From the NCBI RefSeq assembly GCF_000155675.2, contig NC_020911.1, forward strand, positions 3,524,501 to 3,588,500: a stretch of 64,000 bases of DNA, given 5' to 3'. The DNA is from Octadecabacter antarcticus 307. Its GTDB lineage: Bacteria > Pseudomonadota > Alphaproteobacteria > Rhodobacterales > Rhodobacteraceae. Position 1 is the stretch's first letter. Every line of letters begins with the position of its first letter. Shown here one piece after another: positions 1 to 64,000 of the stretch. The translations under genes and the position numbers were made by a program. Under the pieces are notes generated by a model. The model saw only the letters and a program-made list of their open reading frames with translations, had not been told where the DNA came from and ran no database searches.

Positions 1-110
1 AGCGCCTGAACCGCATCCACCGTGTCCTGATCAACACCGTCTTTTACGTCACTGGCTTTTACGTCACCGGCCTTGACCGCTACATGATCCATAACATCCA
101 TCTGCTTCAT
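1..110 (-). CDS. sufB: SufB, Fe-S cluster assembly scaffold (N-terminus only)
   Basis: Only the first 36 codons lie in the window; the gene runs off the left edge. Read on the minus strand from the ATG at 110, the peptide ends in VKDGVDQDTVDAV, which I recognise as the N-terminal start of alphaproteobacterial SufB, a subunit of the SufBCD scaffold that builds Fe-S clusters in the cytoplasm. An ACAAGG sequence just upstream may serve as ribosome site. It starts 7 bp after the cysteine desulfurase stop, so the two are very likely co-transcribed behind iscR. The call rests on a short N-terminus plus gene order. Confidence 0.75.
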   Translation of the reverse strand, partial: MKQMDVMDHVAVKAGDVKASDVKDGVDQDTVDAVQA

Positions 111-117
111 CCTTGTC

Positions 118-1191
118 TCAGGCCGACCGTTTCCGGTGGCGTTCTAGTTTATCTGTCCAGACATCCACAAACCGCGTAACGTCTTCCTCGGCACTCTCTG
201 GCCCCAGCGACACGCGTATGGCGCTCGCTGCGTCGTCTGGTCCGTATCCCATGGCCATCAACACACGGCTGGCCTTCACTTTACCGCTGGAACAGGCTGA
301 TCCGGCGGAAATTGCGAACCCCGCAAGGTCCATCGCCATCACCTGCGTTTCACCCTTCCAACCTGGTGTCAGCAAGCAAGATGTGTTTGCGATCCTTGCT
401 GTGTCTTTCCCAACTAAAATAGTCTCCTTTGACGCAACCTCAACCCCAGTTTCTAGAATAATTCTAAGTTTCTCAACATGGTCCCAAACACCGCGGTCCA
501 GATCGCGCATCGCTGCGTCAATCGCGGCGCCCATACCAGCGATCCCGATGATGTTCTCCGTGCCGGAACGGCGGCCCATTTCCTGGCCTCCCCCCACGCT
601 CAGCGCTTCAATATCAACGTTGTCGCGCACGATAAGCACGCCAACCCCCTTGGGTCCGCCAAATTTATGGCCGGACAACACGGCGAAATCTGCACCCGAC
701 CACGAAAACGCGAACGGTATACGGCCCACAGCCTGCGTGACATCCAGCATCAGCCAATCAGCGCGGGCATTGCCCAAGGGCCACTTGCCATCGACCTTTT
801 CTGGTGCAGGCGTGATTACCCCTGTCTCGCCATTTGCCAAACCCATCGCCAGTGTGTGCCCACCATTGGGGGACCCACCTGATCCAGACATCCGAACATG
901 CGCCCAAAGCGCGTCATGGGATGCCGCGTCAACCAACACATCCGCGCCAGCCGTCAGCCGCCCCAACATCGACGCCGCTTCAGTCGCACCACTGGTAAAC
1001 ACCACCTCTGCGCGATTGCAGCCAACAGCCGCCGCGACCTGTGCACGGGCGCGTTCAACAATTGCTTTGGTCGCGCGCCCCTCGCCGTGCACCGATGACG
1101 GATTACCAACGACATCCATCGCCGCAATCATCGCGTCGCGCGCCTCAACCCGCAGCGGGGCAGTTGCGTTATGATCCAAATACACCCGCAT
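118..1191 (-). CDS. Cysteine desulfurase (class V aminotransferase, IscS/NifS type)
   Basis: A PLP enzyme of about 357 residues that takes sulfur from cysteine for Fe-S assembly. The N-terminus YLDHNATAPL is the family signature, SGHKFGGPKG carries the PLP-binding lysine, and SAGSACSSGK contains the cysteine that accepts the persulfide. ATG at 1191 was chosen; a GTG three bases earlier is also possible, with GAGGGG upstream serving either. It lies between iscR and sufB in the order iscR, desulfurase, sufB seen in Rhodobacterales isc-suf operons. It is shorter than E. coli IscS (about 400 residues). Expression is probably controlled by IscR and Irr from the promoter before iscR. Confidence 0.92.
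   Translation of the reverse strand: MRVYLDHNATAPLRVEARDAMIAAMDVVGNPSSVHGEGRATKAIVERARAQVAAAVGCNRAEVVFTSGATEAASMLGRLTAGADVLVDAASHDALWAHVRMSGSGGSPNGGHTLAMGLANGETGVITPAPEKVDGKWPLGNARADWLMLDVTQAVGRIPFAFSWSGADFAVLSGHKFGGPKGVGVLIVRDNVDIEALSVGGGQEMGRRSGTENIIGIAGMGAAIDAAMRDLDRGVWDHVEKLRIILETGVEVASKETILVGKDTARIANTSCLLTPGWKGETQVMAMDLAGFAISAGSACSSGKVKASRVLMAMGYGPDDAASAIRVSLGPESAEEDVTRFVDVWTDKLERHRKRSA
453..467. promoter_or_regulatory. Irr-box-like inverted repeat inside the desulfurase gene
   Basis: The sequence TAGAA-TAA-TTCTA inside the coding region matches the core of the iron-rhodo/Irr box (TTAGAA-N3-TTCTAA). It lies in the same operon as a better placed copy at 1880. It may be chance, since it is within a gene; no promoter for a downstream start can be seen. 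Confidence 0.25.
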
Positions 1192-1305
1192 CACAGATCA
1201 CCCCTCATGCGCATCTTTGTTTCAAAATTATCCCGGGGGGAGTCCGCAGAACGGGGGGCTGGCCCGCCTGTTTGCGCATGGTCGGCGTCACGCCAAAGGC
1301 GCGCT

Positions 1306-1779
1306 TCAGACATGAACACTCTCTTCGTCCACAACCTCAAACAAGGATGGCACCGCAGGACACGGCACCAACCCATTGCTCACCACGTCAGTTAACCGCG
1401 TCTGGTGCAGGTACACATAAACATGCGCGCTTAACCCCTCCCACAACCGGTTGGTCATCGACTGCGCCCGCGACCCCGACGATCCACCAGACACGCCGGC
1501 CCCTTGGTGCATCGCGCTCACCGTCTCATCAACGGCCGCCAATATTTCGACAACTCTTATATCTGATGCTCCCTTCGCCAGTCGATACCCGCCACCCGGT
1601 CCACGCACGCTTTCAACAAGTCCAGCGCGGCGCAGCTTTACGAACAACTGCTCCAGATAGGGCAACGACAAGCCTTGACGACGCGACAATTCCCCAAGGC
1701 TGACCAGCGTCTCAGCGGGCTGCAACGCGATATCGGCCAGTGCGACCATCGCATAACGGCCTTTTGTGCTTAATTTCAT
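1306..1779 (-). CDS. iscR: Rrf2-family regulator IscR, single-cysteine type
   Basis: 157 residues with an Rrf2 winged helix at the N-terminus (MKLSTKGRYAMVALADIAL). The start at 1779 gives the canonical N-terminus; upstream in-frame codons add an unlikely 17-residue extension. Classical IscR binds [2Fe-2S] through three cysteines near residues 92-104. This protein has none there (GAGVSGGSSGSRA) and only one cysteine in total, C140. A single-cysteine IscR is known in Rhodobacter sphaeroides, so this is lineage-typical rather than damaged. It heads the desulfurase/suf operon and probably regulates it. Confidence 0.92.
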   Translation of the reverse strand: MKLSTKGRYAMVALADIALQPAETLVSLGELSRRQGLSLPYLEQLFVKLRRAGLVESVRGPGGGYRLAKGASDIRVVEILAAVDETVSAMHQGAGVSGGSSGSRAQSMTNRLWEGLSAHVYVYLHQTRLTDVVSNGLVPCPAVPSLFEVVDEESVHV

Positions 1780-1879
1780 CGGATTTCCCCCTCGCGGTGC
1801 AGCGCTTGGGCGTTGACGCGGCCCCATCACCCTATTAACTCAAACACATCGCGTGGGATCACAAAGGTCCCATACACTG

Positions 1880-1896
1880 TTTAGAATCTTTCTAAG
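1880..1896. promoter_or_regulatory. Iron-rhodo/Irr box before the isc-suf operon
   Basis: TTTAGAA-TCT-TTCTAAG is a near-perfect inverted repeat matching the Irr (ICE, iron-rhodo) box known in Rhodobacterales. It sits about 100 bp upstream of iscR, in the gap between iscR and the divergent hydrolase gene at 1975. It predicts iron-dependent control of the suf operon; the hydrolase operon could be affected as well. Confidence 0.7.
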
Positions 1897-1974
1897 GTGC
1901 CTGAGCGTTTTCGTCAAGATTAGCGCGACCCAAAGCACCCAAAAAAGCAAACACCAGACAACGAACGGACAAAA

Positions 1975-2628
1975 ATGCCCGAAGTCATCTTCCCCGGACC
2001 CGAAGGCCGCCTTGAAGGCCGCTACCACCCGCAAAAACAAAGAGATGCGCCAATTGCCATTGTGCTGCATCCGCACCCGCAGTTCGGCGGCACGATGAAC
2101 AACAAGGTGGTCTATAACCTGCACTACGCCTTTTATCAGATGGGCTTTACGGTATTGCGGTTCAACTTTCGCGGTGTTGGCCGCTCTCAGGGTGAATACG
2201 ATCAAGGCATCGGTGAATTGTCCGATGCGGCCTCCGCACTCGATTACTTGCAATCGATGAACAACAATTCCAAACATTGCTGGGTCGCTGGTTTCTCGTT
2301 TGGCGCCTGGATCGGCATGCAACTGCTTATGCGTCGCCCCGAAATCACCGGCTTCATCTCTGTGTCGCCGCCCGCCAACATGTATGACTTCAGCTTCTTG
2401 GCCCCTTGCCCAAGCTCCGGTCTGGTCATCAACGGTGCGGCTGACCGCGTGGCCCCGCCGGCAGACACAGTGACCTTGGTCAACAAACTGCACGAACAAA
2501 AAGGCATCACAGTCACCCACGAAGAAACCCCCGGCGCGGGCCACTTCTTTGAAGAACCGCACATGGATCCGATGATTGATACTGTGCAAAACTACGTGCG
2601 CCGTCGCATGACCGAAACAACCCGTTGA
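1975..2628 (+). CDS. Alpha/beta hydrolase
   Basis: A 217-residue cytoplasmic alpha/beta hydrolase. The oxyanion region is HPHPQFGGTMNN, the nucleophile elbow is GFSFG (Ser about residue 107), an acid is plausible in NGAADRVAP, and the histidine is in PGAGHFF near residue 188. There is no signal peptide. Rhodobacterales carry many such proteins, often annotated as dienelactone-hydrolase-like, and the substrate cannot be read from sequence. It is the first gene of a four-gene plus-strand run ending at 4464, divergent from iscR, so it may share the iron-controlled promoter region. Confidence 0.85.
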   Translation: MPEVIFPGPEGRLEGRYHPQKQRDAPIAIVLHPHPQFGGTMNNKVVYNLHYAFYQMGFTVLRFNFRGVGRSQGEYDQGIGELSDAASALDYLQSMNNNSKHCWVAGFSFGAWIGMQLLMRRPEITGFISVSPPANMYDFSFLAPCPSSGLVINGAADRVAPPADTVTLVNKLHEQKGITVTHEETPGAGHFFEEPHMDPMIDTVQNYVRRRMTETTR

Positions 2629-2641
2629 TGGCTAATAAAAC

Positions 2642-2854
2642 ATGGCGTTAACCGAAGACATGGCCGACGAAATTGCGCAGCTCGCCCTCGCGGATGAGCT
2701 GCGCACAGGCGACGAAGACATCATTCAAAAAGTCGCAGAGATCCTCGGCTCGTCCAGCCAAACCCTGCAAGAAGCGTTCCTGACGTCGATCCGCGTGCGC
2801 CGCGCCGAAAAACGCGCCCGCGACATGCTGGCGGAACGCGCCGCGAAAGACTGA
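2642..2854 (+). CDS. Small conserved-looking protein of unknown function (70 aa)
   Basis: A 70-residue helical, charged protein (LADELRTGDEDIIQKVAEIL, then RRAEKRARDMLAERAAKD). It starts 13 bp after the hydrolase stop and ends 3 bp before the next start, so it is packed in an operon. It has no recognised domain, signal peptide or membrane segment. The tight packing and plausible codon use support a real gene. Confidence 0.7.
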   Translation: MALTEDMADEIAQLALADELRTGDEDIIQKVAEILGSSSQTLQEAFLTSIRVRRAEKRARDMLAERAAKD

Positions 2855-2857
2855 TCC

Positions 2858-3298
2858 ATGCAGACCGCCGATCACGTCCTGATCCCTTTGCTAACCGGCT
2901 CCTTTGCGCTGGCGCAGGTGGCACGGATCGAAGGCGACAGATTACTGCTGTATCTCACCGGAACCCAAACACCGCGCAGCGCGACACCCATCCCGCTGAT
3001 CGACGCACAGATCATCGCAGCTTTGTGCCTTGATGTGGCGATGCTTCCTACCGACCATTGGTCCGTGATCGGCTATGAGGCGGTGCCGCGGATCGCGCCG
3101 TTTTATGACAAGCCACTGATATTTAGTGACCCAGTCGACCCCGCCATCCTAGAAGCCTTCGCCAACGCGATCCACGGGCTTTACCCATGGGACGGCTTTC
3201 CAGATGCAGCACTGTTCACCTACATGCTGCGGACACCATCGGTCCTACCGACTGGGGCCCGCATGACTGCTGATTTTCCAAAACCAGAAAGCCCCTAA
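2858..3298 (+). CDS. Hypothetical protein (146 aa)
   Basis: A soluble protein of 146 residues with no motif I can name. The N-terminal half is strand-rich (IPLLTGSFALAQVARI), and the C-terminal half contains FYDKPLIFSDPVDPAILEAF. Its stop overlaps the next start by one base (TAATG), pointing to translational coupling with the HD hydrolase. Its neighbours suggest small-molecule or nucleotide metabolism, but this is only context. Confidence 0.65.
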   Translation: MQTADHVLIPLLTGSFALAQVARIEGDRLLLYLTGTQTPRSATPIPLIDAQIIAALCLDVAMLPTDHWSVIGYEAVPRIAPFYDKPLIFSDPVDPAILEAFANAIHGLYPWDGFPDAALFTYMLRTPSVLPTGARMTADFPKPESP

Positions 3299-4464
3299 TG
3301 CCAGTACTTCAGACAGCCAATCGCATAGCCGCACAATTGGCTTTTCTGATCGAAACAGACAAACTCAAATCCATCACCCGCGCCAATGTGCTGGCCGATG
3401 GGTCCCGCTTTGAAAACACGGCAGAACATTCATGGCATGTCTGCCTTTGGGCGCTGGTGTTTGCGGACCAGTCCGGCGGCGCCAATATTCCCCGCGTAAT
3501 CCAGATGCTGCTGCTTCATGATATCGTGGAAATTGATGCGGGCGATCATCCGATCCACCTGCCGCATGACCCCGACGTGATCGCCGCAAAAGAATCCACT
3601 GCCGCGACCCGCATTTTTGGCCTGTTGCCCCCTGACCAAGCCATCGCGTACCGCCAGCTCTGGGAAGAATTTGAGATCGGCAAAACCACCGACGCGCAGT
3701 ACGCAAAGATGATCGACAAAGCCGCGCCGATGTTTTTAGAACTGTCCAATCCGGTGCAGACCCAGAACGAACACGACATCCTGCGCTCTATCCTCGAAAC
3801 AGGGCGCTTTGGCGATCTACATGACGACTGGCCAGAGCTTTATGAACACGCATCAAACCTGTTGAACAAACGCCGCCTGACGCCGATGGAACCGATGGCG
3901 TCGCGGTTGCGGTTCGTGATGGAAGCTGACCAGCTAAAATCTGTTCTGCGCGGCACGACGCTGTGTGACGGATCGCGGCGCGAAAATTCTGGCGAACATT
4001 CTTGGCATATTATGCTCTGGGCGATGACGCTGGCTGAACATACCGCCGCGCCTGCGCGCATGGACAATGTGCTGCTGATGCTGCTGCTCCATGATATTGT
4101 CGAAATCGACGCTGGCGATAACCCGATTCACGGTGATTTTGATGTCGCGGCTGTCGAAGCCCAAGAACAAGCTGCCGCAACCCGTCTGTTCGGTATGCTG
4201 CCTGATTTTCAAGAAAACGAATTTCGCACGATTTGGCAAACCTTTGAGTCCGCCGCAACGCCAGACGCGATTTTCGCCAAAGCCGTGGATCGCGCACAGC
4301 CGCTGATCTGCAACCTGCAATCGGGCGGTGGATCATGGCGGGTCTACAACGTCACCCGCGCCCAGATCGACAGTCGCGTCGGGGTCAAAGTCCAGCGCGG
4401 CGCACCCGCACTCTGGGCCGCCCTCGCGCCACAAATCGACGCGTGGTTCGCGACCAACACGTAA
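3298..4464 (+). CDS. Tandem-duplicated HD-domain hydrolase (YfbR/HDDC2-like)
   Basis: A 388-residue protein made of two similar HD halves. The first (about 1-195) has AEHSWHVCLW and LLLHDIVEIDAGD; the second (about 196-388) has GEHSWHIMLW and LLLHDIVEIDAGD followed by NPIHG. Both keep the histidines and the His-Asp pair that bind metal in this superfamily, whose single-domain members (YfbR, HDDC2) hydrolyse 5-prime nucleotides. The usual length is about 190-200 residues, so this is an internal duplication and fusion. With both sites intact it may work as a covalent pseudo-dimer. The exact substrate is unknown. Confidence 0.85.
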   Translation: MPVLQTANRIAAQLAFLIETDKLKSITRANVLADGSRFENTAEHSWHVCLWALVFADQSGGANIPRVIQMLLLHDIVEIDAGDHPIHLPHDPDVIAAKESTAATRIFGLLPPDQAIAYRQLWEEFEIGKTTDAQYAKMIDKAAPMFLELSNPVQTQNEHDILRSILETGRFGDLHDDWPELYEHASNLLNKRRLTPMEPMASRLRFVMEADQLKSVLRGTTLCDGSRRENSGEHSWHIMLWAMTLAEHTAAPARMDNVLLMLLLHDIVEIDAGDNPIHGDFDVAAVEAQEQAAATRLFGMLPDFQENEFRTIWQTFESAATPDAIFAKAVDRAQPLICNLQSGGGSWRVYNVTRAQIDSRVGVKVQRGAPALWAALAPQIDAWFATNT

Positions 4465-4565
4465 ACCTTCTTACTTTCTACGTCGTCTTGGTTTCAAAAA
4501 TATCCCCGCCGAAAACTCCGCTGCCGCAGGCGATCCATCAAACCCGCTGCGGGCGATCCGCAAAA

Positions 4566-4665
4566 GTGTGCATACAACTTGTGTACAGCCTGTGTACGCC
4601 GCGTGTATGCCTGTCACAGCACCATAGTTACACACCTCCAAAACCCGTATACAACGGCATACAGG
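4566..4665. promoter_or_regulatory. Helically phased GTGTAC-type repeats upstream of icd
   Basis: Within the 269 bp gap before icd lie GTGCATAC (4568), GTGTAC (4581), GTGTAC (4592) and GTGTAT (4603), the last three exactly 11 bp apart, then GTATAC (4647) and GCATAC (4657). This spacing of one DNA turn suggests cooperative binding of a regulator on one face. The half-sites resemble GntR-family operators, but the regulator is not identified. Confidence 0.45.
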
Positions 4666-4733
4666 GGTTTTCACCAGCGCGAACATGCGCTATCGCATCG
4701 CCAATTCCGCACCCAGCATAAGGACATCCACCG

Positions 4734-5945
4734 ATGGATAAGATCAAAGTAGCCAACCCGATCGTCGAAATGGACGGCGATGAAATGACCCGCATCATCT
4801 GGGCCTTCATCAAAGAAAAACTGATCCTGCCCTACCTCGACATTGATCTGTTGTACTACGATCTTGGCATGGAAAGCCGCGATGCAACGAACGACCAGAT
4901 AACCATCGATGCCGCTGAAAAGACTAAAGAAGTTGGCGTCGCGGTGAAATGCGCGACGATCACACCGGACGAAGCCCGCGTAGAAGAATTCGGCCTCAAG
5001 AAGATGTGGCGTTCGCCCAACGGTACGATCCGCAACATCCTTGGCGGCGTTGTGTTTCGTGAACCGATCATCTGTTCCAACGTGCCGCGCCTTGTGCCCG
5101 GCTGGACCCAGCCCATCGTCATTGGCCGCCACGCCTACGGCGACCAATACCGCGCCACGGACATGAAATTCCCCGGCCCCGGTAAATTGTCGATGAAATG
5201 GGTCGGTGAAGACGGTCAGGTCATGGAAGAAGAAGTCTTCAACGCCCCGGCATCTGGCGTCTACATGGCGATGTACAACCTTGATAAGTCTATCGAAGAT
5301 TTTGCCCGCGCGTCTTTTGAATACGGCCTCAAACGCAACTACCCGGTATACTTATCGACCAAAAATACGATCCTGAAACAGTATGACGGCCAATTCCTGC
5401 TGATTTTCCAGCGCATCTTTGACGCGGAATACGCTGAACAATTCGCCAAAGCAGGCCTTACCTACGAACACCGTCTGATCGACGACATGGTAGCATCGGC
5501 AATGAAATGGTCCGGCGGCTATGTCTGGGCTTGTAAAAACTACGATGGCGATGTGCAGTCGGATACGGTTGCCCAAGGGTTCGGTTCGCTCGGCCTAATG
5601 ACGTCCCAGTTAATGACGCCCGACGGCAAAATCGTCGAAGCCGAAGCAGCACACGGCACTGTGACGCGCCACTACCGCCAGCACCAAAAGGGCGAAGCGA
5701 CGTCTACCAACTCGATTGCGTCGATCTTTGCGTGGACCGGCGGGTTGCGTCACCGTGCCAAGCTGGACGATAATACGGCACTGATGACATTCGCTGAAAC
5801 GCTTGAAAAAGTCATCGTTGATACAGTTGAATCCGGATCTATGACCAAGGACCTCGCGCTTCTTGTTGGTCCAGATCAGCAATGGCTGACAACCGAGGGT
5901 TTCCTTGAGAAGATCAACGAAAACCTGAGCGCCGCATTGAACTAA
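4734..5945 (+). CDS. icd: NADP-dependent isocitrate dehydrogenase
   Basis: 403 residues, the usual size of the eukaryote-like homodimeric NADP enzyme (IDH subfamily II) found in alphaproteobacteria. It makes 2-oxoglutarate in the TCA cycle. Visible signatures are [13 protein letters not shown] at the N-terminus, the substrate loop SPNGTIRN, the metal-binding region around DDMVAS and YDGDVQSD, and [12 protein letters not shown] near the C-terminus. It is a single-gene unit with a long upstream regulatory gap and its own terminator. Confidence 0.97.
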
Positions 5946-5969
5946 CGTTCAAACACACGACATAAATTC

Positions 5970-6012
5970 AAAGGGCTGCTCGGATGATATACATCGTGGG
6001 TGGCCCTTTTTT
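5970..6012 (+). terminator. Terminator after icd
   Basis: AAAGGGC at 5970 pairs with GCCCTTT at 6003, followed by a run of six T. A small inner GATG/CATC pairing lies in the loop. It is about 25 bp past the icd stop. Confidence 0.7.
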
Positions 6013-6048
6013 CTGGACGTGAACCGGGCCGCCACATACCCCTGCGCC

Positions 6049-6678
6049 ATGTTAGATACAGATCGCATCCCCCCGAAAAACCGCCCCCGCCGCCACAGCT
6101 TCGTTGAAGACGCGCAGGGCCTTTTGACGGGCACCACCATGGCAGCTACGGGCCTCGTCATCTTGACGCATCTTGGCTTGGTCACAGGACAGACAGCGGG
6201 GCTGGCATTGTTGTTGTCCTATGCAACGGGCTTTTCATTCGCGCTGATGTTTTTTGTCGTGAACCTGCCGTTCTACTGGCTGGGCTACAAACGCATCGGT
6301 CCCCGATTTGTGTTCAAAACTGTAATCGCAGTTATCCTCGTGTCGGCATTCTCGATCTGGTTTCCAGATCTTATCAGCTTTGAAACCCTCAACCCCGTCT
6401 ATGGCGTGGCGTTGTTTGGCGTTCTCACAGGTGCTGGTTTGCTGGCGATCTTTCGCCATGGCGCATCCTTGGGCGGCGTTGGTATCCTTGCGATTTATAT
6501 TCAAGAAGCCACAGGTTTTCGTGCAGGATTTACGCAGCTGCTTTTTGACGTTTGCATCTTTGCCGCCGCGTTCTTCATTCTCGACACGCGCGCAGTTCTG
6601 CTGTCGATGCTGGGCGCGTTCATCGTCAATATGATCATCACATTCAATCACCGCAAAGACTGGTACGTTGCGACCTAA
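6049..6678 (+). CDS. YitT/DUF161-family membrane protein
   Basis: About 209 residues with five to six hydrophobic segments, including GTTMAATGLVILTHLGLVTG and LLLSYATGFSFALMFFV. The GQTAGLALLL pattern after the first helix and GASLGGVGILA match the YitT-type family of unknown transport function. The ATG at 6049 was preferred over a GTG at 6019 that lies directly against the icd terminator. No good ribosome site is visible for either, so the start is uncertain. It is followed 28 bp later by an SMR exporter gene. Confidence 0.75.
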   Translation: MLDTDRIPPKNRPRRHSFVEDAQGLLTGTTMAATGLVILTHLGLVTGQTAGLALLLSYATGFSFALMFFVVNLPFYWLGYKRIGPRFVFKTVIAVILVSAFSIWFPDLISFETLNPVYGVALFGVLTGAGLLAIFRHGASLGGVGILAIYIQEATGFRAGFTQLLFDVCIFAAAFFILDTRAVLLSMLGAFIVNMIITFNHRKDWYVAT

Positions 6679-6706
6679 TAATTGCCCCCCGCAGAAAAGC
6701 ACAAAC

Positions 6707-7042
6707 ATGCCCGCACATTTCATCACCCTTATCGTCGCCGTTATCTTTGAAACCATCGGAACCACGGCCCTGCAAGCCAGCCAACAGTTCACCAAACTGG
6801 GGCCGTCTGTCATCGTCGTGATCGCCTATTCCATCGCGTTTTACCTCTTGGCCCTGACGTTAAAATCCATGCCCGTTGGCATCATGTATGCGATCTGGTC
6901 AGGATCGGGCATTGTGTTGATCGCGCTGATTGGCTGGGTGGTGTTTCGCCAAACGCTGGACTGGCCCGCCATCCTTGGCATGACGTTGATTCTTGTGGGG
7001 ATTATCATCATCCAGCTGTTCTCAAAATCGGCGACCCACTAA
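6707..7042 (+). CDS. Small multidrug resistance (SMR) family exporter
   Basis: 111 residues in four transmembrane helices, the typical SMR length. The first helix carries the essential glutamate in VIFETIGTTAL, equivalent to Glu14 of EmrE. ALTLKSMPVGIMYAIWSGSG is the classic second/third helix signature. These dimers exchange protons for cationic drugs or guanidinium-like compounds at the inner membrane. The ATG at 6707 fits the family start. Confidence 0.92.
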   Translation: MPAHFITLIVAVIFETIGTTALQASQQFTKLGPSVIVVIAYSIAFYLLALTLKSMPVGIMYAIWSGSGIVLIALIGWVVFRQTLDWPAILGMTLILVGIIIIQLFSKSATH

Positions 7043-7161
7043 CCCTGCGCCGATTTTGGTCAATACCCCCTATCCTTTCTAGCTAAGGCGCGGTATTGCC
7101 CGCGCAACATCTTCTGCGGGACGCATTTGCGCCCGCTTTTATGCTTTCTTAAGGACTTCCA

Positions 7162-8976
7162 ATGGACATGCGTAACATCGCTATTATCGCCCACGTTGAC
7201 CACGGCAAGACCACACTTGTGGACGAACTGTTGAAGCAATCAGGCACCTACCGCGACAACCAAGCCACGACCGAACGGGCGATGGATTCCAACGATCTGG
7301 AACGCGAACGCGGCATCACGATTCTTGCCAAGGCCACATCCGTGGAGTGGAGAGGCCTGCGCATCAATATCGTCGACACACCTGGTCACGCCGACTTTGG
7401 CGGTGAAGTGGAACGCATTCTGTCCATGGTTGACGGTGTTGTCCTGCTGGTTGACGCGGCCGAAGGCCCAATGCCACAGACAAAATTTGTGACCTCCAAG
7501 GCGCTTGCCCTTGGCCTGCGCCCCATCGTTGTGCTCAACAAGGTCGATAAGCCCGACGCCGAGCCTGATCGCGCGTTGGATGAATGTTTTGATCTGTTTG
7601 CCAATCTGGACGCCACCGAAGAACAGCTTGATTTCCCGCATCTTTATGCCTCCGGTCGGTCCGGTTGGTGTGATGCCGAACTTGATGGTCCACGTGAAAA
7701 CCTGGATGCCTTGTTCGACATGGTCGTTAAGCACGTTCCGGCCCCTGCACAAATTGCTGCGCGCGACGAACCCTTTCGCATGCTTGCCACCACGCTCAGC
7801 GCTGATCCCTTTATCGGCCGTATCCTGACGGGCCGTGTCGAATCTGGCACCTTGAAAGCTGGCGAGACCGTCAAAGCGCTCCATGCGGATGGTGCGCTGA
7901 TCGAAACCTTCCGCTGTACAAAAATCCTCGCGTTTCGTGGGCTTGGTCAGCAACCGATTGAACTGGCAGAAGCGGGTGATATCGTTACGCTGGCCGGTAT
8001 GACAAAGGCGACCGTGGCCGACAGCATCGTCGCCATTTCAGTGACCGAGGCCCTGCCCGCGCAGCCGATTGACCCGCCAACCATCACTGTCACCTTCGGC
8101 ATCAACGACAGCCCGCTTGCGGGACGTGACGGCAAAAAGGTTCAGTCGCGGGTCATTCGCGAACGCCTGATGAAAGAAGCCGAATCAAACGTTGCAATCA
8201 AAATCACCGACACGCCGGGCGGTGAAGCGTTCGAAGTTGCGGGTCGCGGCGAATTGCAGATGGGCGTTTTGATCGAAAACATGCGCCGCGAAGGGTTCGA
8301 ATTGTCGGTCTCCCGTCCGCAGGTTTTGTTCCAATCGATTGATGGCAAACGTTGCGAACCTATCGAAGAAGTCACAATCGACGTGGATGACGAATATTCC
8401 GGCGCCGTGATTGAAAAAATGACCGGCACCCGCAAAGGTGAGCTGGTTGAGATGAAGCAGAACAGCGGTAAGACGCGTATCGTGGCCCATGTGCCATCGC
8501 GCGGCTTGATCGGCTATCACGGCGAATTCCTGACCGACACGCGCGGCACGGGTGTGATGAACCGCGTGTTCCACGAATGGGCACCGCACAAAGGCCCGAT
8601 TCCAGGCCGTCGCGCTGGCGTTCTGATCTCAATGGAAAACGGCACATCCGTGTCCTACGCGTTGTGGAAGCTGGAAGATCGCGGCAAGTTCTTCATCGGC
8701 GCACAAGAAGCCGTCTATCAGGGCATGATTATTGGTGAACACGCCCGTGAAAACGACCTTGAAGTGAACCCGCTGAAGGGCAAGCAACTGACCAACGTTC
8801 GCGCATCCGGCACCGACGAAGCCGTGCGTCTTACAACTCCGGTCACTCTGACCCTGGAACAGGCGATTGCCTACATCGACGATGACGAGCTTGTAGAAGT
8901 CACGCCGCTGGTTGTGCGCATGCGCAAGCGTCACCTTGACCCGATTGAACGTAAGCGGAATGCCAAAAAGAACTAA
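7162..8976 (+). CDS. typA: Ribosome-associated GTPase TypA/BipA
   Basis: 604 residues, full length. The G domain shows [10 protein letters not shown] (P-loop), [10 protein letters not shown] (G3) and [11 protein letters not shown] (G4). It is followed by an EF-Tu-like domain 2, two EF-G-like domains ([19 protein letters not shown]) and the BipA C-terminal domain. It acts in ribosome assembly and stress adaptation. It stands alone with a strong terminator behind it. Confidence 0.97.
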
Positions 8977-8995
8977 GATTCTGATTTAGAGACTA

Positions 8996-9034
8996 AAAAA
9001 GGCCCTCGCTTCTATGTGAAGCGAGGGCCTTTTT
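8996..9034 (+). terminator. Strong terminator after typA
   Basis: A perfect 17 bp stem including GGCCCTCGCTTC, a TATGT loop, and flanking A and T runs make it bidirectional. It lies between typA (plus) and the convergent alaS (minus), so it may serve both. Confidence 0.92.
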
Positions 9035-9133
9035 GTTTGGGGAATAGTAGAAAAATGGGGCGCCTCCCCCAGTTCGCAAGCTCACCTCCCCCGGGATATT
9101 TTCAAGACAAAAACATGCGGAAGACAGAAAGTA

Positions 9134-11788
9134 CTAAGAAAGAATGACCGCTTCGGCAGCTTTGATTGCCGCCTCTGCATTGCTGGCATCTTTGCCACCA
9201 CCCTGCGCCATATCAGGGCGACCGCCGCCACCTTTGCCACCCAGTTTGGCCACAGCCGCGCGGACCAAATCAACCGCACTGATTTTGTCGACCAGATCAG
9301 CCGTAACACCTGCAGCAACCGCTGCCTTGCCGTCACCTTCCGCGATCAGCAAGACCGCACCGCTGCCCATGGCCGATTTCATGTCATCGATCATCGCTGG
9401 TAAATCCTTACCGGTGACGCCCTGCATCACTTGCGCTTTGAACGCTACCCCATTGATATCCTTATCTTGTGTGCCTTCATCTTTGGCACCGCCGCCCATC
9501 GCCACCTCACGGCGCAACTGTGCCACTTCGTTGGCCAGCGCGCGACGTTCATCCATCAACGCTTTGACACGGGTCGCAACATCTGTGCCCTTTGACTTGA
9601 GCATGCCCTCGACATCAGCCAAAGTTTCGTCGCGTGTCCGCAAGTAACGCCGCGCGGTTTGACCCGTCAGCGCTTCGATGCGTCGCACGCCATCCGAAGA
9701 GGCCCGCTCAGACGTCAACGCAAACATGCCGATGTCGCCCGTGCGCGCCACATGGGTGCCACCGCACAGTTCCAGCGAATAGGTCTGCCTGTCAACACCC
9801 TTGCCCGTATTCGCGCGCCCCATGGACACAACGCGAACTTCGTCGCCGTATTTTTCGCCGAACTGTGCCTGAGCGCCAAGTGCGCGGGCGTCATCCGGTG
9901 TCATGATCCGCGTGGAAACGGTAGTATTTTGTTGGACGTAATGGTTGACGTCGTGTTCAACTTGCGCCAACTCCACAGCCGTCATGCAGCTGGTATGGGT
10001 GAAATCAAACCGCAAACGATCCGCAGCATTCAGCGATCCACGCTGGACCACATGATCGCCAAGTGCGACCCTTAAGGCTTCGTTCAGCAAATGCGTGGCG
10101 GAATGGTTGGCGCGGATCGCAGAGCGCTGCGCGTGATCGACGACCAGTTCGCTGCCTTGGCCCGTGGTGATCGCTCCGGCCGTGACCTCGGCCATATGCA
10201 AGAACAGACCGGCCACCTTTTTGGTGTCGGTGACGCGGGCGGTTCCAGTGTCTGTTTTAACCGTGCCTTGGTCACCCTCTTGCCCGCCGCTTTCGCCGTA
10301 AAACGGGGTCTGGTTAAAGATCAGCGCGACGCAATCACCTGTGTTAGCACTGTTAACGGGGTCGGTATCTGACACGATTGCCAGCAACTGGCCTTGTGCG
10401 GTTTCGGTCTCATATCCCAAAAATTCCGTGACGCCGTGCGCATCCACAATATCAAACCAGATTGCCGCATCCGCGGACGCGCCTGTGCCCGTCCAAGCCG
10501 CGCGCGCCTTGGCCTTTTGCGCATCCATCGCCGCCTTGAACCCGTCAGTGTCCACGCCGCGACCCTTTTCGCGTAGCGCATCCTGCGTGAGATCCAGCGG
10601 AAACCCAAACGTATCATAAAGCTTGAACGCCGTCGCACCGGACAGATCAGACCCCTCGGGCACATCGACAAGCGCGTCGTCCAGCAGTTTCAAACCACGG
10701 TCCAGTGTTGTTTTGAACCGGATCTCTTCGTTAAGCAGCGTGTCTTCGATCAGCGTTTGGCCCTGCCCCAATTCAGGATAGGCCGCGCCCATCTGTTGGA
10801 TCAAGGCCGACACCAACCTGTGCATCACCGGATCCTGCGCCCCAAGCAAATGCGCGTGACGCATGGCGCGGCGCATAATCCGGCGCAGCACATAACCGCG
10901 CCCTTCGTTTGATGGCAAGACGCCCTCAGCGATCAGAAAAGAAGTGGATCGCAGATGGTCGGCAATGACACGGTGGTGCACGTTGCCATCCCCATCGGGG
11001 GCACCGTCGGTGGCATTCGCTGACGCTTCGATCAAGGCGCGCATCAGGTCGGTGTTGTAGTTGTCATGATGCCCCTGAAGCAGCGCACCAATGCGTTCCA
11101 GCCCCATGCCCGTGTCGATGCTTTGCATTTCCAGCAGCTTCATGGTTCCGTCATCGAACTGTTCATTCTGCATGAACACGATGTTCCAGATTTCAATAAA
11201 CCGGTCGCCATCTTCGTCTGGTGATCCAGGGGGGCCACCCCAAATATGATCGCCGTGGTCATAGAAAATTTCAGTACACGGACCACAGGGGCCGGTTGGC
11301 CCCATGCGCCAGAAATTATCGTCCGTTGCAATGCGGATAATACGGTCTTCCGGCACGCCGATCTTTTTCCAAAGATCATAGGCTTCGTCGTCGGTGTGGT
11401 AGACTGTCACCAGCAGCTTGGATTTATCGATGCCAAAATCTTTTGTCAGCAGGTTCCATGCGAACGGAATGGCTTCGGATTTGAAGTAATCTCCAAAACT
11501 GAAATTCCCGAGCATTTCAAAGAACGTATGGTGGCGCGCAGTATAGCCAACGTTATCCAGATCGTTGTGCTTGCCGCCTGCGCGCACGCATTTTTGCGAC
11601 GTGGTGGCGCGTTGATAGTTTCCTGATTCAACACCTGTAAAGCGATTCTTGAACTGCACCATGCCACAGTTGGTGAACATCAACGTCGGGTCATTGCGCG
11701 GCACCAACGGGCTGGAGGCCACGACCTTGTGACCATTACGCGCGTAGTAATCAAGGAAGGTGGATCGGATGTCGGACAGGCTGGTCAT
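9134..11788 (-). CDS. alaS: Alanyl-tRNA synthetase
   Basis: 884 residues, normal length. Class II motifs are visible in the N-terminal catalytic domain ([31 protein letters not shown]). The editing domain carries [12 protein letters not shown] and [10 protein letters not shown] with its zinc-binding His and Cys residues. The C-terminal oligomerisation domain ends in a glycine-rich [16 protein letters not shown] segment. It charges tRNA-Ala and clears Ser- and Gly-tRNA-Ala. It lies downstream of recA on the same strand, with a terminator between them. Confidence 0.97.
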
Positions 11789-11867
11789 GGGTTTGGCTTT
11801 CCGTCAGGGTCAATCAATGCTGTCGTGAAATAGCCCCGCACCCGACGCAAGTCCACAGCGCAACACG

Positions 11868-11895
11868 AAAAGGGCGCAAGGTTTCCCCTGCGCCC
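11868..11895 (-). terminator. Terminator after recA
   Basis: On the minus strand, GGGCGCA pairs with TGCGCCC across a 10 nt loop and is followed by TTTT. It separates recA from alaS. Confidence 0.75.
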
Positions 11896-11916
11896 CAAAT
11901 CTAACTGCAAACCAGT

Positions 11917-12996
11917 TTAGTCTTCGAGCAGTGCGTCGTCTTCTTTGCCAGGCTTCTTGGGTGCGCCGTCAAAATCAAGCCCGTGCGCTGCGCGGATTTT
12001 GTCCTCAATCTCGATTGCAAAATGTTGGTTTTCTCGCAGGAATGTTTTGGCGTTTTCACGGCCCTGTCCGATGCGTTCATCACCATATGAGAACCATGAG
12101 CCGGACTTTTCAACAATGCCGGCTTTGACACCCATATCGACCAGTTCGCCCAACTTGGAAATGCCTTCGCCATACATGATGTCAAATTCTACCACCTTGA
12201 ACGGTGGCGCGACCTTGTTTTTGACAACTTTTACTCTGGTGCTGTTGCCAACGATCTCATCGCGATCCTTAACAGACCCGATGCGGCGAATATCCAGACG
12301 GACGGAAGAATAGAATTTCAGCGCGTTACCACCGGTCGTCGTCTCCGGAGAGCCGAACATAACCCCGATTTTCATCCGGATTTGGTTGATGAAGATAACT
12401 GTACACTTGGTGCGGCTGATAGATCCAGTCAGCTTGCGCATCGCCTGGCTCATCAGTCGGGCGTGAACGCCGACAGAATGATCACCCATGTCGCCTTCAA
12501 GTTCGGATTTCGGCGTCAGGGCAGCAACAGAATCGACCACAATCATTGATATCGCGCCAGAGCGTACCAACGTGTCGACAATCTCTAAGGCCTGCTCGCC
12601 AGTGTCGGGTTGCGAAATCAGTAGATCATCAAGGTTAACGCCAAGCTTTTTGGCATAGCCCGGGTCCAGCGCGTGCTCTGCGTCGATAAAGGCGCATACC
12701 CCACCTTTTTTCTGCTCTTCTGCAAGGCAATGCAGCGTTAGCGTGGTTTTACCAGACGATTCCGGCCCGTAAATTTCAACGACGCGTCCCTTCGGGATGC
12801 CCCCAATACCAAGCGCTATGTCCAATCCAAGCGAGCCCGTTGACGTGCTTTCGATCTCTTGCACGGCACTGCCGCCCAACGTCATGATCGACCCCTTGCC
12901 GAACTGACGTTCGATCTGTGCCAGCGCCGAATCGAGCGCCTTTTGCTTGTCTGCTGATTTCTTGTCTGTCATCTTTAATAGCTCTGCCGTTGCCAT
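11917..12996 (-). CDS. recA: RecA recombinase
   Basis: 359 residues. It shows the Walker A motif GPESSGKTT, the Walker B region [10 protein letters not shown], and loops L1/L2 around [13 protein letters not shown]. The C-terminus is acidic (KEDDALLED). It drives homologous recombination and induces SOS by stimulating LexA self-cleavage. The start at 12996 follows an AAGGAC ribosome site; the longer frame would add 13 residues with no ribosome site. A LexA box lies about 50 bp upstream. Confidence 0.97.
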
Positions 12997-13045
12997 GATT
13001 TTTGTCCTTATTCCATGCCCCTGCAAGGGTAGCAATTGATGCTTT

Positions 13046-13060
13046 GTTCACCTCTTGTTC
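13046..13060. promoter_or_regulatory. LexA (SOS) box of recA
   Basis: GTTC-ACCTCTT-GTTC fits the direct-repeat LexA operator known in Rhodobacterales (GTTC-N7-GTTC), unlike the palindromic enterobacterial box. It lies 50 bp upstream of the recA start. Confidence 0.85.
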
Positions 13061-13177
13061 TCGCCCTTATGAGATCAAAACAAGAACACTTCAACTAAAA
13101 TCGTTCACAACTCATCTTTCCCGCAGAGGTATTAAGGAGTAGTTTACAGCATAGTTATCAACAGGAGTGGTATGTAA

Positions 13178-13774
13178 ATGCTTGTATTTGCGAAGGAAAG
13201 ATTGGTGTTTTTGGCGATGCCGAAAACGGGAACATCCGCGCTAGAGGCAGCATTAGCTCCACGTTCGGACATGGTGATACGCAATCCACCGATTCTAAAA
13301 CATACGCCAGCCTACCGATATAACCGCCTTCTAAAGCCCTATCTTGAAAAATGCGGGCTGGAGGACATGAAGCTGATCTGTGTTGTGCGCCACCCGATTG
13401 GTTGGCTGGGCAGTTGGTATCGTTATCGTCAACGCGCCGACGTGGATGGCCTTTCCCACAGCACCAAGACCGTCGCTTTTGACGATTTTGTGAACGAATA
13501 TGCCAAGGGAGAACCGGCTGTATGGGCAAACGTCGGCAGTCCAACAAAGTTTCTGCGTCGCGGCAGCGGTGAGATGATCGTCGACCACCTGTTCCAATAC
13601 GAACAGATGGATAAACTGATTGCGTTCTTAGAGGATCGGTTGGCGTTCGAAATTACGCTCAAGCGCCGCAATGTGTCCCCTGAAGGCGACCTGACGCTCA
13701 GCGAAAAAACCGAAGCGAAACTGCTGCGCAAAAGGCCAGACATGTATTCGGACTGGAACACTGCAAAACGCTAG
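13178..13774 (+). CDS. Sulfotransferase-like protein
   Basis: 198 residues. The N-terminal MPKTGTSALEAAL resembles the 5-prime phosphosulfate loop and VVRHPIGWLGSWY the 3-prime phosphate motif of PAPS-dependent sulfotransferases. Homologues in Rhodobacterales are often mislabelled gamma-glutamyl kinase. There is no signal peptide, so it is probably cytoplasmic. The acceptor is unknown, and the protein is shorter than typical sulfotransferases (250 or more residues). It is a single gene between recA and the transglycosylase. Confidence 0.7.
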   Translation: MLVFAKERLVFLAMPKTGTSALEAALAPRSDMVIRNPPILKHTPAYRYNRLLKPYLEKCGLEDMKLICVVRHPIGWLGSWYRYRQRADVDGLSHSTKTVAFDDFVNEYAKGEPAVWANVGSPTKFLRRGSGEMIVDHLFQYEQMDKLIAFLEDRLAFEITLKRRNVSPEGDLTLSEKTEAKLLRKRPDMYSDWNTAKR

Positions 13775-13948
13775 ATATGGTTGCTCGATTGACATGACGC
13801 GCGCGGCGCCGCTTTGACCCTCATCTGACACTTTAACTGCACAGCGTCCGGCCAAGTGCCGAGCGCTTTTGTTGTTTAGAGCCCGCAGCGACCGGTGCTG
13901 CGTTACTGGCTTTTCTTTTGGCGCAACCTGACTATCCTGATCGGTAAT

Positions 13949-15091
13949 ATGAATATGAACAGACGCCATTTCCTTGCCACATGCGCCACGTTGAGCATGG
14001 CGGCCTGTGCGGGCAATGCCCCGACAGCGCAGCTAATCACTGCGCAAGATTTGCCCGCCGACCTCCGCCCCGCGCAGAACGCAGGATTCATCGACTGGGT
14101 TGCGCGGTTCAAATCGCGCGCAGGTTCTGCGGGCATATCGTCAGCAACGATAGACGCGGCATTCGCAGACGCGGGCTACCTTCGCGGCGTCGTTGCCCGC
14201 GACGGCAGCCAAATCCAGACCCGCCGCACGCTAGAAGAATACCTGTCAATCGCGACATCAGATGAACGCATCCGAAAGGGACGCGCGGCGTTCTCACGCC
14301 ATGCAACGACGTTCAGCGCGATTGAAACCCAATACGGCGTTGATGCGTATATCGTTGCTGCAATCTGGGGCATGGAAAGCCAGTACGGGGAAAAACGCGG
14401 GCAAATCCCGGTCATCTCAGCGACGGCAACACTGGCTTTTGATGGGCGTCGCGGTAATTTCTACGAAAGCCAATTATTGGCCGCCCTGCGCATCCTGCAA
14501 CGCGGCGACACCACGCCTGCACAATTGGTCGGAAGCTGGGCGGGTGCGATGGGACACACACAATTCATCCCGACGTCCTATCAGGCATTCGCCGTTGACT
14601 TCACCGGTGACGGGCGACGCGATATTTGGGGGGACGACCCCGCAGACGCGCTGGCCTCCACCGCGAGCTATTTGGCCCGAAACGGTTGGCGCAGCGGATT
14701 GAAATGGGGTGCTGAGGCTGGCACTGATGGCCCATCAGGGCGCACGATCCAACCGCAAAGCGGCGGTGTGCGCTTTACGGTGACGCGCAACTTTGATGTC
14801 GTAAAAACCTATAACAATTCCGACCTGTATGCGCTTGGCGTGGGATACTTGGCCGACCGCATCGCGGGTGCGGGTCCGTTGCAAGGCAGCTTTCCACCCG
14901 ACGCTAACGGCTTGACCCGAACAGACCGGATTGATCTGCAACGTCGTCTTGCGGCTCGGGGCTACGATATCGGGACAATCGATGGGGTTGTCGGCGCCAA
15001 GACAGAAGCCGCAATTCGCGATTTTCAGCGACGACAGCGATTGGCAGTGACTGGCATTGCAACGGCTGACGTGCTTGTCGCGCTGCGCTAA
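13949..15091 (+). CDS. Lytic murein transglycosylase (MltB/SLT type) with peptidoglycan-binding domain
   Basis: About 380 residues. The N-terminus NRRHFLATCATLSMAACAG looks like a lipoprotein signal with a lipobox at MAAC, so it is probably periplasmic and membrane-anchored. The catalytic glutamate lies in AAIWGMESQYGEKRG, and GAMGHTQFIPTSYQ is the MltB-family signature. The C-terminal 55 residues form a PG_binding_1 domain (LQRRLAARGYDIGTIDG). It cleaves glycan strands to 1,6-anhydro ends. ATG at 13949 or 13955 are both possible. Confidence 0.9.
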   Translation: MNMNRRHFLATCATLSMAACAGNAPTAQLITAQDLPADLRPAQNAGFIDWVARFKSRAGSAGISSATIDAAFADAGYLRGVVARDGSQIQTRRTLEEYLSIATSDERIRKGRAAFSRHATTFSAIETQYGVDAYIVAAIWGMESQYGEKRGQIPVISATATLAFDGRRGNFYESQLLAALRILQRGDTTPAQLVGSWAGAMGHTQFIPTSYQAFAVDFTGDGRRDIWGDDPADALASTASYLARNGWRSGLKWGAEAGTDGPSGRTIQPQSGGVRFTVTRNFDVVKTYNNSDLYALGVGYLADRIAGAGPLQGSFPPDANGLTRTDRIDLQRRLAARGYDIGTIDGVVGAKTEAAIRDFQRRQRLAVTGIATADVLVALR

Positions 15092-15171
15092 TTGCCCGAC
15101 GCGAACCAGTTTCTTTGTGCTAACACATGCCAAGTTCTAACTGGGGCCTAAACAGTGCAAAGGTGAACATC

Positions 15172-16620
15172 ATGCCCACACCGACCCTTCTGCAATTCGT
15201 CTTTGGCGCTTATGTCGTCGTCGTTTCGATCTTTCTGATCTCCGAAAACCGCGCGCCAAAATCCTCATTCGCTTGGATGCTGCTTTTCATCATATTGCCA
15301 GGCTTGGGATTGGTCATCTATTTGTTCGTTGGGCGCGGCTACAAGGCTTTTGTACGTAAGTTTCAGGTAAAAGAGCAGGACGCGCCAGCACAGATACACG
15401 GGCTGTTGCAAGACGTGCGCGATCAACATGACGCAGCACTCACCCGTCTGAACGCGGAAAACCCCACGACTGCGCGGGTCGCGACGCTGGTCCATTCCAA
15501 TGCAAATTCACGCATTACCACATCAAACCAGATCACAGTTCTACAGGATGCGACACAAACCTATCCGGCCCTTATTGCGGCGATGAAACAGGCCACGTCG
15601 TCGATCCACCTAAGCTATTATATCTGGAACGGTGACGCATTTGGGGATCGCCTGCTGGCCGTCTTGACCAAGAAAGTGTCGCAAGGCGTCGCCGTTCGTA
15701 TCCTGTACGATTCGGTTGGCAGCTTTCCGGGTCTAGGCTGGCGCTATCTGCTCAAGGCGCGCGCGGCGGGGATTGAGATACGCCCGTTCTCCGCGCTGTG
15801 GCGCATCCACACAATATCTTATCGAAATCACCGCAAGATTGCTGTGATCGACGGCATCACCGGATTTACGGGCGGTCTGAACATCGGGGACGAGCACCTT
15901 GATCCACCAACCGGTTTTGCGCGGTGGCGCGACACACATATACAGCTAACCGGCAGCGTTGTGTGGTCTTTGCAATCGGTCTTCCTGATCGATTGGGCCA
16001 ATGCAACCGACGAGATCCTTGATCTGGGCCCCCTCTTTCCCGCAGTCACGCAGAACGATAACGCAGCCAACTTGCCAATCCAGATTTGCCTGTCTGGCCC
16101 TGACACCGAATACGCCGCGATCAGGCAGCTTTATTTCGAACTGATCGTCTCTGCCAAAACGCAGGTCTTGATCCAGTCACCGTTTTTCATTCTGGATGAA
16201 ACATTGGCCGAGGCGCTAAAGCTCAAGGCGCGGTCAGGTGTCGATGTGCAGGTGATGATTTCACCAAAAGGTCCAGGGCAGTTTTTGCCGTATTGGGCTG
16301 CGAATACCTATGCCATCGAAGTGGCGCGTGCGGGGGTCAAAGTGCACCATTACACGTCCGGGTTCCTGCACGCCAAAACGGTCTGTGTCGATGGTGAAGT
16401 CAGTTCAATCGGGTCGGCAAATTGGGACATTAGATCGTTTAGTATTAATTACGAACTCACAGCCGTGATTTATGACAAACACGTGGCGCAGCAACTGGTT
16501 GTCGCATTTCACAATGATCTCGCTGATTGTGTGGCCTTTGACGTGACCCAGTATAAGCGCCGTGGCCGATTGTTACGGTTTCGCGACAGTCTGGCGCGGC
16601 TTGCGTCCCCCTTGCTTTAG
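15172..16620 (+). CDS. cls: Cardiolipin synthase (phospholipase D family)
   Basis: 482 residues. Two N-terminal membrane helices (FVFGAYVVVVSIFLI, MLLFIILPGLGLVIYLFVG) precede two PLD domains with HKD motifs at about His220 (HRKIAVIDG) and His400 (HAKTVCVDG). It joins phosphatidylglycerol units to cardiolipin in the inner membrane. The start at 15172 has an AGGTGA ribosome site; an ATG at 15127 lacks one. Its stop overlaps the convergent EEP gene by 4 bp. Confidence 0.92.
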   Translation: MPTPTLLQFVFGAYVVVVSIFLISENRAPKSSFAWMLLFIILPGLGLVIYLFVGRGYKAFVRKFQVKEQDAPAQIHGLLQDVRDQHDAALTRLNAENPTTARVATLVHSNANSRITTSNQITVLQDATQTYPALIAAMKQATSSIHLSYYIWNGDAFGDRLLAVLTKKVSQGVAVRILYDSVGSFPGLGWRYLLKARAAGIEIRPFSALWRIHTISYRNHRKIAVIDGITGFTGGLNIGDEHLDPPTGFARWRDTHIQLTGSVVWSLQSVFLIDWANATDEILDLGPLFPAVTQNDNAANLPIQICLSGPDTEYAAIRQLYFELIVSAKTQVLIQSPFFILDETLAEALKLKARSGVDVQVMISPKGPGQFLPYWAANTYAIEVARAGVKVHHYTSGFLHAKTVCVDGEVSSIGSANWDIRSFSINYELTAVIYDKHVAQQLVVAFHNDLADCVAFDVTQYKRRGRLLRFRDSLARLASPLL

Positions 16621-17315
16621 CGAAATGCGAACGTCGCCGAGACTGGAAAATGGTCTGATGCCTGTCGCGCCAGCGCGCTGTCGTGGACCTGCGCACCCAC
16701 CAACCGCAATACGCTGTTGTGAAAAATCCGGTCAAACCGGATCATCGGCCAACGCGTCGGAAAGCTGGGACCAAGGGCAACTTCGCTTAGACAAGCATAG
16801 ATCGGCGAAAGGCTCGGTGGGGCTTTGCCAGCCGCGTTCAGATCGCCTGCCAGCACAGTGGGTTGCAAAGGGTCGATGTGGGCTGCCAGGTCCTGTGCCT
16901 GACGGCTGCGGTGACGCGGCACAAGCCCAAGGTGCGCATGGATTAAATTCAGCTTTTGCGATCCTATTTCCAGCTGTGTGGCAACAGCACCGCGCGGTTC
17001 AAGTCCTGACAAGGGTATCGGGTGTACTGATGTCACGCGAACAGTTTTGCGCACCAGCAGCATGTTCCCGTGCCAGCCAAGCCCGGGATGGTCTGGCGCT
17101 ACGTCAATGACGCTAAGCCCCGTGCGCTCAAACAAATCTTTGGTCGAAAAGATCGCACGCCTGCCCTTAAACCTGAAATCCGCCTCTTGCAGGATAACAA
17201 TATCTGCCACCGCCGCGTTCAACACGTCAAGAATCCGTTCAGGATTACGTTTGCCATCACGCCCGATGGCTTTACGGATATTATAACTGGTGAGTGTGAA
17301 CGCGTTCTCAGACAT
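16617..17315 (-). CDS. Endonuclease/exonuclease/phosphatase (EEP) family protein
   Basis: 232 residues of the EEP (DNase I-like) fold. Motifs in order are TSYNIRKAIG (Asn), ILQEADF (catalytic-metal Glu), HAHLGLVPRHR, GDLNAAG, RFDRIFHN and the terminal SDHFPVSATF (Asp-His). EEP proteins beside phospholipase D-type enzymes often act on phosphodiesters, possibly lipid-linked here, but the substrate is not known. ATG at 17315 was chosen because upstream in-frame codons lack a ribosome site. It is convergent with cls. Confidence 0.85.
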   Translation of the reverse strand: MSENAFTLTSYNIRKAIGRDGKRNPERILDVLNAAVADIVILQEADFRFKGRRAIFSTKDLFERTGLSVIDVAPDHPGLGWHGNMLLVRKTVRVTSVHPIPLSGLEPRGAVATQLEIGSQKLNLIHAHLGLVPRHRSRQAQDLAAHIDPLQPTVLAGDLNAAGKAPPSLSPIYACLSEVALGPSFPTRWPMIRFDRIFHNSVLRLVGAQVHDSALARQASDHFPVSATFAFR

Positions 17316-17579
17316 GGCTGATCCCATAACAAGTCTGGCGCAACAACAACATAGGGCTAGTTCCCCAACCCGATTGAGAACGCCGGTGGAATACTGCACC
17401 ACTTAGCGGCTGGATTATCCGGCTGCAGATAGGCTGATTGGCCTGTCCTGCTAGGCTCTTCGTTTTGACGGGGGGCGGGATTGAAGCACGTGGTGTCTGA
17501 CGTCAGCGCTTCTGGGTCCAAATAGGCATATTTGATAAGAGAGTGTTGTTGGCTCATCGTAACCACAGAGGAGTGGGAC

Positions 17580-17991
17580 ATGAGACAGACAACTGGAACA
17601 CGCAAAAGCCCGGGTGAGAAGATCGTCAAAGATATCAAACGGGCGACCCGCAATCATTATTCATCTGAAGAGAAGATTAGGATCGTCTTAGACGGTCTGC
17701 GTGGGGAAGACAGCATTGCCGAGCTGTGTCGTCCACTGCCCGGCAGTGCATGTTTACATGCACGAGAGGGGTGAAGGCATCTCCCAAGGCATCTACTACA
17801 AATGGTCCAAGGACTTTATGGAGGCCGGTAAGAAGCGCCTTGCGGGCGATACCGCCCGCGCCGCCACAACCGACGAGGTGAAGGATCTGCGCCGTGAAGC
17901 ACGTGATCTGAAGGAAGTCGTTGCGGAGCAAACACTTGAACTCCGCTTGCTCAAAAAAAGCATGTTCGACGGTGGGGGCGACCACGAATGA
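17580..17991 (+). pseudogene. IS3 orfA (helix-turn-helix), split by SHIE-1
   Basis: The N-terminal part reads through HYSSEEKIRIVLDGLRGE and SIAELCR, then meets the 37 bp element and stops at TGA. After the element the frame resumes at REGISQGIYYKWSKDFME and continues to the leucine-zipper-like end (EVVAEQTLELRLLKKSMF). Removing the 37 bp gives a normal orfA of about 125 residues. GAGGAGTGGGAC just before the ATG is a good ribosome site. The stop overlaps the orfB start (ATGA), the usual place for IS3 frameshifting. Confidence 0.88.
17734..17770 (+). repeat. SHIE-1, short hairpin insertion element (37 bp)
   Basis: Parts: ca, CTGCCCGGCAG, stem TGCATG, loop ttta, stem CATGCA, c, GAGAGGG. The edges are unambiguous because the orfA codons on both sides (CGT, then C/GT, then GAA) are known from the reading frame. 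There is no duplication of target bases. It is in sense orientation to orfA. Confidence 0.85.
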
Positions 17992-19008
17992 GGTATCCCG
18001 CATCAGAGAAGCTGGAGATCATCAAGCTGGTCGAGGGGTCGCATCTGCCGGCCCGCCTGACTTTGGCCAAGCTCGGCATTCCACGCACCACATTCTACCG
18101 TTGGTATGATCGGTATTGGCAGCGTGGTGAGGCTGGCTTGCAAGACCAATCTCCCAAGCCAAAGCACGTCTGGAACCGTATTCCTGACGAGGTGCGACGT
18201 CGGGTTGTGGACCTTGCGCTGGAAGAGACAGAACTGTCACCGCGTGAACTGGCAGTGACCTTCACAGATAAGGAAAGCTACTTCGTATCAGAGGCTTCCG
18301 TATACCGTATGCTGAAGGCGCATGACCTGATCACCAGCCCAGCCTTCATCGTCATGAAAGCCGCCAGTGCGTTCAAAGACAAAACCACAGCGATCAACCA
18401 GCTTTGGCAAACTGACTTCACCTATCTCAAGGTTCTGGGATGGGGCTGGTTCTATCTCAGTACGATCCTAGACGATTACAGCCGTTACATCATCTCCGCT
18501 GCCCGGCAGGGTATTGCGCAGCAATGTCCCGAGAGGGTGGAAACTCTGCACCAATATGCGGGCTGAGGACGTGACTGACACGCTCGACTTGGCCCTTAAG
18601 GCGTCCGGCTGTGATCAGGTTCACGTCGTTCACAAACCACGGCTGCTGAGCGACAACGGATCCAGTTACGTATCCGGTGACCTGGCTGAGTGGTTGCAAG
18701 GGAAAGGCATGAAGCATTCTCGCGGCGCGCCATATCATCCGCAAACACAGGGCAAGATCGAGCGATGGCATCAAACCTTGAAGAACCGCATCCTCTTGGA
18801 AAACTACTTCCTGCCAGGTGATCTTGAAGCCCAAATTGAAGCATTCGTCGATCACTACAACCACCAGCGCTTCCACGAGAGTCTGAACAACGTCACGCCG
18901 TCTGACGTCTACTTCGGCCGTGACAAAGCCATTCTACAACAAAGGGAAAGGATCAAACGAAAGACACTCGAAGCGCGCCGCTTGCATCACAGCCTGCACG
19001 CCACATAA
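17988..19008 (+). pseudogene. IS3 orfB (DDE transposase), split by SHIE-2
   Basis: The catalytic subunit runs from MRYPASEKLEIIKLVEG, with the first Asp in WQTDFTYLKVL. It is broken by a 40 bp element after DYSRYIIS. It resumes at WKLCTNMRAED, with the second Asp in LLSDNGSSY and the Glu in QGKIERWHQTLKNR. With the element removed, the frame is open for about 325 residues with all DDE residues. No other lesion is seen, so the insertion appears recent or tolerated. Confidence 0.88.
18498..18537 (+). repeat. SHIE-2, short hairpin insertion element (40 bp)
   Basis: Parts: g, CTGCCCGGCAG, stem GGTATTG, loop cgcag, stem CAATGTCC (one G-T pair and one bulge), c, GAGAGGG. It lies exactly between codons TCC and TGG of orfB without target duplication, in sense orientation. 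Confidence 0.85.
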
Positions 19009-19043
19009 TGAAACCAACCAGATGAGCCGAACGCTCTCTTAAT

Positions 19044-19459
19044 TTAAGCCGCCTTTGGTGCCAAAAACCCTGACGACGTACACCCCCGAAGCAGGTAAGG
19101 ATAAATCTTATGCTGGGGGTGTTTCTTGCTCGTGTTTGGCGTCTGATAAATAGGAACCAATCGCATCAGGCGGCGAACGCGATGGCGACCCCATGTGTGA
19201 CCATGACGCTGCATGTGTCGTGCCATTCACTGCCCGGCAGTGCATACGGAGTATGCATGAGAGGGTGCCGAGATCCATACCATGGCGTTTCTAAGAACTG
19301 CTTGTCGATCAATTCCATGAACCGCAGGTTCTCAGCACTCTCGCCTTTTGGAGCGTAATACAGATTTGAACGTGCCAGCGACAGCATCTGGCATTGCCGC
19401 CGCACGCTGACCTTCGGATGGTTTCTTTCAATGCACATCTGCCTGCGATCCTTGCTCAA
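19044..19459 (-). pseudogene. IS3 orfB fragment, truncated and split by SHIE-3
   Basis: It begins at a TTG (SKDRRQMCIERNHPKVSVRR) overlapping the orfA stop. It reaches LETPWYGSR, is broken by the 38 bp element, resumes at QMARHMQRHGHTWGRHRVRR, and runs to KIYPYLLR before unrelated sequence. The integrase core with the DDE residues is absent. Confidence 0.85.
19228..19265 (+). repeat. SHIE-3, short hairpin insertion element (38 bp)
   Basis: Parts: ca, CTGCCCGGCAG, stem TGCATA, loop cggag, stem TATGCA, t, GAGAGGG. Removal restores codons CGG CAA ATG GCA of the minus-strand orfB with no duplicated bases. The element is antisense to the gene, unlike most others. Confidence 0.85.
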
Positions 19460-19774
19460 CGATCCCAGGCGCGTTTCAAAAAATCGCGCTCCACCACCAA
19501 CTGACCAATCGTGGAATGAAGTTTGTCTATCGCGGCGTCATCGACCTGCGCTGGATCACCGCCTCGTTTAGAAAACCCCGCAGCCATATTCTTAATCGCG
19601 GCGCGCTTCCAAGTCCCAATCTGCGTAGCCTCTCAGTGTTTGCAAGCAAACACCTGCCGGTAATAGATGCACGCCGTATTTTTTCGATAACTCCGCCATT
19701 GTCATTTCTTCGCGGATCGCTTCAAGCGCAACCTTGGCCTTGAAATCAGGCGAATGGTTCTTTCGTTTCGTCAT
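19456..19774 (-). pseudogene. IS3 orfA of copy 2, split by SHIE-4
   Basis: It starts [19 protein letters not shown], a typical IS3 orfA helix-turn-helix, and reads to SKKYGVH. A 37 bp element interrupts it. It resumes at [18 protein letters not shown] and ends FLKRAWDR at 19456, overlapping the orfB start. Confidence 0.85.
19629..19665 (-). repeat. SHIE-4, short hairpin insertion element (37 bp)
   Basis: On the minus strand: ta, TTACCGGCAG (diverged, one C fewer), stem GTGTTTG, loop cttg, stem CAAACAC, t, GAGAGG. It is sense to orfA. The stem is a perfect 7 bp despite the changed left block. Confidence 0.8.
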
Positions 19775-19910
19775 TTTGGATCATCTCTTTCACAAGTTGA
19801 TCCACCTTAACTACTGGTCCGAATTCCCGCGACCACCTCTCGATTGAAGTGGTCCGGCAAAACTGGACAGCGTGCTAAGATGTATCCAACACGAACGAAT
19901 GGATACGAGG

Positions 19911-20219
19911 ATGACAAAGCGACGGAACTTTTCAGACAACTTTAAAGCTACTGTGGCGCTTGAGGCGCTGCGCGGTGACAAGACGGTTCAGGAGATTGCG
20001 GCCAAGCGGCAGCTCCACCCAACCCAGGTGAGCACATGGAAACGACAGGCGATCGAAGGCATGGCCGGGGTTTTTACCGACAAGGTCAAAAAGGCTCAGA
20101 ACAAGGCCGGTGAGATTAAAGAGCTGCACGCCAAGATTGGTCAGTTAGCGGTGGAGAACGTTTTTTTGTCACAAGGGCTGAAGACAGGTTATTTCGCTAA
20201 AGCGAATTCACCGGGGTGA
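19911..20219 (+). pseudogene. IS3 orfA of copy 3, C-terminus changed by a hairpin insertion
   Basis: MTKRRNFSDNFKATVALEALRG begins a normal IS3 orfA with the helix-turn-helix VQEIAAKRQLHPTQVSTWKR. Near the end, where LSQGLKR-stop is expected, 30 extra bases add TGYFAKANSPG. ATG at 19911 was chosen over an upstream in-frame ATG because MTKRRN is the family start. Confidence 0.8.
20185..20214 (+). repeat. 30 bp hairpin insertion at the orfA/orfB junction
   Basis: An imperfect hairpin: ATTTCGC, loop taaa, GCGAATT, with outer GGT/ACC pairing. It sits where orfA should end and orfB begin. It lacks both conserved SHIE blocks, so it is listed separately. Confidence 0.5.
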
Positions 20220-21106
20220 GCCCATCAAAACGCCGCGAGATGGTCCGCAAAGAGAACACAAAACTGAGCCTGACGCGCCAGTGTAAGCTGCTCAAGATCA
20301 GCCGTTCGTCGATCTATTACACACCAGTTGGGGTGAATGCTGAGACGCTTAAGCTGATGCATGAGATTGATCGGATATTTACGAAATATCCATTCTTTGG
20401 CAGCCGACAGATAGCAGCCTATTTGCCCCAGTCAGGGTTCTCTGCGGGTCGGCATCGTGTTCGTCGCCTGATGAACATCATGCCTTGCCCGGCAGGCGAT
20501 GCAAAGCATCGCTGAGAGGGGGTTGTAGGCCATCTACAAGGGGCCGAACACCAGCAAGAAGCACCCACAGCACCGCATTTATCCATACCTGCTGAGAAAG
20601 TTGGCAATCACCCGACCCAATCAGGTCTGGTGCAGCGACATCACCTACATACCCGTCAAGAATGGTTTTTTATATCTGGTGGCGATCATGGACTGGGCAA
20701 CGCGAAAAGTGCTGACTTGGCGGCTCTCAAATACGCTGGATGCTAGCTTCTGTGTTGAGGCGCTGGAGGAGGCTATCGCCCGATACGGCAAGCCAGAGAT
20801 CATGAACACGTCCAGGGCAGCCAATACACTGGCGCGGGTTGGATCACAACTTTGACCGAAGCCAACATCAAAATATCAATGGACGGACGCGGCCGCTATC
20901 TCGACAATATCTTCATCGAACGTCTGTGGCGATCCCTGAAGCAGGAGGCCGCTTACTTGCATGAAATCACCGATGGGTTCCAAGCAAAACGGATCATCGA
21001 TACATGGATTGGGTTCTACAACTCAGAACGCCCTCACACGGCCCTTGATAAGCGAACACCGGACATCGCATACTTTGGCCATGCGGAGATACGAAAAGCG
21101 GCATGA
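20216..21106 (+). pseudogene. IS3 orfB of copy 3, degenerate
   Basis: The GTG at 20216 opens a frame SPSKRREMVRKENTKLSL that reaches RRLMNIM and is broken by SHIE-5. The next segment has a TAG at 20526. It then reads NQVWCSDITYIPV (first Asp) to GKPEIMNT, where a one-base loss near 20810 removes the DQGSQY reading. The rest (ISMDGRGRYLDNIFIERLWRSLKQE) contains the catalytic Glu region and ends at 21106. With three lesions it is dead even without the element. Confidence 0.88.
20483..20520 (+). repeat. SHIE-5, short hairpin insertion element (37-38 bp)
   Basis: Parts: cc, TTGCCCGGCAG, stem GCGATG, loop caaag, stem CATCGC, t, GAGAGG(G). It lies after codon ATG of RRLMNIM, in sense orientation. 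Whether the last G belongs to the element is unclear, because the host gene is damaged nearby. Confidence 0.8.
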
Positions 21107-21167
21107 ACATAAATCAGATGCATCTTAGCCAAGCCACATACCTGTCCTGAAAAGCAGGACCACTTCA

Positions 21168-21347
21168 TTGCTACGCCAGTTCTTCCCGAAAGGAACTGAC
21201 CTGGGCTGCCTCAGTCAAACCGCCCTGAACGACGTCGCACGCCTGATGAACGACCGGCCTCGTAAGACACTAGGATCGAGAACTCCCGCTGAAGCCATGG
21301 CCGAAGAACTTACGGCCATTAAATTAATCGTCGCACTTCAATCTTGA
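21168..21347 (+). pseudogene. IS30-family transposase, C-terminal fragment
   Basis: An open frame without a start reads LRQFFPKGTDLGCLSQ, DVARLMNDRPRKTLGSRTP and AEAMAEE, the typical C-terminus of IS30-family transposases. Its N-terminal part was removed where IS3 copy 3 begins. Confidence 0.8.
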
Positions 21348-21348
21348 A

Positions 21349-21570
21349 TCCAAGCAGGCCGAAGAGCAAAGATGGAACCTTTCGACCGACCGGAAGGCAA
21401 CTTTCTATCCAGATTGGGCTGGCGATTTACTCAAGCGAATGGTTGGCGAGGAGAGGCTGGTTGTGCAAACAATTCCATACGGTAAAAACCCCGTGACTGC
21501 TATCTTTGACATTCGCGGATTGGAAACCGGACTACGTCAGCTTTCCAGCACATGTAATTGGACTTTTTGA
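21349..21570 (+). pseudogene. Fragment of a chromosomal gene (C-terminus), hypothetical
   Basis: An open frame without a start ends in ERLVVQTIPYGKNPVTAIF and DIRGLETGLRQLSSTCNW. The C-terminus resembles small secreted proteins ending in a DxxGLxxxLxxLxxxCxW pattern, known from many Rhodobacterales hypotheticals. It was presumably a host gene broken by the IS cluster. The family name is uncertain. Confidence 0.45.
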
Positions 21571-21816
21571 ACGCAAACGCATTTATTTAGGCTGAAAACC
21601 TTTCGTCTATACGTGGTTGGGGCGAGGCGTTTGCCTAGATGCCCTTGAGCGCGGTGCCGCGGAAGCACGGCTAAAAACTTTGAAATAGTATCAAGTGCTG
21701 GATCAGTTTGATAAAAACTCTTGAGATCACGGCCTCACCCCCCCGTAGGGGGTGGTAGTGGCGCACCTGATTTGCAATGATGTGCGCTACCACAGCTCTT
21801 GAGGTGGTCACGCAAA

Positions 21817-22144
21817 TCATTCGGTTAATCCAGTTTCTACCGCGTATTGCTGCAGGATGGCTGGTTTCTGGCACCTCGCAAATGCAGCGAAGGTCATGTG
21901 TGGATGGCTCCTGCATAGGAAGACATTTTTGATCAGATTTGTGCATTTGTCAGAAGCAGTCATGTGTTCCCGCTGCCCGGCAGTTGATTGCAAGGCAATC
22001 AATGAGAGGGGCCTGTTTGCGCGGTTTTTGACCGCTGGCCCTGATGGATTCCGAAAACCAAGTCCCTATCAGCTTTGCGGGCTTTAATGCCCGAACCATT
22101 CGGCGGGGTGTCTTGATTTTGGCGGCAGACTTATGCACCATCAT
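21817..22144 (-). other. IS110 downstream segment, possible bridge-RNA region, interrupted by SHIE-6
   Basis: A minus-strand frame reads MVHKSAAKIKTPRRMVRALK up to GQKPRKQA, then the 40 bp element, then EHMTASDKCTNLIKNVFL to ETGLTE. Removing the element joins QA to EH in frame. Similar translated stretches are often found after IS110-type transposases, so this may be non-coding IS sequence rather than a protein. Confidence 0.35.
21971..22010 (+). repeat. SHIE-6, short hairpin insertion element (40 bp)
   Basis: Parts: cg, CTGCCCGGCAG, stem TTGATTG, loop caagg, stem CAATCAA, t, GAGAGGG. It is antisense to the IS110 transposase. Clean removal gives CAG GCG GAA CAC on the minus strand. Confidence 0.8.
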
Positions 22145-22180
22145 CTCGCAGGTCTTGCTAACTCGTTGTTCCTTTGTCTC

Positions 22181-23194
22181 TCAAACTGTGTGGGGTGTGT
22201 ATGGTTCGTTGCGGGTCAGGACCGCCCAGACAATCCTTGCCGTTTTATTGGCCATAGCGACTGTTGCGACGCGCGCAGGTTTTCGTTCCAGCAGCGATAT
22301 CAGCCATTTGCTGGCGCGCTCCGGGTGGGATTTGGTCTGTCGGACAAGTGATGTCATGCCGACGACGAGCAAGCATCGTAAGTATTGATCACCCATTTTC
22401 GTAATGCGCCCCAGTTTCTCTTTCCCGCCGCTGGACTTGTTTGCAGGCGTCAGACCCAGCCATGCTGCAAACTCACGGCCATTGCGGAACTGATGGCCGT
22501 CACCAATGCTGGCGATGATTGCCGAGGCTGTCGCATCTTCCTTGGCGACCAGCTTGAGCCGTTCTTCATACCACCGGATTCGGGCGTGAAGTGCCACGAG
22601 GTGCTCACACAGGTTATGGATCACCTCATTGGCAATCTCGGGCAGATCTAGCACTTCGCCTACTAAAATATCCTCTGCAAATCCGATGACCCGCGCGAGG
22701 CCCTTCGCGATGTAAACGCCGAACTCAGCGACCATACCACGCAAGCCATTGATCAACTGGGTGCGTTGTCGGACAAGCAGAGCCCGTGCGCGATGCAGCG
22801 ACAGCAGAGCTTGTTGCTCAACGGTTTTTATCGCAACAAACCGCCCTCTCGGTGAATGCAAGCTTCACCTGCCGGCAATGATCGTCGGACGCGTTACCGC
22901 TTCACAAATGGCCTCGGCATCGATGGCGCCAGACTTCCCGCGTTTGACGTATGGCTTGACATATATCGGCGGGATCAGCCGAACATCATGGCCCAACGCC
23001 GTGAGTTCCCGGGCCCAATGATGCGCGCTGCTGCAGGCTTCCATACCAATCAGGCAGGGCTCAATCTTGGAGAAGAACGGCAACAGCTGTGCCCGTCTCA
23101 AAGGCCTGTTGAAGGCGACCTCTTCGTCTTCTGTGATCCCGTGAACTTGAAAAACGTTTTTGGCCAGGTCGAGGCCGATTGTTGTAACTTGCAT
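22181..23194 (-). pseudogene. IS110-family transposase, split by SHIE-7
   Basis: It starts MQVTTIGLDLAKNVFQVHG (first Asp of the RuvC-like DEDD core), with the Glu in LIGMEAC and the Asp pair in GAIDAEAICEA. The 36 bp element follows VTRPT and creates a stop. It resumes at RFVAIKTVEQQALLSLHRAR. The C-terminal Tnp_20 domain keeps GLTPANKSSGGKEKLGRI with the serine region. The frame is otherwise intact. GAGAGGAGCC before the ATG is its ribosome site. Confidence 0.88.
22845..22880 (-). repeat. SHIE-7, short hairpin insertion element (36 bp)
   Basis: On the minus strand: ca, TTGCCGGCAG (one C fewer), stem GTGAAG, loop cttg, stem CATTCAC (one base bulged), c, GAGAGG. It is sense to the transposase. 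Removal restores ACG ATG CGG TTT. Confidence 0.8.
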
Positions 23195-23282
23195 GGGGTG
23201 GCTCCTCTCATTTGCCGTTTGTGACATCTGCAGTATGACGCATTGCGACGTCGGTTGGAGCAGAAGCCATCCACCCCATCAG

Positions 23283-23571
23283 ATTGACAACTTCCCTTTG
23301 TTCTTTTTGATAAAGGCATAAAGCGCAGCGCGATTGCGTCATGAAAGGGTTACGAAACCGATACCGCACGCATCATGTTCGCCCCTGTTGAAAAATGTTA
23401 ATGTTCAACGGAGATAAATAACCGTGATGAAGTTATGTTGCCGGCAACGCTTGGCAACATTTGCAACGATCACAAACTTTACTTCCAAACATAGTCACCC
23501 TTCACAGTGAACAACCCTTGGAATTGCGATGCCTTCTTGGCCTTATTGACAGTCTTCAGATGCAACTTCTA
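23283..23571. other. Gap between the IS110 end and dctM
   Basis: No gene is seen. A hairpin at 23435-23460 (ATGTTGCC / GGCAACAT, 10 nt loop) lies downstream of the dctM stop on the minus strand and could be a weak terminator, though no T run follows. Confidence 0.35.
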
Positions 23572-24879
23572 TCACATTCCAGGAAGCCAGAGAGCCAGTT
23601 GTGGAAACACGATCAACAAGAACACCAGCAGCATCGAGCATCCCATATAGGGAAATGCCGACAAGTAAATCTCGCGCATCGTCGTGTCTTTTGGCGCTAC
23701 CCCCTTCATCACGAACAGCAATAAGCCAAACGGTGGTGTGGTAAAGCTGATCTCAAGCGCGAGTAAGATGATCAAGCCAAACCAGACCGGGTCAAACCCC
23801 AGCGTTGCAGCCAACGGAAAAAAGATAGGCACAGTCAGCAGCATCATTGAAATCTGCTCCATGAACATACCTAACAGCAACAACACGCCAAACATCACCA
23901 GCAGCATTGCAACAGGTGCCAGATCAAACGAAATTGCCCAGCGGATTAGCCCACTTGAGGCGCCAGAAAAGGCCAGCAACTGGCTGAACGTAGCAGAGCC
24001 AAACACGATCAAATAAGCCATCAGCGTCACCCGCAACGCTCCAACCACCGATTTTTTCATCGAGTCCCAGGTCAGGCAGCGAAACAACACCGCCAAAATC
24101 AGTACACCAAGTGCGCCAAACGCCGCTGCCTCAGACGGAGTGATTAAGCCACCGACCATACCGATCACGATCAGAACCATGACGGACAACATCGGTAGCA
24201 CATCACCAAAGAGCAACCGTGCTTTCTGCCCAAAGCTAAGGGTTTCGACATCATAGGCAGGGGCCGCCGATGGATCGATCTTGGTCTGCACATAAATCGT
24301 TGCGATATAGAAACTGGCTAATATCAACCCGGGAATGATGCCCGCAATCAGCAACGCACCCACATCAATCCGCGCAAGTGTCGCTAGAAGAACAGCAAGG
24401 GCAGACGGTGGAATGATGATTGCCAAACCACCCGTACCCAGGATTGGCCCAATGGACATATGTTTCTTATATCCACGCTCCGTCATCTCCGGCACCATTA
24501 AGCTGCCCAAAAGCGCGGTGGATCCCATCGATGACCCGGACAAGGTCGAAAACGCGGTGCCACCAAGAACCGTAACATAAGACAACCGCCCCGGCAGTTT
24601 ACCCAGCAGACGGTCGATTGCATTAAACATCCGCGCGCCAAGCCCTGTGTGAAAGAAGATCTCTCCCATCAGCAAAAACAGCGGTATCGGGACCAAAGCA
24701 TAGTTAGTCAGCCCTCCAAACCCGTTGTTCAGCAGCAGCGTAATCCCTTTGGCACCGCCCATAAAGAACCAGGCGCCCACGATATTGGCTGCAAGAAAGG
24801 CCAGCGCCACGGGCATGCCAACCGCCATCAAAACAAGAACAGACCCGAGCAGCAGGGCCAGCGATTCAAACCATTCCAT
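23572..24879 (-). CDS. dctM: TRAP transporter large permease (DctM)
   Basis: 435 residues, about 12 membrane segments. It starts MEWFESLALLLGSVLVLMAVGMPVALAF and shows family motifs such as FSTLSGSSMGSTALLGSL and GPILGTGGLAIIIPPSALAVLL. It is the ion-coupled transport subunit of a tripartite system that imports carboxylates or related solutes across the inner membrane. The start overlaps the dctQ stop (TAATG). It is the last gene of the gntR-leuC-leuD-dctPQM unit. Confidence 0.95.
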   Translation of the reverse strand: MEWFESLALLLGSVLVLMAVGMPVALAFLAANIVGAWFFMGGAKGITLLLNNGFGGLTNYALVPIPLFLLMGEIFFHTGLGARMFNAIDRLLGKLPGRLSYVTVLGGTAFSTLSGSSMGSTALLGSLMVPEMTERGYKKHMSIGPILGTGGLAIIIPPSALAVLLATLARIDVGALLIAGIIPGLILASFYIATIYVQTKIDPSAAPAYDVETLSFGQKARLLFGDVLPMLSVMVLIVIGMVGGLITPSEAAAFGALGVLILAVLFRCLTWDSMKKSVVGALRVTLMAYLIVFGSATFSQLLAFSGASSGLIRWAISFDLAPVAMLLVMFGVLLLLGMFMEQISMMLLTVPIFFPLAATLGFDPVWFGLIILLALEISFTTPPFGLLLFVMKGVAPKDTTMREIYLSAFPYMGCSMLLVFLLIVFPQLALWLPGM

Positions 24880-25385
24880 TATTCGTGTATCCCTGCTTCT
24901 CCGGAATGCATCAGATCACGACCAAAGACAAAGCGGGAAAATTCGATGGCCATCAGGCCGAAACTAACTGGAAACGTGATAGTAAGTATCCATTTTGGAA
25001 AGTAGTAGGCGCGCACATCCAGATCGTTGCGCACGATGTTGCTGATGAAAAGCTCAGCCCCCTTCCACGCTAGTATCAAAGAGACAGTAACGCAGGCTGC
25101 AGCAACAAGTCGGCTCACGATCCTGCGCATTCTGCTCGGTAATGCGGCTGTGACCAGTTCGATATGCACATGGCCTTTTTCACGTACCAGCCACGGTGCT
25201 CCCAGCATGGTCATGTAAAGGATCGCGTATTCAGATGAGGTAAAAAGCCAGGCAAATGGTTGCAGTCCGGCATTGCGCATCACGACCGACATGATGACTG
25301 AAATCATCAGCCAGACAAGCATAAGCCCCGCAATCCCTGCCATTGCATAAAGGAACCCTTGATATAGTTTGCCCACCAGTTCCAT
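24879..25385 (-). CDS. dctQ: TRAP transporter small permease (DctQ)
   Basis: 168 residues with four membrane helices and the conserved EYAILYMTMLGAPWLVREKGHVHIEL region of DctQ proteins. ATG at 25385 gives MELVGKLYQGFLYAMAGIAG. It forms the membrane complex with DctM and couples to the DctP binding protein encoded just upstream. Confidence 0.92.
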   Translation of the reverse strand: MELVGKLYQGFLYAMAGIAGLMLVWLMISVIMSVVMRNAGLQPFAWLFTSSEYAILYMTMLGAPWLVREKGHVHIELVTAALPSRMRRIVSRLVAAACVTVSLILAWKGAELFISNIVRNDLDVRAYYFPKWILTITFPVSFGLMAIEFSRFVFGRDLMHSGEAGIHE

Positions 25386-25444
25386 GTCCTGCCCTTCTTG
25401 CGTGGTGCGGCGCACCAGTGTTTTGCTGCGCCGCCTTTGGTTTA

Positions 25445-26440
25445 TTATTTGTAGAATAGCTCAATCAGCGTGTCGAAATTACCGTCACCTTGAGGGCTTT
25501 CAGCCATCAGACCTTTCATGCGGTCCCACGTACTTTCAGTCGCTGCTGTCAGAAAGGCAGCGGCTGCATCCCCTTCCAGCGTAACAATTTGCATACCTGC
25601 CGCTTCAAGCGCCGCAAAATCTTCGTCGCGCACTGCTCCCAGCTTTGCAGCACTTTCGGCCTCATGGGCGATTGCAACGTCTTGCAGAATTGTCCGAGAC
25701 TCCTCTGACAAGGAATTCCACTTTTCAAGATTCACAATCGTACCCAAATCGGTTGAGAAAAAGCATGGCTCGATCCGGTAGTTCAGAAATTCATTCCACT
25801 TTAGATCAATCAGGCCGATCTGGGTCCAGCCGGTTGCATCTACTACGCCACGCTCAAGCGCGGAATAGACCTCAGTAGTGGGCAGGTCGATTACTTGGGC
25901 ACCAAGGTAATCAGTGAAGAACGCATTATACACAGCGTTACCACGCAATTTCAGGCCAGATACATCCAGATTGCCTTCAGCATCCAGCGTTGGTGCATCA
26001 CGAGTCCAAAGGTTATAGCAGACGCCAGAATCAAACCAACCAAGGTACTTCACGCCCATCTTTTCCTGGTGAATCTGATCGATCAGCTCAATCCCGCCAT
26101 TGGCGCGGGTTTCGACAGCTGTAAGGTTAGACGTGACCAGCGCGTCTTTTTCGGGCAGCGCACCAGCGTAAAAACTACCAGGCGTATAAACCATATCAAC
26201 GACACCGGCACGCACAGCATCAGGCTGCTGGAACATACCAATAGCCTCTGGCCCTCCACGCACTTCGATCTGGACCACACCTTCACCAGCGACATTTACT
26301 TTGTCGACAAATTCCAAAAATGACTGCGTGTAGATCAGCAATTCAGGAAACGCATGAACGGCTGTGATGGTATCTTCCGCAAAGGCGGCAGACGTCAGGA
26401 CTGTTGTGGCAAGGATACCACCAATAATATGCTGTCTCAT
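25445..26440 (-). CDS. dctP: TRAP transporter solute-binding protein (DctP)
   Basis: 331 residues with a Sec signal peptide (MRQHIIGGILATTVLTSAAFA, cleavage after AFA). The mature part has the DctP pattern YTPGSFYAGALPEKDAL and LKLRGNAVYNAFFTDYLGAQ. An arginine in KLRGN is the usual carboxylate-binding position. It is the periplasmic receptor of the TRAP system. The genes nearby suggest a di- or hydroxy-carboxylate, or an imide-like compound, as ligand. Confidence 0.93.
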   Translation of the reverse strand: MRQHIIGGILATTVLTSAAFAEDTITAVHAFPELLIYTQSFLEFVDKVNVAGEGVVQIEVRGGPEAIGMFQQPDAVRAGVVDMVYTPGSFYAGALPEKDALVTSNLTAVETRANGGIELIDQIHQEKMGVKYLGWFDSGVCYNLWTRDAPTLDAEGNLDVSGLKLRGNAVYNAFFTDYLGAQVIDLPTTEVYSALERGVVDATGWTQIGLIDLKWNEFLNYRIEPCFFSTDLGTIVNLEKWNSLSEESRTILQDVAIAHEAESAAKLGAVRDEDFAALEAAGMQIVTLEGDAAAAFLTAATESTWDRMKGLMAESPQGDGNFDTLIELFYK

Positions 26441-26523
26441 TTGGTCTTACTCCAAGTTAATAGGGTGTCTTCCTGACGCCCTTTTTGGTTTTGGTACCAG
26501 CCTACGAAGGGCACAGTACCGTC

Positions 26524-27114
26524 TCAAGATGTGGGCATTGCCCACGGATGCGCCACGAGTCGTGCGGCGCGAAACTCAGCTATCTGCTCGTTATACTGCG
26601 CTGTGAGGTCGATATCGTCCCACCCATTCACCAATTTTTGCTGCCAAACAGGTTCTAGATTAAAGGGGACGACATGCCCGCCAATCACCGCGCGGCTCAC
26701 TGACAAATCAACCTCTGCGACCACATCTTTGTCACCTATTAAGTCTATCAGCAGCTCAATCTCTGCGGTGTCCAGCACCGCAGGCAACAGTCCATTGTTC
26801 ACCGCGTTACTCTGGAAAATATCCCCAAAACTGGGCGCAAAAACTGCTTTTACACCAAAATCAACCAACGCATAAACTGCGGCCTCACGGCTGGATCCGC
26901 CACCAAAGTTGCGGCGCGTCACCAGAATATCGACACATTTATGCCGGTTTAGCACATGGTCTGCATCGTCTTGACGGGCGTCATGAAGCAGGAACCCCCC
27001 GTAGCCTTTATTACGCGTCGTCGACATAAAACGCGCTGGGATCAGCTGATCGGTGTCTACATTGGCTTGAGCCAGCGCCACGGCGCGACCCGCAATCTTT
27101 GTCCAGCCGCTCAT
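26524..27114 (-). CDS. LeuD-like hydratase small subunit
   Basis: 196 residues of the aconitase swivelling domain. Signatures are NVDTDQLIPARFMSTT, NFGGGSSREAAVYAL and FQSNAVNNGLLP. It pairs with the LeuC-like subunit; the two genes overlap by ATGA. The enzyme could be isopropylmalate isomerase, but its place in a GntR/TRAP/hyu cluster suggests hydration of another unsaturated dicarboxylate such as a citraconate- or dimethylmaleate-type compound. The longer upstream frame is shadow sequence from leuC. Confidence 0.88.
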   Translation of the reverse strand: MSGWTKIAGRAVALAQANVDTDQLIPARFMSTTRNKGYGGFLLHDARQDDADHVLNRHKCVDILVTRRNFGGGSSREAAVYALVDFGVKAVFAPSFGDIFQSNAVNNGLLPAVLDTAEIELLIDLIGDKDVVAEVDLSVSRAVIGGHVVPFNLEPVWQQKLVNGWDDIDLTAQYNEQIAEFRAARLVAHPWAMPTS

Positions 27115-28508
27115 AGACGTCCCTCCAAAAGGGGGCGCACATCCGTGAGATGCCCAGTTACTGCGGCAGCGGCAACCATAGCAGGGCTCATCAAGTGAGT
27201 GCGCGCACCACGACCTTGGCGGCCCTTGAAATTTCTGTTGGTCGAAGACGCACACCGTTTGCCTGCTGCTACCAGATCGCCATTCATCCCCACACACATT
27301 GAACAGCCCGCATCGGCCCATTCCAGACCAGCGCCAACGAAAATCTGTGCCAGGCCTTCCGCCTCTGCCTGCTTTTTGACGGCTGCCGAACCTGGCGACA
27401 CCAGGCCTGGTATGCATGCTTTGCGTCCTGACAAGACCTTTGCCGCCAGACGCAAGTCCTCAATTCGGCCGTTAGTGCAGGAGCCAATAAAGATTTGATC
27501 GACCTTAACAGTGTCGATCGGCATCCCTGCGTCAAGGCCCATATATTCAAGTGCCAAACGCGCATGTTCGCGCTTGGCCCCAAACAATGTAGCAGGATCG
27601 GGCACATGCCCCGTAATTGGAAGGGCATCTTCAGGTGAGGTACCCCATGTCACGGTTGGAGCGATTTCGCATGCGTCAATAGTCACTTCTCGGTCAAATG
27701 CAGCACTTTCGTCACTGTGCAGGGCCTGCCAATCAGTCAATGCCGCATCCCAATCAGTGCCCGTCGGGGCAAAATTCCTGCCCTTGACGTATTCAAATGT
27801 CACCTGATCTGGTGCGATCAGTCCCAAACGCGCACCTCCTTCAATGCTGAGGTTGCATAAGGTCAAACGGCCTTCCATGCTCAGCCCCTCAATCGCGGTA
27901 CCGGCATATTCAATCGCATGGCCCCGCGCCCCGTCGGCACCCAGCTTTGCAATCCAATAAAGCGCTAGATCCTTGGCTGTAACAGCGGGGCCAAGCGTGC
28001 CGTTCACCTTGATACACATGGTTCTAGGGCGGCGTTGCCAGATCGTTTGAGTTGCTAAAATATGCGCTACTTCGGTTGCCCCGACGCCAAATGCCAGCGC
28101 ACCAAAGGCCCCATGGGTCGAGGTGTGGCTATCACCACAATTGATCAGCAAACCCGGCAAGGTCAGCCCCTGTTCTGGCCCAATCACATGAACAATACCT
28201 TGCCCAGGGTCACACAGATCAAACAGTCGGATGTCGTTTTTTTTCGCGTTGTACCCCAGTGTATCAATCATCCGGCGGATATCCGGGGCAACATCACCGG
28301 TGCGGGTCGGTGCGTAGTGGTCAACCACACCAAATGTCAGATTAGGCGCGTTGACCTTCATGCCACGACTTTGAAGATTGGCAAAGGCGTGATGCGAGCC
28401 TTCATGCACCAGATGCCGGTCGACCCACAGCAAGCTTGTCCCATCCCCACGCTGCATAATCTCATGTGCGGACCAAAGCTTGGCAAACAGAGTTTGCGGC
28501 GTAGTCAT
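27111..28508 (-). CDS. LeuC-like hydratase large subunit ([4Fe-4S])
   Basis: 465 residues. The cluster cysteines are in IGSCTNGRIEDLR and in CSMCVGMN. CGDSHTSTHGAFGALAFGVG is the aconitase-family active-site motif. The start overlaps the gntR stop (ATGA), so regulator and enzyme are translated together. Sequence alone does not separate a leucine-pathway enzyme from a catabolic paralogue. No leuA or leuB is nearby, which favours a catabolic role. Confidence 0.9.
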   Translation of the reverse strand: MTTPQTLFAKLWSAHEIMQRGDGTSLLWVDRHLVHEGSHHAFANLQSRGMKVNAPNLTFGVVDHYAPTRTGDVAPDIRRMIDTLGYNAKKNDIRLFDLCDPGQGIVHVIGPEQGLTLPGLLINCGDSHTSTHGAFGALAFGVGATEVAHILATQTIWQRRPRTMCIKVNGTLGPAVTAKDLALYWIAKLGADGARGHAIEYAGTAIEGLSMEGRLTLCNLSIEGGARLGLIAPDQVTFEYVKGRNFAPTGTDWDAALTDWQALHSDESAAFDREVTIDACEIAPTVTWGTSPEDALPITGHVPDPATLFGAKREHARLALEYMGLDAGMPIDTVKVDQIFIGSCTNGRIEDLRLAAKVLSGRKACIPGLVSPGSAAVKKQAEAEGLAQIFVGAGLEWADAGCSMCVGMNGDLVAAGKRCASSTNRNFKGRQGRGARTHLMSPAMVAAAAVTGHLTDVRPLLEGRL

Positions 28509-29320
28509 TCTGCAGCTTCTTTACGAGTAGGGTTGATTACGGGTTCCCAATGGCGGGTTTTACCAGCGCCCACATGGCTTAGCGACATCTCAAGCTGGAA
28601 CATATCAGGACGGTATAGCGCTGAGAGGTACTCAACCCCCTGCTCGCTCGCATCACGCACAACCCTGTCTAGCGACAACAAAGGTGATCCAATACTTACG
28701 CCCAAAACCTCTGCTACTTCGGGCGAAGCCAGCGTGGCACTGACGGACTGGTGCGCGGCAACAACTTTCACGCCTGAGCGTTCGAGCAATCGAAACAAGG
28801 GCGTTGTGGCCAGCTCAGCCTCAGTATAATTCTGAGCAATTCCTTCTGGCACCCAAGTGGTCAAATGAGAAAATGGCTCTCCCTCCACCAGACGCAAGCG
28901 TACTGCAGCTTGAACGCGGGCTTTCGGATCAAGACCAAGTGCTCGTGCAACGCCGCCCGGTGCTACGCCATAACTAAAAGACAAAAGCCGCGCAGTCGTA
29001 TTTTGCCCCATCTCAACCAATTGCGGCATCAGTGTGCTGAAATCGGCTACCATCGACGGCTGCGGCCTGGGGGCACAAACAGTTGTACCAGACCCTGCGC
29101 GCCGCTCGACCAACCCGTCACCCTCTAAGGCATCAAGCGCACGCCGAACGGTGACACGCGACACATCAAGAGTGACTGCTAGTTTCTGCTCACCGGGCAA
29201 AACAGCACCTGCAGCATACACGCCACGCATAATTTCTTCGTGCAGGTGTAAATAAATGCGCCGCGCCTTGCCCCCTCCGGGCAGTCCTTTCGACTTTTTG
29301 ATGCTGGATAATTGCGCCAC
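28505..29320 (-). CDS. GntR-family regulator, HutC subfamily
   Basis: About 271 residues. The N-terminal winged helix shows GEQKLAVTLDVSRVTVRRALDALEGDGLVERRAGSGT split over two helices. The C-terminal UTRA domain contains RLRLVEGEPFSHLTTWVPEG and LYRPDMFQLEMSL. The start is taken at a GTG (29320) with AGAGGGG upstream; a TTG further out (29371) is possible. It is the first gene of the minus-strand operon and faces the tautomerase operon, so it probably controls both through the operator in the shared gap. Confidence 0.88.
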   Translation of the reverse strand: MAQLSSIKKSKGLPGGGKARRIYLHLHEEIMRGVYAAGAVLPGEQKLAVTLDVSRVTVRRALDALEGDGLVERRAGSGTTVCAPRPQPSMVADFSTLMPQLVEMGQNTTARLLSFSYGVAPGGVARALGLDPKARVQAAVRLRLVEGEPFSHLTTWVPEGIAQNYTEAELATTPLFRLLERSGVKVVAAHQSVSATLASPEVAEVLGVSIGSPLLSLDRVVRDASEQGVEYLSALYRPDMFQLEMSLSHVGAGKTRHWEPVINPTRKEAAE

Positions 29321-29354
29321 CTTTGCCCCTCTAATTCCATCTGATCCTAACAAC

Positions 29355-29378
29355 AGATTTTCTAAAAGCAAGAAATCT
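29355..29378. promoter_or_regulatory. Inverted repeat in the gntR/tautomerase gap
   Basis: AGATTT and AAATCT are separated by 12 bp. It lies just upstream of the gntR GTG start, inside the longer alternative reading frame. It may be an autoregulatory site or chance. Confidence 0.3.
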
Positions 29379-29422
29379 ATCCTACAAAAGGCAAAATATT
29401 TGACCTATCAATATCCAATAAC

Positions 29423-29442
29423 CTGTATTATAGAAAATACAG
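29423..29442. promoter_or_regulatory. Probable GntR operator
   Basis: CTGTATT-ATAGAA-AATACAG is a perfect 7 bp inverted repeat 18 bp upstream of the tautomerase ATG. A TTGACC sequence at 29400 could be a -35 element with the -10 inside the palindrome, so binding would block the plus-strand operon promoter. Confidence 0.6.
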
Positions 29443-29460
29443 ATTTTATTGGGGGACTCT

Positions 29461-30027
29461 ATGCCAGTTATCGAACTGCACGTGATGCACGGCTATGATG
29501 ACATCGAAAAATTACGCCTGTGCGAAGCGCTGACCCATGCGGTACGGATTGTGGTCCCGGCCCCGCCTGAAGCAGTTACCGTAATGATCCACGAACTTGA
29601 GCCCGCAGGCTATATGCGGGGCGGTCAGCATCGTACACCTGCAGCCGCTCTGCCATGTCCGATCAAGCTAGTACAAACCTATCTGTCGGCGATGGAAGTC
29701 CGCGATATCGATGCTGCCCGCAGCGTGCTGGGTGCAGGCTTTACTATGACCTTCCCTGGGACAGAACCCATGACCGAGCTGGAACAAATGATTGACTGGG
29801 CCAAGCCACGCTATAATTTCATCACCAAGTCCTACTCCGGGTTCGAAGCCGTACAAACACCCGGCGATGCTGCAGTGGTATATTGCCATGGCACCTTGTC
29901 CGGCGAATGGCCGGATGGCAAAGCTTTTGACGGCATCCGCTTCATCGACCGCTTCGAAGTGACCGATGCCCACCTGACCCGTCAGGACGTCTGGAATGAC
30001 ATCGCAGAAACAAAGGCCAATTCATGA
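29461..30027 (+). CDS. Tautomerase fused to a SnoaL/NTF2-like domain
   Basis: 188 residues. The ATG is followed directly by Pro (MPVIELHVMHGY), so mature Pro1 can be the general base of 4-oxalocrotonate tautomerase-type enzymes. That domain spans about residues 1-65. After a short linker, residues about 70-188 form a SnoaL/NTF2-like fold (LVQTYLSAMEVRDIDAARSVL, FDGIRFIDRFEV). The fusion suggests enol/keto isomerisation of a pathway intermediate. Its stop overlaps the next start (ATGA), and it is the first gene of the plus-strand operon. Confidence 0.78.
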   Translation: MPVIELHVMHGYDDIEKLRLCEALTHAVRIVVPAPPEAVTVMIHELEPAGYMRGGQHRTPAAALPCPIKLVQTYLSAMEVRDIDAARSVLGAGFTMTFPGTEPMTELEQMIDWAKPRYNFITKSYSGFEAVQTPGDAAVVYCHGTLSGEWPDGKAFDGIRFIDRFEVTDAHLTRQDVWNDIAETKANS

Positions 30028-31733
30028 CTCAAAAACCAACACCGCAAAAAATTGACCCCATTACGCTGGCTGTTCTTGCTGGCAGGATGGAGCAGATTGC
30101 AGACGAGATGGATGCAACTTTGTTTCGCGCCGCTTTCAACCCGATTATCGCCGAAGCACATGACGCGTCCCACGGGCTCTACCATGCCATATCGGGTGAT
30201 ACACTGGTGCAGGGCAAATCAGGTCTGCCAATCTTTGTGGGTGTTATGTCTTTTGCCGTAAAAGCGGTCATCGATAAGGCCGCACAAAATGGTGATCTGG
30301 AAGATGGCGATATCTACATCTTCAATGATGCCCACCTTGGCGGAACCCACCTAAGCGATATGCGCCTTGTTAGACCTTACTTTTATGCAGGCAAACTGTT
30401 TTGCTACCTTGCCTCTGTTGGGCACTGGCATGATGTGGGTGGCGCTGTGCCCGGGAACTATAACCCCGCCGCAACAGATGCTTTTCAGGAGGCGTTCGTG
30501 CTGCCCCCCGTTCGCCTTGCAAAGGCTGGCACGATCCAGACTGACATTGTCGATATCCTGATGCGCAACACTCGCCTGCCACAATCGGCTCAAGGGGATC
30601 TGAACGGCCAACTTGGAGCGCTTGATCTGGGCGTCAAACGGCTCGACGAACTGCTGGGCGAATACGGTGCCGACACCGTGCACGTTGCGTTGAGTGCCTT
30701 GCAAGATCGCGCTGAAACGCTGATGCGCGCCGAACTGGTGGACCTGCCTGATGGACGGTGGGAGGCAGAAGATTTTCTTGATAATGATGGCATTACTGAC
30801 GTGCCTTTGAAGATTAAAGTGGCGCTCGAGATTAAGGGCGACCGCATGACCTTAGACTTTGCTGGCACCGCTGACCGCTGCGCCGGCCCAGTCAACATCG
30901 CCCTGCCAACTGCTGTCGCCACAGCCTATGTCGCGATCAAGCATATTTTCCCCAGCTTACCGGCAAACGCAGGTGTCATGCGCCCAATCGATGTTAAAAT
31001 TCCTGATGGGTCGCTTCTGTCCGCCCCCTTCCCTGCTCCCGTTGGCGGCTACACAGAGACCATTTTGCGCATGGTTGACGTCATCTTTGCGGCAGCATCA
31101 CATGCAGCGCCAGACCGCGTTGTTGCAAACGCTTATGGCACGATCAATGCGCTTTCCATATCGGGTAAACGCGCCGATGGCCAACCTTGGGTCATGTTCA
31201 GCTTTTACGGTGGCGGACATGGCGGATCAATTGAAAGTGATGGTCTGAACCACGGCAACGCGCCTATTTCTACCGCCACTATACCCCCAATGGAAATTCT
31301 TGAGGCAGCCTACCCTATCATGTTCAAACAATGGGCCTTGCGCCCCGACAGCGCCGGTGCGGGTATGCACCGAGGTGGCATGGGCGCCACTTATGAAATC
31401 GAGGTGCTCGAAGAATCTGCTACAGCATTTCTATTTGGTGAGCGTGGCCGCTTTGCCCCCAAGGGCGCCGCTGGCGGCGCTGAAGCAGCAATGAATGTAT
31501 TTTCCTACGAGCAGGCAGATGGCTGGCACAACCCGCCTATGGCCTCCAAAATGGTTGGGATTAAACTAGAGCGTGGCCAATCAGTGCGGCTCGATACCCC
31601 CGGTGGAGGAGGATATGGCCCTGCGGCGAAACGCGACCCGGCAGATGTTGCACGCGATGTCGCTGGAGGGCTGCTGACGGACAGTAACGCCACTCAAAAC
31701 TATGGCCCAGCCTGGAAAGAGGTGTCCTTATGA
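30024..31733 (+). CDS. Hydantoinase B/oxoprolinase-family subunit (HyuB)
   Basis: 569 residues. The N-terminus DPITLAVLAGRMEQIADEMDATLFRAAFNPIIAEAHDAS, and GGYTETILRMVDV later, match HyuB of N-methylhydantoinase, acetophenone carboxylase and related ATP-dependent amidohydrolases or carboxylases. It ends with the common GGGGYGPA motif. It works with HyuA, which overlaps it by ATGA. The substrate is probably a cyclic amide/imide or a ketone; the operon does not say which. Confidence 0.9.
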   Translation: MTQKPTPQKIDPITLAVLAGRMEQIADEMDATLFRAAFNPIIAEAHDASHGLYHAISGDTLVQGKSGLPIFVGVMSFAVKAVIDKAAQNGDLEDGDIYIFNDAHLGGTHLSDMRLVRPYFYAGKLFCYLASVGHWHDVGGAVPGNYNPAATDAFQEAFVLPPVRLAKAGTIQTDIVDILMRNTRLPQSAQGDLNGQLGALDLGVKRLDELLGEYGADTVHVALSALQDRAETLMRAELVDLPDGRWEAEDFLDNDGITDVPLKIKVALEIKGDRMTLDFAGTADRCAGPVNIALPTAVATAYVAIKHIFPSLPANAGVMRPIDVKIPDGSLLSAPFPAPVGGYTETILRMVDVIFAAASHAAPDRVVANAYGTINALSISGKRADGQPWVMFSFYGGGHGGSIESDGLNHGNAPISTATIPPMEILEAAYPIMFKQWALRPDSAGAGMHRGGMGATYEIEVLEESATAFLFGERGRFAPKGAAGGAEAAMNVFSYEQADGWHNPPMASKMVGIKLERGQSVRLDTPGGGGYGPAAKRDPADVARDVAGGLLTDSNATQNYGPAWKEVSL

Positions 31734-33796
31734 CTCGCTCAAACCGAATGATTGGCGTCGATGTCGGCGGCACATTCACAGATATTTTCGTATTGGACGA
31801 GGCGACTGGCATTGCTGAGGTGGCCAAGGTGCCGACCACGCGGCCTGACCAATCAGATGGCTTTCTGTCTGGCATCAGCGCACGCGTCAAGGATCTCTCC
31901 ACCGTATCTGTGGTCGTTCATGGCACCACCGCAGGGACCAACGCCCTGCTTGAGCGCAAGGGCGCACGCATAGGCGTAATCACCACTATGGGACTGCGCG
32001 ATGTGCTGGAAATGCGCCGACGTGACCGACCACGCACGTGGGGCCTTCGGGGAGATTTTACCCCCATCGTAGAGCGTTCGTTACGTCTTGAGGTGTCTGA
32101 GCGCACCCTTGCTGATGGTACCATTCGCACCCCTGTAGACTTGGAAAGCGTGCGCAAAGCAGCTCAGCAACTCATTGATGATGGATGCCTCGCCTGCGCA
32201 ATCTTGTTTGCAAACAGCTATGCCAATGCTAAAAATGAACGTCTTGCCGTGGAGGCCGTACGCGCCATCTGGCCCAATGCTCATGTTTCGGCTTCGTCCG
32301 AGATTTTACCTGAAATTCGCGAATTTGAACGCTTCTCGACCACTGCTCTAAATGCATACCTACAGCCTGAGGTTTCTGGCTACCTTGCTCGGTTAGAGAC
32401 TGCGTTGAAAGATGGCGGTTTTGCCGGTGAATTTATGCTTGTGCAATCCAACGGCGGCGTCATGGATGTAGAATCCGCCGCAAAACTGCCCGTGCGCACA
32501 GCCCTTTCGGGTCCAGCTGCAGGGGTCATCGCTGCGGGTTACATCGCTGAAGCCGCGGGTTTTGCGGATGTGATCACCGGCGATATGGGCGGAACGTCAT
32601 TTGATGTTAGCCTCATCGCCAAGGGCCAGTCTATGCTCTCACCACAGACTTCAGTCGATTTTGGCATGGTAATCAGGTCACCTATGATCGAAATCACGAC
32701 AATTGGTGCCGGAGGCGGCTCCATAGCTTGGGTCGACAAAGGCGGGCTGCTAAACATTGGCCCCGAAAGCGCCGGATCTACCCCTGGCCCTGTTGCGTAT
32801 GGTCAGGGCAACACAAGACCCACGGTCACTGACGCTAACGTGGTTCTAGGACGCATCGACCCCGAAAACCCCATCGGGGGCAAGCTAGATCGGCTTGATG
32901 TTGAAGCTGCTAAATCCGCTATATTGGAACATGTCGGCAAACCCTTGAACCTTGATGCTTTGCAAGCAGCCGAAGCCATTTTGCGTGTTGCCAACAGCCG
33001 AATGGCTGGTGCGCTACGATTAGTCTCTATTGAACGTGGATTTGACCCAAAGCGCTTTGCGTTTATGCCGTTTGGTGGTGGAGGTGCGCTGCATTCAGGG
33101 GCGATGCTGGAAGAAGTTGGTCTCGCACGCGCTATCGTACCACGCTACCCTGGCGTGACCTCTGCCATGGGCTGCGTGATAGCAGACATGCGGCAAGATT
33201 TCGTCCAAACAATCAACGCAGCCCTAACAGGCATCGACCTCCAAACCTTAACTTCTTTCATGCAAAATCATATTGACAGTGGCTTTGCCACTTTAGATGC
33301 TGCTCGCACGCATTTTGAAGGGCGTGATACAGAGTTTACACTCGACATGTCCTATTTGGGACAAACCCATACCGTATCTGTCCCCCTGCCAGTGGTGGTG
33401 GCAGGCGGGAAGGTTGTGGCACCTACTGAAAACGAAATTACTGCTGCCTTCGATGCCGCTTATAGTTCAACTTATGGGCGTCTCTTGGAAAAAGGTACAC
33501 GCCGTGTGATTAATTTAAGGTCGGCAATCATTGGGCGGCGCCCACGCTTTGATCTCGCAACCCTCGCACCCAAGGGTGGTAGTGTTGAGGCCGCGTTCAA
33601 AGGAACCCGTCAAGTTCATTTTGCAGACCGCTGGTTTGAAACAAGGCTTTATAACAGGCTCGATTTACCCGTTGGCGCCGAAATCCCAGGGCCTGCAATC
33701 CTCGAACAACCCGACACAACCGTGCTCATTGAGCCCGGTCTTATTGGAAAAGTTGACGCCTTTGGTAACACATTGATTGAGAGAGCTGCCTTATGA
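31730..33796 (+). CDS. Hydantoinase A/oxoprolinase-family subunit (HyuA)
   Basis: 688 residues with an actin-like ATPase fold. Phosphate 1 is in MIGVDVGGTFTDIFVLDEATG, and adenosine/phosphate regions are ALSGPAAGVIAAG and TGDMGGTSFDVSLI. GAGGGSIAWVDKGGLLNIGPESAG is characteristic of this family. It couples ATP hydrolysis to opening or carboxylation of the substrate together with HyuB. ATGA overlaps on both sides show a tightly coupled operon. Confidence 0.92.
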   Translation: MTRSNRMIGVDVGGTFTDIFVLDEATGIAEVAKVPTTRPDQSDGFLSGISARVKDLSTVSVVVHGTTAGTNALLERKGARIGVITTMGLRDVLEMRRRDRPRTWGLRGDFTPIVERSLRLEVSERTLADGTIRTPVDLESVRKAAQQLIDDGCLACAILFANSYANAKNERLAVEAVRAIWPNAHVSASSEILPEIREFERFSTTALNAYLQPEVSGYLARLETALKDGGFAGEFMLVQSNGGVMDVESAAKLPVRTALSGPAAGVIAAGYIAEAAGFADVITGDMGGTSFDVSLIAKGQSMLSPQTSVDFGMVIRSPMIEITTIGAGGGSIAWVDKGGLLNIGPESAGSTPGPVAYGQGNTRPTVTDANVVLGRIDPENPIGGKLDRLDVEAAKSAILEHVGKPLNLDALQAAEAILRVANSRMAGALRLVSIERGFDPKRFAFMPFGGGGALHSGAMLEEVGLARAIVPRYPGVTSAMGCVIADMRQDFVQTINAALTGIDLQTLTSFMQNHIDSGFATLDAARTHFEGRDTEFTLDMSYLGQTHTVSVPLPVVVAGGKVVAPTENEITAAFDAAYSSTYGRLLEKGTRRVINLRSAIIGRRPRFDLATLAPKGGSVEAAFKGTRQVHFADRWFETRLYNRLDLPVGAEIPGPAILEQPDTTVLIEPGLIGKVDAFGNTLIERAAL

Positions 33797-34395
33797 CCCC
33801 CTCTACGACCGCCTTGCTGACAATCGACCTTCAAAACGACTTTTTGCACCCCAAAGGAGCGTATGGTCGCGCTGACCAAGGAGCGGAGAGTATCCTTTCT
33901 CTTCCGCACCGGATTGCACCCTTAAAAGCGGCTCTAATAGAGGCGGGTGGGATATTTATATCAGCTCAATTCACATTGGTGCCTGGACGCGATGGCGTAC
34001 CACTCATAGCAGCGCATTTGCAAAAGCTACGCCCCTTTCTAACAAAGGGTGACTTTGCCCCCGGTAGTTTTGGGCACGCCCTTACCGACACCCTAGCGCC
34101 AGCTGATTTCACAATTGAAAAAGTAGCCTATTCCGCATTTTACCAGACTCGGCTCGAATATGTTTTACGCGCTATGAAAATTGATACGCTGATCATTGGC
34201 GGTATCGTCACCAATGGTGGCGTTGCGAGCACCGTACGCGATGCACATCTGCGCGATATTCATACCGTATTGCTCAGCGATGGCTGTGCCGCTTTTAAAG
34301 ACGACATGCACGATGCAACGCTGAAATCTCTTGGATCAGTGACAGATATACTAACCTGCGCAGAAGCAATCGATACGATTGGTGGTATCGCATGA
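33793..34395 (+). CDS. Isochorismatase-like hydrolase lacking the nucleophilic cysteine
   Basis: 200 residues of the isochorismatase-like fold. Asp12 (TIDLQNDF) and Lys110 (TIEKVAYSAF) of the triad are present. The usual cysteine in a VTNVCVEST-type motif is replaced: here VTNGGVASTVRDA has Gly143 at that position. Amidases of this family need that cysteine, whereas true isochorismatases such as EntB and PhzD do without it. So this is unlikely to be a standard cysteine amidase and may hydrolyse an enol ether or similar. Coupled on both sides by ATGA. Confidence 0.85.
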   Translation: MTPSTTALLTIDLQNDFLHPKGAYGRADQGAESILSLPHRIAPLKAALIEAGGIFISAQFTLVPGRDGVPLIAAHLQKLRPFLTKGDFAPGSFGHALTDTLAPADFTIEKVAYSAFYQTRLEYVLRAMKIDTLIIGGIVTNGGVASTVRDAHLRDIHTVLLSDGCAAFKDDMHDATLKSLGSVTDILTCAEAIDTIGGIA

Positions 34396-35252
34396 CCTTA
34401 CGCAATCGGTTGGTGAGACCACAAATTCTTATTGCTCCAGGTGTCTATGATGGGCTGACCGCAGCACTTGCTACTGACGCAGGGTTTGAGGCGCTGTATC
34501 TTTCAGGTGCTGCTGTTGCTTATACTCGGCTTGGTCGGCCTGATATTGGGCTGACAACAGCGTCAGAGATGACTGATACAATGGCTTTAATTGCGGATCG
34601 TACGGATCTTCCCGTGATCATGGACGCCGACACTGGCTTTGGAAATGCCTTGAACGCGCGGCGCACAATGCAAAGCTATGAACGTGCAGGCGCATCAGCC
34701 TTACAGATAGAAGACCAGGTTTACCCAAAGAAATGCGGCCACTTTTCCGACAAATCATTAATATCATCTGCAGAAATGACAGGTAAGATTTCAGCTATGG
34801 TCGACGCACGACGTCATGACACTTTGATCATTGCGCGTACAGATGCGATAGCCGTCGAAGGCTTTGATGCAGCGATTGAACGTGCTGGAGCCTATATCGA
34901 TGCAGGTGCAGATATGCTGTTCATTGAGGCACCTCGCGACAGTGGTGAGTTAAAAAAAATCGCTGATAATTTTAAAGGACGAGTGCCGTTGCTTGCAAAT
35001 ATGGTCGAAGGCGGTACCACTCCGATCTCATCTGCCAGCACTTTACAAGACATGGGATACGATGTCGTGATCTTTCCTGGCGGGATCGTACGCGCCCTCG
35101 CAAAAACCGCGCAGAATTATTACGCAAGTTTAAAAAAAACTGGCTCTAATAAGTCTTTTTCCGACCAAATGCACGATTTTGATGGGCTAAATACAGCGAT
35201 AGGCACACCTGAAATGATAGCACTCGGGGAACGTTTTGATGGAAAGTCCTGA
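34392..35252 (+). CDS. Isocitrate lyase/PEP mutase superfamily lyase
   Basis: 286 residues. PGVYDGLTAALATDAGFEALYLSG, the metal-binding MDADTGFGN, QIEDQVYPKKCGH (the KKCGH catalytic loop) and ARTDA are all present. KKCGH marks lyases such as methylisocitrate, oxaloacetate or 2,3-dimethylmalate lyase rather than phosphonopyruvate mutase. Together with the LeuCD-like hydratase it suggests hydration of an unsaturated dicarboxylate followed by carbon-carbon cleavage. Confidence 0.88.
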   Translation: MTLRNRLVRPQILIAPGVYDGLTAALATDAGFEALYLSGAAVAYTRLGRPDIGLTTASEMTDTMALIADRTDLPVIMDADTGFGNALNARRTMQSYERAGASALQIEDQVYPKKCGHFSDKSLISSAEMTGKISAMVDARRHDTLIIARTDAIAVEGFDAAIERAGAYIDAGADMLFIEAPRDSGELKKIADNFKGRVPLLANMVEGGTTPISSASTLQDMGYDVVIFPGGIVRALAKTAQNYYASLKKTGSNKSFSDQMHDFDGLNTAIGTPEMIALGERFDGKS

Positions 35253-36609
35253 TGTAGCCCCCCCTCCCACCAGCTTTGATATACAGATTGGCACTTTGAT
35301 CATCGGCGCAGGGGCTTGCGGTATGGTTGCTGCACTTTCTGCCCATGAGGCTGGCCAAGATGTCTTGTTGATCGAGGCAGATGCCGTCCCAACAGGCTCT
35401 ACCGCGTTGAGCGCCGGGTTAATTCCGGCGGCAGGCACTCGGTTACAAAAGGCCGCTGGAATAACTGATACACCGGCTCAGTTTGTCAAAGACATTCAGG
35501 CTAAGGCACATGATGAAAACAACGCTTGCCTCGTTACTGTGATGGCCGAGATGGCGGCACCTGTTATCGAATGGCTTGCAGAGACTCACGCCCTGCCTTT
35601 TTCCTTGGTAACTGATTTTGATTATCCTGGCCACGCACGACGGCGCATGCATGGTCTGCCCTCTAGGTCCGGACAAGAGTTGATTGACGCGCTACGATCA
35701 CGCATCGAAGCACTAGATATTCCACTGATCTGTAACCGACGTGCTTTGCGGCTCTATGCAGCGGTGAATCGAGTGTATGGGGCAGAACTTACTCTGCCAG
35801 ATGGTAAGACCGAAACGGTAGGATGCGATAGACTGATCTTAGCCTGTAACGGATATGGCGGCAATCGGGAGATGGTCACGAAACATATGCCTCAGATCGA
35901 CAACGCTGTATGGTTTGGTCATGATGGTAATAGAGGTGAGGCAATTGCATGGGGAGACGCTCTAGGGGCCGCGACACGCCATCTTGGCGCCTTTCAAGGG
36001 CACGGTAACGTGGCTCACCCTCACGGTATCTTGATTACTTGGGCCACTATCACAGAAGGCGGATTTCAGGTGAATGTGAATGCAAACCGCTTTTGGAATG
36101 AAAGCCAAGGCTACTCAGAGGCAGCGCGTGCTGTTTTGTCTCAGCCTGATGGGGCGGCCTGGACAATCTTTGATAGTAGGATTGCAGGAGTTGCGCGGCA
36201 GTTTGAAGATTTCAAATCCGCCGAGCGGCAGGGCGCTGTGATGACCGCGGAAACGCTCGAGGAACTTGCCGTTATGGCAGGTCTTCCGACTGCAGCACTT
36301 GTTCAAGCTGTTGTTGATGTTCCCGTTGAAGGGGTTGATGCCTTTGGTCGGGTCTGGGCAGGCAAACCCCGCCTTTCTGCTCCCTTTCACGCGGTAAAAG
36401 TGACTGGCGCACTATTTCATACGCAGGGCGGTTTAGACATTATACCTGCAAGCGCCGCAGTACGACTTAAAGACGGTGGACAGTTTGAGAATTTGTTCGC
36501 CGCTGGCGGTGCCGCCTGTGGCGTTTCGGGAAAAGGTGATAGCGGTTATTTATCAGGCAACGGCTTGCTTGCTGCAGTTACCTTAGGCTTTATAGCGGGG
36601 CGTGGTTAG
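35239..36609 (+). CDS. FAD-dependent oxidoreductase, fumarate reductase/3-ketosteroid dehydrogenase type
   Basis: 456 residues. The N-terminal dinucleotide fold is TLIIGAGACGMVAALSAHEAG. The C-terminal FAD site is LFAAGGAACGVSGKGDSGYLSGNGLL, and TQGGLDIIPASAAVR lies in the substrate region. It is the soluble flavoprotein type that adds or removes hydrogen across a C=C bond next to a carbonyl. It overlaps the lyase gene by 14 bp and closes the operon. The ATG at 35239 is preferred over a TTG one codon earlier. Confidence 0.87.
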   Translation: MESPDVAPPPTSFDIQIGTLIIGAGACGMVAALSAHEAGQDVLLIEADAVPTGSTALSAGLIPAAGTRLQKAAGITDTPAQFVKDIQAKAHDENNACLVTVMAEMAAPVIEWLAETHALPFSLVTDFDYPGHARRRMHGLPSRSGQELIDALRSRIEALDIPLICNRRALRLYAAVNRVYGAELTLPDGKTETVGCDRLILACNGYGGNREMVTKHMPQIDNAVWFGHDGNRGEAIAWGDALGAATRHLGAFQGHGNVAHPHGILITWATITEGGFQVNVNANRFWNESQGYSEAARAVLSQPDGAAWTIFDSRIAGVARQFEDFKSAERQGAVMTAETLEELAVMAGLPTAALVQAVVDVPVEGVDAFGRVWAGKPRLSAPFHAVKVTGALFHTQGGLDIIPASAAVRLKDGGQFENLFAAGGAACGVSGKGDSGYLSGNGLLAAVTLGFIAGRG

Positions 36610-36920
36610 ACAACAGGGATCATTCATCTCTTGTCGCTTCACCACCCGTGTGGAGGCTTTTAGCAATGTCACTACCCTGCATTTCGACTTTGGAGAGTGG
36701 GCATGTTAAATTGATCATTGCTTGCGGGGCCGGGCGGTGGATTTGAAAGTTCAATAAGCACTACGTCAATAAGTGCCCATTCACTTTTGGCATCGCCTCC
36801 CCGACATGCTTCGAGCACACTGCGCTTTCCTAATTCAATTGGGCAGCCTCAATCATCTAGTCGAGGCAAACGAACGCAACGGATCCTCGCTAAACGAAAT
36901 CGTTTCTGAGAGGGTAGGAT
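36610..36920. other. Gap between the two convergent catabolic units
   Basis: No convincing gene. The right end holds the hairpin described at 36882. The rest shows no repeat or IS signature that I can recognise. Confidence 0.4.
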
Positions 36921-36921
36921 C
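36882..36921 (-). terminator. Long hairpin at the end of the CoA-transferase gene
   Basis: Outer pairing GATCCT/AGGATC and inner AAACGA/TCGTTT enclose the stop region of the minus-strand gene. There is no T run, so termination is only likely. It contains TGAGAGGG by chance or kinship to SHIE elements, but the left SHIE block is absent. Confidence 0.4.
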
Positions 36922-38075
36922 TAAGTCGCGTCTTTGAAATGGAACGCTCCTCGTCCAAGGCAAGGTGATCCCGTTTCAAGGCTCAGCTCACTTCGGGAAA
37001 AAATAATCGGTGTGCGAAGACCTTGGATGCCTTCTGGTGCTATTTGCATAGCACGCGCTTGAGTTTGCGGGTCAGAGAGTGCTTCTGCGACGGTGTTTAT
37101 TGGGCCGACTGGAACTCCAGCTTTCTCAAGTAGGGCGATCAGTATTTCTTTGGGGTAGGTTGCGGTGCGATCGGTAATGAGATTGCATAGCGTATCGCGG
37201 TTTTCGACGCGTGCGGGGTTGGTTGCATATGCCTGATCTTTAGAGAGCTTATCCACACCAAGTGCTGAGCAAAGCGCTGCGAATTGTCGGTCATTGCCGC
37301 ATGCGATAATTAAATGCCCATCGGCGGTGGGAAACACCTGATAGGGGACGATACTGGGGTGAGCGTTGCCCAAGCGCGTGGGCAGCTGGTCACCGAGTAG
37401 AAAGCTTGCGGCTTGGTTGGCCAGAACGCCGACTCCGCAATCGAGTAGGGAGAGGTCAACATGTTGGCCTTTCCCTGAGCGGTCGCGTTCTGCGAGTGCG
37501 GCTTGGACACCGATCACCCCATAAAGACCGGCAAAAATATCGATCCAAGCGACGCCTACTTTCTGAGGTTGACCATCAGGTTCGCCTGTTAGGTCCATGA
37601 TGCCGCACATACCTTGAATGAGGAAGTCATAGCCGGGCTGTGTCGCGCGCGGGCCTGACTGACCAAAGCCAGTGACGGAGGCGTAAACAAGGCGAGGATT
37701 CAGGGTAGATAGACTGTCGTAATCAAGGCCAAACTTCTGCAAGCCGCCTACTTTAAAATTTTCTACGAGCACATCAGCGTTTGCGATGAGCGCCTTCAAC
37801 TTGTCGAGATCTTCTTTATCTGAAAAGTCACAGGTAACTGACGTCTTGCCCCGATTGGCTGCATGAAAATATGCGGCAACTTTTTCCGTGCCGCCATCGG
37901 GCAGCTGGCGTTGCACAAACGGCGGGCCCCAGCGACGCGTGTCGTCACCTTCGGGGGCTTCGACTTTGATTACCTCGGCACCCAAGTCCGCCAATGTCTG
38001 ACCGATCCAAGGACCAGCCAGAATTCGGGCTAATTCGATTACTTTAAGACCCTTGAGGGGCGCGCCGTCGGTCAT
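36921..38075 (-). CDS. CaiB/BaiF (class III) CoA-transferase, probably glutarate-specific
   Basis: 384 residues. LKVIELARILAGPWIGQTLADLGAEVIKVE and GYDFLIQGMCGIMDLTGEP (with the catalytic Asp) are family III hallmarks. It lies 12 bp downstream of glutaryl-CoA dehydrogenase, and a LysR gene begins on the far side of that gene. That is the order of succinyl-CoA:glutarate CoA-transferase modules in other proteobacteria. Start is the ATG at 38075 with GGGAG upstream. It would activate glutarate to glutaryl-CoA. Confidence 0.88.
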   Translation of the reverse strand: MTDGAPLKGLKVIELARILAGPWIGQTLADLGAEVIKVEAPEGDDTRRWGPPFVQRQLPDGGTEKVAAYFHAANRGKTSVTCDFSDKEDLDKLKALIANADVLVENFKVGGLQKFGLDYDSLSTLNPRLVYASVTGFGQSGPRATQPGYDFLIQGMCGIMDLTGEPDGQPQKVGVAWIDIFAGLYGVIGVQAALAERDRSGKGQHVDLSLLDCGVGVLANQAASFLLGDQLPTRLGNAHPSIVPYQVFPTADGHLIIACGNDRQFAALCSALGVDKLSKDQAYATNPARVENRDTLCNLITDRTATYPKEILIALLEKAGVPVGPINTVAEALSDPQTQARAMQIAPEGIQGLRTPIIFSRSELSLETGSPCLGRGAFHFKDAT

Positions 38076-38087
38076 CAATAAGGCTCC

Positions 38088-39287
38088 CTATGCGAACGCC
38101 TGCAGGTCAGTAATGGCGCGACCAAGGATCAGGGCGTGCACATCATGGGTACCTTCGTATGTATTCACCGTTTCAAGGTTCTGTGCATGACGCATCACAT
38201 GGTATCCAATCTGAATACCGTTGCCGCCGTGCATGTCACGGGCGTGCCGAGCGATGTCCAATGCCTTGCCACAGTTGTTACGCTTGATAAGCGAGACCAT
38301 TTCTGGCGCAAAACGCCCTTCGTCAAAAAGGCGACCAACGCGCAAAGCGGCTTGAAGCCCGAGCGCAATTTCGGTTTCCATATCGGCAAGTTTTTTCTGG
38401 TAGAGTTGTGTCGCGGCCAACGGTCGGTCGAACTGTTTGCGATCTAAACCGTATTGGCGGGCGCGATGGAAACAGTCCTCGGCAGCCCCCATTACACCCC
38501 AAGAAATACCATATCGAGCACGGTTGAGGCACCCGAATGGCCCGCTCATGCCTTCAGTGTTCGGCAAAATCGCTTCTTCGCCAACTTCGACATTGTTCAT
38601 CACGATTTCACCGGTGACAGATGCTCGAAGGCTAAGTTTGCCAGCTATCTTCGGCGCTGACAGGCCTTTCATACCTTTTTCCAAGACGAAGCCGCGCACC
38701 TTGCCTCCGTGCACTTCTGATTTGGCCCAAACTACAAATACATCGGCAATTGGACTGTTTGAGATCCACATTTTGGACCCGACCAAGCGATAACCAGAGT
38801 CTGTTTTAATTGCGCGGGTTTTCATGCCGCCAGGGTCAGAACCAGCATCGGGTTCGGTCAAGCCGAAGCAGCCAATATATTCGCCGCTGGAGAGCTTGGG
38901 TAAATACTTTTGCTTTTGAGCTTCTGAACCGTAGGCGTAAATCGGGAACATCACCAGCGACGACTGCACGGACATCATCGAGCGGTAACCACTGTCGATG
39001 CGCTCTACTTCGCGTGAAACCAGACCGTAGGACACATAAGATGCACCAGCGCCGCCGTATTCCTCTGGCAAAGTTACACCAAGCAAGCCGCTCTCGCCCA
39101 TTTCGCGGAATATTTCTGGATCAGTGTGTTCGTCCAGATAGGCGTCTTCGATACGCGGTAAAAGGCGGTCAGAGGCGAAGGCACGCGCGGCATCACTTAT
39201 CATGCGCTCTTCTTCTGTTAACTGATCGCTAAGTAAGAACGGATCAGCCCAGTTGAACGGGATGCCCTTATGCGATGATGTAGACAT
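38088..39287 (-). CDS. gcdH: Glutaryl-CoA dehydrogenase
   Basis: 399 residues of the acyl-CoA dehydrogenase family. [19 protein letters not shown] binds FAD and substrate. The C-terminus [19 protein letters not shown] contains the catalytic Glu in YEGTHDVH, a pattern typical of GcdH. It converts glutaryl-CoA to crotonyl-CoA and CO2 in lysine/tryptophan/glutarate breakdown. ATG at 39287 ([13 protein letters not shown]) was chosen over a 75-residue upstream extension. Divergent from the truncated LysR gene. Confidence 0.94.
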
Positions 39288-39399
39288 GATGCCTGCTCCG
39301 ATTTGATAGGTTATATTATGTATTTTGTGTGGGATATCAGCGTGTATCAGTATATTAAAACGACAAAACTGCATATTAACATGTAGAAAAGGAATGATA

Positions 39400-39616
39400 A
39401 TGCGGCAACGTCGTTTCCTCCCCTCGATCAAGTTGCTGATGGCGCTGGATGCCGTTGTGCGCCACAGGTCTGTGACTGTGGCAGCGGCAGAGCTAAACCT
39501 GACGCAGAGCACGGTAAGCCGTCTTATTCTGTCGTTGGAAGATCAGTTAGGGGTGGAGCTTTTTACGCGGGAGCGGCGTCGGCTTATTCCGAATACGGCA
39601 GCCTTGAGTTACCAGA
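39400..39616 (+). pseudogene. LysR-family regulator (gcdR-like), truncated by IS debris
   Basis: Only the N-terminal 72 residues remain: [39 protein letters not shown] is the LysR helix-turn-helix. It breaks after LIPNTAALSYQ, where an IS3-family end begins. Its position facing gcdH suggests it was the regulator of the glutarate module. AAAGGA precedes the ATG. The effector domain is lost. Confidence 0.88.
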
Positions 39617-39729
39617 GAAGTGGTCCTGCTTTTCAGGACAGGTATGCGGCTTGGCTAAGATGCATCTGATTTATGTTCATGCCGCTTTTCGTATCTCCGC
39701 ATGGCCAAAGTATGCGATGTCCGGTGTTC
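39617..39729 (-). mobile_element. Terminal fragment of an IS3-family element (same type as copy 3)
   Basis: 113 bp nearly identical, in inverse orientation, to the right end of IS3 copy 3 (about 21050-21166), beginning GAAGTGGTCCTGC and including the orfB C-terminal codons. Confidence 0.88.
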
Positions 39730-39755
39730 AAATGTTCTTGGACAGATCAACGCTT

Positions 39756-39860
39756 ATTGTTGTAACTTGCATGGGGTGGCTCCTCTCATATGCAGATATC
39801 GACACCTGCAGTATAGCGCATTGCGACGCTGGTTGGAGCAGGAGGCATCCACCCCATCAG
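39756..39860 (-). mobile_element. Terminal fragment of the IS110-family element
   Basis: About 105 bp similar to 23178-23282. It has the transposase start (ATGCAAGTTACAACAAT) and the outer end CCACCCCATCAG. The two independent copies agree on this end, which helps to define the IS boundary. Confidence 0.85.
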
Positions 39861-39988
39861 GTTTCACGGTAGGGGCAAAAAACCTTTAACAACCGCTCGG
39901 GTTTTGAACGGGGTTTTTGGTAGCGTCATAAGAGGTGGCTTGCGAACGTTCCAAAAGGGAGCGTTTGTGGAACAGCCTAGTCATTCAC

Positions 39989-41911
39989 TTAAGAAACTTT
40001 CTTCCACTCTGCCACAAGGGTTCGTAGCATTATCCGTGACGCCTCGGCGTCAGCCACGTCCTCAAACTGCGGTTTCTCTATGTACATCAGGATGCGCTCA
40101 CCCATGCGCTTCCCGACCATCTTGCCTAACCGGTTAGGAAGAAAGCCTGCTGCGACTCGGGCTTTGACCCAAGCCTCAAGCAGTGACGGAATGTTGCCAT
40201 CTTCATCGTTACACCAAACGTGTTCGAACTGGGTCATGATGAAGTCGAGGATCAGCGGGTCAATGTGACGGCGGTCATCTTTGAAGGGGGCCCTGAAGAC
40301 GTCCATGACCAGTTCGTAACTGGGCCAGTAGTGCAGATAGCCTTCGGGTTTGCGGGCGCGCATGACTTCATCGATGGCGACGCGCAGAATGGATTTGGAA
40401 ACCGAATTGGCGGTGATGCAACTTTCATCGCGAAAGGTTGCAATCAGCGGGATTGGTGACAAAGTCATAATGATCTTGGCGTCGGGACGATGTTTTCGAA
40501 TTAGTTGGTAGATCGCGTCGATATTGTCGCGGTTTTCTTCCACCGTAGAGACGCGGAACAGGTGGCGTTCAGGATCGTAGTATTGTTTTGGAACGGTCCG
40601 CCAGAAGACATTTTCTGTTTGCGCGTCGTACCAGACCTCGGATAACCCGAAGGTGAGTATGAAGACATCAGTGTTGTCAAACAGGCCTTTTGTCTGGGTG
40701 CGTACGGCTTCGTCATAACCGTAGACTTCTCTGTCGTAACCATGCCACAGAGCTTCGTCGAAAGATTTGTTTTCCCACGCCCATTCGAATTGCTGACGGA
40801 TGACAAAAGAATTGACCATGCCTTCGCCAATACGCACCACATAGGCATTTTGCGCGTCGGGGTCTTTCGTACTGACGCGGTAGTTGCGCTTGCCCAACCA
40901 TTTGGAGATGTTGGCAGCGAAGCAGCTGCCGAAGGCGGTAATACGGGTATCTTTGTCAATGACGGGGGCGTCCGGGGCCCATCCTTGAACTACGTAATCG
41001 GCGGCTGCTGTGTGCGAAACCATTTGTGTCATATCGGGGTTTTTATTAGGCCGACGTTTGCCTCGGAACCATGGCGAGTGCTGTTCATCGGCACCTTCGA
41101 CTCTGTCGTGGTAGATTGCATTGGCGCCGTGAAGTCTGACAGTGTACAATTCACCTGCCTTCCGCTGCGGCCTAACATCGGTCTTCTGTTTGCTCATTTT
41201 GCGGAATCCAACCTCACCTGTTTTTGACTTCAGAAGTTTTCTTTTAGAAATTCTCTGAAACAGTATTGAACCACCACAGCTTATGCGTTGTACATACGCA
41301 AAATCTTGTTTCGACAAGGCATCAAAGCAAGACTTGACGCCAACCCGCCCTATTTTGCGCGTGTGTATTTCTAAATATACGAAGTCGACGCCCGTCAGGT
41401 CAAGCGGTTCAAACAGATCAATTTCTCCACCTTCGATGTCGACGATCAGTATGTTTGGCCTAAACTCTCGGATTATCTCAGAAAGCGGTAGTGCAGGGAC
41501 TTTTACAGCACTCTCGTAGTCGCCTTCTGGGTCAAGCGATGAAGACCAAAATGGCTCGCGCACGAAAAAATCAATTTCTCCCGGGATTCCTGCATCATTC
41601 AGTGCAACCGCGTTTTTTACTTTAATATTGGCAATATCGTTCACAGCATGAACGCGCTTTGCGAACTCACAAAGACTAGGGTTTCCTTCAATGCACAATA
41701 TGTCCTGAACACCCAATTGCTTTGCAAGGAACGTAGAAATGAAACCAATGCCAGAACCTAGCTCGATGACGCGGTGGGTGGCTTTCACAAATTTGGGAAG
41801 ACCAGAAACCTCGGCTTTTTCATAGCGTCCGCGCCGTAGAGATTCACCAACTTCGGGTGTAACGATCTCTTTGTCGTCAGGTATTTTCACCCCTTGCAAC
41901 TCAAACATCAT
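39989..41911 (-). CDS. FkbM-type methyltransferase fused to a GSCFA domain
   Basis: 640 residues. Residues about 1-205 form an FkbM-like SAM methyltransferase (VIELGSGIGFISTFLA, ILIVDIEGGEIDLF). A charged linker follows (KQKTDVRPQRKAGEL). Residues about 310-600 are a GSCFA (SGNH-like) domain with ITAFGSCFAANISKWL and ILTFGLSEVWYD. GSCFA proteins are often linked to capsule or polysaccharide genes, and the broken glf nearby fits a surface-glycan locus. AGGAG precedes the first ATG. The product may act in the cytoplasm on a sugar or lipid carrier. Confidence 0.82.
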   Translation of the reverse strand: MMFELQGVKIPDDKEIVTPEVGESLRRGRYEKAEVSGLPKFVKATHRVIELGSGIGFISTFLAKQLGVQDILCIEGNPSLCEFAKRVHAVNDIANIKVKNAVALNDAGIPGEIDFFVREPFWSSSLDPEGDYESAVKVPALPLSEIIREFRPNILIVDIEGGEIDLFEPLDLTGVDFVYLEIHTRKIGRVGVKSCFDALSKQDFAYVQRISCGGSILFQRISKRKLLKSKTGEVGFRKMSKQKTDVRPQRKAGELYTVRLHGANAIYHDRVEGADEQHSPWFRGKRRPNKNPDMTQMVSHTAAADYVVQGWAPDAPVIDKDTRITAFGSCFAANISKWLGKRNYRVSTKDPDAQNAYVVRIGEGMVNSFVIRQQFEWAWENKSFDEALWHGYDREVYGYDEAVRTQTKGLFDNTDVFILTFGLSEVWYDAQTENVFWRTVPKQYYDPERHLFRVSTVEENRDNIDAIYQLIRKHRPDAKIIMTLSPIPLIATFRDESCITANSVSKSILRVAIDEVMRARKPEGYLHYWPSYELVMDVFRAPFKDDRRHIDPLILDFIMTQFEHVWCNDEDGNIPSLLEAWVKARVAAGFLPNRLGKMVGKRMGERILMYIEKPQFEDVADAEASRIMLRTLVAEWKKVS

Positions 41912-42232
41912 TCTTAGTTCTCCTAGTTTTCAAACTTAGTGATATAGTATGGCGTCTGCCAAATAGGTCCAATTTAAGCTTGTGTCAGGCATTCATAGTT
42001 TATTAGAGCAGAAAGCGTAAGCTTGCGCTCTTTTCCTACCGTTCCAAAAACCACCGTTTGTTGAACGCATAGAATCCCGTCGGGCCTGTGCCCATCTTAT
42101 CGAAAGCAGTCATTGGCCCTACTGGTACCAAAAGTCGCTTTATTCGTACAGCCGCCCTTGGTCACGACCGCAGCGAGTGTCCGGTTCCCTTCATGTCGAA
42201 ATGTGCGCAATGCAGCATTTGTCACTTCCGGC
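41912..42232. other. Gap before the IS5-family element
   Basis: No gene. A nested hairpin near 42007-42035 (AGAGC...GCTCT with inner AAGC/GCTT, then TTTT) could be a terminator on the plus strand, but no plus-strand gene precedes it. Confidence 0.35.
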
Positions 42233-42299
42233 GGCTTTGTTGCACAAATAGTCTCGTATCAGGGATTCATGTTGTAAATCCAGCATGGTAGCTGGCGTC

Positions 42300-43271
42300 A
42301 TGAGTAAACCTATCGCCCCGATTTACCGCACGAGGAACTGGCCTGAGTATAACAAGGCCCTGAAGCGACGCGGGTCACTGACCATTTGGTTTAACCCAGA
42401 GGTCACTTGGAAAGCTGCGCCTACCGTTGCCCGGCAGTGGTTTGTTTGCAAACCATGAGAGGGGGGCAAACGGGGCCGCCAGCCACGCTATAGCGACGCG
42501 GCGATCCAAGCCTGTCTCACGTTGAAAGTGCTGTTCGGAATGCCTTTGAGGCAGGCGACGGGCTTTGTGGAAAGCCTGTTGAAATTGATCGACCTTGACT
42601 GGGAGGTCCCAGACTTCAGCACGTTATGTCGGCGTCAGAAAAGGCTATCGGTTACCATCCCGTATCAGGGCTCAAAGGGCCCGCTAAACCTCCTTATCGA
42701 CAGTACCGGCATCAAAGTTGAGGGCGAAGGTGAGTGGAACGCTCGCAAGCATGGCGGGCCGAAACGTCGGGTGTGGCGCAAGATACATATAGGGATTGAT
42801 GAAGAAACGTTGGAGATACGCGCGGTCGAAGTGACGAGTAGCAGCATTGGAGACCCACCCATGTTGCCCAACCTTCTCGGTCAGATCACACCAGATCAGA
42901 AGATTGGCAGTGTCACAGCAGATGGGGCATATGACACCCGCAAATGCCATGATGCGATTGCGGCCCGCAATGCCCGTGCTGTCATCCCGCCACGCAAGAA
43001 TGCCAAGCTATGGAAGCCGGATACGCTGGGGGCCAGAGCCCGAAACGAAGCGGTACAGTCCTCAAAGGATCTCGGCCGCGCTCAATGGCGTCGCTTGAGC
43101 GGATACCACCGCAGGAGTCGTGTTGAGACAAAGATGCATTGTTTGAAACTACTCGGGCAGCGCCTGGCCGCACGAGACTTTGACCGGCAAGTTGCGGAAG
43201 TCCAAATCCGTGCCGCGATACTCAACGGCTTCACCGCCCTTGGCATCCCAAACACCGTTACTGTAGGCTGA
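42300..43271 (+). pseudogene. IS5-family transposase, split by SHIE-8
   Basis: It starts MSKPIAPIYRTRNWPEYNKAL and reaches KAAPT. The 39 bp element then adds VARQWFVCKP and a stop. After the element, GKRGRQPRYSDAAIQACLTLK continues to the end. DDE residues lie in LIDSTGIKVEG (Asp), TADGAYDTRK (Asp) and RRSRVETKMHCLKLLGQ (Glu). Removing the element gives one open frame of about 310 residues with no other damage. Confidence 0.9.
42425..42463 (+). repeat. SHIE-8, short hairpin insertion element (39 bp)
   Basis: Parts: cg, TTGCCCGGCAG, stem TGGTTTG, loop tttg, stem CAAACCA, t, GAGAGGG. It is sense to the transposase. Removal gives CCT ACG GGC AAA. Because its length is a multiple of three, the host frame runs into an in-element TGA rather than shifting. 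Confidence 0.85.
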
Positions 43272-43325
43272 ATCCGTCAGGGGTCAGGGGAAGCACGCCA
43301 TAAGGGCGATTTGTGCAACAAAGCC

Positions 43326-43929
43326 TATTGGGATGGTCCAGCATGTGGTTGAAAAGTGCAGCATATCCATTCTTGGGAAGCGCTTGAAATTGCGAATTAG
43401 GGAACGCGCTTGTTTCGTGATTGTTTCGAATTTTGACCCTACGAACAATACTTGCCGGCAGTTCATCGAGTGAAATACCCCACATTTTACGTACATAGCG
43501 CTCAAAAAATAATTCGACCAATTCATCGCTCAGAATACTGCGGAGCCATTGCCGTGCCGTCGTATCCTGTGTCAACTGGACCTTCGCCGTCGCAGGGTCT
43601 GCAGAGTATCCGATACTTCGCAGACTTTCGAGACTGTCCAAATTAAGTGGAAAAGGCAAAGTAACGTCATTTGGCAAACATACATTTCCTCTATGGATGT
43701 AGGGCGTCCATTCGGTAAACCTGCTTAGAAAAGAGACGACGCGCATATTGCTGGTATTGAATAAGTGAGGGCCATAATCACTGACCCTTAGTCCCTCAAT
43801 TAAACGATCATGGGCACTGCCGCCCAAGTGTGTTTTACTATCGATCAAGTGTACCTTATGGCCAGATTCTGCCCCGATCCGAGCGTATGTCGAACCGGCA
43901 AAGCCGGCGCCAACGATTAAAATGCGCAC
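43326..43929 (-). pseudogene. glf: UDP-galactopyranose mutase, 3-prime truncated by the IS5 element
   Basis: About 200 of the usual ~370-390 residues remain. MRILIVGAGFAGSTYARIGAESG is the FAD fold; THLGGSAHD and DYGPHLFNTS are Glf motifs, and FFERYVRKMWGISLDELP lies in the substrate domain. The frame breaks at HPNR against the IS end. A GTG start is used. The enzyme makes UDP-galactofuranose for surface glycans; this copy cannot work. Confidence 0.9.
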
Positions 43930-44276
43930 AGATGGGCACCTTCTTTAAAAAAATAAGTACCAATACTATAAACCTGATACATTTTAATAGTATATCAAAC
44001 TCGGCCAGAAGGTCAAACGGGTGTGTGTTTTTTGGCCGGCAGAAGACTAGCTCCTGAACCATCAGATAAAATCTTGCAGTTGTGTGTTTGATCTGTGTCG
44101 GAAACAGCACTTTCAAAAAAACCCTTCCTTACAGTTTGGAGTATACGGTGCGCCTTTCAGTCCGAACCCATTTTTTATACACGACTTTACAGCCGTGCGA
44201 TCTGCTTTTGCAGAACTAGGTGTTTGATCCCATGGTTTGATGGTGCGATCTATTCTTTGGAATGGAAGGAAGCATT
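43930..44276. other. A+T-richer gap beside the glf remnant
   Basis: No gene or repeat recognised. The sequence upstream of glf is A+T-rich and could have held its promoter. Confidence 0.35.
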
Positions 44277-44714
44277 GTGGGACAAATACGTCATGGCTGC
44301 GCCACGACTACGCACGCCATCAGAGCAACAATACAGCGATCGCTAGCTACGACCGCAGCTTTGAGTCGAGAACTTGGTATAAATGTCAAAACGGTCTCCA
44401 AATGGCGCAAGCGCAAAACTGTAGAAGACCGCAAGACTGGCCCCACGGACCCCAGTTCGACCGTTCTCAGCGCCGGTGAAGAGGCGATGATCGTCTCTTT
44501 TCGACGTCATACGCTCCTACCGCTGGATCACTACGACAAGCATGATCAGGTGCACACCCATCTCGCAGACTTCATAGCGGCCTACAATTTCGCTCGAAGG
44601 CTGAAGACGCTCAACGGCCTGACGCCGTACGAATACATCTGCAAGATAGGGACTTCAGAACCAGAAAGATTCATCGTTAATCCGATCCCACAGATGCCGG
44701 GACCGAACACCTAG
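44277..44714 (+). pseudogene. IS481-family transposase with a large internal deletion
   Basis: The N-terminal part GQIRHGCATTTHAIRATIQRS, LSRELGINVKTVSKWRKRKT and IVSFRRHTLLPLD is joined directly to the C-terminal part VHTHLADFIAAYNFARRLKTLNGLTPYEYICK. Most of the catalytic core, roughly 150 residues, is missing, yet the frame stays open. Confidence 0.85.
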
Positions 44715-44798
44715 CGACGACGTTCACCCGCGGAAAAAATCGATCAAGAACCCTCAGCGCTTGACCACCCGCCCGTCTCTGATACGAACTGTGGTGGG

Positions 44799-44875
44799 GG
44801 GCCTGTAGCTCAACTGGTTAGAGCAGAGCGCTCATAACGCTTTGGTTGCGGGTTCAAGTCCTGCCAGGCCTACCA
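44799..44875 (+). tRNA. tRNA with CAT anticodon (probably tRNA-Ile2)
   Basis: A 77 nt cloverleaf: acceptor GGGCCTG / CAGGCCT (one G-T pair), D arm GCTC..GAGC, anticodon stem AGCG / CGCT around loop CTCATAA (CAT), T arm GCGGG-TTCAAGT-CCTGC, and an encoded CCA. The GGGCCTGTAGCTC start resembles tRNA-Ile, so it is probably the lysidine-modified tRNA-Ile for AUA. An elongator tRNA-Met cannot be excluded. Confidence 0.88.
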
Positions 44876-45567
44876 AATATCATTTTTAATCCTTGTCAGA
44901 AAAGGGAAAGCATGCTCAAGCCTTATAAATAAGCAATATAACAATATGACAGCACGCAGCCCCAAGAGGTTGCAAAGGTCAGAATGAGGTGCCCCGGTCG
45001 CCCCCCCCCTTTTTTGGCGGGGTCCGGCCGTAGAATTCAGGCGGTTGTTTTCAGTTTCATTGCGGGCGTGATGCCGCCGATGCCCATGTTGGGTCTCTCG
45101 TTATTGTAAGTCCAGAGCCATGGCGTGGCCTGCTCTTGTGCCTCCTCAATCGTTTCAAAGATATCCTAGTTAGTGGCGGAGATGAGCCAAAAACTTTCCA
45201 AATTCGCCGCAGCGACATGCGGGATACTGGAAAGAGATCAGTGTCATGCGTTTCGTAGAGCAGACACAAAACGAAACGCCATCGCGCATTTGCTATGGTC
45301 ACTGTGGGGCAGCTTAGAAGGCCAGATCTGCTCTAGGCAGTAGATACCCAAAAAGAAGCAAATTGAATCCTAGGGTGCCTCTGTGAGTCAGTGGCGCAAA
45401 CGTGAAGCGCACTCACGCAAGTAGACGTTTCGTAGCGGGGCCGGCAAAGGAATGGCTCTCTCTGCTGTTAGAATAGTGCTCTATGATTTACTTGAGGAAC
45501 GAGCGTGCCCCCAGCAGCCCAGCGTCCCGTCACAATGTCTGACGTCAGCGCTCAACCGACCGGTTTT
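44876..45567. other. Gap after the tRNA, holding transposase debris
   Basis: It contains the IS3-type fragment at 45037-45165 and a C-then-T homopolymer stretch at about 45001-45015. I see no intact gene. Confidence 0.4.
45037..45165 (-). pseudogene. IS3-family transposase, C-terminal fragment
   Basis: The minus-strand frame reads DIFETIEEAQEQATPWLW, TYNNERPNMGIGGITPAMK and LKTTA-stop, the common C-terminus of IS3-type orfB. It has a stop just upstream, so it is only a remnant. Confidence 0.8.
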
Positions 45568-45867
45568 CTAACCCTCGGACGAGGCCAGCATATCTCCCGC
45601 ATAGGCGTCCATCACTTCTGCACCGAACTCCTCAGCACCTTCGCCGCGAAGTGCTGAAATATGATCGATGGCATCATCGCGAACCTTGCGGCTCGGATAG
45701 ACAGTTACAATAGCGAAACGGTCCAAGTCAGCATCAACGAGCATCGAATGTTTTGCTCCCAGAGCCAAAAGCCCCGGAAAGTATTTTCGACGCATAAGTT
45801 CTGTCACATGCACCATAGTCTCTGTTTCGCCAGTCATTCGCCAAGTCGAAATTGTTACAAAACTCAT
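45568..45867 (-). CDS. Small protein of unknown function (99 aa), possible dimeric alpha-beta barrel
   Basis: 99 residues starting MSFVTISTWRMTGETETMVH after a strong GGAGGGGGT ribosome site. The pattern of strand, helix (HVTELMRRKYFPGLLALGA) and strand (RFAIVTVYPSRKVRDDAIDHI) resembles antibiotic-biosynthesis-monooxygenase-like barrel proteins, but no motif decides it. It is isolated among IS debris. Confidence 0.55.
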   Translation of the reverse strand: MSFVTISTWRMTGETETMVHVTELMRRKYFPGLLALGAKHSMLVDADLDRFAIVTVYPSRKVRDDAIDHISALRGEGAEEFGAEVMDAYAGDMLASSEG

Positions 45868-46013
45868 TTTGACCCCCTCCATCACAAGCGATTATAGCAC
45901 AATTTTACATGCTGATCTTTCCAAACCTCGGTCATCGAATATGGCGGTTAGGAACCGTTGCTTGGGGGTCGTTTTGCAACTCTTTCGAGCGTGGCTGAAA
46001 GCAAAGTGAACCA

Positions 46014-46033
46014 CTACCGGCCGAGGCCGGTAG
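46014..46033. repeat. Hairpin at the 3-prime end of tnpA
   Basis: CTACCGGCC and GGCCGGTAG form a 9 bp stem with a 2 nt spacer, overlapping the tnpA stop codon. It is the likely right-end recognition hairpin of this IS200-type element. Confidence 0.65.
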
Positions 46034-46433
46034 CATCGCGATTGGAATGTAATTCCAGATACTGCAGGATGACATCGTCGGTGACATTTCCTGACGTTAT
46101 CGAGAAATATCCACGGGCCCAAAACCGCCTTCCCCAATAGCGTTTGCGCAACTCTGGGAACTCCATCTGAACCCGCCGCGACGAGCGCCCTTTGATCCGC
46201 TGCATCACCTTGGACAGCGCGATCTGTGGCGGGACAGATATGAACATGTGGACGTGGTCAGCTGTCAGAACACCCTTCACAATATGCACGCCCATCTCGG
46301 CACAAGACTGTCGAATGATATCGCGGATCCGTTCGCGCATCGGCCCACGCAAAACCTTATGTCGATATTTCGTCGCCCAAACGACGTGATAACGGTGATA
46401 AAATCTGGTATGTGATCCTGTAGAATAGGCCAA
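46014..46433 (-). CDS. tnpA: IS200/IS605-family Y1 transposase TnpA
   Basis: 139 residues, full length. The HUH motif is at His60/His62 (ADHVHMFISVP), and the catalytic Tyr is probably Tyr125 (ILQYLEL). It moves single-stranded DNA, recognises terminal hairpins and makes no target duplication. No tnpB is nearby, so it is IS200-like. It appears intact, the only undamaged transposase gene in the window. Confidence 0.93.
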   Translation of the reverse strand: MAYSTGSHTRFYHRYHVVWATKYRHKVLRGPMRERIRDIIRQSCAEMGVHIVKGVLTADHVHMFISVPPQIALSKVMQRIKGRSSRRVQMEFPELRKRYWGRRFWARGYFSITSGNVTDDVILQYLELHSNRDATGLGR

Positions 46434-46816
46434 AAAATCGGTAGTTTATCTCTGTTAGGTGGAAAGCAAAAGGGCCGAGCAAGATCAATTTGGACGCCCA
46501 CTGAAGCACACAAGATATCCACTTCGCCTTGACTGTGAACAATGCCGGTGCAGCGGTCCAAAATCTGGCAAACACTCTTTCTGGGGAACTCTGGGCCCAA
46601 GGGTCCCGTGAGAGATGCTACCAATTCTCATACTTTGCTTTTTCTTGCTCAGCAGGGATGAAAAGGGGTCGCGCAGCGTTCTTTTAGTAATAATCGCGGG
46701 ATATTCAGGCCGGTCGGCGGTCCCGCCAAACGCAAAAGATCATGGAAAACTGATCATCTTGATCAAATATGACGAGTACAATTACTAATTTAAACTTCCT
46801 AAATGGAGAGCTTTAG
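46434..46816. other. Gap between tnpA and the first DAB operon
   Basis: No gene seen. The last 80 bp before dabB1 are A+T-rich and probably contain its promoter; AATGGAGAG precedes the ATG. Confidence 0.4.
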
Positions 46817-48382
46817 ATGGCAGTCGCTTGGATAGTTCTAGTCTTTCCCATAGGTCTCTTGGTGGTCGGGGCCATCAGGTTGCGTGAGACGATCATGCCC
46901 ATCACACTACCTGAATGGGCAGAACGAACGGCGTTGCTCGGCATCGTTCTGGCCGCATATTCGGCTGTGCACGTCATCGTTTTCGGACCAACAACATCAC
47001 CCGTTCTAGGGTTGGGGCACTTTGGTTTTTCGGTGCTGCTAGATCCTGTGTCAGTCATATTGTTGCTGCTGACCAGCATTCTTGCGTGGGTTATTCTACG
47101 CTTTTCAGCGACACACCTGCACGGAGAAGCAGGAGAAGGGAGTTTTACATTCTTTGTTTGCTTGACGCTGGCTGGCATCGCCTTGCTGGTGACGTCTGGG
47201 AACCTCGTGCAATTGGGCCTCGCCTGGGTGGCGACCGCGATCGGCGTGAACCGACTTCTTATTTTTTATTCGGACCGGCCCGGGGCTCGGCGCGCCGCAC
47301 GTAAAAATATCATTTTCGCTCGGGCTGCGGATATCGCGCTGGCGGTTGGTCTGCTGCTTCTTTACAGGGCTTACGGCGTGTTCGATATCGCCGCCATCAA
47401 CGCGGCAGCGCGTACAGGTTTCGTCCCGCCCGCGGCGGTTCTGGCCGCGGCATGTCTGGCCGTCGCGGCAGTCTTGCAGTCGGCACTTCTTCCAGTCCAA
47501 GGGTGGCTGATAGGGGCTATTGAGGCCCCTACCCCAGTTTTGGCGCTTCTCCATGCTGGTGTCGTCAGCGCGGGCGGTTTTTTGTTGATCCGTTTTTCCG
47601 ACGTGATGCTCGGCGCTCCGATCATCTTGGCCGCTCTCGTTATTGTGGGGGGCTTCTCGGCTCTTGTGGGATCAATTGTCATGTTGACGCAATCGGCCGC
47701 AAAGACCGCATTGGCCTGGTCCACAGTATCGCAGATGGGCTTTATCATGCTGCAATGTGGCCTAGGGCTGTTCCCACTAGCCTTGCTGCACATCTTTGCG
47801 CACGCGCTCTACAAGGCCCACGCATTCCTGATTGCAGCCCAAGCGGGTCACGTAATCAGTGCGGCGCGGCGGCTCGGCCCTGTCGCGCCCGCCTCAGTCC
47901 GCAATGTGGCGCTGGCAATGGGGATCGCAATCACTCTCTACGCGCTTGTCGGGCTACCGCTTGGCCTCGTGGAGAAATCCCCACAGGCGGTGGCGCTTGG
48001 AGCAATCCTTGTGTTCGGCGTCGGGTATCTCGTTGCACAGGGCCTCGCGGATGCGGCGCCACGTGAGTTGGGTATGGCGACTGCACGGGCCTCGGTCCTG
48101 TTCGTCGTCTCGTTTTTAGGCTTCCAATGGGTTGCCCAGACATTGACCGCGGGGACATTGCCACCGACACCACAGGCCGGCCCGCTAGAATGGATGCTGA
48201 TCATACTAACTCTATTTAGCTTCACGGCGGTCACTGTGCTTCAGGCCCTGTTGCCGCTCTGGTCCGCCCATCCTGCCGTTCGCGGTCTGCGTGTCCATGT
48301 CACGAATGGGTTTTACTTTAATGCGCGGGCGGATCGTTTCGCCGGTGCTTGGAAAACCGACACTCGAACTAAGGATACCTGA
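46817..48382 (+). CDS. dabB: DabB1, NuoL-like membrane subunit of a DAB inorganic-carbon pump
   Basis: 521 residues with about 14 membrane helices of the NADH-quinone oxidoreductase 5/antiporter family. Typical segments are LPVQGWLIGAIEAPTPVLALLHAGVVSAGGFLLIRF and LTQSAAKTALAWSTVSQMGFIMLQCGLG with the usual conserved Lys and His. No other nuo genes are present, and the next gene 3 bp on encodes DabA, so this is the cation-conducting partner. DAB complexes hydrate CO2 to bicarbonate vectorially at the inner membrane. Confidence 0.92.
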   Translation: MAVAWIVLVFPIGLLVVGAIRLRETIMPITLPEWAERTALLGIVLAAYSAVHVIVFGPTTSPVLGLGHFGFSVLLDPVSVILLLLTSILAWVILRFSATHLHGEAGEGSFTFFVCLTLAGIALLVTSGNLVQLGLAWVATAIGVNRLLIFYSDRPGARRAARKNIIFARAADIALAVGLLLLYRAYGVFDIAAINAAARTGFVPPAAVLAAACLAVAAVLQSALLPVQGWLIGAIEAPTPVLALLHAGVVSAGGFLLIRFSDVMLGAPIILAALVIVGGFSALVGSIVMLTQSAAKTALAWSTVSQMGFIMLQCGLGLFPLALLHIFAHALYKAHAFLIAAQAGHVISAARRLGPVAPASVRNVALAMGIAITLYALVGLPLGLVEKSPQAVALGAILVFGVGYLVAQGLADAAPRELGMATARASVLFVVSFLGFQWVAQTLTAGTLPPTPQAGPLEWMLIILTLFSFTAVTVLQALLPLWSAHPAVRGLRVHVTNGFYFNARADRFAGAWKTDTRTKDT

Positions 48383-48385
48383 ACG

Positions 48386-50716
48386 ATGTTCATTCGCAAT
48401 CAAGACTTCTCGCCCGATTTGCTGGACCTTGTCGACGCGGCTGAACACGCTGTCCGTAAAATCGCGCCACTCTTTCCGCTCTCTCAAGCTGTCGCGGTGA
48501 ATCCTTTCAATGGCCTAAGCGATGAACCTATCGCAGTTGCCGCTGCGCGACTGGAACGCAGCGCTGGGGTTCATATTTTTCCCAGCCGGGCGGTCCAACT
48601 GGGCCGTATTGAAAAGGGAGAGATTACCCTCGAAGATATCAAAATATCTCGCCTAGAAATCGCGCCCACTCTGGAACTAAGCGATCAGACCATCCTCGAA
48701 ACCGCTCATACTACAGATTTCATACCTCAGGCCATTCCGACCGTTGCCGACCTGGCAGCCGAACACAGTGGAACCGATTGGCCAAACCTCGTCACAGAGC
48801 GGTTCGGAGCTTGGGCGCAATGTCATTTTGACACCGGCCAAGCCCTTTGGGCACAGGTAGCTGAACAAGGCGCATGGACCAGTTGGCGTGACTGGGCGAT
48901 GAGTGATCTGACACCCGAAATTTTCGGCCTCAACAATTTTTGCGAGACGATCAGCCACTCGCAACGCGACCATTGGCATGCTATAGGAGATGCGTGCGCC
49001 GCACTCGAAATCGACCGCAAAGCTGCACCATCAGTCTTTCATGGCCTTCTGTGCGATCTGGCTGGATGGGCGGGGCTCGGACGCTACCACCTGTGGGAAG
49101 CGCAACAGGCCCAGACGCACAACACTACTCTTTCGGAATTGCTCGCGATCCGTTTGGTATGGGAGCAGGCTCTTCAAGCGCGCTACGCGAAGGAAGTGGG
49201 CACGCAGTGGGACGCTGTTATCCTTAGGCATAAGGAACCGCTGCGGGCGGAAACGGGCCATCTGATCGACGCAATCCTGCAAAGGGCGGCAGAACAGGCG
49301 TCGGCCCGACGTCTTGACACATTGTTGGCGCAAGCAGGCAAGCCAACCAATCTCGCTGAACCCGTGTCATGCGAAGCGCAACTTGTCTTTTGCATGGATG
49401 TCCGTTCCGAACGGCTGAGGCGCGCGCTGGAAATCGTTGATCCAGGCGTCCAAACTTACGGCTTGGCCGGGTTCGTCGGTCTTCCCTTGATGAACCAAGC
49501 GCCCGCCGCCGAAAACCGCAAGGCCGCGCGCAGTGTCGAGGTCCCCGACTCCTCGCTGCGGATCAAGGAAGACGGCCCTAGCACCGACGAGACACCCATT
49601 CGTGACCGACTACTTAGGGCCATTTCCCGTTTCTCGCGTGGAGCCGTGTCAAGCTTTGCCTATGTCGAGGCGGCAGGGTTGCTCAAGCTCGCTCCACTCG
49701 TCGATTCCTCGCAATTTCACGAACGCCGTGTCGTCGGATACGGACCAATACCCAGATTGACGCTCGATCCCTCGAGCGAGGCCGCGGCTGATGTTGCAGA
49801 GGCGGCCCTCCGCTCCATCGGATTGAGGAGGAATTTTGCACCTTTAGTCGTCTTCGTTGGTCATGAGGCGCGCGTTACCAATGACGCGCAAAGCGCGCTC
49901 CTGCAGTGCGGAGCATGTTGCGGGCATGACGCAGCCGTGAACGTCCGTGCCCTTTCGTGTCTCCTGAACGAGACACCACTGCGCGAATTACTAGCCCAGC
50001 GCGGCATTGAAATACCTCCAGAAACGGTGTTCCGAGCCGGTCTGCACGACACAACAGGTGATACGGTGACGTTTTTCAGCACTGATCCCGTGGGAGGCCG
50101 CAAACCGCAGCCAATCAAGTGGCTTCACGATATCCTAGATCAGGCTTGCGACATCGTACGTGCTGAGCGGTCCACCGATCTGCCTGCCACCCCGCGGGGC
50201 GGGGCGCTGTATGCGCGAGGTGGAGACTGGTCACAAACCCGCGCGGAATGGGGCCTGGCCGGTTGCCACTGGTTCGTGGCGGCTCCACGAAATGCAACGC
50301 GAAACCGAGATTTTGCTGGCAAAGTCTTCCTGCACAACTACGATTTTGACTACGATCCCGACGGCAATTTCCTCGCAGAAATCGTTGGCGGCCCTCTGTT
50401 GGTCGCCGCATATACCAACCTCCAATACTATGGCGCAACGGTCTCCCCGCAGCACTTCGGCAGCGGCAACAAACTCGTCCAGAATGTGTGCGGCGAGATC
50501 GGCTTGCTAGACGGAATATCTGGAAGACTGAGGGCTGGTGGGCCCTCAGACCAGAGCCTGTTTCTCAATGGCCAGCCTATCCATGATGCCCTGCGCCTGG
50601 TCGCGCGGATTGCGGCGCCGGACTCCGCAATCGATGCAGCGATCAGGACCAGTCCGAAAGTGACAAGTCTGGTGGAGCATGGGTGGCTGGAGGTTGCAAG
50701 TTTCGGCCAAACGTAG
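48386..50716 (+). CDS. dabA: DabA1, zinc subunit of a DAB inorganic-carbon pump (DUF2309)
   Basis: 776 residues, UPF0753/DUF2309 family. The carbonic-anhydrase-like zinc site fits Cys336 and Asp338 (VFCMDVRSERLRRALE), His493 (FVGHEARVTN) and Cys508 (LLQCGACCGHDAA). The His-to-Cys spacing of 15 agrees with characterised DabA. It acts on the cytoplasmic face with DabB. AAGGA precedes the ATG. The order dabB-dabA-tolQ-tolR suggests one transcript. Confidence 0.94.
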   Translation: MFIRNQDFSPDLLDLVDAAEHAVRKIAPLFPLSQAVAVNPFNGLSDEPIAVAAARLERSAGVHIFPSRAVQLGRIEKGEITLEDIKISRLEIAPTLELSDQTILETAHTTDFIPQAIPTVADLAAEHSGTDWPNLVTERFGAWAQCHFDTGQALWAQVAEQGAWTSWRDWAMSDLTPEIFGLNNFCETISHSQRDHWHAIGDACAALEIDRKAAPSVFHGLLCDLAGWAGLGRYHLWEAQQAQTHNTTLSELLAIRLVWEQALQARYAKEVGTQWDAVILRHKEPLRAETGHLIDAILQRAAEQASARRLDTLLAQAGKPTNLAEPVSCEAQLVFCMDVRSERLRRALEIVDPGVQTYGLAGFVGLPLMNQAPAAENRKAARSVEVPDSSLRIKEDGPSTDETPIRDRLLRAISRFSRGAVSSFAYVEAAGLLKLAPLVDSSQFHERRVVGYGPIPRLTLDPSSEAAADVAEAALRSIGLRRNFAPLVVFVGHEARVTNDAQSALLQCGACCGHDAAVNVRALSCLLNETPLRELLAQRGIEIPPETVFRAGLHDTTGDTVTFFSTDPVGGRKPQPIKWLHDILDQACDIVRAERSTDLPATPRGGALYARGGDWSQTRAEWGLAGCHWFVAAPRNATRNRDFAGKVFLHNYDFDYDPDGNFLAEIVGGPLLVAAYTNLQYYGATVSPQHFGSGNKLVQNVCGEIGLLDGISGRLRAGGPSDQSLFLNGQPIHDALRLVARIAAPDSAIDAAIRTSPKVTSLVEHGWLEVASFGQT

Positions 50717-50824
50717 GTCTTCGTTAGTAGTGATTTTTGGATCAGAGGGACAATGAACCTGTCTGGCCCAGATTTCTTATTATTGCAGATTTGGACGCTA
50801 ACCAATTACAAAGAAAGCAGGCAA

Positions 50825-51499
50825 ATGGAAGCAGCTCAAGACTTCACAATGTGGGCATTGTTCACGCGCGCGACAATTCTCGTACAACTCGTCATGATCA
50901 TGCTGGTGGCAGCGTCTATCTGGTGTTGGGCAGTGTTCATCGACAAGACAGTCCAATATCGCAAAGCCCGGGCTGAGGCTGATGCCTTTGACCGCTCGTT
51001 CTGGTCAGGCGAGCCTTTGGACGCCCTTTTTGGCAAGATCGGGGCGGAACCACAGGGGTCCACCGAGAAGATATTCGCGTCCGGCATGCTCGAATGGCGC
51101 AGGTCACATCGGGAAGATGGCGGATTGATCCCTGATTCCACCGCCCGCATAAACACATCGATGGATGTGACAATCGCTAAGCAATCATCGAAGCTTCAAA
51201 AAGGTCTACCAATTTTGGCGACTGTTGGTTCGACGGCCCCGTTTGTTGGTCTATTCGGTACGGTATGGGGCATTATGAACGCTTTTATCGAGATTTCCCA
51301 AGCGCAAACCACCAACCTTGCCGTCGTCGCGCCCGGTATTGCAGAAGCGTTGATGTCGACTGGCATCGGCCTTCTTGCCGCCATTCCGGCCGTGATAATC
51401 TATAACAAGCTATCAACTGATAGTGAGCAGATCGTGAGTGGCTACGAGGCCTTTGCTGATGAATTTGCGAATATTCTTAGCAGGCAGGTGGAGAACTGA
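50825..51499 (+). CDS. TolQ/ExbB/MotA-type proton channel protein
   Basis: About 224 residues with three membrane helices: TILVQLVMIMLVAASIWCWAV, then LPILATVGSTAPFVGLFGTVWGIMNAF, then PGIAEALMSTGIGLLAAIPAVIIYN, matching TolQ. The ATG at 50825 (MEAAQDFTMWALF) was chosen; an ATG at 50753 adds 24 residues and has GAGGGA upstream. It partners with the ExbD/TolR protein one base downstream. No tolA, tolB or pal follows, so it is not the standard Tol operon, and it sits behind dabA1. Confidence 0.9.
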   Translation: MEAAQDFTMWALFTRATILVQLVMIMLVAASIWCWAVFIDKTVQYRKARAEADAFDRSFWSGEPLDALFGKIGAEPQGSTEKIFASGMLEWRRSHREDGGLIPDSTARINTSMDVTIAKQSSKLQKGLPILATVGSTAPFVGLFGTVWGIMNAFIEISQAQTTNLAVVAPGIAEALMSTGIGLLAAIPAVIIYNKLSTDSEQIVSGYEAFADEFANILSRQVEN

Positions 51500-51500
51500 C

Positions 51501-51977
51501 ATGGCTGCAGGCACATTGAATTCAGGTGGTAATGGGGGCAGACGCGGTCGCCAACGGACCCGCCGCGCGCAACTCGTGTCAGAAATCAACGTCACCCCAT
51601 TTGTCGATGTCATGATGGTTCTGTTGATCATTTTTATGGTCGCCGCGCCTTTGTCCGTCGTTGGTATTCCGGTCGAGTTGCCTGAAACCTCTGCAACGTC
51701 ATTGCTCGGTGATGAGGAAGAGCCGCTGACAGTGACGATCACGGTCGACGGTCAGGTCATGATCCAAGAAACGGAAACGTCGCGGAATGTTTTGGTCCAG
51801 CAGTTGCAAGCAATCGCAGCCGAACGCGATAGCAACAAGATTTTTCTACGGGCCGATGGTCGCAATGACTGGAACGGTGTCGCTGAAGTCATGGGTCTGC
51901 TGAATGCCGGTGGGTTTTCCAACATTGGCCTCGTGACGGATATCATTGGCCCGGTGCCAAACGTCACTGACGGATAG
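51501..51977 (+). CDS. TolR/ExbD-type protein
   Basis: 158 residues with one N-terminal membrane helix: INVTPFVDVMMVLLIIFMVAAPL carries the proton-accepting Asp in PFVDVM. The periplasmic domain (KIFLRADGRNDWNGVAEVMG) follows. It forms the proton-driven motor with TolQ. AGGTGG lies before the ATG, one base after the TolQ stop. Its partner protein in the periplasm is not encoded here. Confidence 0.92.
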   Translation: MAAGTLNSGGNGGRRGRQRTRRAQLVSEINVTPFVDVMMVLLIIFMVAAPLSVVGIPVELPETSATSLLGDEEEPLTVTITVDGQVMIQETETSRNVLVQQLQAIAAERDSNKIFLRADGRNDWNGVAEVMGLLNAGGFSNIGLVTDIIGPVPNVTDG

Positions 51978-52163
51978 ATCATGGCCCGCCGGTTCCTACA
52001 ATTCTGGTATCGGCCATGTTGGGGGGCCTTCGCACCGATGGTGCCAAAGGCCAATCACACCCCAAGTTTCAAATTGGATATCTCATTTAGGTTGATCTAA
52101 AGTCAGTCCAAGACACTTAGGCAGTTTTTCGATTGTGGAAAGGGTTTTGCCCAGGGCACCTAG

Positions 52164-54662
52164 ATGGACATCGTAACCCTCATAACAGTCGTTGTTTCAC
52201 TTTTTGTGATAATCGGCCTTGCCGAGCCGCTCGCCGCACGATTGCGATTACCATACACCGTCATTCTCGCGGTGCTCGGCGTGATGATTGGGGCCAGTGC
52301 CACGTTTTTTTTGCGTACCGATCTTACAGACGCCCTGAACCCCGTGGCGGAAGCTATCCTTGGATTGCCGATCCGTTCCAACGTCTTTCTCTATCTGTTC
52401 CTGCCAACATTACTTTTTCAGGCAACACTGGGTATGAACCTGCGCCGGATGCTGGACGATTGGGTCCCCATCCTCGTTCTGGCCGTGGTCGCGGTCGTGG
52501 TGGCAACGTTGTCGGTCGGCTACGCACTTTCTTGGGCCAGTGCCTTGCCACTCGCAGCTTGTCTTTTAATCGGCGCAATTGTCTCAACAACCGACCCGTC
52601 CGCCGTGATCAATATTTTCCGTTCGATATCTGCGCCACAACGTCTCGCACGGATCATCGAGGGCGAAAGCTTGCTTAACGACGCGGCTGCCATCGCGCTC
52701 TTTGGCCTTTTCATGGGTTTTGTAAAGCTAGGCGTGCCCGACCCTACCCTGGGCGATGCTTTGGCCCGCTTTCCATTGCTCATCTTCGGCGGTGCGGTGA
52801 CTGGCTGGTTCGTGGCGCGCGTCGCAGTCTGGGTCTTGGCCCTTTTGTCCCGCTACGACCGTGCGCAGATCTCGATCTCGGTGGCACTGCCGTATCTGGC
52901 CTACATCGGTGCCGAGCAGAGCATGGGGGCATCGGGTGTGATTGCCGTCGTCGCGGCGGGCCTGACCCTTAATCTGATGGGACCGGGTCGGCTGCCACCC
53001 GCGTCTTGGGCGAACCTGCGCGAGGTCTGGGATCTGCTTGCGCATTGGGCCGGCGCATTGATTTTTATTCTCGCCGCCTTGCTTATTCCGCGGCTTCTCG
53101 AAGAAGTTCGGCTGTCGGACTTTGCCCTTTTGGGCGTGGTAATCCTCGCCGCAACTGCTGCAAGGGCAGCGATTCTCTTCGGTCTGATGCCGCTACTGAG
53201 CGTTTTGCGCCTGTCACCGGTGGTAGAGCGCCCTTATCGGACAGCAATTCTATGGGGCGGTCTCAGAGGAGCTGTCACGCTTGCACTCGCACTTGCCGTG
53301 ACCGAAAGTATCCGTGTCCCGCTGGAGCTAAAACGCCTCGTCGGTATCCTCGCAACAGGTTACGTCCTGTTTACTCTGATCGTACAGGGAACGACCCTGC
53401 GAATGGTCATAAGATGGCTTGGTCTTGACCGGTTGTCACCGCTGGACGACGCGCTGTCGCGGCAAGTGGTCGCCGTCGCTTTGCAAACCGTCCGGGAGGA
53501 TGTGGCCAGCACAACAGAAAAGTACGAGTTGTCGCGTGACGTTGTCCGGGCCGAAGCCAAGCAATTTGGTGAGCGGCTAGAAGGATCGGTAAGGGCTGCT
53601 GAGGATAGTGCCGAAATCAATGATCGTGACCGCATCACACTCGGGTTGATTGCTTTGGCAGGGGCCGAACGCGATGCGATCCTCGTCAACGTGCGCGAAC
53701 GGACAATATCATCGCGCATGAGCGAACAGGTCCTGTCTGTTGCTGGTCGGATGATTGAGGGTGCGCGTTCCGGCGGACGCAGTGTCTACCGCCAAGCGGC
53801 GCTGCAAAGCCTGTCCTACGGACCACTTTTTCGGGTTGCGTCCTTCCTGCACAGCCGACTGCATTTTTCAATGCCACTTGCCCGAATGACGGCAGACAGA
53901 TTCGAATTCCTGCTGTCCCAGCGATTTATTTTGCAGGACCTCAGTGGGTTCATCGACGGACGTATCTTGCGCATTCATGGGCGACGCGTGGCCGACCTTC
54001 TCAGAGAATTGCTGGCACGGCGGATTGAGGCTGTCGAGACCGCTCTCGAGGGGTTGCGTTTGCAATATCCCGGCTATGCAGAGGAACTGGAGCGTCGATT
54101 TATCCGCCGCACGGCCCTGCGGCTGGAGGAAAGGGAGTATACCGTGATGCGAGAGGACGGGCTGATCGGGGCAGAAGTCTATAATGCGTTAATGCAGGGC
54201 GTTGCGGAAAAACGCGGGGCCGCAGAAGGTCGGCCACACCTTGATATCGCGCTGCAAAGATCCGAATTCGTGCGGGAGATCTCAACCTTCTCCGACCTTG
54301 ACGAGGTTACTTTGAAACGTCTCGGTCGCGTCCTGCGCACGCTTTACGTTAATGCTGGCGATCTGGTGGCGGCACGCAACAGCGCGCCCAAAAGCGTGTT
54401 CTTCATCGCCTCTGGCGCCGTGGAATTGAAAATTGGTAGGCAGTCCTGGCGGCTGGGCCGGGGCGAAATGTTTGGTCAGATGGCGATACTGACAAAAAAC
54501 CCATTCCGTGCAGAAGTTCGCGCAATTGCCCCCTCTACCCTGCTTGTAATGGATGAGACACGCTTTCGTCGTTTGCTGGATCGCAGCGAAGCATTGCAGC
54601 AAGCCGTGCAGGCAAGCGCAGAAAAACGCGGCATTGATATGCCGTCCCAAGGGAAACCTTAG
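52164..54662 (+). CDS. CPA1-type cation/proton antiporter with cytoplasmic cyclic-nucleotide-binding-like domain
   Basis: 832 residues. About 12 membrane helices (residues about 5-420) of the Na+/H+ exchanger family include IVSTTDPSAVINIF and EGESLLNDAAAIALF, with the ND motif of electroneutral exchangers. The cytoplasmic part has a long helical region, and residues about 710-825 form a CRP-like fold (VFFIASGAVELKIGRQSW, GEMFGQMAILTKNPFRAEVRA). It may regulate pH or Na+ in step with the bicarbonate pumps on both sides. Substrate ion not determinable here. Confidence 0.9.
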   Translation: MDIVTLITVVVSLFVIIGLAEPLAARLRLPYTVILAVLGVMIGASATFFLRTDLTDALNPVAEAILGLPIRSNVFLYLFLPTLLFQATLGMNLRRMLDDWVPILVLAVVAVVVATLSVGYALSWASALPLAACLLIGAIVSTTDPSAVINIFRSISAPQRLARIIEGESLLNDAAAIALFGLFMGFVKLGVPDPTLGDALARFPLLIFGGAVTGWFVARVAVWVLALLSRYDRAQISISVALPYLAYIGAEQSMGASGVIAVVAAGLTLNLMGPGRLPPASWANLREVWDLLAHWAGALIFILAALLIPRLLEEVRLSDFALLGVVILAATAARAAILFGLMPLLSVLRLSPVVERPYRTAILWGGLRGAVTLALALAVTESIRVPLELKRLVGILATGYVLFTLIVQGTTLRMVIRWLGLDRLSPLDDALSRQVVAVALQTVREDVASTTEKYELSRDVVRAEAKQFGERLEGSVRAAEDSAEINDRDRITLGLIALAGAERDAILVNVRERTISSRMSEQVLSVAGRMIEGARSGGRSVYRQAALQSLSYGPLFRVASFLHSRLHFSMPLARMTADRFEFLLSQRFILQDLSGFIDGRILRIHGRRVADLLRELLARRIEAVETALEGLRLQYPGYAEELERRFIRRTALRLEEREYTVMREDGLIGAEVYNALMQGVAEKRGAAEGRPHLDIALQRSEFVREISTFSDLDEVTLKRLGRVLRTLYVNAGDLVAARNSAPKSVFFIASGAVELKIGRQSWRLGRGEMFGQMAILTKNPFRAEVRAIAPSTLLVMDETRFRRLLDRSEALQQAVQASAEKRGIDMPSQGKP

Positions 54663-54950
54663 AGGGATGCCATGTTCGTTATGGTCGTCAACAGCAATGA
54701 TCAGAAACAAGGATCCACAAACCGCCGATGCTTGCGAAAAGTTCTGTTCTTGAAACTCGAAATTTTGACTGGTCAGATCCGCATGACAAGGTGGAGTATT
54801 GGTGTGATGCACGCGCATCATAATCAGCAGGCATCGTTTCATTGGTGCCCGAGAGCGGCAAAACCTTATCCGCATTGGTACCCGGCGCGGATCGCAACGC
54901 TCCGGGCACACCCAATTATGTGCTTCGCCCTTCTTCAGATCAAATGAGAT
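54663..54950. other. Gap between the convergent antiporter and dabB2 genes
   Basis: I see no supported gene. Open frames here lack ribosome sites and family resemblance. Confidence 0.4.
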
Positions 54951-56741
54951 CTAGCCCAATAAGGACAACAACAACATCGGCACGCCAACCATTCCAAGAA
55001 CTATAATTACAATCGAAATTCCCAGCCCGTTGGTCGCCTTACCTTCTTTTACATTGAACTCATCCGCCTCGGACACGGACAGCTTTAGCCGATCGGGAAG
55101 CGGGTGGTTCATTTCTTGTCGAACCCAGGTGTTGAGTACGACTAACTTACCTTTCAGCGCTTCATGACGATCCGCGAACGGAATGCCGGGTGACGAAATC
55201 ACTGGTCCGCGCAGCAGTTTGTCAAAGACGGCATTGGCATAAAGCCCGTTTGACAGGTGAACGCGCATGCCCGCCGCCGCTGGATGATAGGCCCAGAGAG
55301 GGAACATCGCCTGCGCCACCGCAACAAGACCAAAACTAAACAACGTCAGAACGATCAGTGCCCATTCGAGAGGCCCTGGGGCTGGTGTTGCTGGCAAGGT
55401 GCCGTACATCATCCACTCTGCGCCGTCTTGCAGCGCAAAATACCCAACCGCAGCAGCGACGGAAAAGGCGGCAGTGCGTTGTGTTAGAACGCGGGGGGCC
55501 GCGTCCGCGAGACCCTGTGCCAGCAGATATGCAACGCCGAAGATCAGGATGGCACCAAGGGCAATTGCCTGTGGCGATTTCCCTGTAATTCCAAACAAGA
55601 AGGCCACAACCCCATAAATCACAAGGGCGATCAAAAACGCACGGGCCACCGCAAGGCCATTGGGGATGGCTACAGGGCCTGGGCGGCGGATCGCGGCGAC
55701 GCTATCAACAGCCATGCCTGATGCAAGGAAGGCGTGCGCTTTATAAAGCGAATGGGCTACGATATGCAGCAGCGCCAGCGGAAACAACGCCAAACCGCAT
55801 TGCAGGATCATGAAGCCCATTTGCGCGACCGTGGACCACGCAAGTGAGGTCTTAACTGCCGATTGTGTCAACATGACCAAGCCGCCAAACAGTGCTGTGA
55901 ACCCGCCGATCATCACCAATACGGCCATCACACCAGGTGCCAACAGCATCACATCTGCGAACCGGATCAACAAAAAGCCGCCTGCGTTGATAACACCCGC
56001 ATGTAGCAAAGCAGATACCGGCGTTGGCGTCTCCATCACTTCCGTCAACCAGCCGTGCATAGGGAATTGCGCTGATTTCAGGATCGCCGCAACGGCCAGT
56101 GCCGCCGCTATCCAACCTGCACCTGCTTGGCCTTCGCCCATCCGTGCCGCCGCCAAAATCTCTGCGATGTCGCCAGTTCCATACTGAACAAGCAGTAAAA
56201 CAACCGCGACCAGCAAAGCTGCGTCACCCATGCGCGCAGTGATCCATTTTTTGTGAGCCGCGCTTTGTGCTGCAACGCGATCTGGATAATGCAATAAAAG
56301 CTTGTGCAAAAACAGGCTGGTGGCGATCCAGGCAAGGACCAGTTGCAAAAGGCTGCCCGCGATCACCAGCACCATCACTGCCGCCAACGTCGCGCAAAGC
56401 CAACCCGTGAAAGGCCCCTGCTGCGGCTCACCATCCATGTAGGTCGCGCTGTAGCGCACAACCACCCAGCCGACGAAACTGACCAACAGCAACATCACCG
56501 CGCTGACTGCATCCAGACGGGCCGATATGCCCATCCCCCAAAAACCGATAAGACCGCTGGTCGTAGACCCTTCAGTTATCAGGTTAATCGACGACAGTAG
56601 CGCAACGGCCAAGGCGATGAGGGTGGTACCTTCGATGATGCGCAAGATTAAACTCGGTCGCATCGCGGGCCCGCGAAAGGCGATCACAGAGGCCCCAATA
56701 AGGGCAAGGGGGGCCAAAAATGGCAAAAATTCACTCAACAC
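54951..56741 (-). CDS. dabB: DabB2, NuoL-like membrane subunit of a second DAB system
   Basis: 596 residues, same fold as DabB1 and clearly related (FPMHGWLTEVMETPTPVSALLHAGVINAGGFLLIRFADVML; TQSAVKTSLAWSTVAQMGFMILQCGL). It is 75 residues longer, with a C-terminal extension after the last shared segment ending in a hydrophobic helix (GISIVIIVLGMVGVPMLLLSLLG). A GTG start has GGAG eight bases upstream. It is divergent from dabA2 rather than in line with it as at the first locus. Confidence 0.92.
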   Translation of the reverse strand: MLSEFLPFLAPLALIGASVIAFRGPAMRPSLILRIIEGTTLIALAVALLSSINLITEGSTTSGLIGFWGMGISARLDAVSAVMLLLVSFVGWVVVRYSATYMDGEPQQGPFTGWLCATLAAVMVLVIAGSLLQLVLAWIATSLFLHKLLLHYPDRVAAQSAAHKKWITARMGDAALLVAVVLLLVQYGTGDIAEILAAARMGEGQAGAGWIAAALAVAAILKSAQFPMHGWLTEVMETPTPVSALLHAGVINAGGFLLIRFADVMLLAPGVMAVLVMIGGFTALFGGLVMLTQSAVKTSLAWSTVAQMGFMILQCGLALFPLALLHIVAHSLYKAHAFLASGMAVDSVAAIRRPGPVAIPNGLAVARAFLIALVIYGVVAFLFGITGKSPQAIALGAILIFGVAYLLAQGLADAAPRVLTQRTAAFSVAAAVGYFALQDGAEWMMYGTLPATPAPGPLEWALIVLTLFSFGLVAVAQAMFPLWAYHPAAAGMRVHLSNGLYANAVFDKLLRGPVISSPGIPFADRHEALKGKLVVLNTWVRQEMNHPLPDRLKLSVSEADEFNVKEGKATNGLGISIVIIVLGMVGVPMLLLSLLG

Positions 56742-57210
56742 GAGCGTTTCTCCTTGAGGTTGATTGAATGATCACAAGGCCAAGGATGCTTGTAGAAAAA
56801 TGGCCTGCCTTAGTGGGATGTCGATCGGCAGACCTGCACGTCGCGGCCCAGGGCTGTCTTTGTCCTGTCGCTTTGCTCGGACGTCCAACGCGATGCGGCG
56901 GCTGGTGAGATGAGCGTACATTCTATGATCCTTTTCACGTTATCAGTTCGTTGGCCCATAAGGCGCTCTTCAAAACGGTAATCTAACAACACAAACGCGC
57001 TTGCACCGGGTTTCATCCCTAGAAATCGGACAGGATGGATGAAAAATCAATTTACCCCAAAGGGATGAAAGCGGCGGCACGCGCGTTCTCGTACAATAGC
57101 GGACGTAAATGAGACGTGGGTGCTGAGGATAGCATCCCAAAAATAGACTGATGTCAGGACTAAACAAGTCGTCCAAGCGCTGCGCCTGATTGATGCCAAA
57201 GGATACACAG
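56742..57210. promoter_or_regulatory. Divergent control region of the second DAB locus
   Basis: 469 bp between dabB2 (minus) and dabA2 (plus), with no supported gene. It must contain the promoters of both. I could not assign an operator. Confidence 0.5.
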
Positions 57211-59652
57211 ATGAACACGCCTTCAGACCTTTCACTCTCAACTCTCGTCAAGGCCAGCGACACAGCTGCACGCGCTATTCCACCAGTATGGCCGCTTGCC
57301 TCTTCAGTCGCTGTGAATCCGTTTTTGGGTCAGGCGGCAGAGTCACTGGCGCAGGTCGGCGCACGGCTGGCGCGTGTCGGTGGCGTGCCCGTAACGATGC
57401 CGCGAAACTGGTACGAGACCCGCATCGAGAATGGTACGATCACAGATGCAGACATCATCGGAGCACTTGAAGCGCATGTTGGCGCAGACTTGCCTGATCT
57501 GTCCGAATTGAAAAAGTTGGCCCGCAACGACGCCGCAACACCGACGTCGCAGCCAACCCTTGCCGACCTCGCAGCGGATGTGTCCGGCATCGATTGGCCG
57601 GGTATCATTGCGGATCGGTTTGGTCTGTGGGCCGCTGGGTATTTTGATCAGGGTCAAGCACTTTGGGCGGCTCCGCGCAGACGGGGTGCTTATGACGCGT
57701 GGCGTCAGTATTCGATCCATGATTTAACGCCTGAAATCGTGGGCTTGAAAGGGTTCTGTCAATTTGTCAGCGAAACGCCGGATACAACAGATGAAGCCAA
57801 AGTGCGGGCGGCAAATCGGCTAGGGCTGTCTGATGTCACGCTTGAAACATATCTGCACCAACTTCTCTTTTCGTTGGGTGGCTGGGCGCAGGTCGCACGC
57901 TATCAACTGTGGCAGGCAGAACTGGCAGGCGACAGCGATCACACAATCACAGACATCCTGACCATCCGGCTTTTGTGGGAAGAGGCCCTGTTTGAGCAAT
58001 ACAAAGACCAGATAGCAGACAAGTGGGACAAGGTGAAAGCAACACATGCGGAACCCGTAACCCCGGACGCGGATCTGACGGTCAACGCTATTCTTCAAGA
58101 AGCTTGGGAGCGTGCAGTTCAACGCGATCTGGCTGAAACCTTTGCCACCCCTGGTCCAAAGGAATACGATGTTCGCCCCGCAATGCAGGCAGCCTTCTGC
58201 ATCGACGTCCGATCCGAAGTGTTCAGGCGCGCGCTGGAAGCAGTTCATCCAGCCATTCAGACACTTGGGTTTGCGGGCTTTTTTGGCCTGACTGCGTCAC
58301 ACAAAGGGTTTGCCTCAGATGTTGATGAATTGCGTCTCCCAGTGCTGCTAACCCCCGGCGTGACCTCAACGTCCCAAGGCGATGACGCAGATGCAGACCA
58401 GACCGCCCGCTTCAAGGCACGAGCCAACCGCGCTTGGGGCCGCTTCAAACTGGCCGCCGTCTCATCCTTCGCCTTTGTAGAGGCGACGGGCCCAATTTAT
58501 GCCGGAAAACTGGTACGCGACGCGCTGAACCTCGCGCCAAATGAGGGACCAGCGGACCCTGCACCGCGCTTGGGCCCGGCACTGGACCTTGACGCGCAAA
58601 CCGACGCTGCCGAGACGATCCTGCGCGCTATGTCTCTCACAAACAATTTCGCGCGGCTTATTGTGGTGGCAGGGCATGGGGCAAATGTGGTCAACAATCC
58701 CTTTGCCAGTGGCCTGCATTGTGGTGCCTGTGGTGGCTATTCCGGCGAGGTGAACGCCCGTTTGCTCGCAGGGCTGCTGAACAGCACAGATGTGCGCAAA
58801 GGGCTGGAGCAGCGTGATATCACGGTGCCAGATGACACATTATTTATTGCAGCATTGCATGACACGACGACAGATGCGATCACGCTATACACACAGGACA
58901 GTCTGTCCACGGATCATAGTGCGGACCTGGAAAAGGCGCGTTTTTGGTTCATGGCGGCAGGCAAAGCCACGCGCAGCGAGCGGTCGCTTCGTTTGCCCCG
59001 TGCCGCCGATGACTTGGACATTATACCGCGCAGCCGCGACTGGGCCGAGACGCGGCCAGAGTGGGCATTAGCAGGATGTAAAGCATTCATCGCCGCACCG
59101 CGCAGCCGCACGGCAGGAAAAAACATGGAAGGGCGTGCCTTTCTGCATGACTACGATTGGGCAGGCGATAAAGGTTTTGGTGTGCTTGAGCTGATCATGA
59201 CGGCCCCCGTTGTTGTCGCCAGCTGGATCAGCCTGCAATATTACGGATCGACCGTGGCCCCTGACACGTTTGGCGCCGGTAACAAGCTTTTGCACAACGT
59301 GACCGGCGGCATCGGTGTGGTTGAAGGCAACGGCGGCACTCTGCGCGCAGGGCTCCCGTGGCAGTCTGTCCATGAAGGGGACAGCTATGCCCACGAACCG
59401 CTGCGCCTGTCGGTTTGCATCGAGGCCCCGCGAGAGGCAATGATCGATGTTCTTAAACGGCACGACGGCCTGCGAGCATTGTTTGACAACCGCTGGCTAC
59501 ACCTTTTTGCGCTTGATGAAAACGGCCAGATGGCGTGGCGGTATGAAGGCGATTTGCAATGGTCCGCGATGGTGGATGGCGCAGAGTATCCCGCTGGACT
59601 TATGGCCGCAGGTCAATCAGCATTCGGAATCGCGCGTGAACTCCACGCTTGA
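57211..59652 (+). CDS. dabA: DabA2, zinc subunit of a second DAB system (DUF2309)
   Basis: 813 residues. Zinc ligands fit Cys330 and Asp332 ([16 protein letters not shown]), His489 ([12 protein letters not shown]) and Cys504 ([12 protein letters not shown]), with the same 15-residue His-Cys spacing. Compared with DabA1 it differs throughout and is about 37 residues longer, so it is an old paralogue or a separate acquisition, not a recent duplicate. ATG at 57211 has GGA upstream; a TTG at 57190 is less likely. A tolQ relic follows it. Confidence 0.94.
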
Positions 59653-59758
59653 ATTCTGTGCGGTCATTAAAACTGGCGGGTGACGTCTCCGCGATATTGG
59701 GAAAATCACCTGCCGGATAATCAAAGCCCAAAATAGGGCCAATTGGCAGAACAGGCGC

Positions 59759-59833
59759 GTGCAAGCAGCACAAGAATTCACAATGTGGGCGCGGTTCGAT
59801 CCAATATCGAAAAGCCCTTGCCGCAACTGAAGG
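59759..59833 (+). pseudogene. tolQ relic behind dabA2
   Basis: A GTG at 59759 opens QAAQEFTMWARF, matching EAAQDFTMWALF at the start of the tolQ gene behind dabA1. After an out-of-frame deletion, QYRKALAATEG matches QYRKARAEADA about 30 codons further on in tolQ. The relic begins 106 bp after the dabA2 stop; intact tolQ begins 108 bp after the dabA1 stop. The fadD ribosome site begins where the relic ends. Confidence 0.7.
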
Positions 59834-59847
59834 TCTTAGGAGGAATA

Positions 59848-61584
59848 ATGAGCGAACAACATAAACCGTGGACGGCCTATTACGGCCCGTCTGTGCGCAA
59901 AGAAATTGAAACGGCGCACTACCGTACAATCGGCGATATGGTCAGTGCCGTGGCTCACCTCTATGCTAAGAAACCTGCATTTACGACATGTCTACCTAAC
60001 GGGATGAACGGAACGCTAACTTTTGCGCAAGTCGACGAGATGTCAAATGGGCTTGCGGTCTACTTGCGTGAAACAGCAGGCCTCGAAAAAGGCGACCGCG
60101 TCGCATTGCAGGTGCCAAACGGGTTATCATTCCCCGTAGCAGCGTTTGCGATTTTGAAGGCGGGCTGCGTCTTAGTGAACGTCAATCCGCTCTATACTGC
60201 CGAAGAAATGGCGCGCCAGTTTGCCGATGCGGAACCACAAGCGCTGATCGTAGTCGATATGTTTGCCGACAAATTGACACAGGCCCTCAAAGGCCACCCG
60301 ATCCCAAATATAATCATCACGCAAGTGGCAGAGTTTTTCCCTGCAATGCCGCGCAGCATTGTGCGTTTGGTGCAAAAACACTGGGACCGTACGCTGGCAC
60401 CGATTGATTTAACCCATATCCGCCTACCCGAAGCAATAGAAGCCGGTCGGCAAAAAAGTGTAAGCAAGGAAATCACGGTCGAAGCATACCGCGAAGCCCT
60501 TTTACCCGACGATATCGCCTGTTTGCAATATACTGGCGGCACCACAGGGGTGTCCAAAGGGGCGATGCTAACCCATAAAAACCTGCTCATGAATATGGAA
60601 CAGAGCATGGAGATGATCACCGGCGTCGAGAAAGGCCGTGAGGTCGCACTTACCGCGCTACCACTCTACCATATTTTTGCGTTTACTGTGAATTTGCTAG
60701 GGTTTTATTACCTAGGTGGCCGCAACATCCTGATCCCGAACCCACGCCCGTTGACGAACCTCAAACGCGCAATGGAGAATTATCCGATCACGTGGATGAG
60801 TGGTGTGAACACGCTGTTTAACGGTTTGAGCAACGAGACGTGGTTTCAGGATTCCCCGCCCAAACACCTGAAATTTGCCTCTGCGGGCGGCATGGCCCTG
60901 CAAAGTTCAGTCGCCGAAGTGTGGGAAAAGGTCACGGGCAAACCGGTCCTCGAAGGTTACGGTTTGACCGAATCTTCGCCGGTGATCACGTTCAATCCAC
61001 TGGGTAAAATGCGGCCCAATTCCATCGGTATTCCGGTGCCGTCCACCGAACTGCGCTGTCTGGATGAGGACGGCAAAGACGTGCCACAAGGGCAACCAGG
61101 CGAGCTGGCCGCGCGTGGGCCGCAGATCATGAAGGGCTATTGGAAAAAACCCGACGATACGGCCAAAATCATGCAAGGTGACTGGTTGCTGACGGGCGAC
61201 ATCGGCATCATGGATAAGGGCGGGTATTTTTCAATTGTGGATCGCAAAAAAGACCTCGTGTTGGTTTCAGGCTTTAATGTCTATCCAAACGAGATCGAGG
61301 ATTGCCTGACGCGACACCCCGGCATCCTAGAGGCCGCTGTAATCGGCGTGCCTGACGGGGCATCGGGCGAAGCGGTGAAGGCGTTTGTAGTGCTGAGCGA
61401 TCAGTCGCTGAGCAGTGCTACGATCCGCGCCTACTGCAAGGAACATCTGACGGGGTACAAAGTACCAAAAATGGTTGAATTTCGCGATGATCTGCCAAAA
61501 TCCAACGTCGGAAAAATTCTGCGCAAAGATTTGCGCAGTGAAGAATTTGCCCCCGAAAATGGCGCACAGCGCAACGCGTCCTGA
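59848..61584 (+). CDS. Long-chain acyl-CoA synthetase (FadD-like)
   Basis: 578 residues of the adenylate-forming family. The phosphate loop is YTGGTTGVSKGAMLTH. YGLTESSPVITF, LLTGDIGIMDKGGYFSIVDRKKD and PKSNVGKILRKDLR (with the A10 lysine) follow in order. It activates fatty acids to CoA esters. The ATG at 59848 has a near-perfect TAGGAGGAA site. It is probably not functionally tied to the DAB genes; the downstream BASS transporter is 28 bp away and may be co-transcribed. Confidence 0.94.
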   Translation: MSEQHKPWTAYYGPSVRKEIETAHYRTIGDMVSAVAHLYAKKPAFTTCLPNGMNGTLTFAQVDEMSNGLAVYLRETAGLEKGDRVALQVPNGLSFPVAAFAILKAGCVLVNVNPLYTAEEMARQFADAEPQALIVVDMFADKLTQALKGHPIPNIIITQVAEFFPAMPRSIVRLVQKHWDRTLAPIDLTHIRLPEAIEAGRQKSVSKEITVEAYREALLPDDIACLQYTGGTTGVSKGAMLTHKNLLMNMEQSMEMITGVEKGREVALTALPLYHIFAFTVNLLGFYYLGGRNILIPNPRPLTNLKRAMENYPITWMSGVNTLFNGLSNETWFQDSPPKHLKFASAGGMALQSSVAEVWEKVTGKPVLEGYGLTESSPVITFNPLGKMRPNSIGIPVPSTELRCLDEDGKDVPQGQPGELAARGPQIMKGYWKKPDDTAKIMQGDWLLTGDIGIMDKGGYFSIVDRKKDLVLVSGFNVYPNEIEDCLTRHPGILEAAVIGVPDGASGEAVKAFVVLSDQSLSSATIRAYCKEHLTGYKVPKMVEFRDDLPKSNVGKILRKDLRSEEFAPENGAQRNAS

Positions 61585-61612
61585 ATTCACTAATTATAGG
61601 TAGTTATCCAAA

Positions 61613-62494
61613 ATGGTCGGACCACTAGAACAGGCAATCCTCGCACTTATGATCTTCGTGATCATGCTGGGAATGGGCGCGTCGTTGACACCGCGTGATT
61701 TCATGCTGGCGCTCAAACGCCCCTATGGTTTGATTATTGGTGTGGTGTCGCAATATGGCTTCATGCCGTTCATCGGGTTCTTGCTGGCGCTGCTTTTGCC
61801 CGTGTCCGACCCGATCAAGATTGGCATCCTAATCATGTCATGCATGCCGGGCGGGACCACATCGAACATTTTCACATATTTTTCAAAGGGTAATCTCGCG
61901 TTGTCGGTTTTGATGACAGTGACGTCGACAATATTCGGTGTGTTGATGATCCCGATTGTACTGGTCATTTATGCGGGTGCGCTGGACGTGGATATTCCAC
62001 GCGAAAACATCATCGCGACGCTTGTGTTGTTATTGGTGCCTGTTGGTATCGGCATGGTCATGCGAAAATTCAATGCCAATGTGGGCGCTGTGACAGAATT
62101 TATGGGGTCGATGCTCGCGGTATTTTTCATCGTGTTTTTGATCGTGTCATGGATTCCGCGCAATTTCACATTTCTTATGGAAACCGGCTGGGCGACCTAT
62201 CTGGCGGCCATTGCTATTGGCGTGATCGGAATTACGGCGGGCTATTTGTTCGCTAAGGCGCTGAAATTGCATCCGCGCAATGCGCGCACTGTGGGCTTGG
62301 AGACGGGCATTCAGAACGGCCCACTCGCCATCGCAATCATCGCGTTTACGTTTTCAGGCACAGATCAGCAGACGATCAACGCGGTACCGGTGCTGTACTC
62401 GTTGTTCATCGTGATAGTTGCAACGCTGGTAACGCTGTATTTTCGCCGCGCAAATACCGCTGCCGAGCAAAAGATGCCAGACGGCTTGTTATAG
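61613..62494 (+). CDS. Bile acid:sodium symporter (BASS) family transporter
   Basis: 293 residues, about nine to ten membrane helices. MLGMGASLTPRDFMLALKRP, MSCMPGGTTSNIFTYFSKGN and TVGLETGIQNGPLAIAI are the conserved BASS signatures. Bacterial members move organic anions such as pyruvate or pantoate-like acids with Na+. Lying behind fadD, it might import a carboxylate. Ligand unknown. Confidence 0.9.
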   Translation: MVGPLEQAILALMIFVIMLGMGASLTPRDFMLALKRPYGLIIGVVSQYGFMPFIGFLLALLLPVSDPIKIGILIMSCMPGGTTSNIFTYFSKGNLALSVLMTVTSTIFGVLMIPIVLVIYAGALDVDIPRENIIATLVLLLVPVGIGMVMRKFNANVGAVTEFMGSMLAVFFIVFLIVSWIPRNFTFLMETGWATYLAAIAIGVIGITAGYLFAKALKLHPRNARTVGLETGIQNGPLAIAIIAFTFSGTDQQTINAVPVLYSLFIVIVATLVTLYFRRANTAAEQKMPDGLL

Positions 62495-62967
62495 AGGCAG
62501 TATCCGTGATGTTTGAAGCGGAACTCAAATCAAGATGCTATCAAACGTATGCGAACTCATCTCAGTTTCGTGAAACGCTAGAACTTACGCGGCACAATGG
62601 CCATGCCATTTGGTGAGGGCGGCGGTTCGTCGCATAAGATTACATAGCCTCGCCTTCGTGATCCACCGCCCTCCAAAAATAGGGCAACTCGCCGTTAGTC
62701 TTCACGAACACCTCGTCCAGATGCCGCTGCCAATTGGACTATGCACGCATCTGTTAAACGCATCTCCGGCGAATATCGGGCCAAACTTGTTCCATGAGAA
62801 CCGGACCGCATCCTTGCGGAATTCGTCCGTTCTTCTGTGTCCCATAGTTCGTCTCCTTTATTGCAGTAAATACTATCAAAGGAGCGGCATAAAACCGCGA
62901 CAGGTCCATTCTCCTCCCAACGTCTGACCAGTCAAGCAGTAACGTAAACGGCCGAGCCACGCCATAA
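62495..62967. other. Gap holding IS6-type debris
   Basis: Apart from the transposase remnant at 62640-62845 nothing is recognised. Confidence 0.4.
62640..62845 (-). pseudogene. IS6-family transposase remnant, joined to an orfA start
   Basis: On the minus strand, MGHRRTDEFRKDAVR resembles the start of another IS orfA. It is followed in frame by NKFGPIFAGD and, after a frameshift, HLDEVFVKTNGELPYFW and RAVDHEGEAM, which are IS6-family sequences including the first catalytic Asp region. The join looks chimeric. Confidence 0.7.
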
Positions 62968-63240
62968 ATGTCCAAATTTAATATTTTGTCCATTCCGAGA
63001 TTCAGAGTGTTGCGACAGGCTTTTAGCTATCTATACGACAGGCCTAATAAGGACGGCGACAAATTCGACTATATTGTGGTGGGCGCCGGATCTGCGGGCT
63101 GCGCCGTCGCTGGGCGATTGGGTGAAGCTGATCATGCCGTTCTACTGCTCGAAGTGGGAGGAAAAGACCCCAATCCATTCATCTATATCCCCCTCCACTA
63201 CTCCATGCTCTACGCAAACAAGTCGGTGAATTGGCGCTGA
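62968..63240 (+). pseudogene. GMC-family oxidoreductase, N-terminal remnant
   Basis: FDYIVVGAGSAGCAVAGRLGEADHAVLLLEVGG is the FAD-binding start of choline-dehydrogenase-like enzymes (usually over 500 residues). The frame stops after NKSVNWR. A shifted frame just beyond reads GETEPN, the expected continuation. It has therefore decayed. Confidence 0.82.
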
Positions 63241-63473
63241 CGAATGTGGTGAAACAGAGCCGAATGAAATTCCAAAACATACGCTGTGCGAAATCGGTCG
63301 CAATGGTGGGGATCGCGAGTCATCAGCGTGATGACAATAGAGTACGAAAAATCTCAGCGCCAGCGCGACACGCTTAAACCCGATACGGAGGTCCGTCCTA
63401 TTTTGCGAATACCTTCCTAAGGACACTGCTCACCTTCGTTGGGTTTACCAATCTTTGGTGCGCAGTGACGATT

Positions 63474-64000
63474 TTAGTAATCGGGGGAAATAGCCCGTCC
63501 TTCACGTGCAGACCTCGCACATGCTAGCGCTATAGCGAGCGCGGCTCGACCGTCTTGCGCACTGGACGACGGGGCTCTTCCCGCGATGATAGCGCTGTGG
63601 AACTCATCAAGCGCTTGGTAGAAAGACTGATCGTACCGCTCTAGAAAAAAGTGCTTTAGCGGTTCACGGGCGGCCGTCCGCTGCTTATCCCAACGTACGA
63701 GGTTATCGTCTCGGTGATTTACCGTTTGGACCATACCCTTGTCCCCAAAGGCCTCCAACCGCTGATCAAACCCGTAAGCACATGCGCGCGAATTGTTGAT
63801 GTGCAACAGCGCGCCAGATGGCATCTTGAGCGTGGTCATGGTCAGGTCGAAGTCTCCCTCGGCACCAATCTGCGGATCGAACATACACGAACCACAGGCT
63901 GACACCTCGACGGGCCGCTCGCCCGCAATCCAGCAAAGAAGATCAATATCGTGTATCGTCGCATCGACGAAATAGCCGCCAGACACGCGAACGTATTCGA
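63474..64000 (-). CDS. Gfo/Idh/MocA-family dehydrogenase (C-terminal part)
   Basis: The minus-strand frame is open to the right edge, so the N-terminal NAD-binding domain lies outside. EYVRVSGGYFVDATIHDIDLLCWIAGE carries the DxxxHD active-site motif of inositol 2-dehydrogenase-like enzymes. HSAIIAGRAPSSSAQDGRAALAIALA is the usual C-terminal helix. Probably a polyol or inositol dehydrogenase; substrate not determinable. An internal GTG at 63986 could be misread as the start. Confidence 0.85.
   Translation of the reverse strand, partial: EYVRVSGGYFVDATIHDIDLLCWIAGERPVEVSACGSCMFDPQIGAEGDFDLTMTTLKMPSGALLHINNSRACAYGFDQRLEAFGDKGMVQTVNHRDDNLVRWDKQRTAAREPLKHFFLERYDQSFYQALDEFHSAIIAGRAPSSSAQDGRAALAIALACARSAREGRAISPDY

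Follow-up and report, generated by a model that had tools for sequence, protein, structure and literature searches.

A gene-less hairpin of about 40 bp, found chiefly in insertion sequences of Octadecabacter antarcticus and other Rhodobacterales

The window, a stretch of 64,000 nucleotides of Octadecabacter antarcticus 307, contains eight short hairpin inserts in mixed orientation, all of them at the positions given by the initial annotation, which had also correctly assigned them to five insertion sequence (IS) copies of three families (three of IS3, one each of IS110 and IS5). The first IS3 copy (about 17494..19084, + strand, delimited by copy comparison and empty orthologues) holds insert 1 (17734..17770, +, 37 bp) in its first transposase frame and insert 2 (18497..18537, +, 40-41 bp) in its second. 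Its neighbor, the second IS3 copy, carries insert 3 (19228..19265, +, 38 bp), lying antisense to the transposase, together with insert 4 (19629..19666, -, about 38 bp). Insert 5 (20483..20520, +, 38 bp) breaks the transposase frame of the third IS3. The IS110 unit (about 21884..23282, - strand, from its IS unit boundaries) has insert 6 (21971..22010, +, 40 bp) in its non-coding end, and its transposase is broken by insert 7 (22844..22880, -, 37 bp). Insert 8 (42425..42463, +, 39 bp) is near the start of the transposase frame of an IS5 copy (about 42233..43326, +, by copy comparison). A strict pattern for the hairpin has six exact matches in the window against none in 100 shuffles; the two remaining elements depart from it in the 5' arm, the one at 22845 having TGCCGGCAG and the one at 19629 a decayed TTACCGGCAG. 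No ninth element came up when both strands of the window were scanned with a relaxed pattern.

Comparison with homologous sites that lack the hairpin defines the inserted unit as CRY-TGCC(C)GGCAG-stem-loop-YGAGAGGG, about 36-43 bp long, with a variable number of terminal Gs and no gene within it. The conserved blocks and the stem-loop of the design first proposed are borne out; its two leading "variable bases" are instead usually CRY (insert 5, with CCT, and the decayed insert 4, with CTA, are exceptions), and its range of 36-40 bp becomes 37-41 bp. Empty homologous sites could be aligned for 23 of 77 contexts, three of which were discarded since the subject itself holds an element or a remnant. 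Filled and empty sites together place the insertion at YRTC^G, in either orientation and without target duplication. The site at 18497, for example, is empty in two IS3 orthologues that lie on plasmids, one of Sulfitobacter and one of Octadecabacter (one of the orthologues, L329, reads TCTC^GTGG; the other is L330), and the site at 17734 is cleanly empty in the Sulfitobacter plasmid IS3 (CCGTC^GTGAGG), the Octadecabacter orthologue aligning poorly there. In 62 distinct contexts of elements matching the stricter pattern, position -4 is C or T in 52, -3 is A or G in 49, -2 is T in 42, -1 is C in 45 and +1 is G in 45, and the same YRTC^G preference is seen with the elements of relatives. Elements are also nested, having inserted into the TGCC^GGCA block of other elements, as at 3144092. 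Exact removal of the insert restores transposase frames in many contexts: a joined frame of at least 250 aa results in nine of the 62 contexts, against four or five when the excision is offset. The effect is modest, since decay of the host or a variant element is common among these contexts. The original view of one family of insertions that is not part of any one IS is supported.

The stems are diverse in sequence and nevertheless paired. Among 216 distinct cores, those of lengths 16-18 pair far above shuffled expectation at their variable positions; at length 16, stem positions 1-4 are paired in 50, 52, 49 and 50 of 53 distinct cores, where shuffling leads one to expect 24-34 (elements that are related enter these counts as if independent, and the near-invariant positions say little). 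Exchanges are among G-C, C-G, T-A and A-T; the first pair is mostly G-C or T-A, the second mostly G-C or C-G. Mismatches comprise 24 G-T, 13 A-C and 29 others in 792 pairs, so that there is little sign of the G-U tolerance of an RNA. In each of five units folded with RNAfold, a CCC-GGG pairing forms in addition to the main stem.

The genome (two contigs of 4,812,600 and 62,881 bases) contains 289 strict matches, 136 forward and 153 reverse, with none for a reversed-pattern control. Of 295 genomes sampled from the family, this one included, 77 carry the strict motif, again with no control match (a looser pattern picks up occasional chance hits and matches the control three times). Its named carriers, as judged from 80 listed titles of at least 120 stretches, belong for the most part to Rhodobacterales; Cohaesibacter, Labrenzia and Rhizobium are among the others, and a few of the matches are evidently due to chance. 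Among 24 viral stretches, 15 are stemless and look like chance.

Every element in an 800 kb portion of this genome was read, in many cases by eye, as lying in IS DNA or an IS remnant. Pfam names a transposase (one weakly) in eight of 20 contexts whose single-frame flank pieces were scanned; the other 12 and the unscanned contexts were assigned by eye from restored frames and IS unit boundaries. The host families, identified by Pfam or motifs, include IS3, IS5, IS30, IS110, IS256, IS481, IS21, IS91-type elements and others. In a set of 86 flank pieces, the prevailing matches are to transposase families (rve 17, DDE_Tnp_1 7), and many pieces match nothing; four ordinary gene families appear once each (25 of 27 families listed). 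A GC-rich, short-stem subfamily with the same conserved blocks as the IS-borne elements lies in intergenic DNA of Leisingera and others, following a TTCATCTT...AAATACTC-like leader. The IS-specific reading first proposed holds for the 800 kb read, where no context was taken for ordinary intergenic DNA; strict exclusiveness across species is not supported. This is an element chiefly of Rhodobacterales which, in the genomes read, lives mainly inside other transposons.

IS copies that already carried the hairpin have multiplied. Two joined empty-site queries returned 33 full matches (23 to the IS5 of insert 8 and 10 in IS3; 40 of 49 candidates scored, 11 further rows being half-matches), and every one of the 33 is filled. 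Ten of the IS5 copies are 99.9-100% identical to one another at different places in the genome, and nine IS3 copies, also at different places, are 98.5-99.7% identical to the copy in the window; the flanks of the compared copies differ at each end. Relatives of the second IS3 of the window (inserts 3 and 4) bear seven pattern-matching and two decayed hairpins and occupy four places. This seven-hairpin IS3 exists as two haplotypes with a different stem at one site and, single-base differences aside, the same stems elsewhere; at the site of insert 3, sister copies hold another stem at the identical nucleotide. Of 82 elements in the 800 kb sample, 30 have two or more filled copies when 95% flank identity is required. 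Empty copies are far fewer: at 95% one element (insert 7) has one, at 85% three do and at 75% 14. Both of the original suggestions hold in modified form. The hairpins do behave as transposon passengers, as a "parasite of transposons" would; that they "survive only where loss of function costs nothing" describes them too passively, since hairpin-carrying IS multiplied afterwards. No copy was caught in the act of moving.

The insert often breaks the frame of its host, the lengths in the clear cases falling in all three residue classes modulo 3. Ten of 16 clear cases lie antisense and six in sense. One IS, in two copies, has a 331-aa frame that is open through the insert (with the C-run two shorter), which means that a host may in some cases stay active despite its insert. 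The IS5 insert precedes a 270-aa frame with a nearly whole catalytic domain. The genome also has transposase genes with long open frames, six of 317 aa for example. Differences within four families, after one edge artefact was dropped, are 18 non-synonymous to 11 synonymous with no stops, neutrality predicting about 3.3 to 1; 18:11 fits relaxed or weak constraint alike and is weak support for mobilization in trans. Two IS copies that share two inserts (one identical, one with a single-base difference) show a dN/dS of 0.12 over 337 aligned codons, non-coding ends included. As a proof of function this low value is undermined by the mosaic nature of the IS copies: recombination breakpoints lie near inserts, so that shared inserts need not be ancestral.

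We found no published description of this hairpin family, and a word search of PMC3646047 gives no hit for repeat, hairpin or palindrom. IS200/IS605-type ends have a hairpin by the conserved 3' end and insert 3' of a short fixed sequence without target duplication. The present element similarly combines a hairpin, the lack of a duplication and a short fixed target (YRTC^G); unlike an IS200/IS605 element it has a single hairpin instead of two ends and no transposase, and its sequences are unlike those of the genome's IS200-type ends. MITEs, too, are gene-less and spread in trans, but the two ends here are dissimilar, not terminal inverted repeats, there is no target duplication, and the unit is far shorter. 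Cyanobacterial small dispersed repeats and mitochondrial by-passing elements are likewise tiny hairpins that move, and by-passing elements sit within genes, in sense; both kinds occur in other taxa, and the hairpins described here, unlike by-passing elements, are found in both orientations. Integron attC sites have R and L boxes with a GTT core and accompany a cassette gene, whereas the conserved blocks here contain no GTTRRRY box.

The hairpin behaves much like REP and RPE repeats, but by the features tested it belongs to neither. GTAG-tagged REPs and REPINs are tagged hairpins of 20-40 bp for which movement in trans by RAYT, a Y1-type enzyme, has been proposed (PMC3733652). They share with our element the short hairpin, a conserved tag, many stem variants and the lack of a gene. 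In place of GTAG, however, the tags here are CRYTGCCCGGCAG and GAGAGGG, with ends CRY and GAGAGGG in the listed elements, and where GTAG REPs are predominantly extragenic, these hairpins are, in the contexts read in this genome, in IS or IS remnants, often in transposase frames, as mostly in relatives. CGTC-tagged REPs, which include RPE-4 and RPE-6 of R. conorii and dRS3 of Neisseria, have an alphaproteobacterial emphasis, 8-9 bp stems, loops of 4-5, a CGTC (or TGTC, CCTC) tag, a CCA tail and no dedicated transposase known, and their first two stem pairs are almost always A-T (PMC3733652, whose text does not mention Rhodobacter, Roseobacter or Dinoroseobacter). The alphaproteobacterial emphasis, the stem and loop sizes and the lack of a known dedicated transposase are shared, and RPEs also sit inside genes; the conserved blocks are different, the first pair here is mostly G-C or T-A and the second mostly G-C or C-G, and the RTC before many inserts is target sequence that is kept in empty sites, and so not a CGTC tag. 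Rfam has no match at inserts 1-7 (positions 17000-23500 of the window, where its one match is away from the elements and has an E value of 3.5, far under the gathering score), and none at seven intergenic relatives. These comparisons agree with the original statement that REP, RPE and attC sites differ from this design.

Since the unit has no gene, its enzyme presumably acts in trans, and the combination of hairpin, short fixed target and absence of duplication points to a putative enzyme of the HUH/Y1 class. Genes matching Y1_Tnp occur in five of 61 family genomes, these being all three of the genomes richest in elements and two of the other 58, and in three of 11 further carrier genomes. They are absent from genomes with 21, 10 and 8 copies by the strict pattern and from one with 17 by the looser pattern; the presence of elements therefore does not need them, and the richest genomes may have Y1_Tnp simply because they carry more IS. 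A RAYT-style enzyme supplied by the genome's own Y1 elements is not supported: their own ends differ in sequence from the hairpin units, and whereas RAYT genes are framed by REPs, a scan of 28 Y1 loci gave an element-like hit at 11, none at 17, and hits on both sides of the gene at just one (L092, a cluster of four elements). As we read them, these Y1 elements have 5' guides for their presumed cleavage sites, GAAA/TTTC in full and TGAG/TTCA in three of four bases. For the hairpin, no guide sequence 5' of it fully matches the left target YRTC, the right end forming the CCC/GGG pairs seen in folds, and the preferred target CATC is the Watson-Crick partner of none of the guides considered.

The direct observations are that the hairpin inserts precisely, prefers a target, lies in either orientation, has stems that covary, is concentrated in IS and was already present in IS copies that then multiplied. 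The element is probably mobile and probably spread as a transposon passenger. What would account for these observations, with about an even chance of being right, is that these are gene-less hairpins moved in trans by a putative HUH/Y1-type transposase and persisting as passengers of IS. Such a transposase would act on single strands and carry the hairpin to YRTC^G; the stem-loop would be its recognized substrate as single-stranded DNA, and base-pairing to the CCC that immediately precedes the hairpin on its 5' side would place the 3' end (GGG^). Filled IS would then move mainly by means of transposase supplied in trans or by read-through, and in doing so the hosts would take their hairpins to new sites and new genomes, securing their persistence.

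A rather unlikely competitor is that hairpins insert anywhere and are kept only in dispensable IS, whose copies accrue by their own accident. IS are indeed the most dispensable DNA, and some relatives are intergenic in other genomes. Yet intergenic DNA should tolerate 40 bp equally well and no such context is among those read in 800 kb; ongoing insertion also predicts part-filled IS families, which the scarcity of empty copies at 95, 85 and 75% flank identity contradicts. It is quite improbable that insertion is silent, the hairpin being excised or else removed or skipped by RNA processing or ribosomal by-passing so that filled IS stay autonomous. That proposal could explain the dN/dS of 0.12, the otherwise nearly intact transposase frame of the seven-hairpin IS3 and the two amplified IS for which no empty copy was found, but the mosaicism of IS copies, with shared inserts not necessarily ancestral, and the near-neutral differences within families tell against it. 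RNA splicing and ribosomal by-passing in particular, which the multiplication of filled IS brought into consideration, are rated low: a single mechanism acting on RNA or at the ribosome would have difficulty in dealing with inserts of either orientation.

A homing-like spread, in which empty sites are cleaved enzymatically and then repaired on the template of a filled IS, so gaining its hairpin, would fit the near-fixation of inserts in IS families, identical or near-identical inserts within flanks that are 12-23% different, and the tract boundaries near inserts in one IS. Copying should, however, erase the different stems found at the same nucleotide in sister copies and in diverged IS5, no long target is conserved, and the mosaics are explained by ordinary recombination between IS copies, making this a very improbable account. 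We give the least credence to a REP-like intergenic repeat of Rhodobacterales that only occasionally enters IS and has no dedicated mobility: the GC-rich intergenic subfamily, with the conserved blocks in common, speaks for it, but recognizable contexts here and in relatives are mostly IS, and the exactness and target preference of the insertions, which number in the hundreds, suggest that an enzyme is involved.

Movement in trans with persistence as an IS passenger could have a sharper form, speculative and in our estimate unlikely, in which the hairpin is a hyperparasite: 40 bases would disarm the transposase and leave the IS ends mobile, turning autonomous IS into high-copy passengers. Displacement of intact lineages by filled ones would explain why the amplified IS are all filled and why some carry seven or more hairpins.

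If the passenger reading is true, these hairpins are among the smallest mobile DNAs, with other mobile DNA as their main habitat. About 300 copies in one genome, a short target, stems that can be exchanged and sites known precisely in both filled and empty form make them a tractable system for asking how gene-less hairpins move, REPs and Rickettsia palindromic elements included. Some Rhodobacterales IS transposases annotated as pseudogenes may also carry this hairpin.

The IS200-type elements of Octadecabacter antarcticus 307 (stretches L085-L104), which code for Y1 transposases, the single-strand HUH class of enzyme proposed to move the hairpins, have hairpin ends with 5' guides that fit the presumed cleavage sites. 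At 46053-46400 the window itself includes the Y1 transposase gene of one such IS200-type element. Stretch L092 has a shortened Y1 transposase gene, with four hairpin elements within 1.5 kb, on both sides of it.

Four copies of one IS3 (L170-L172 and genome 3454926-3456532) each carry seven pattern-matching hairpins and two decayed ones; at one site the stems differ between two haplotypes. Copies of insertion sequences (genome 3449900-3452700 and 3162500-3165500, and L010) are mosaics, the recombination tracts of which start and stop close to hairpins. There are also head-to-head composites, in which the TGCC/GGCA block of one hairpin holds a second, inserted hairpin (genome 3144061-3144095, 3340528 and 3357040). 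The C-run at one insert is C6 in two copies (L165, L166) and C8 in eight (L167-L169 and five further); the C6 form yields a transposase reading frame of 331 amino acids that is open across the hairpin.

In intergenic DNA, a leader resembling TTCATCTT...AAATACTC stands in front of the GC-rich, short-stem relatives of the hairpin found in Leisingera and others (L195, L198, L207, L217, L224, L241, L254, L261 and L290), and these relatives with a leader may share one origin as a repeat of Rhodobacterales.
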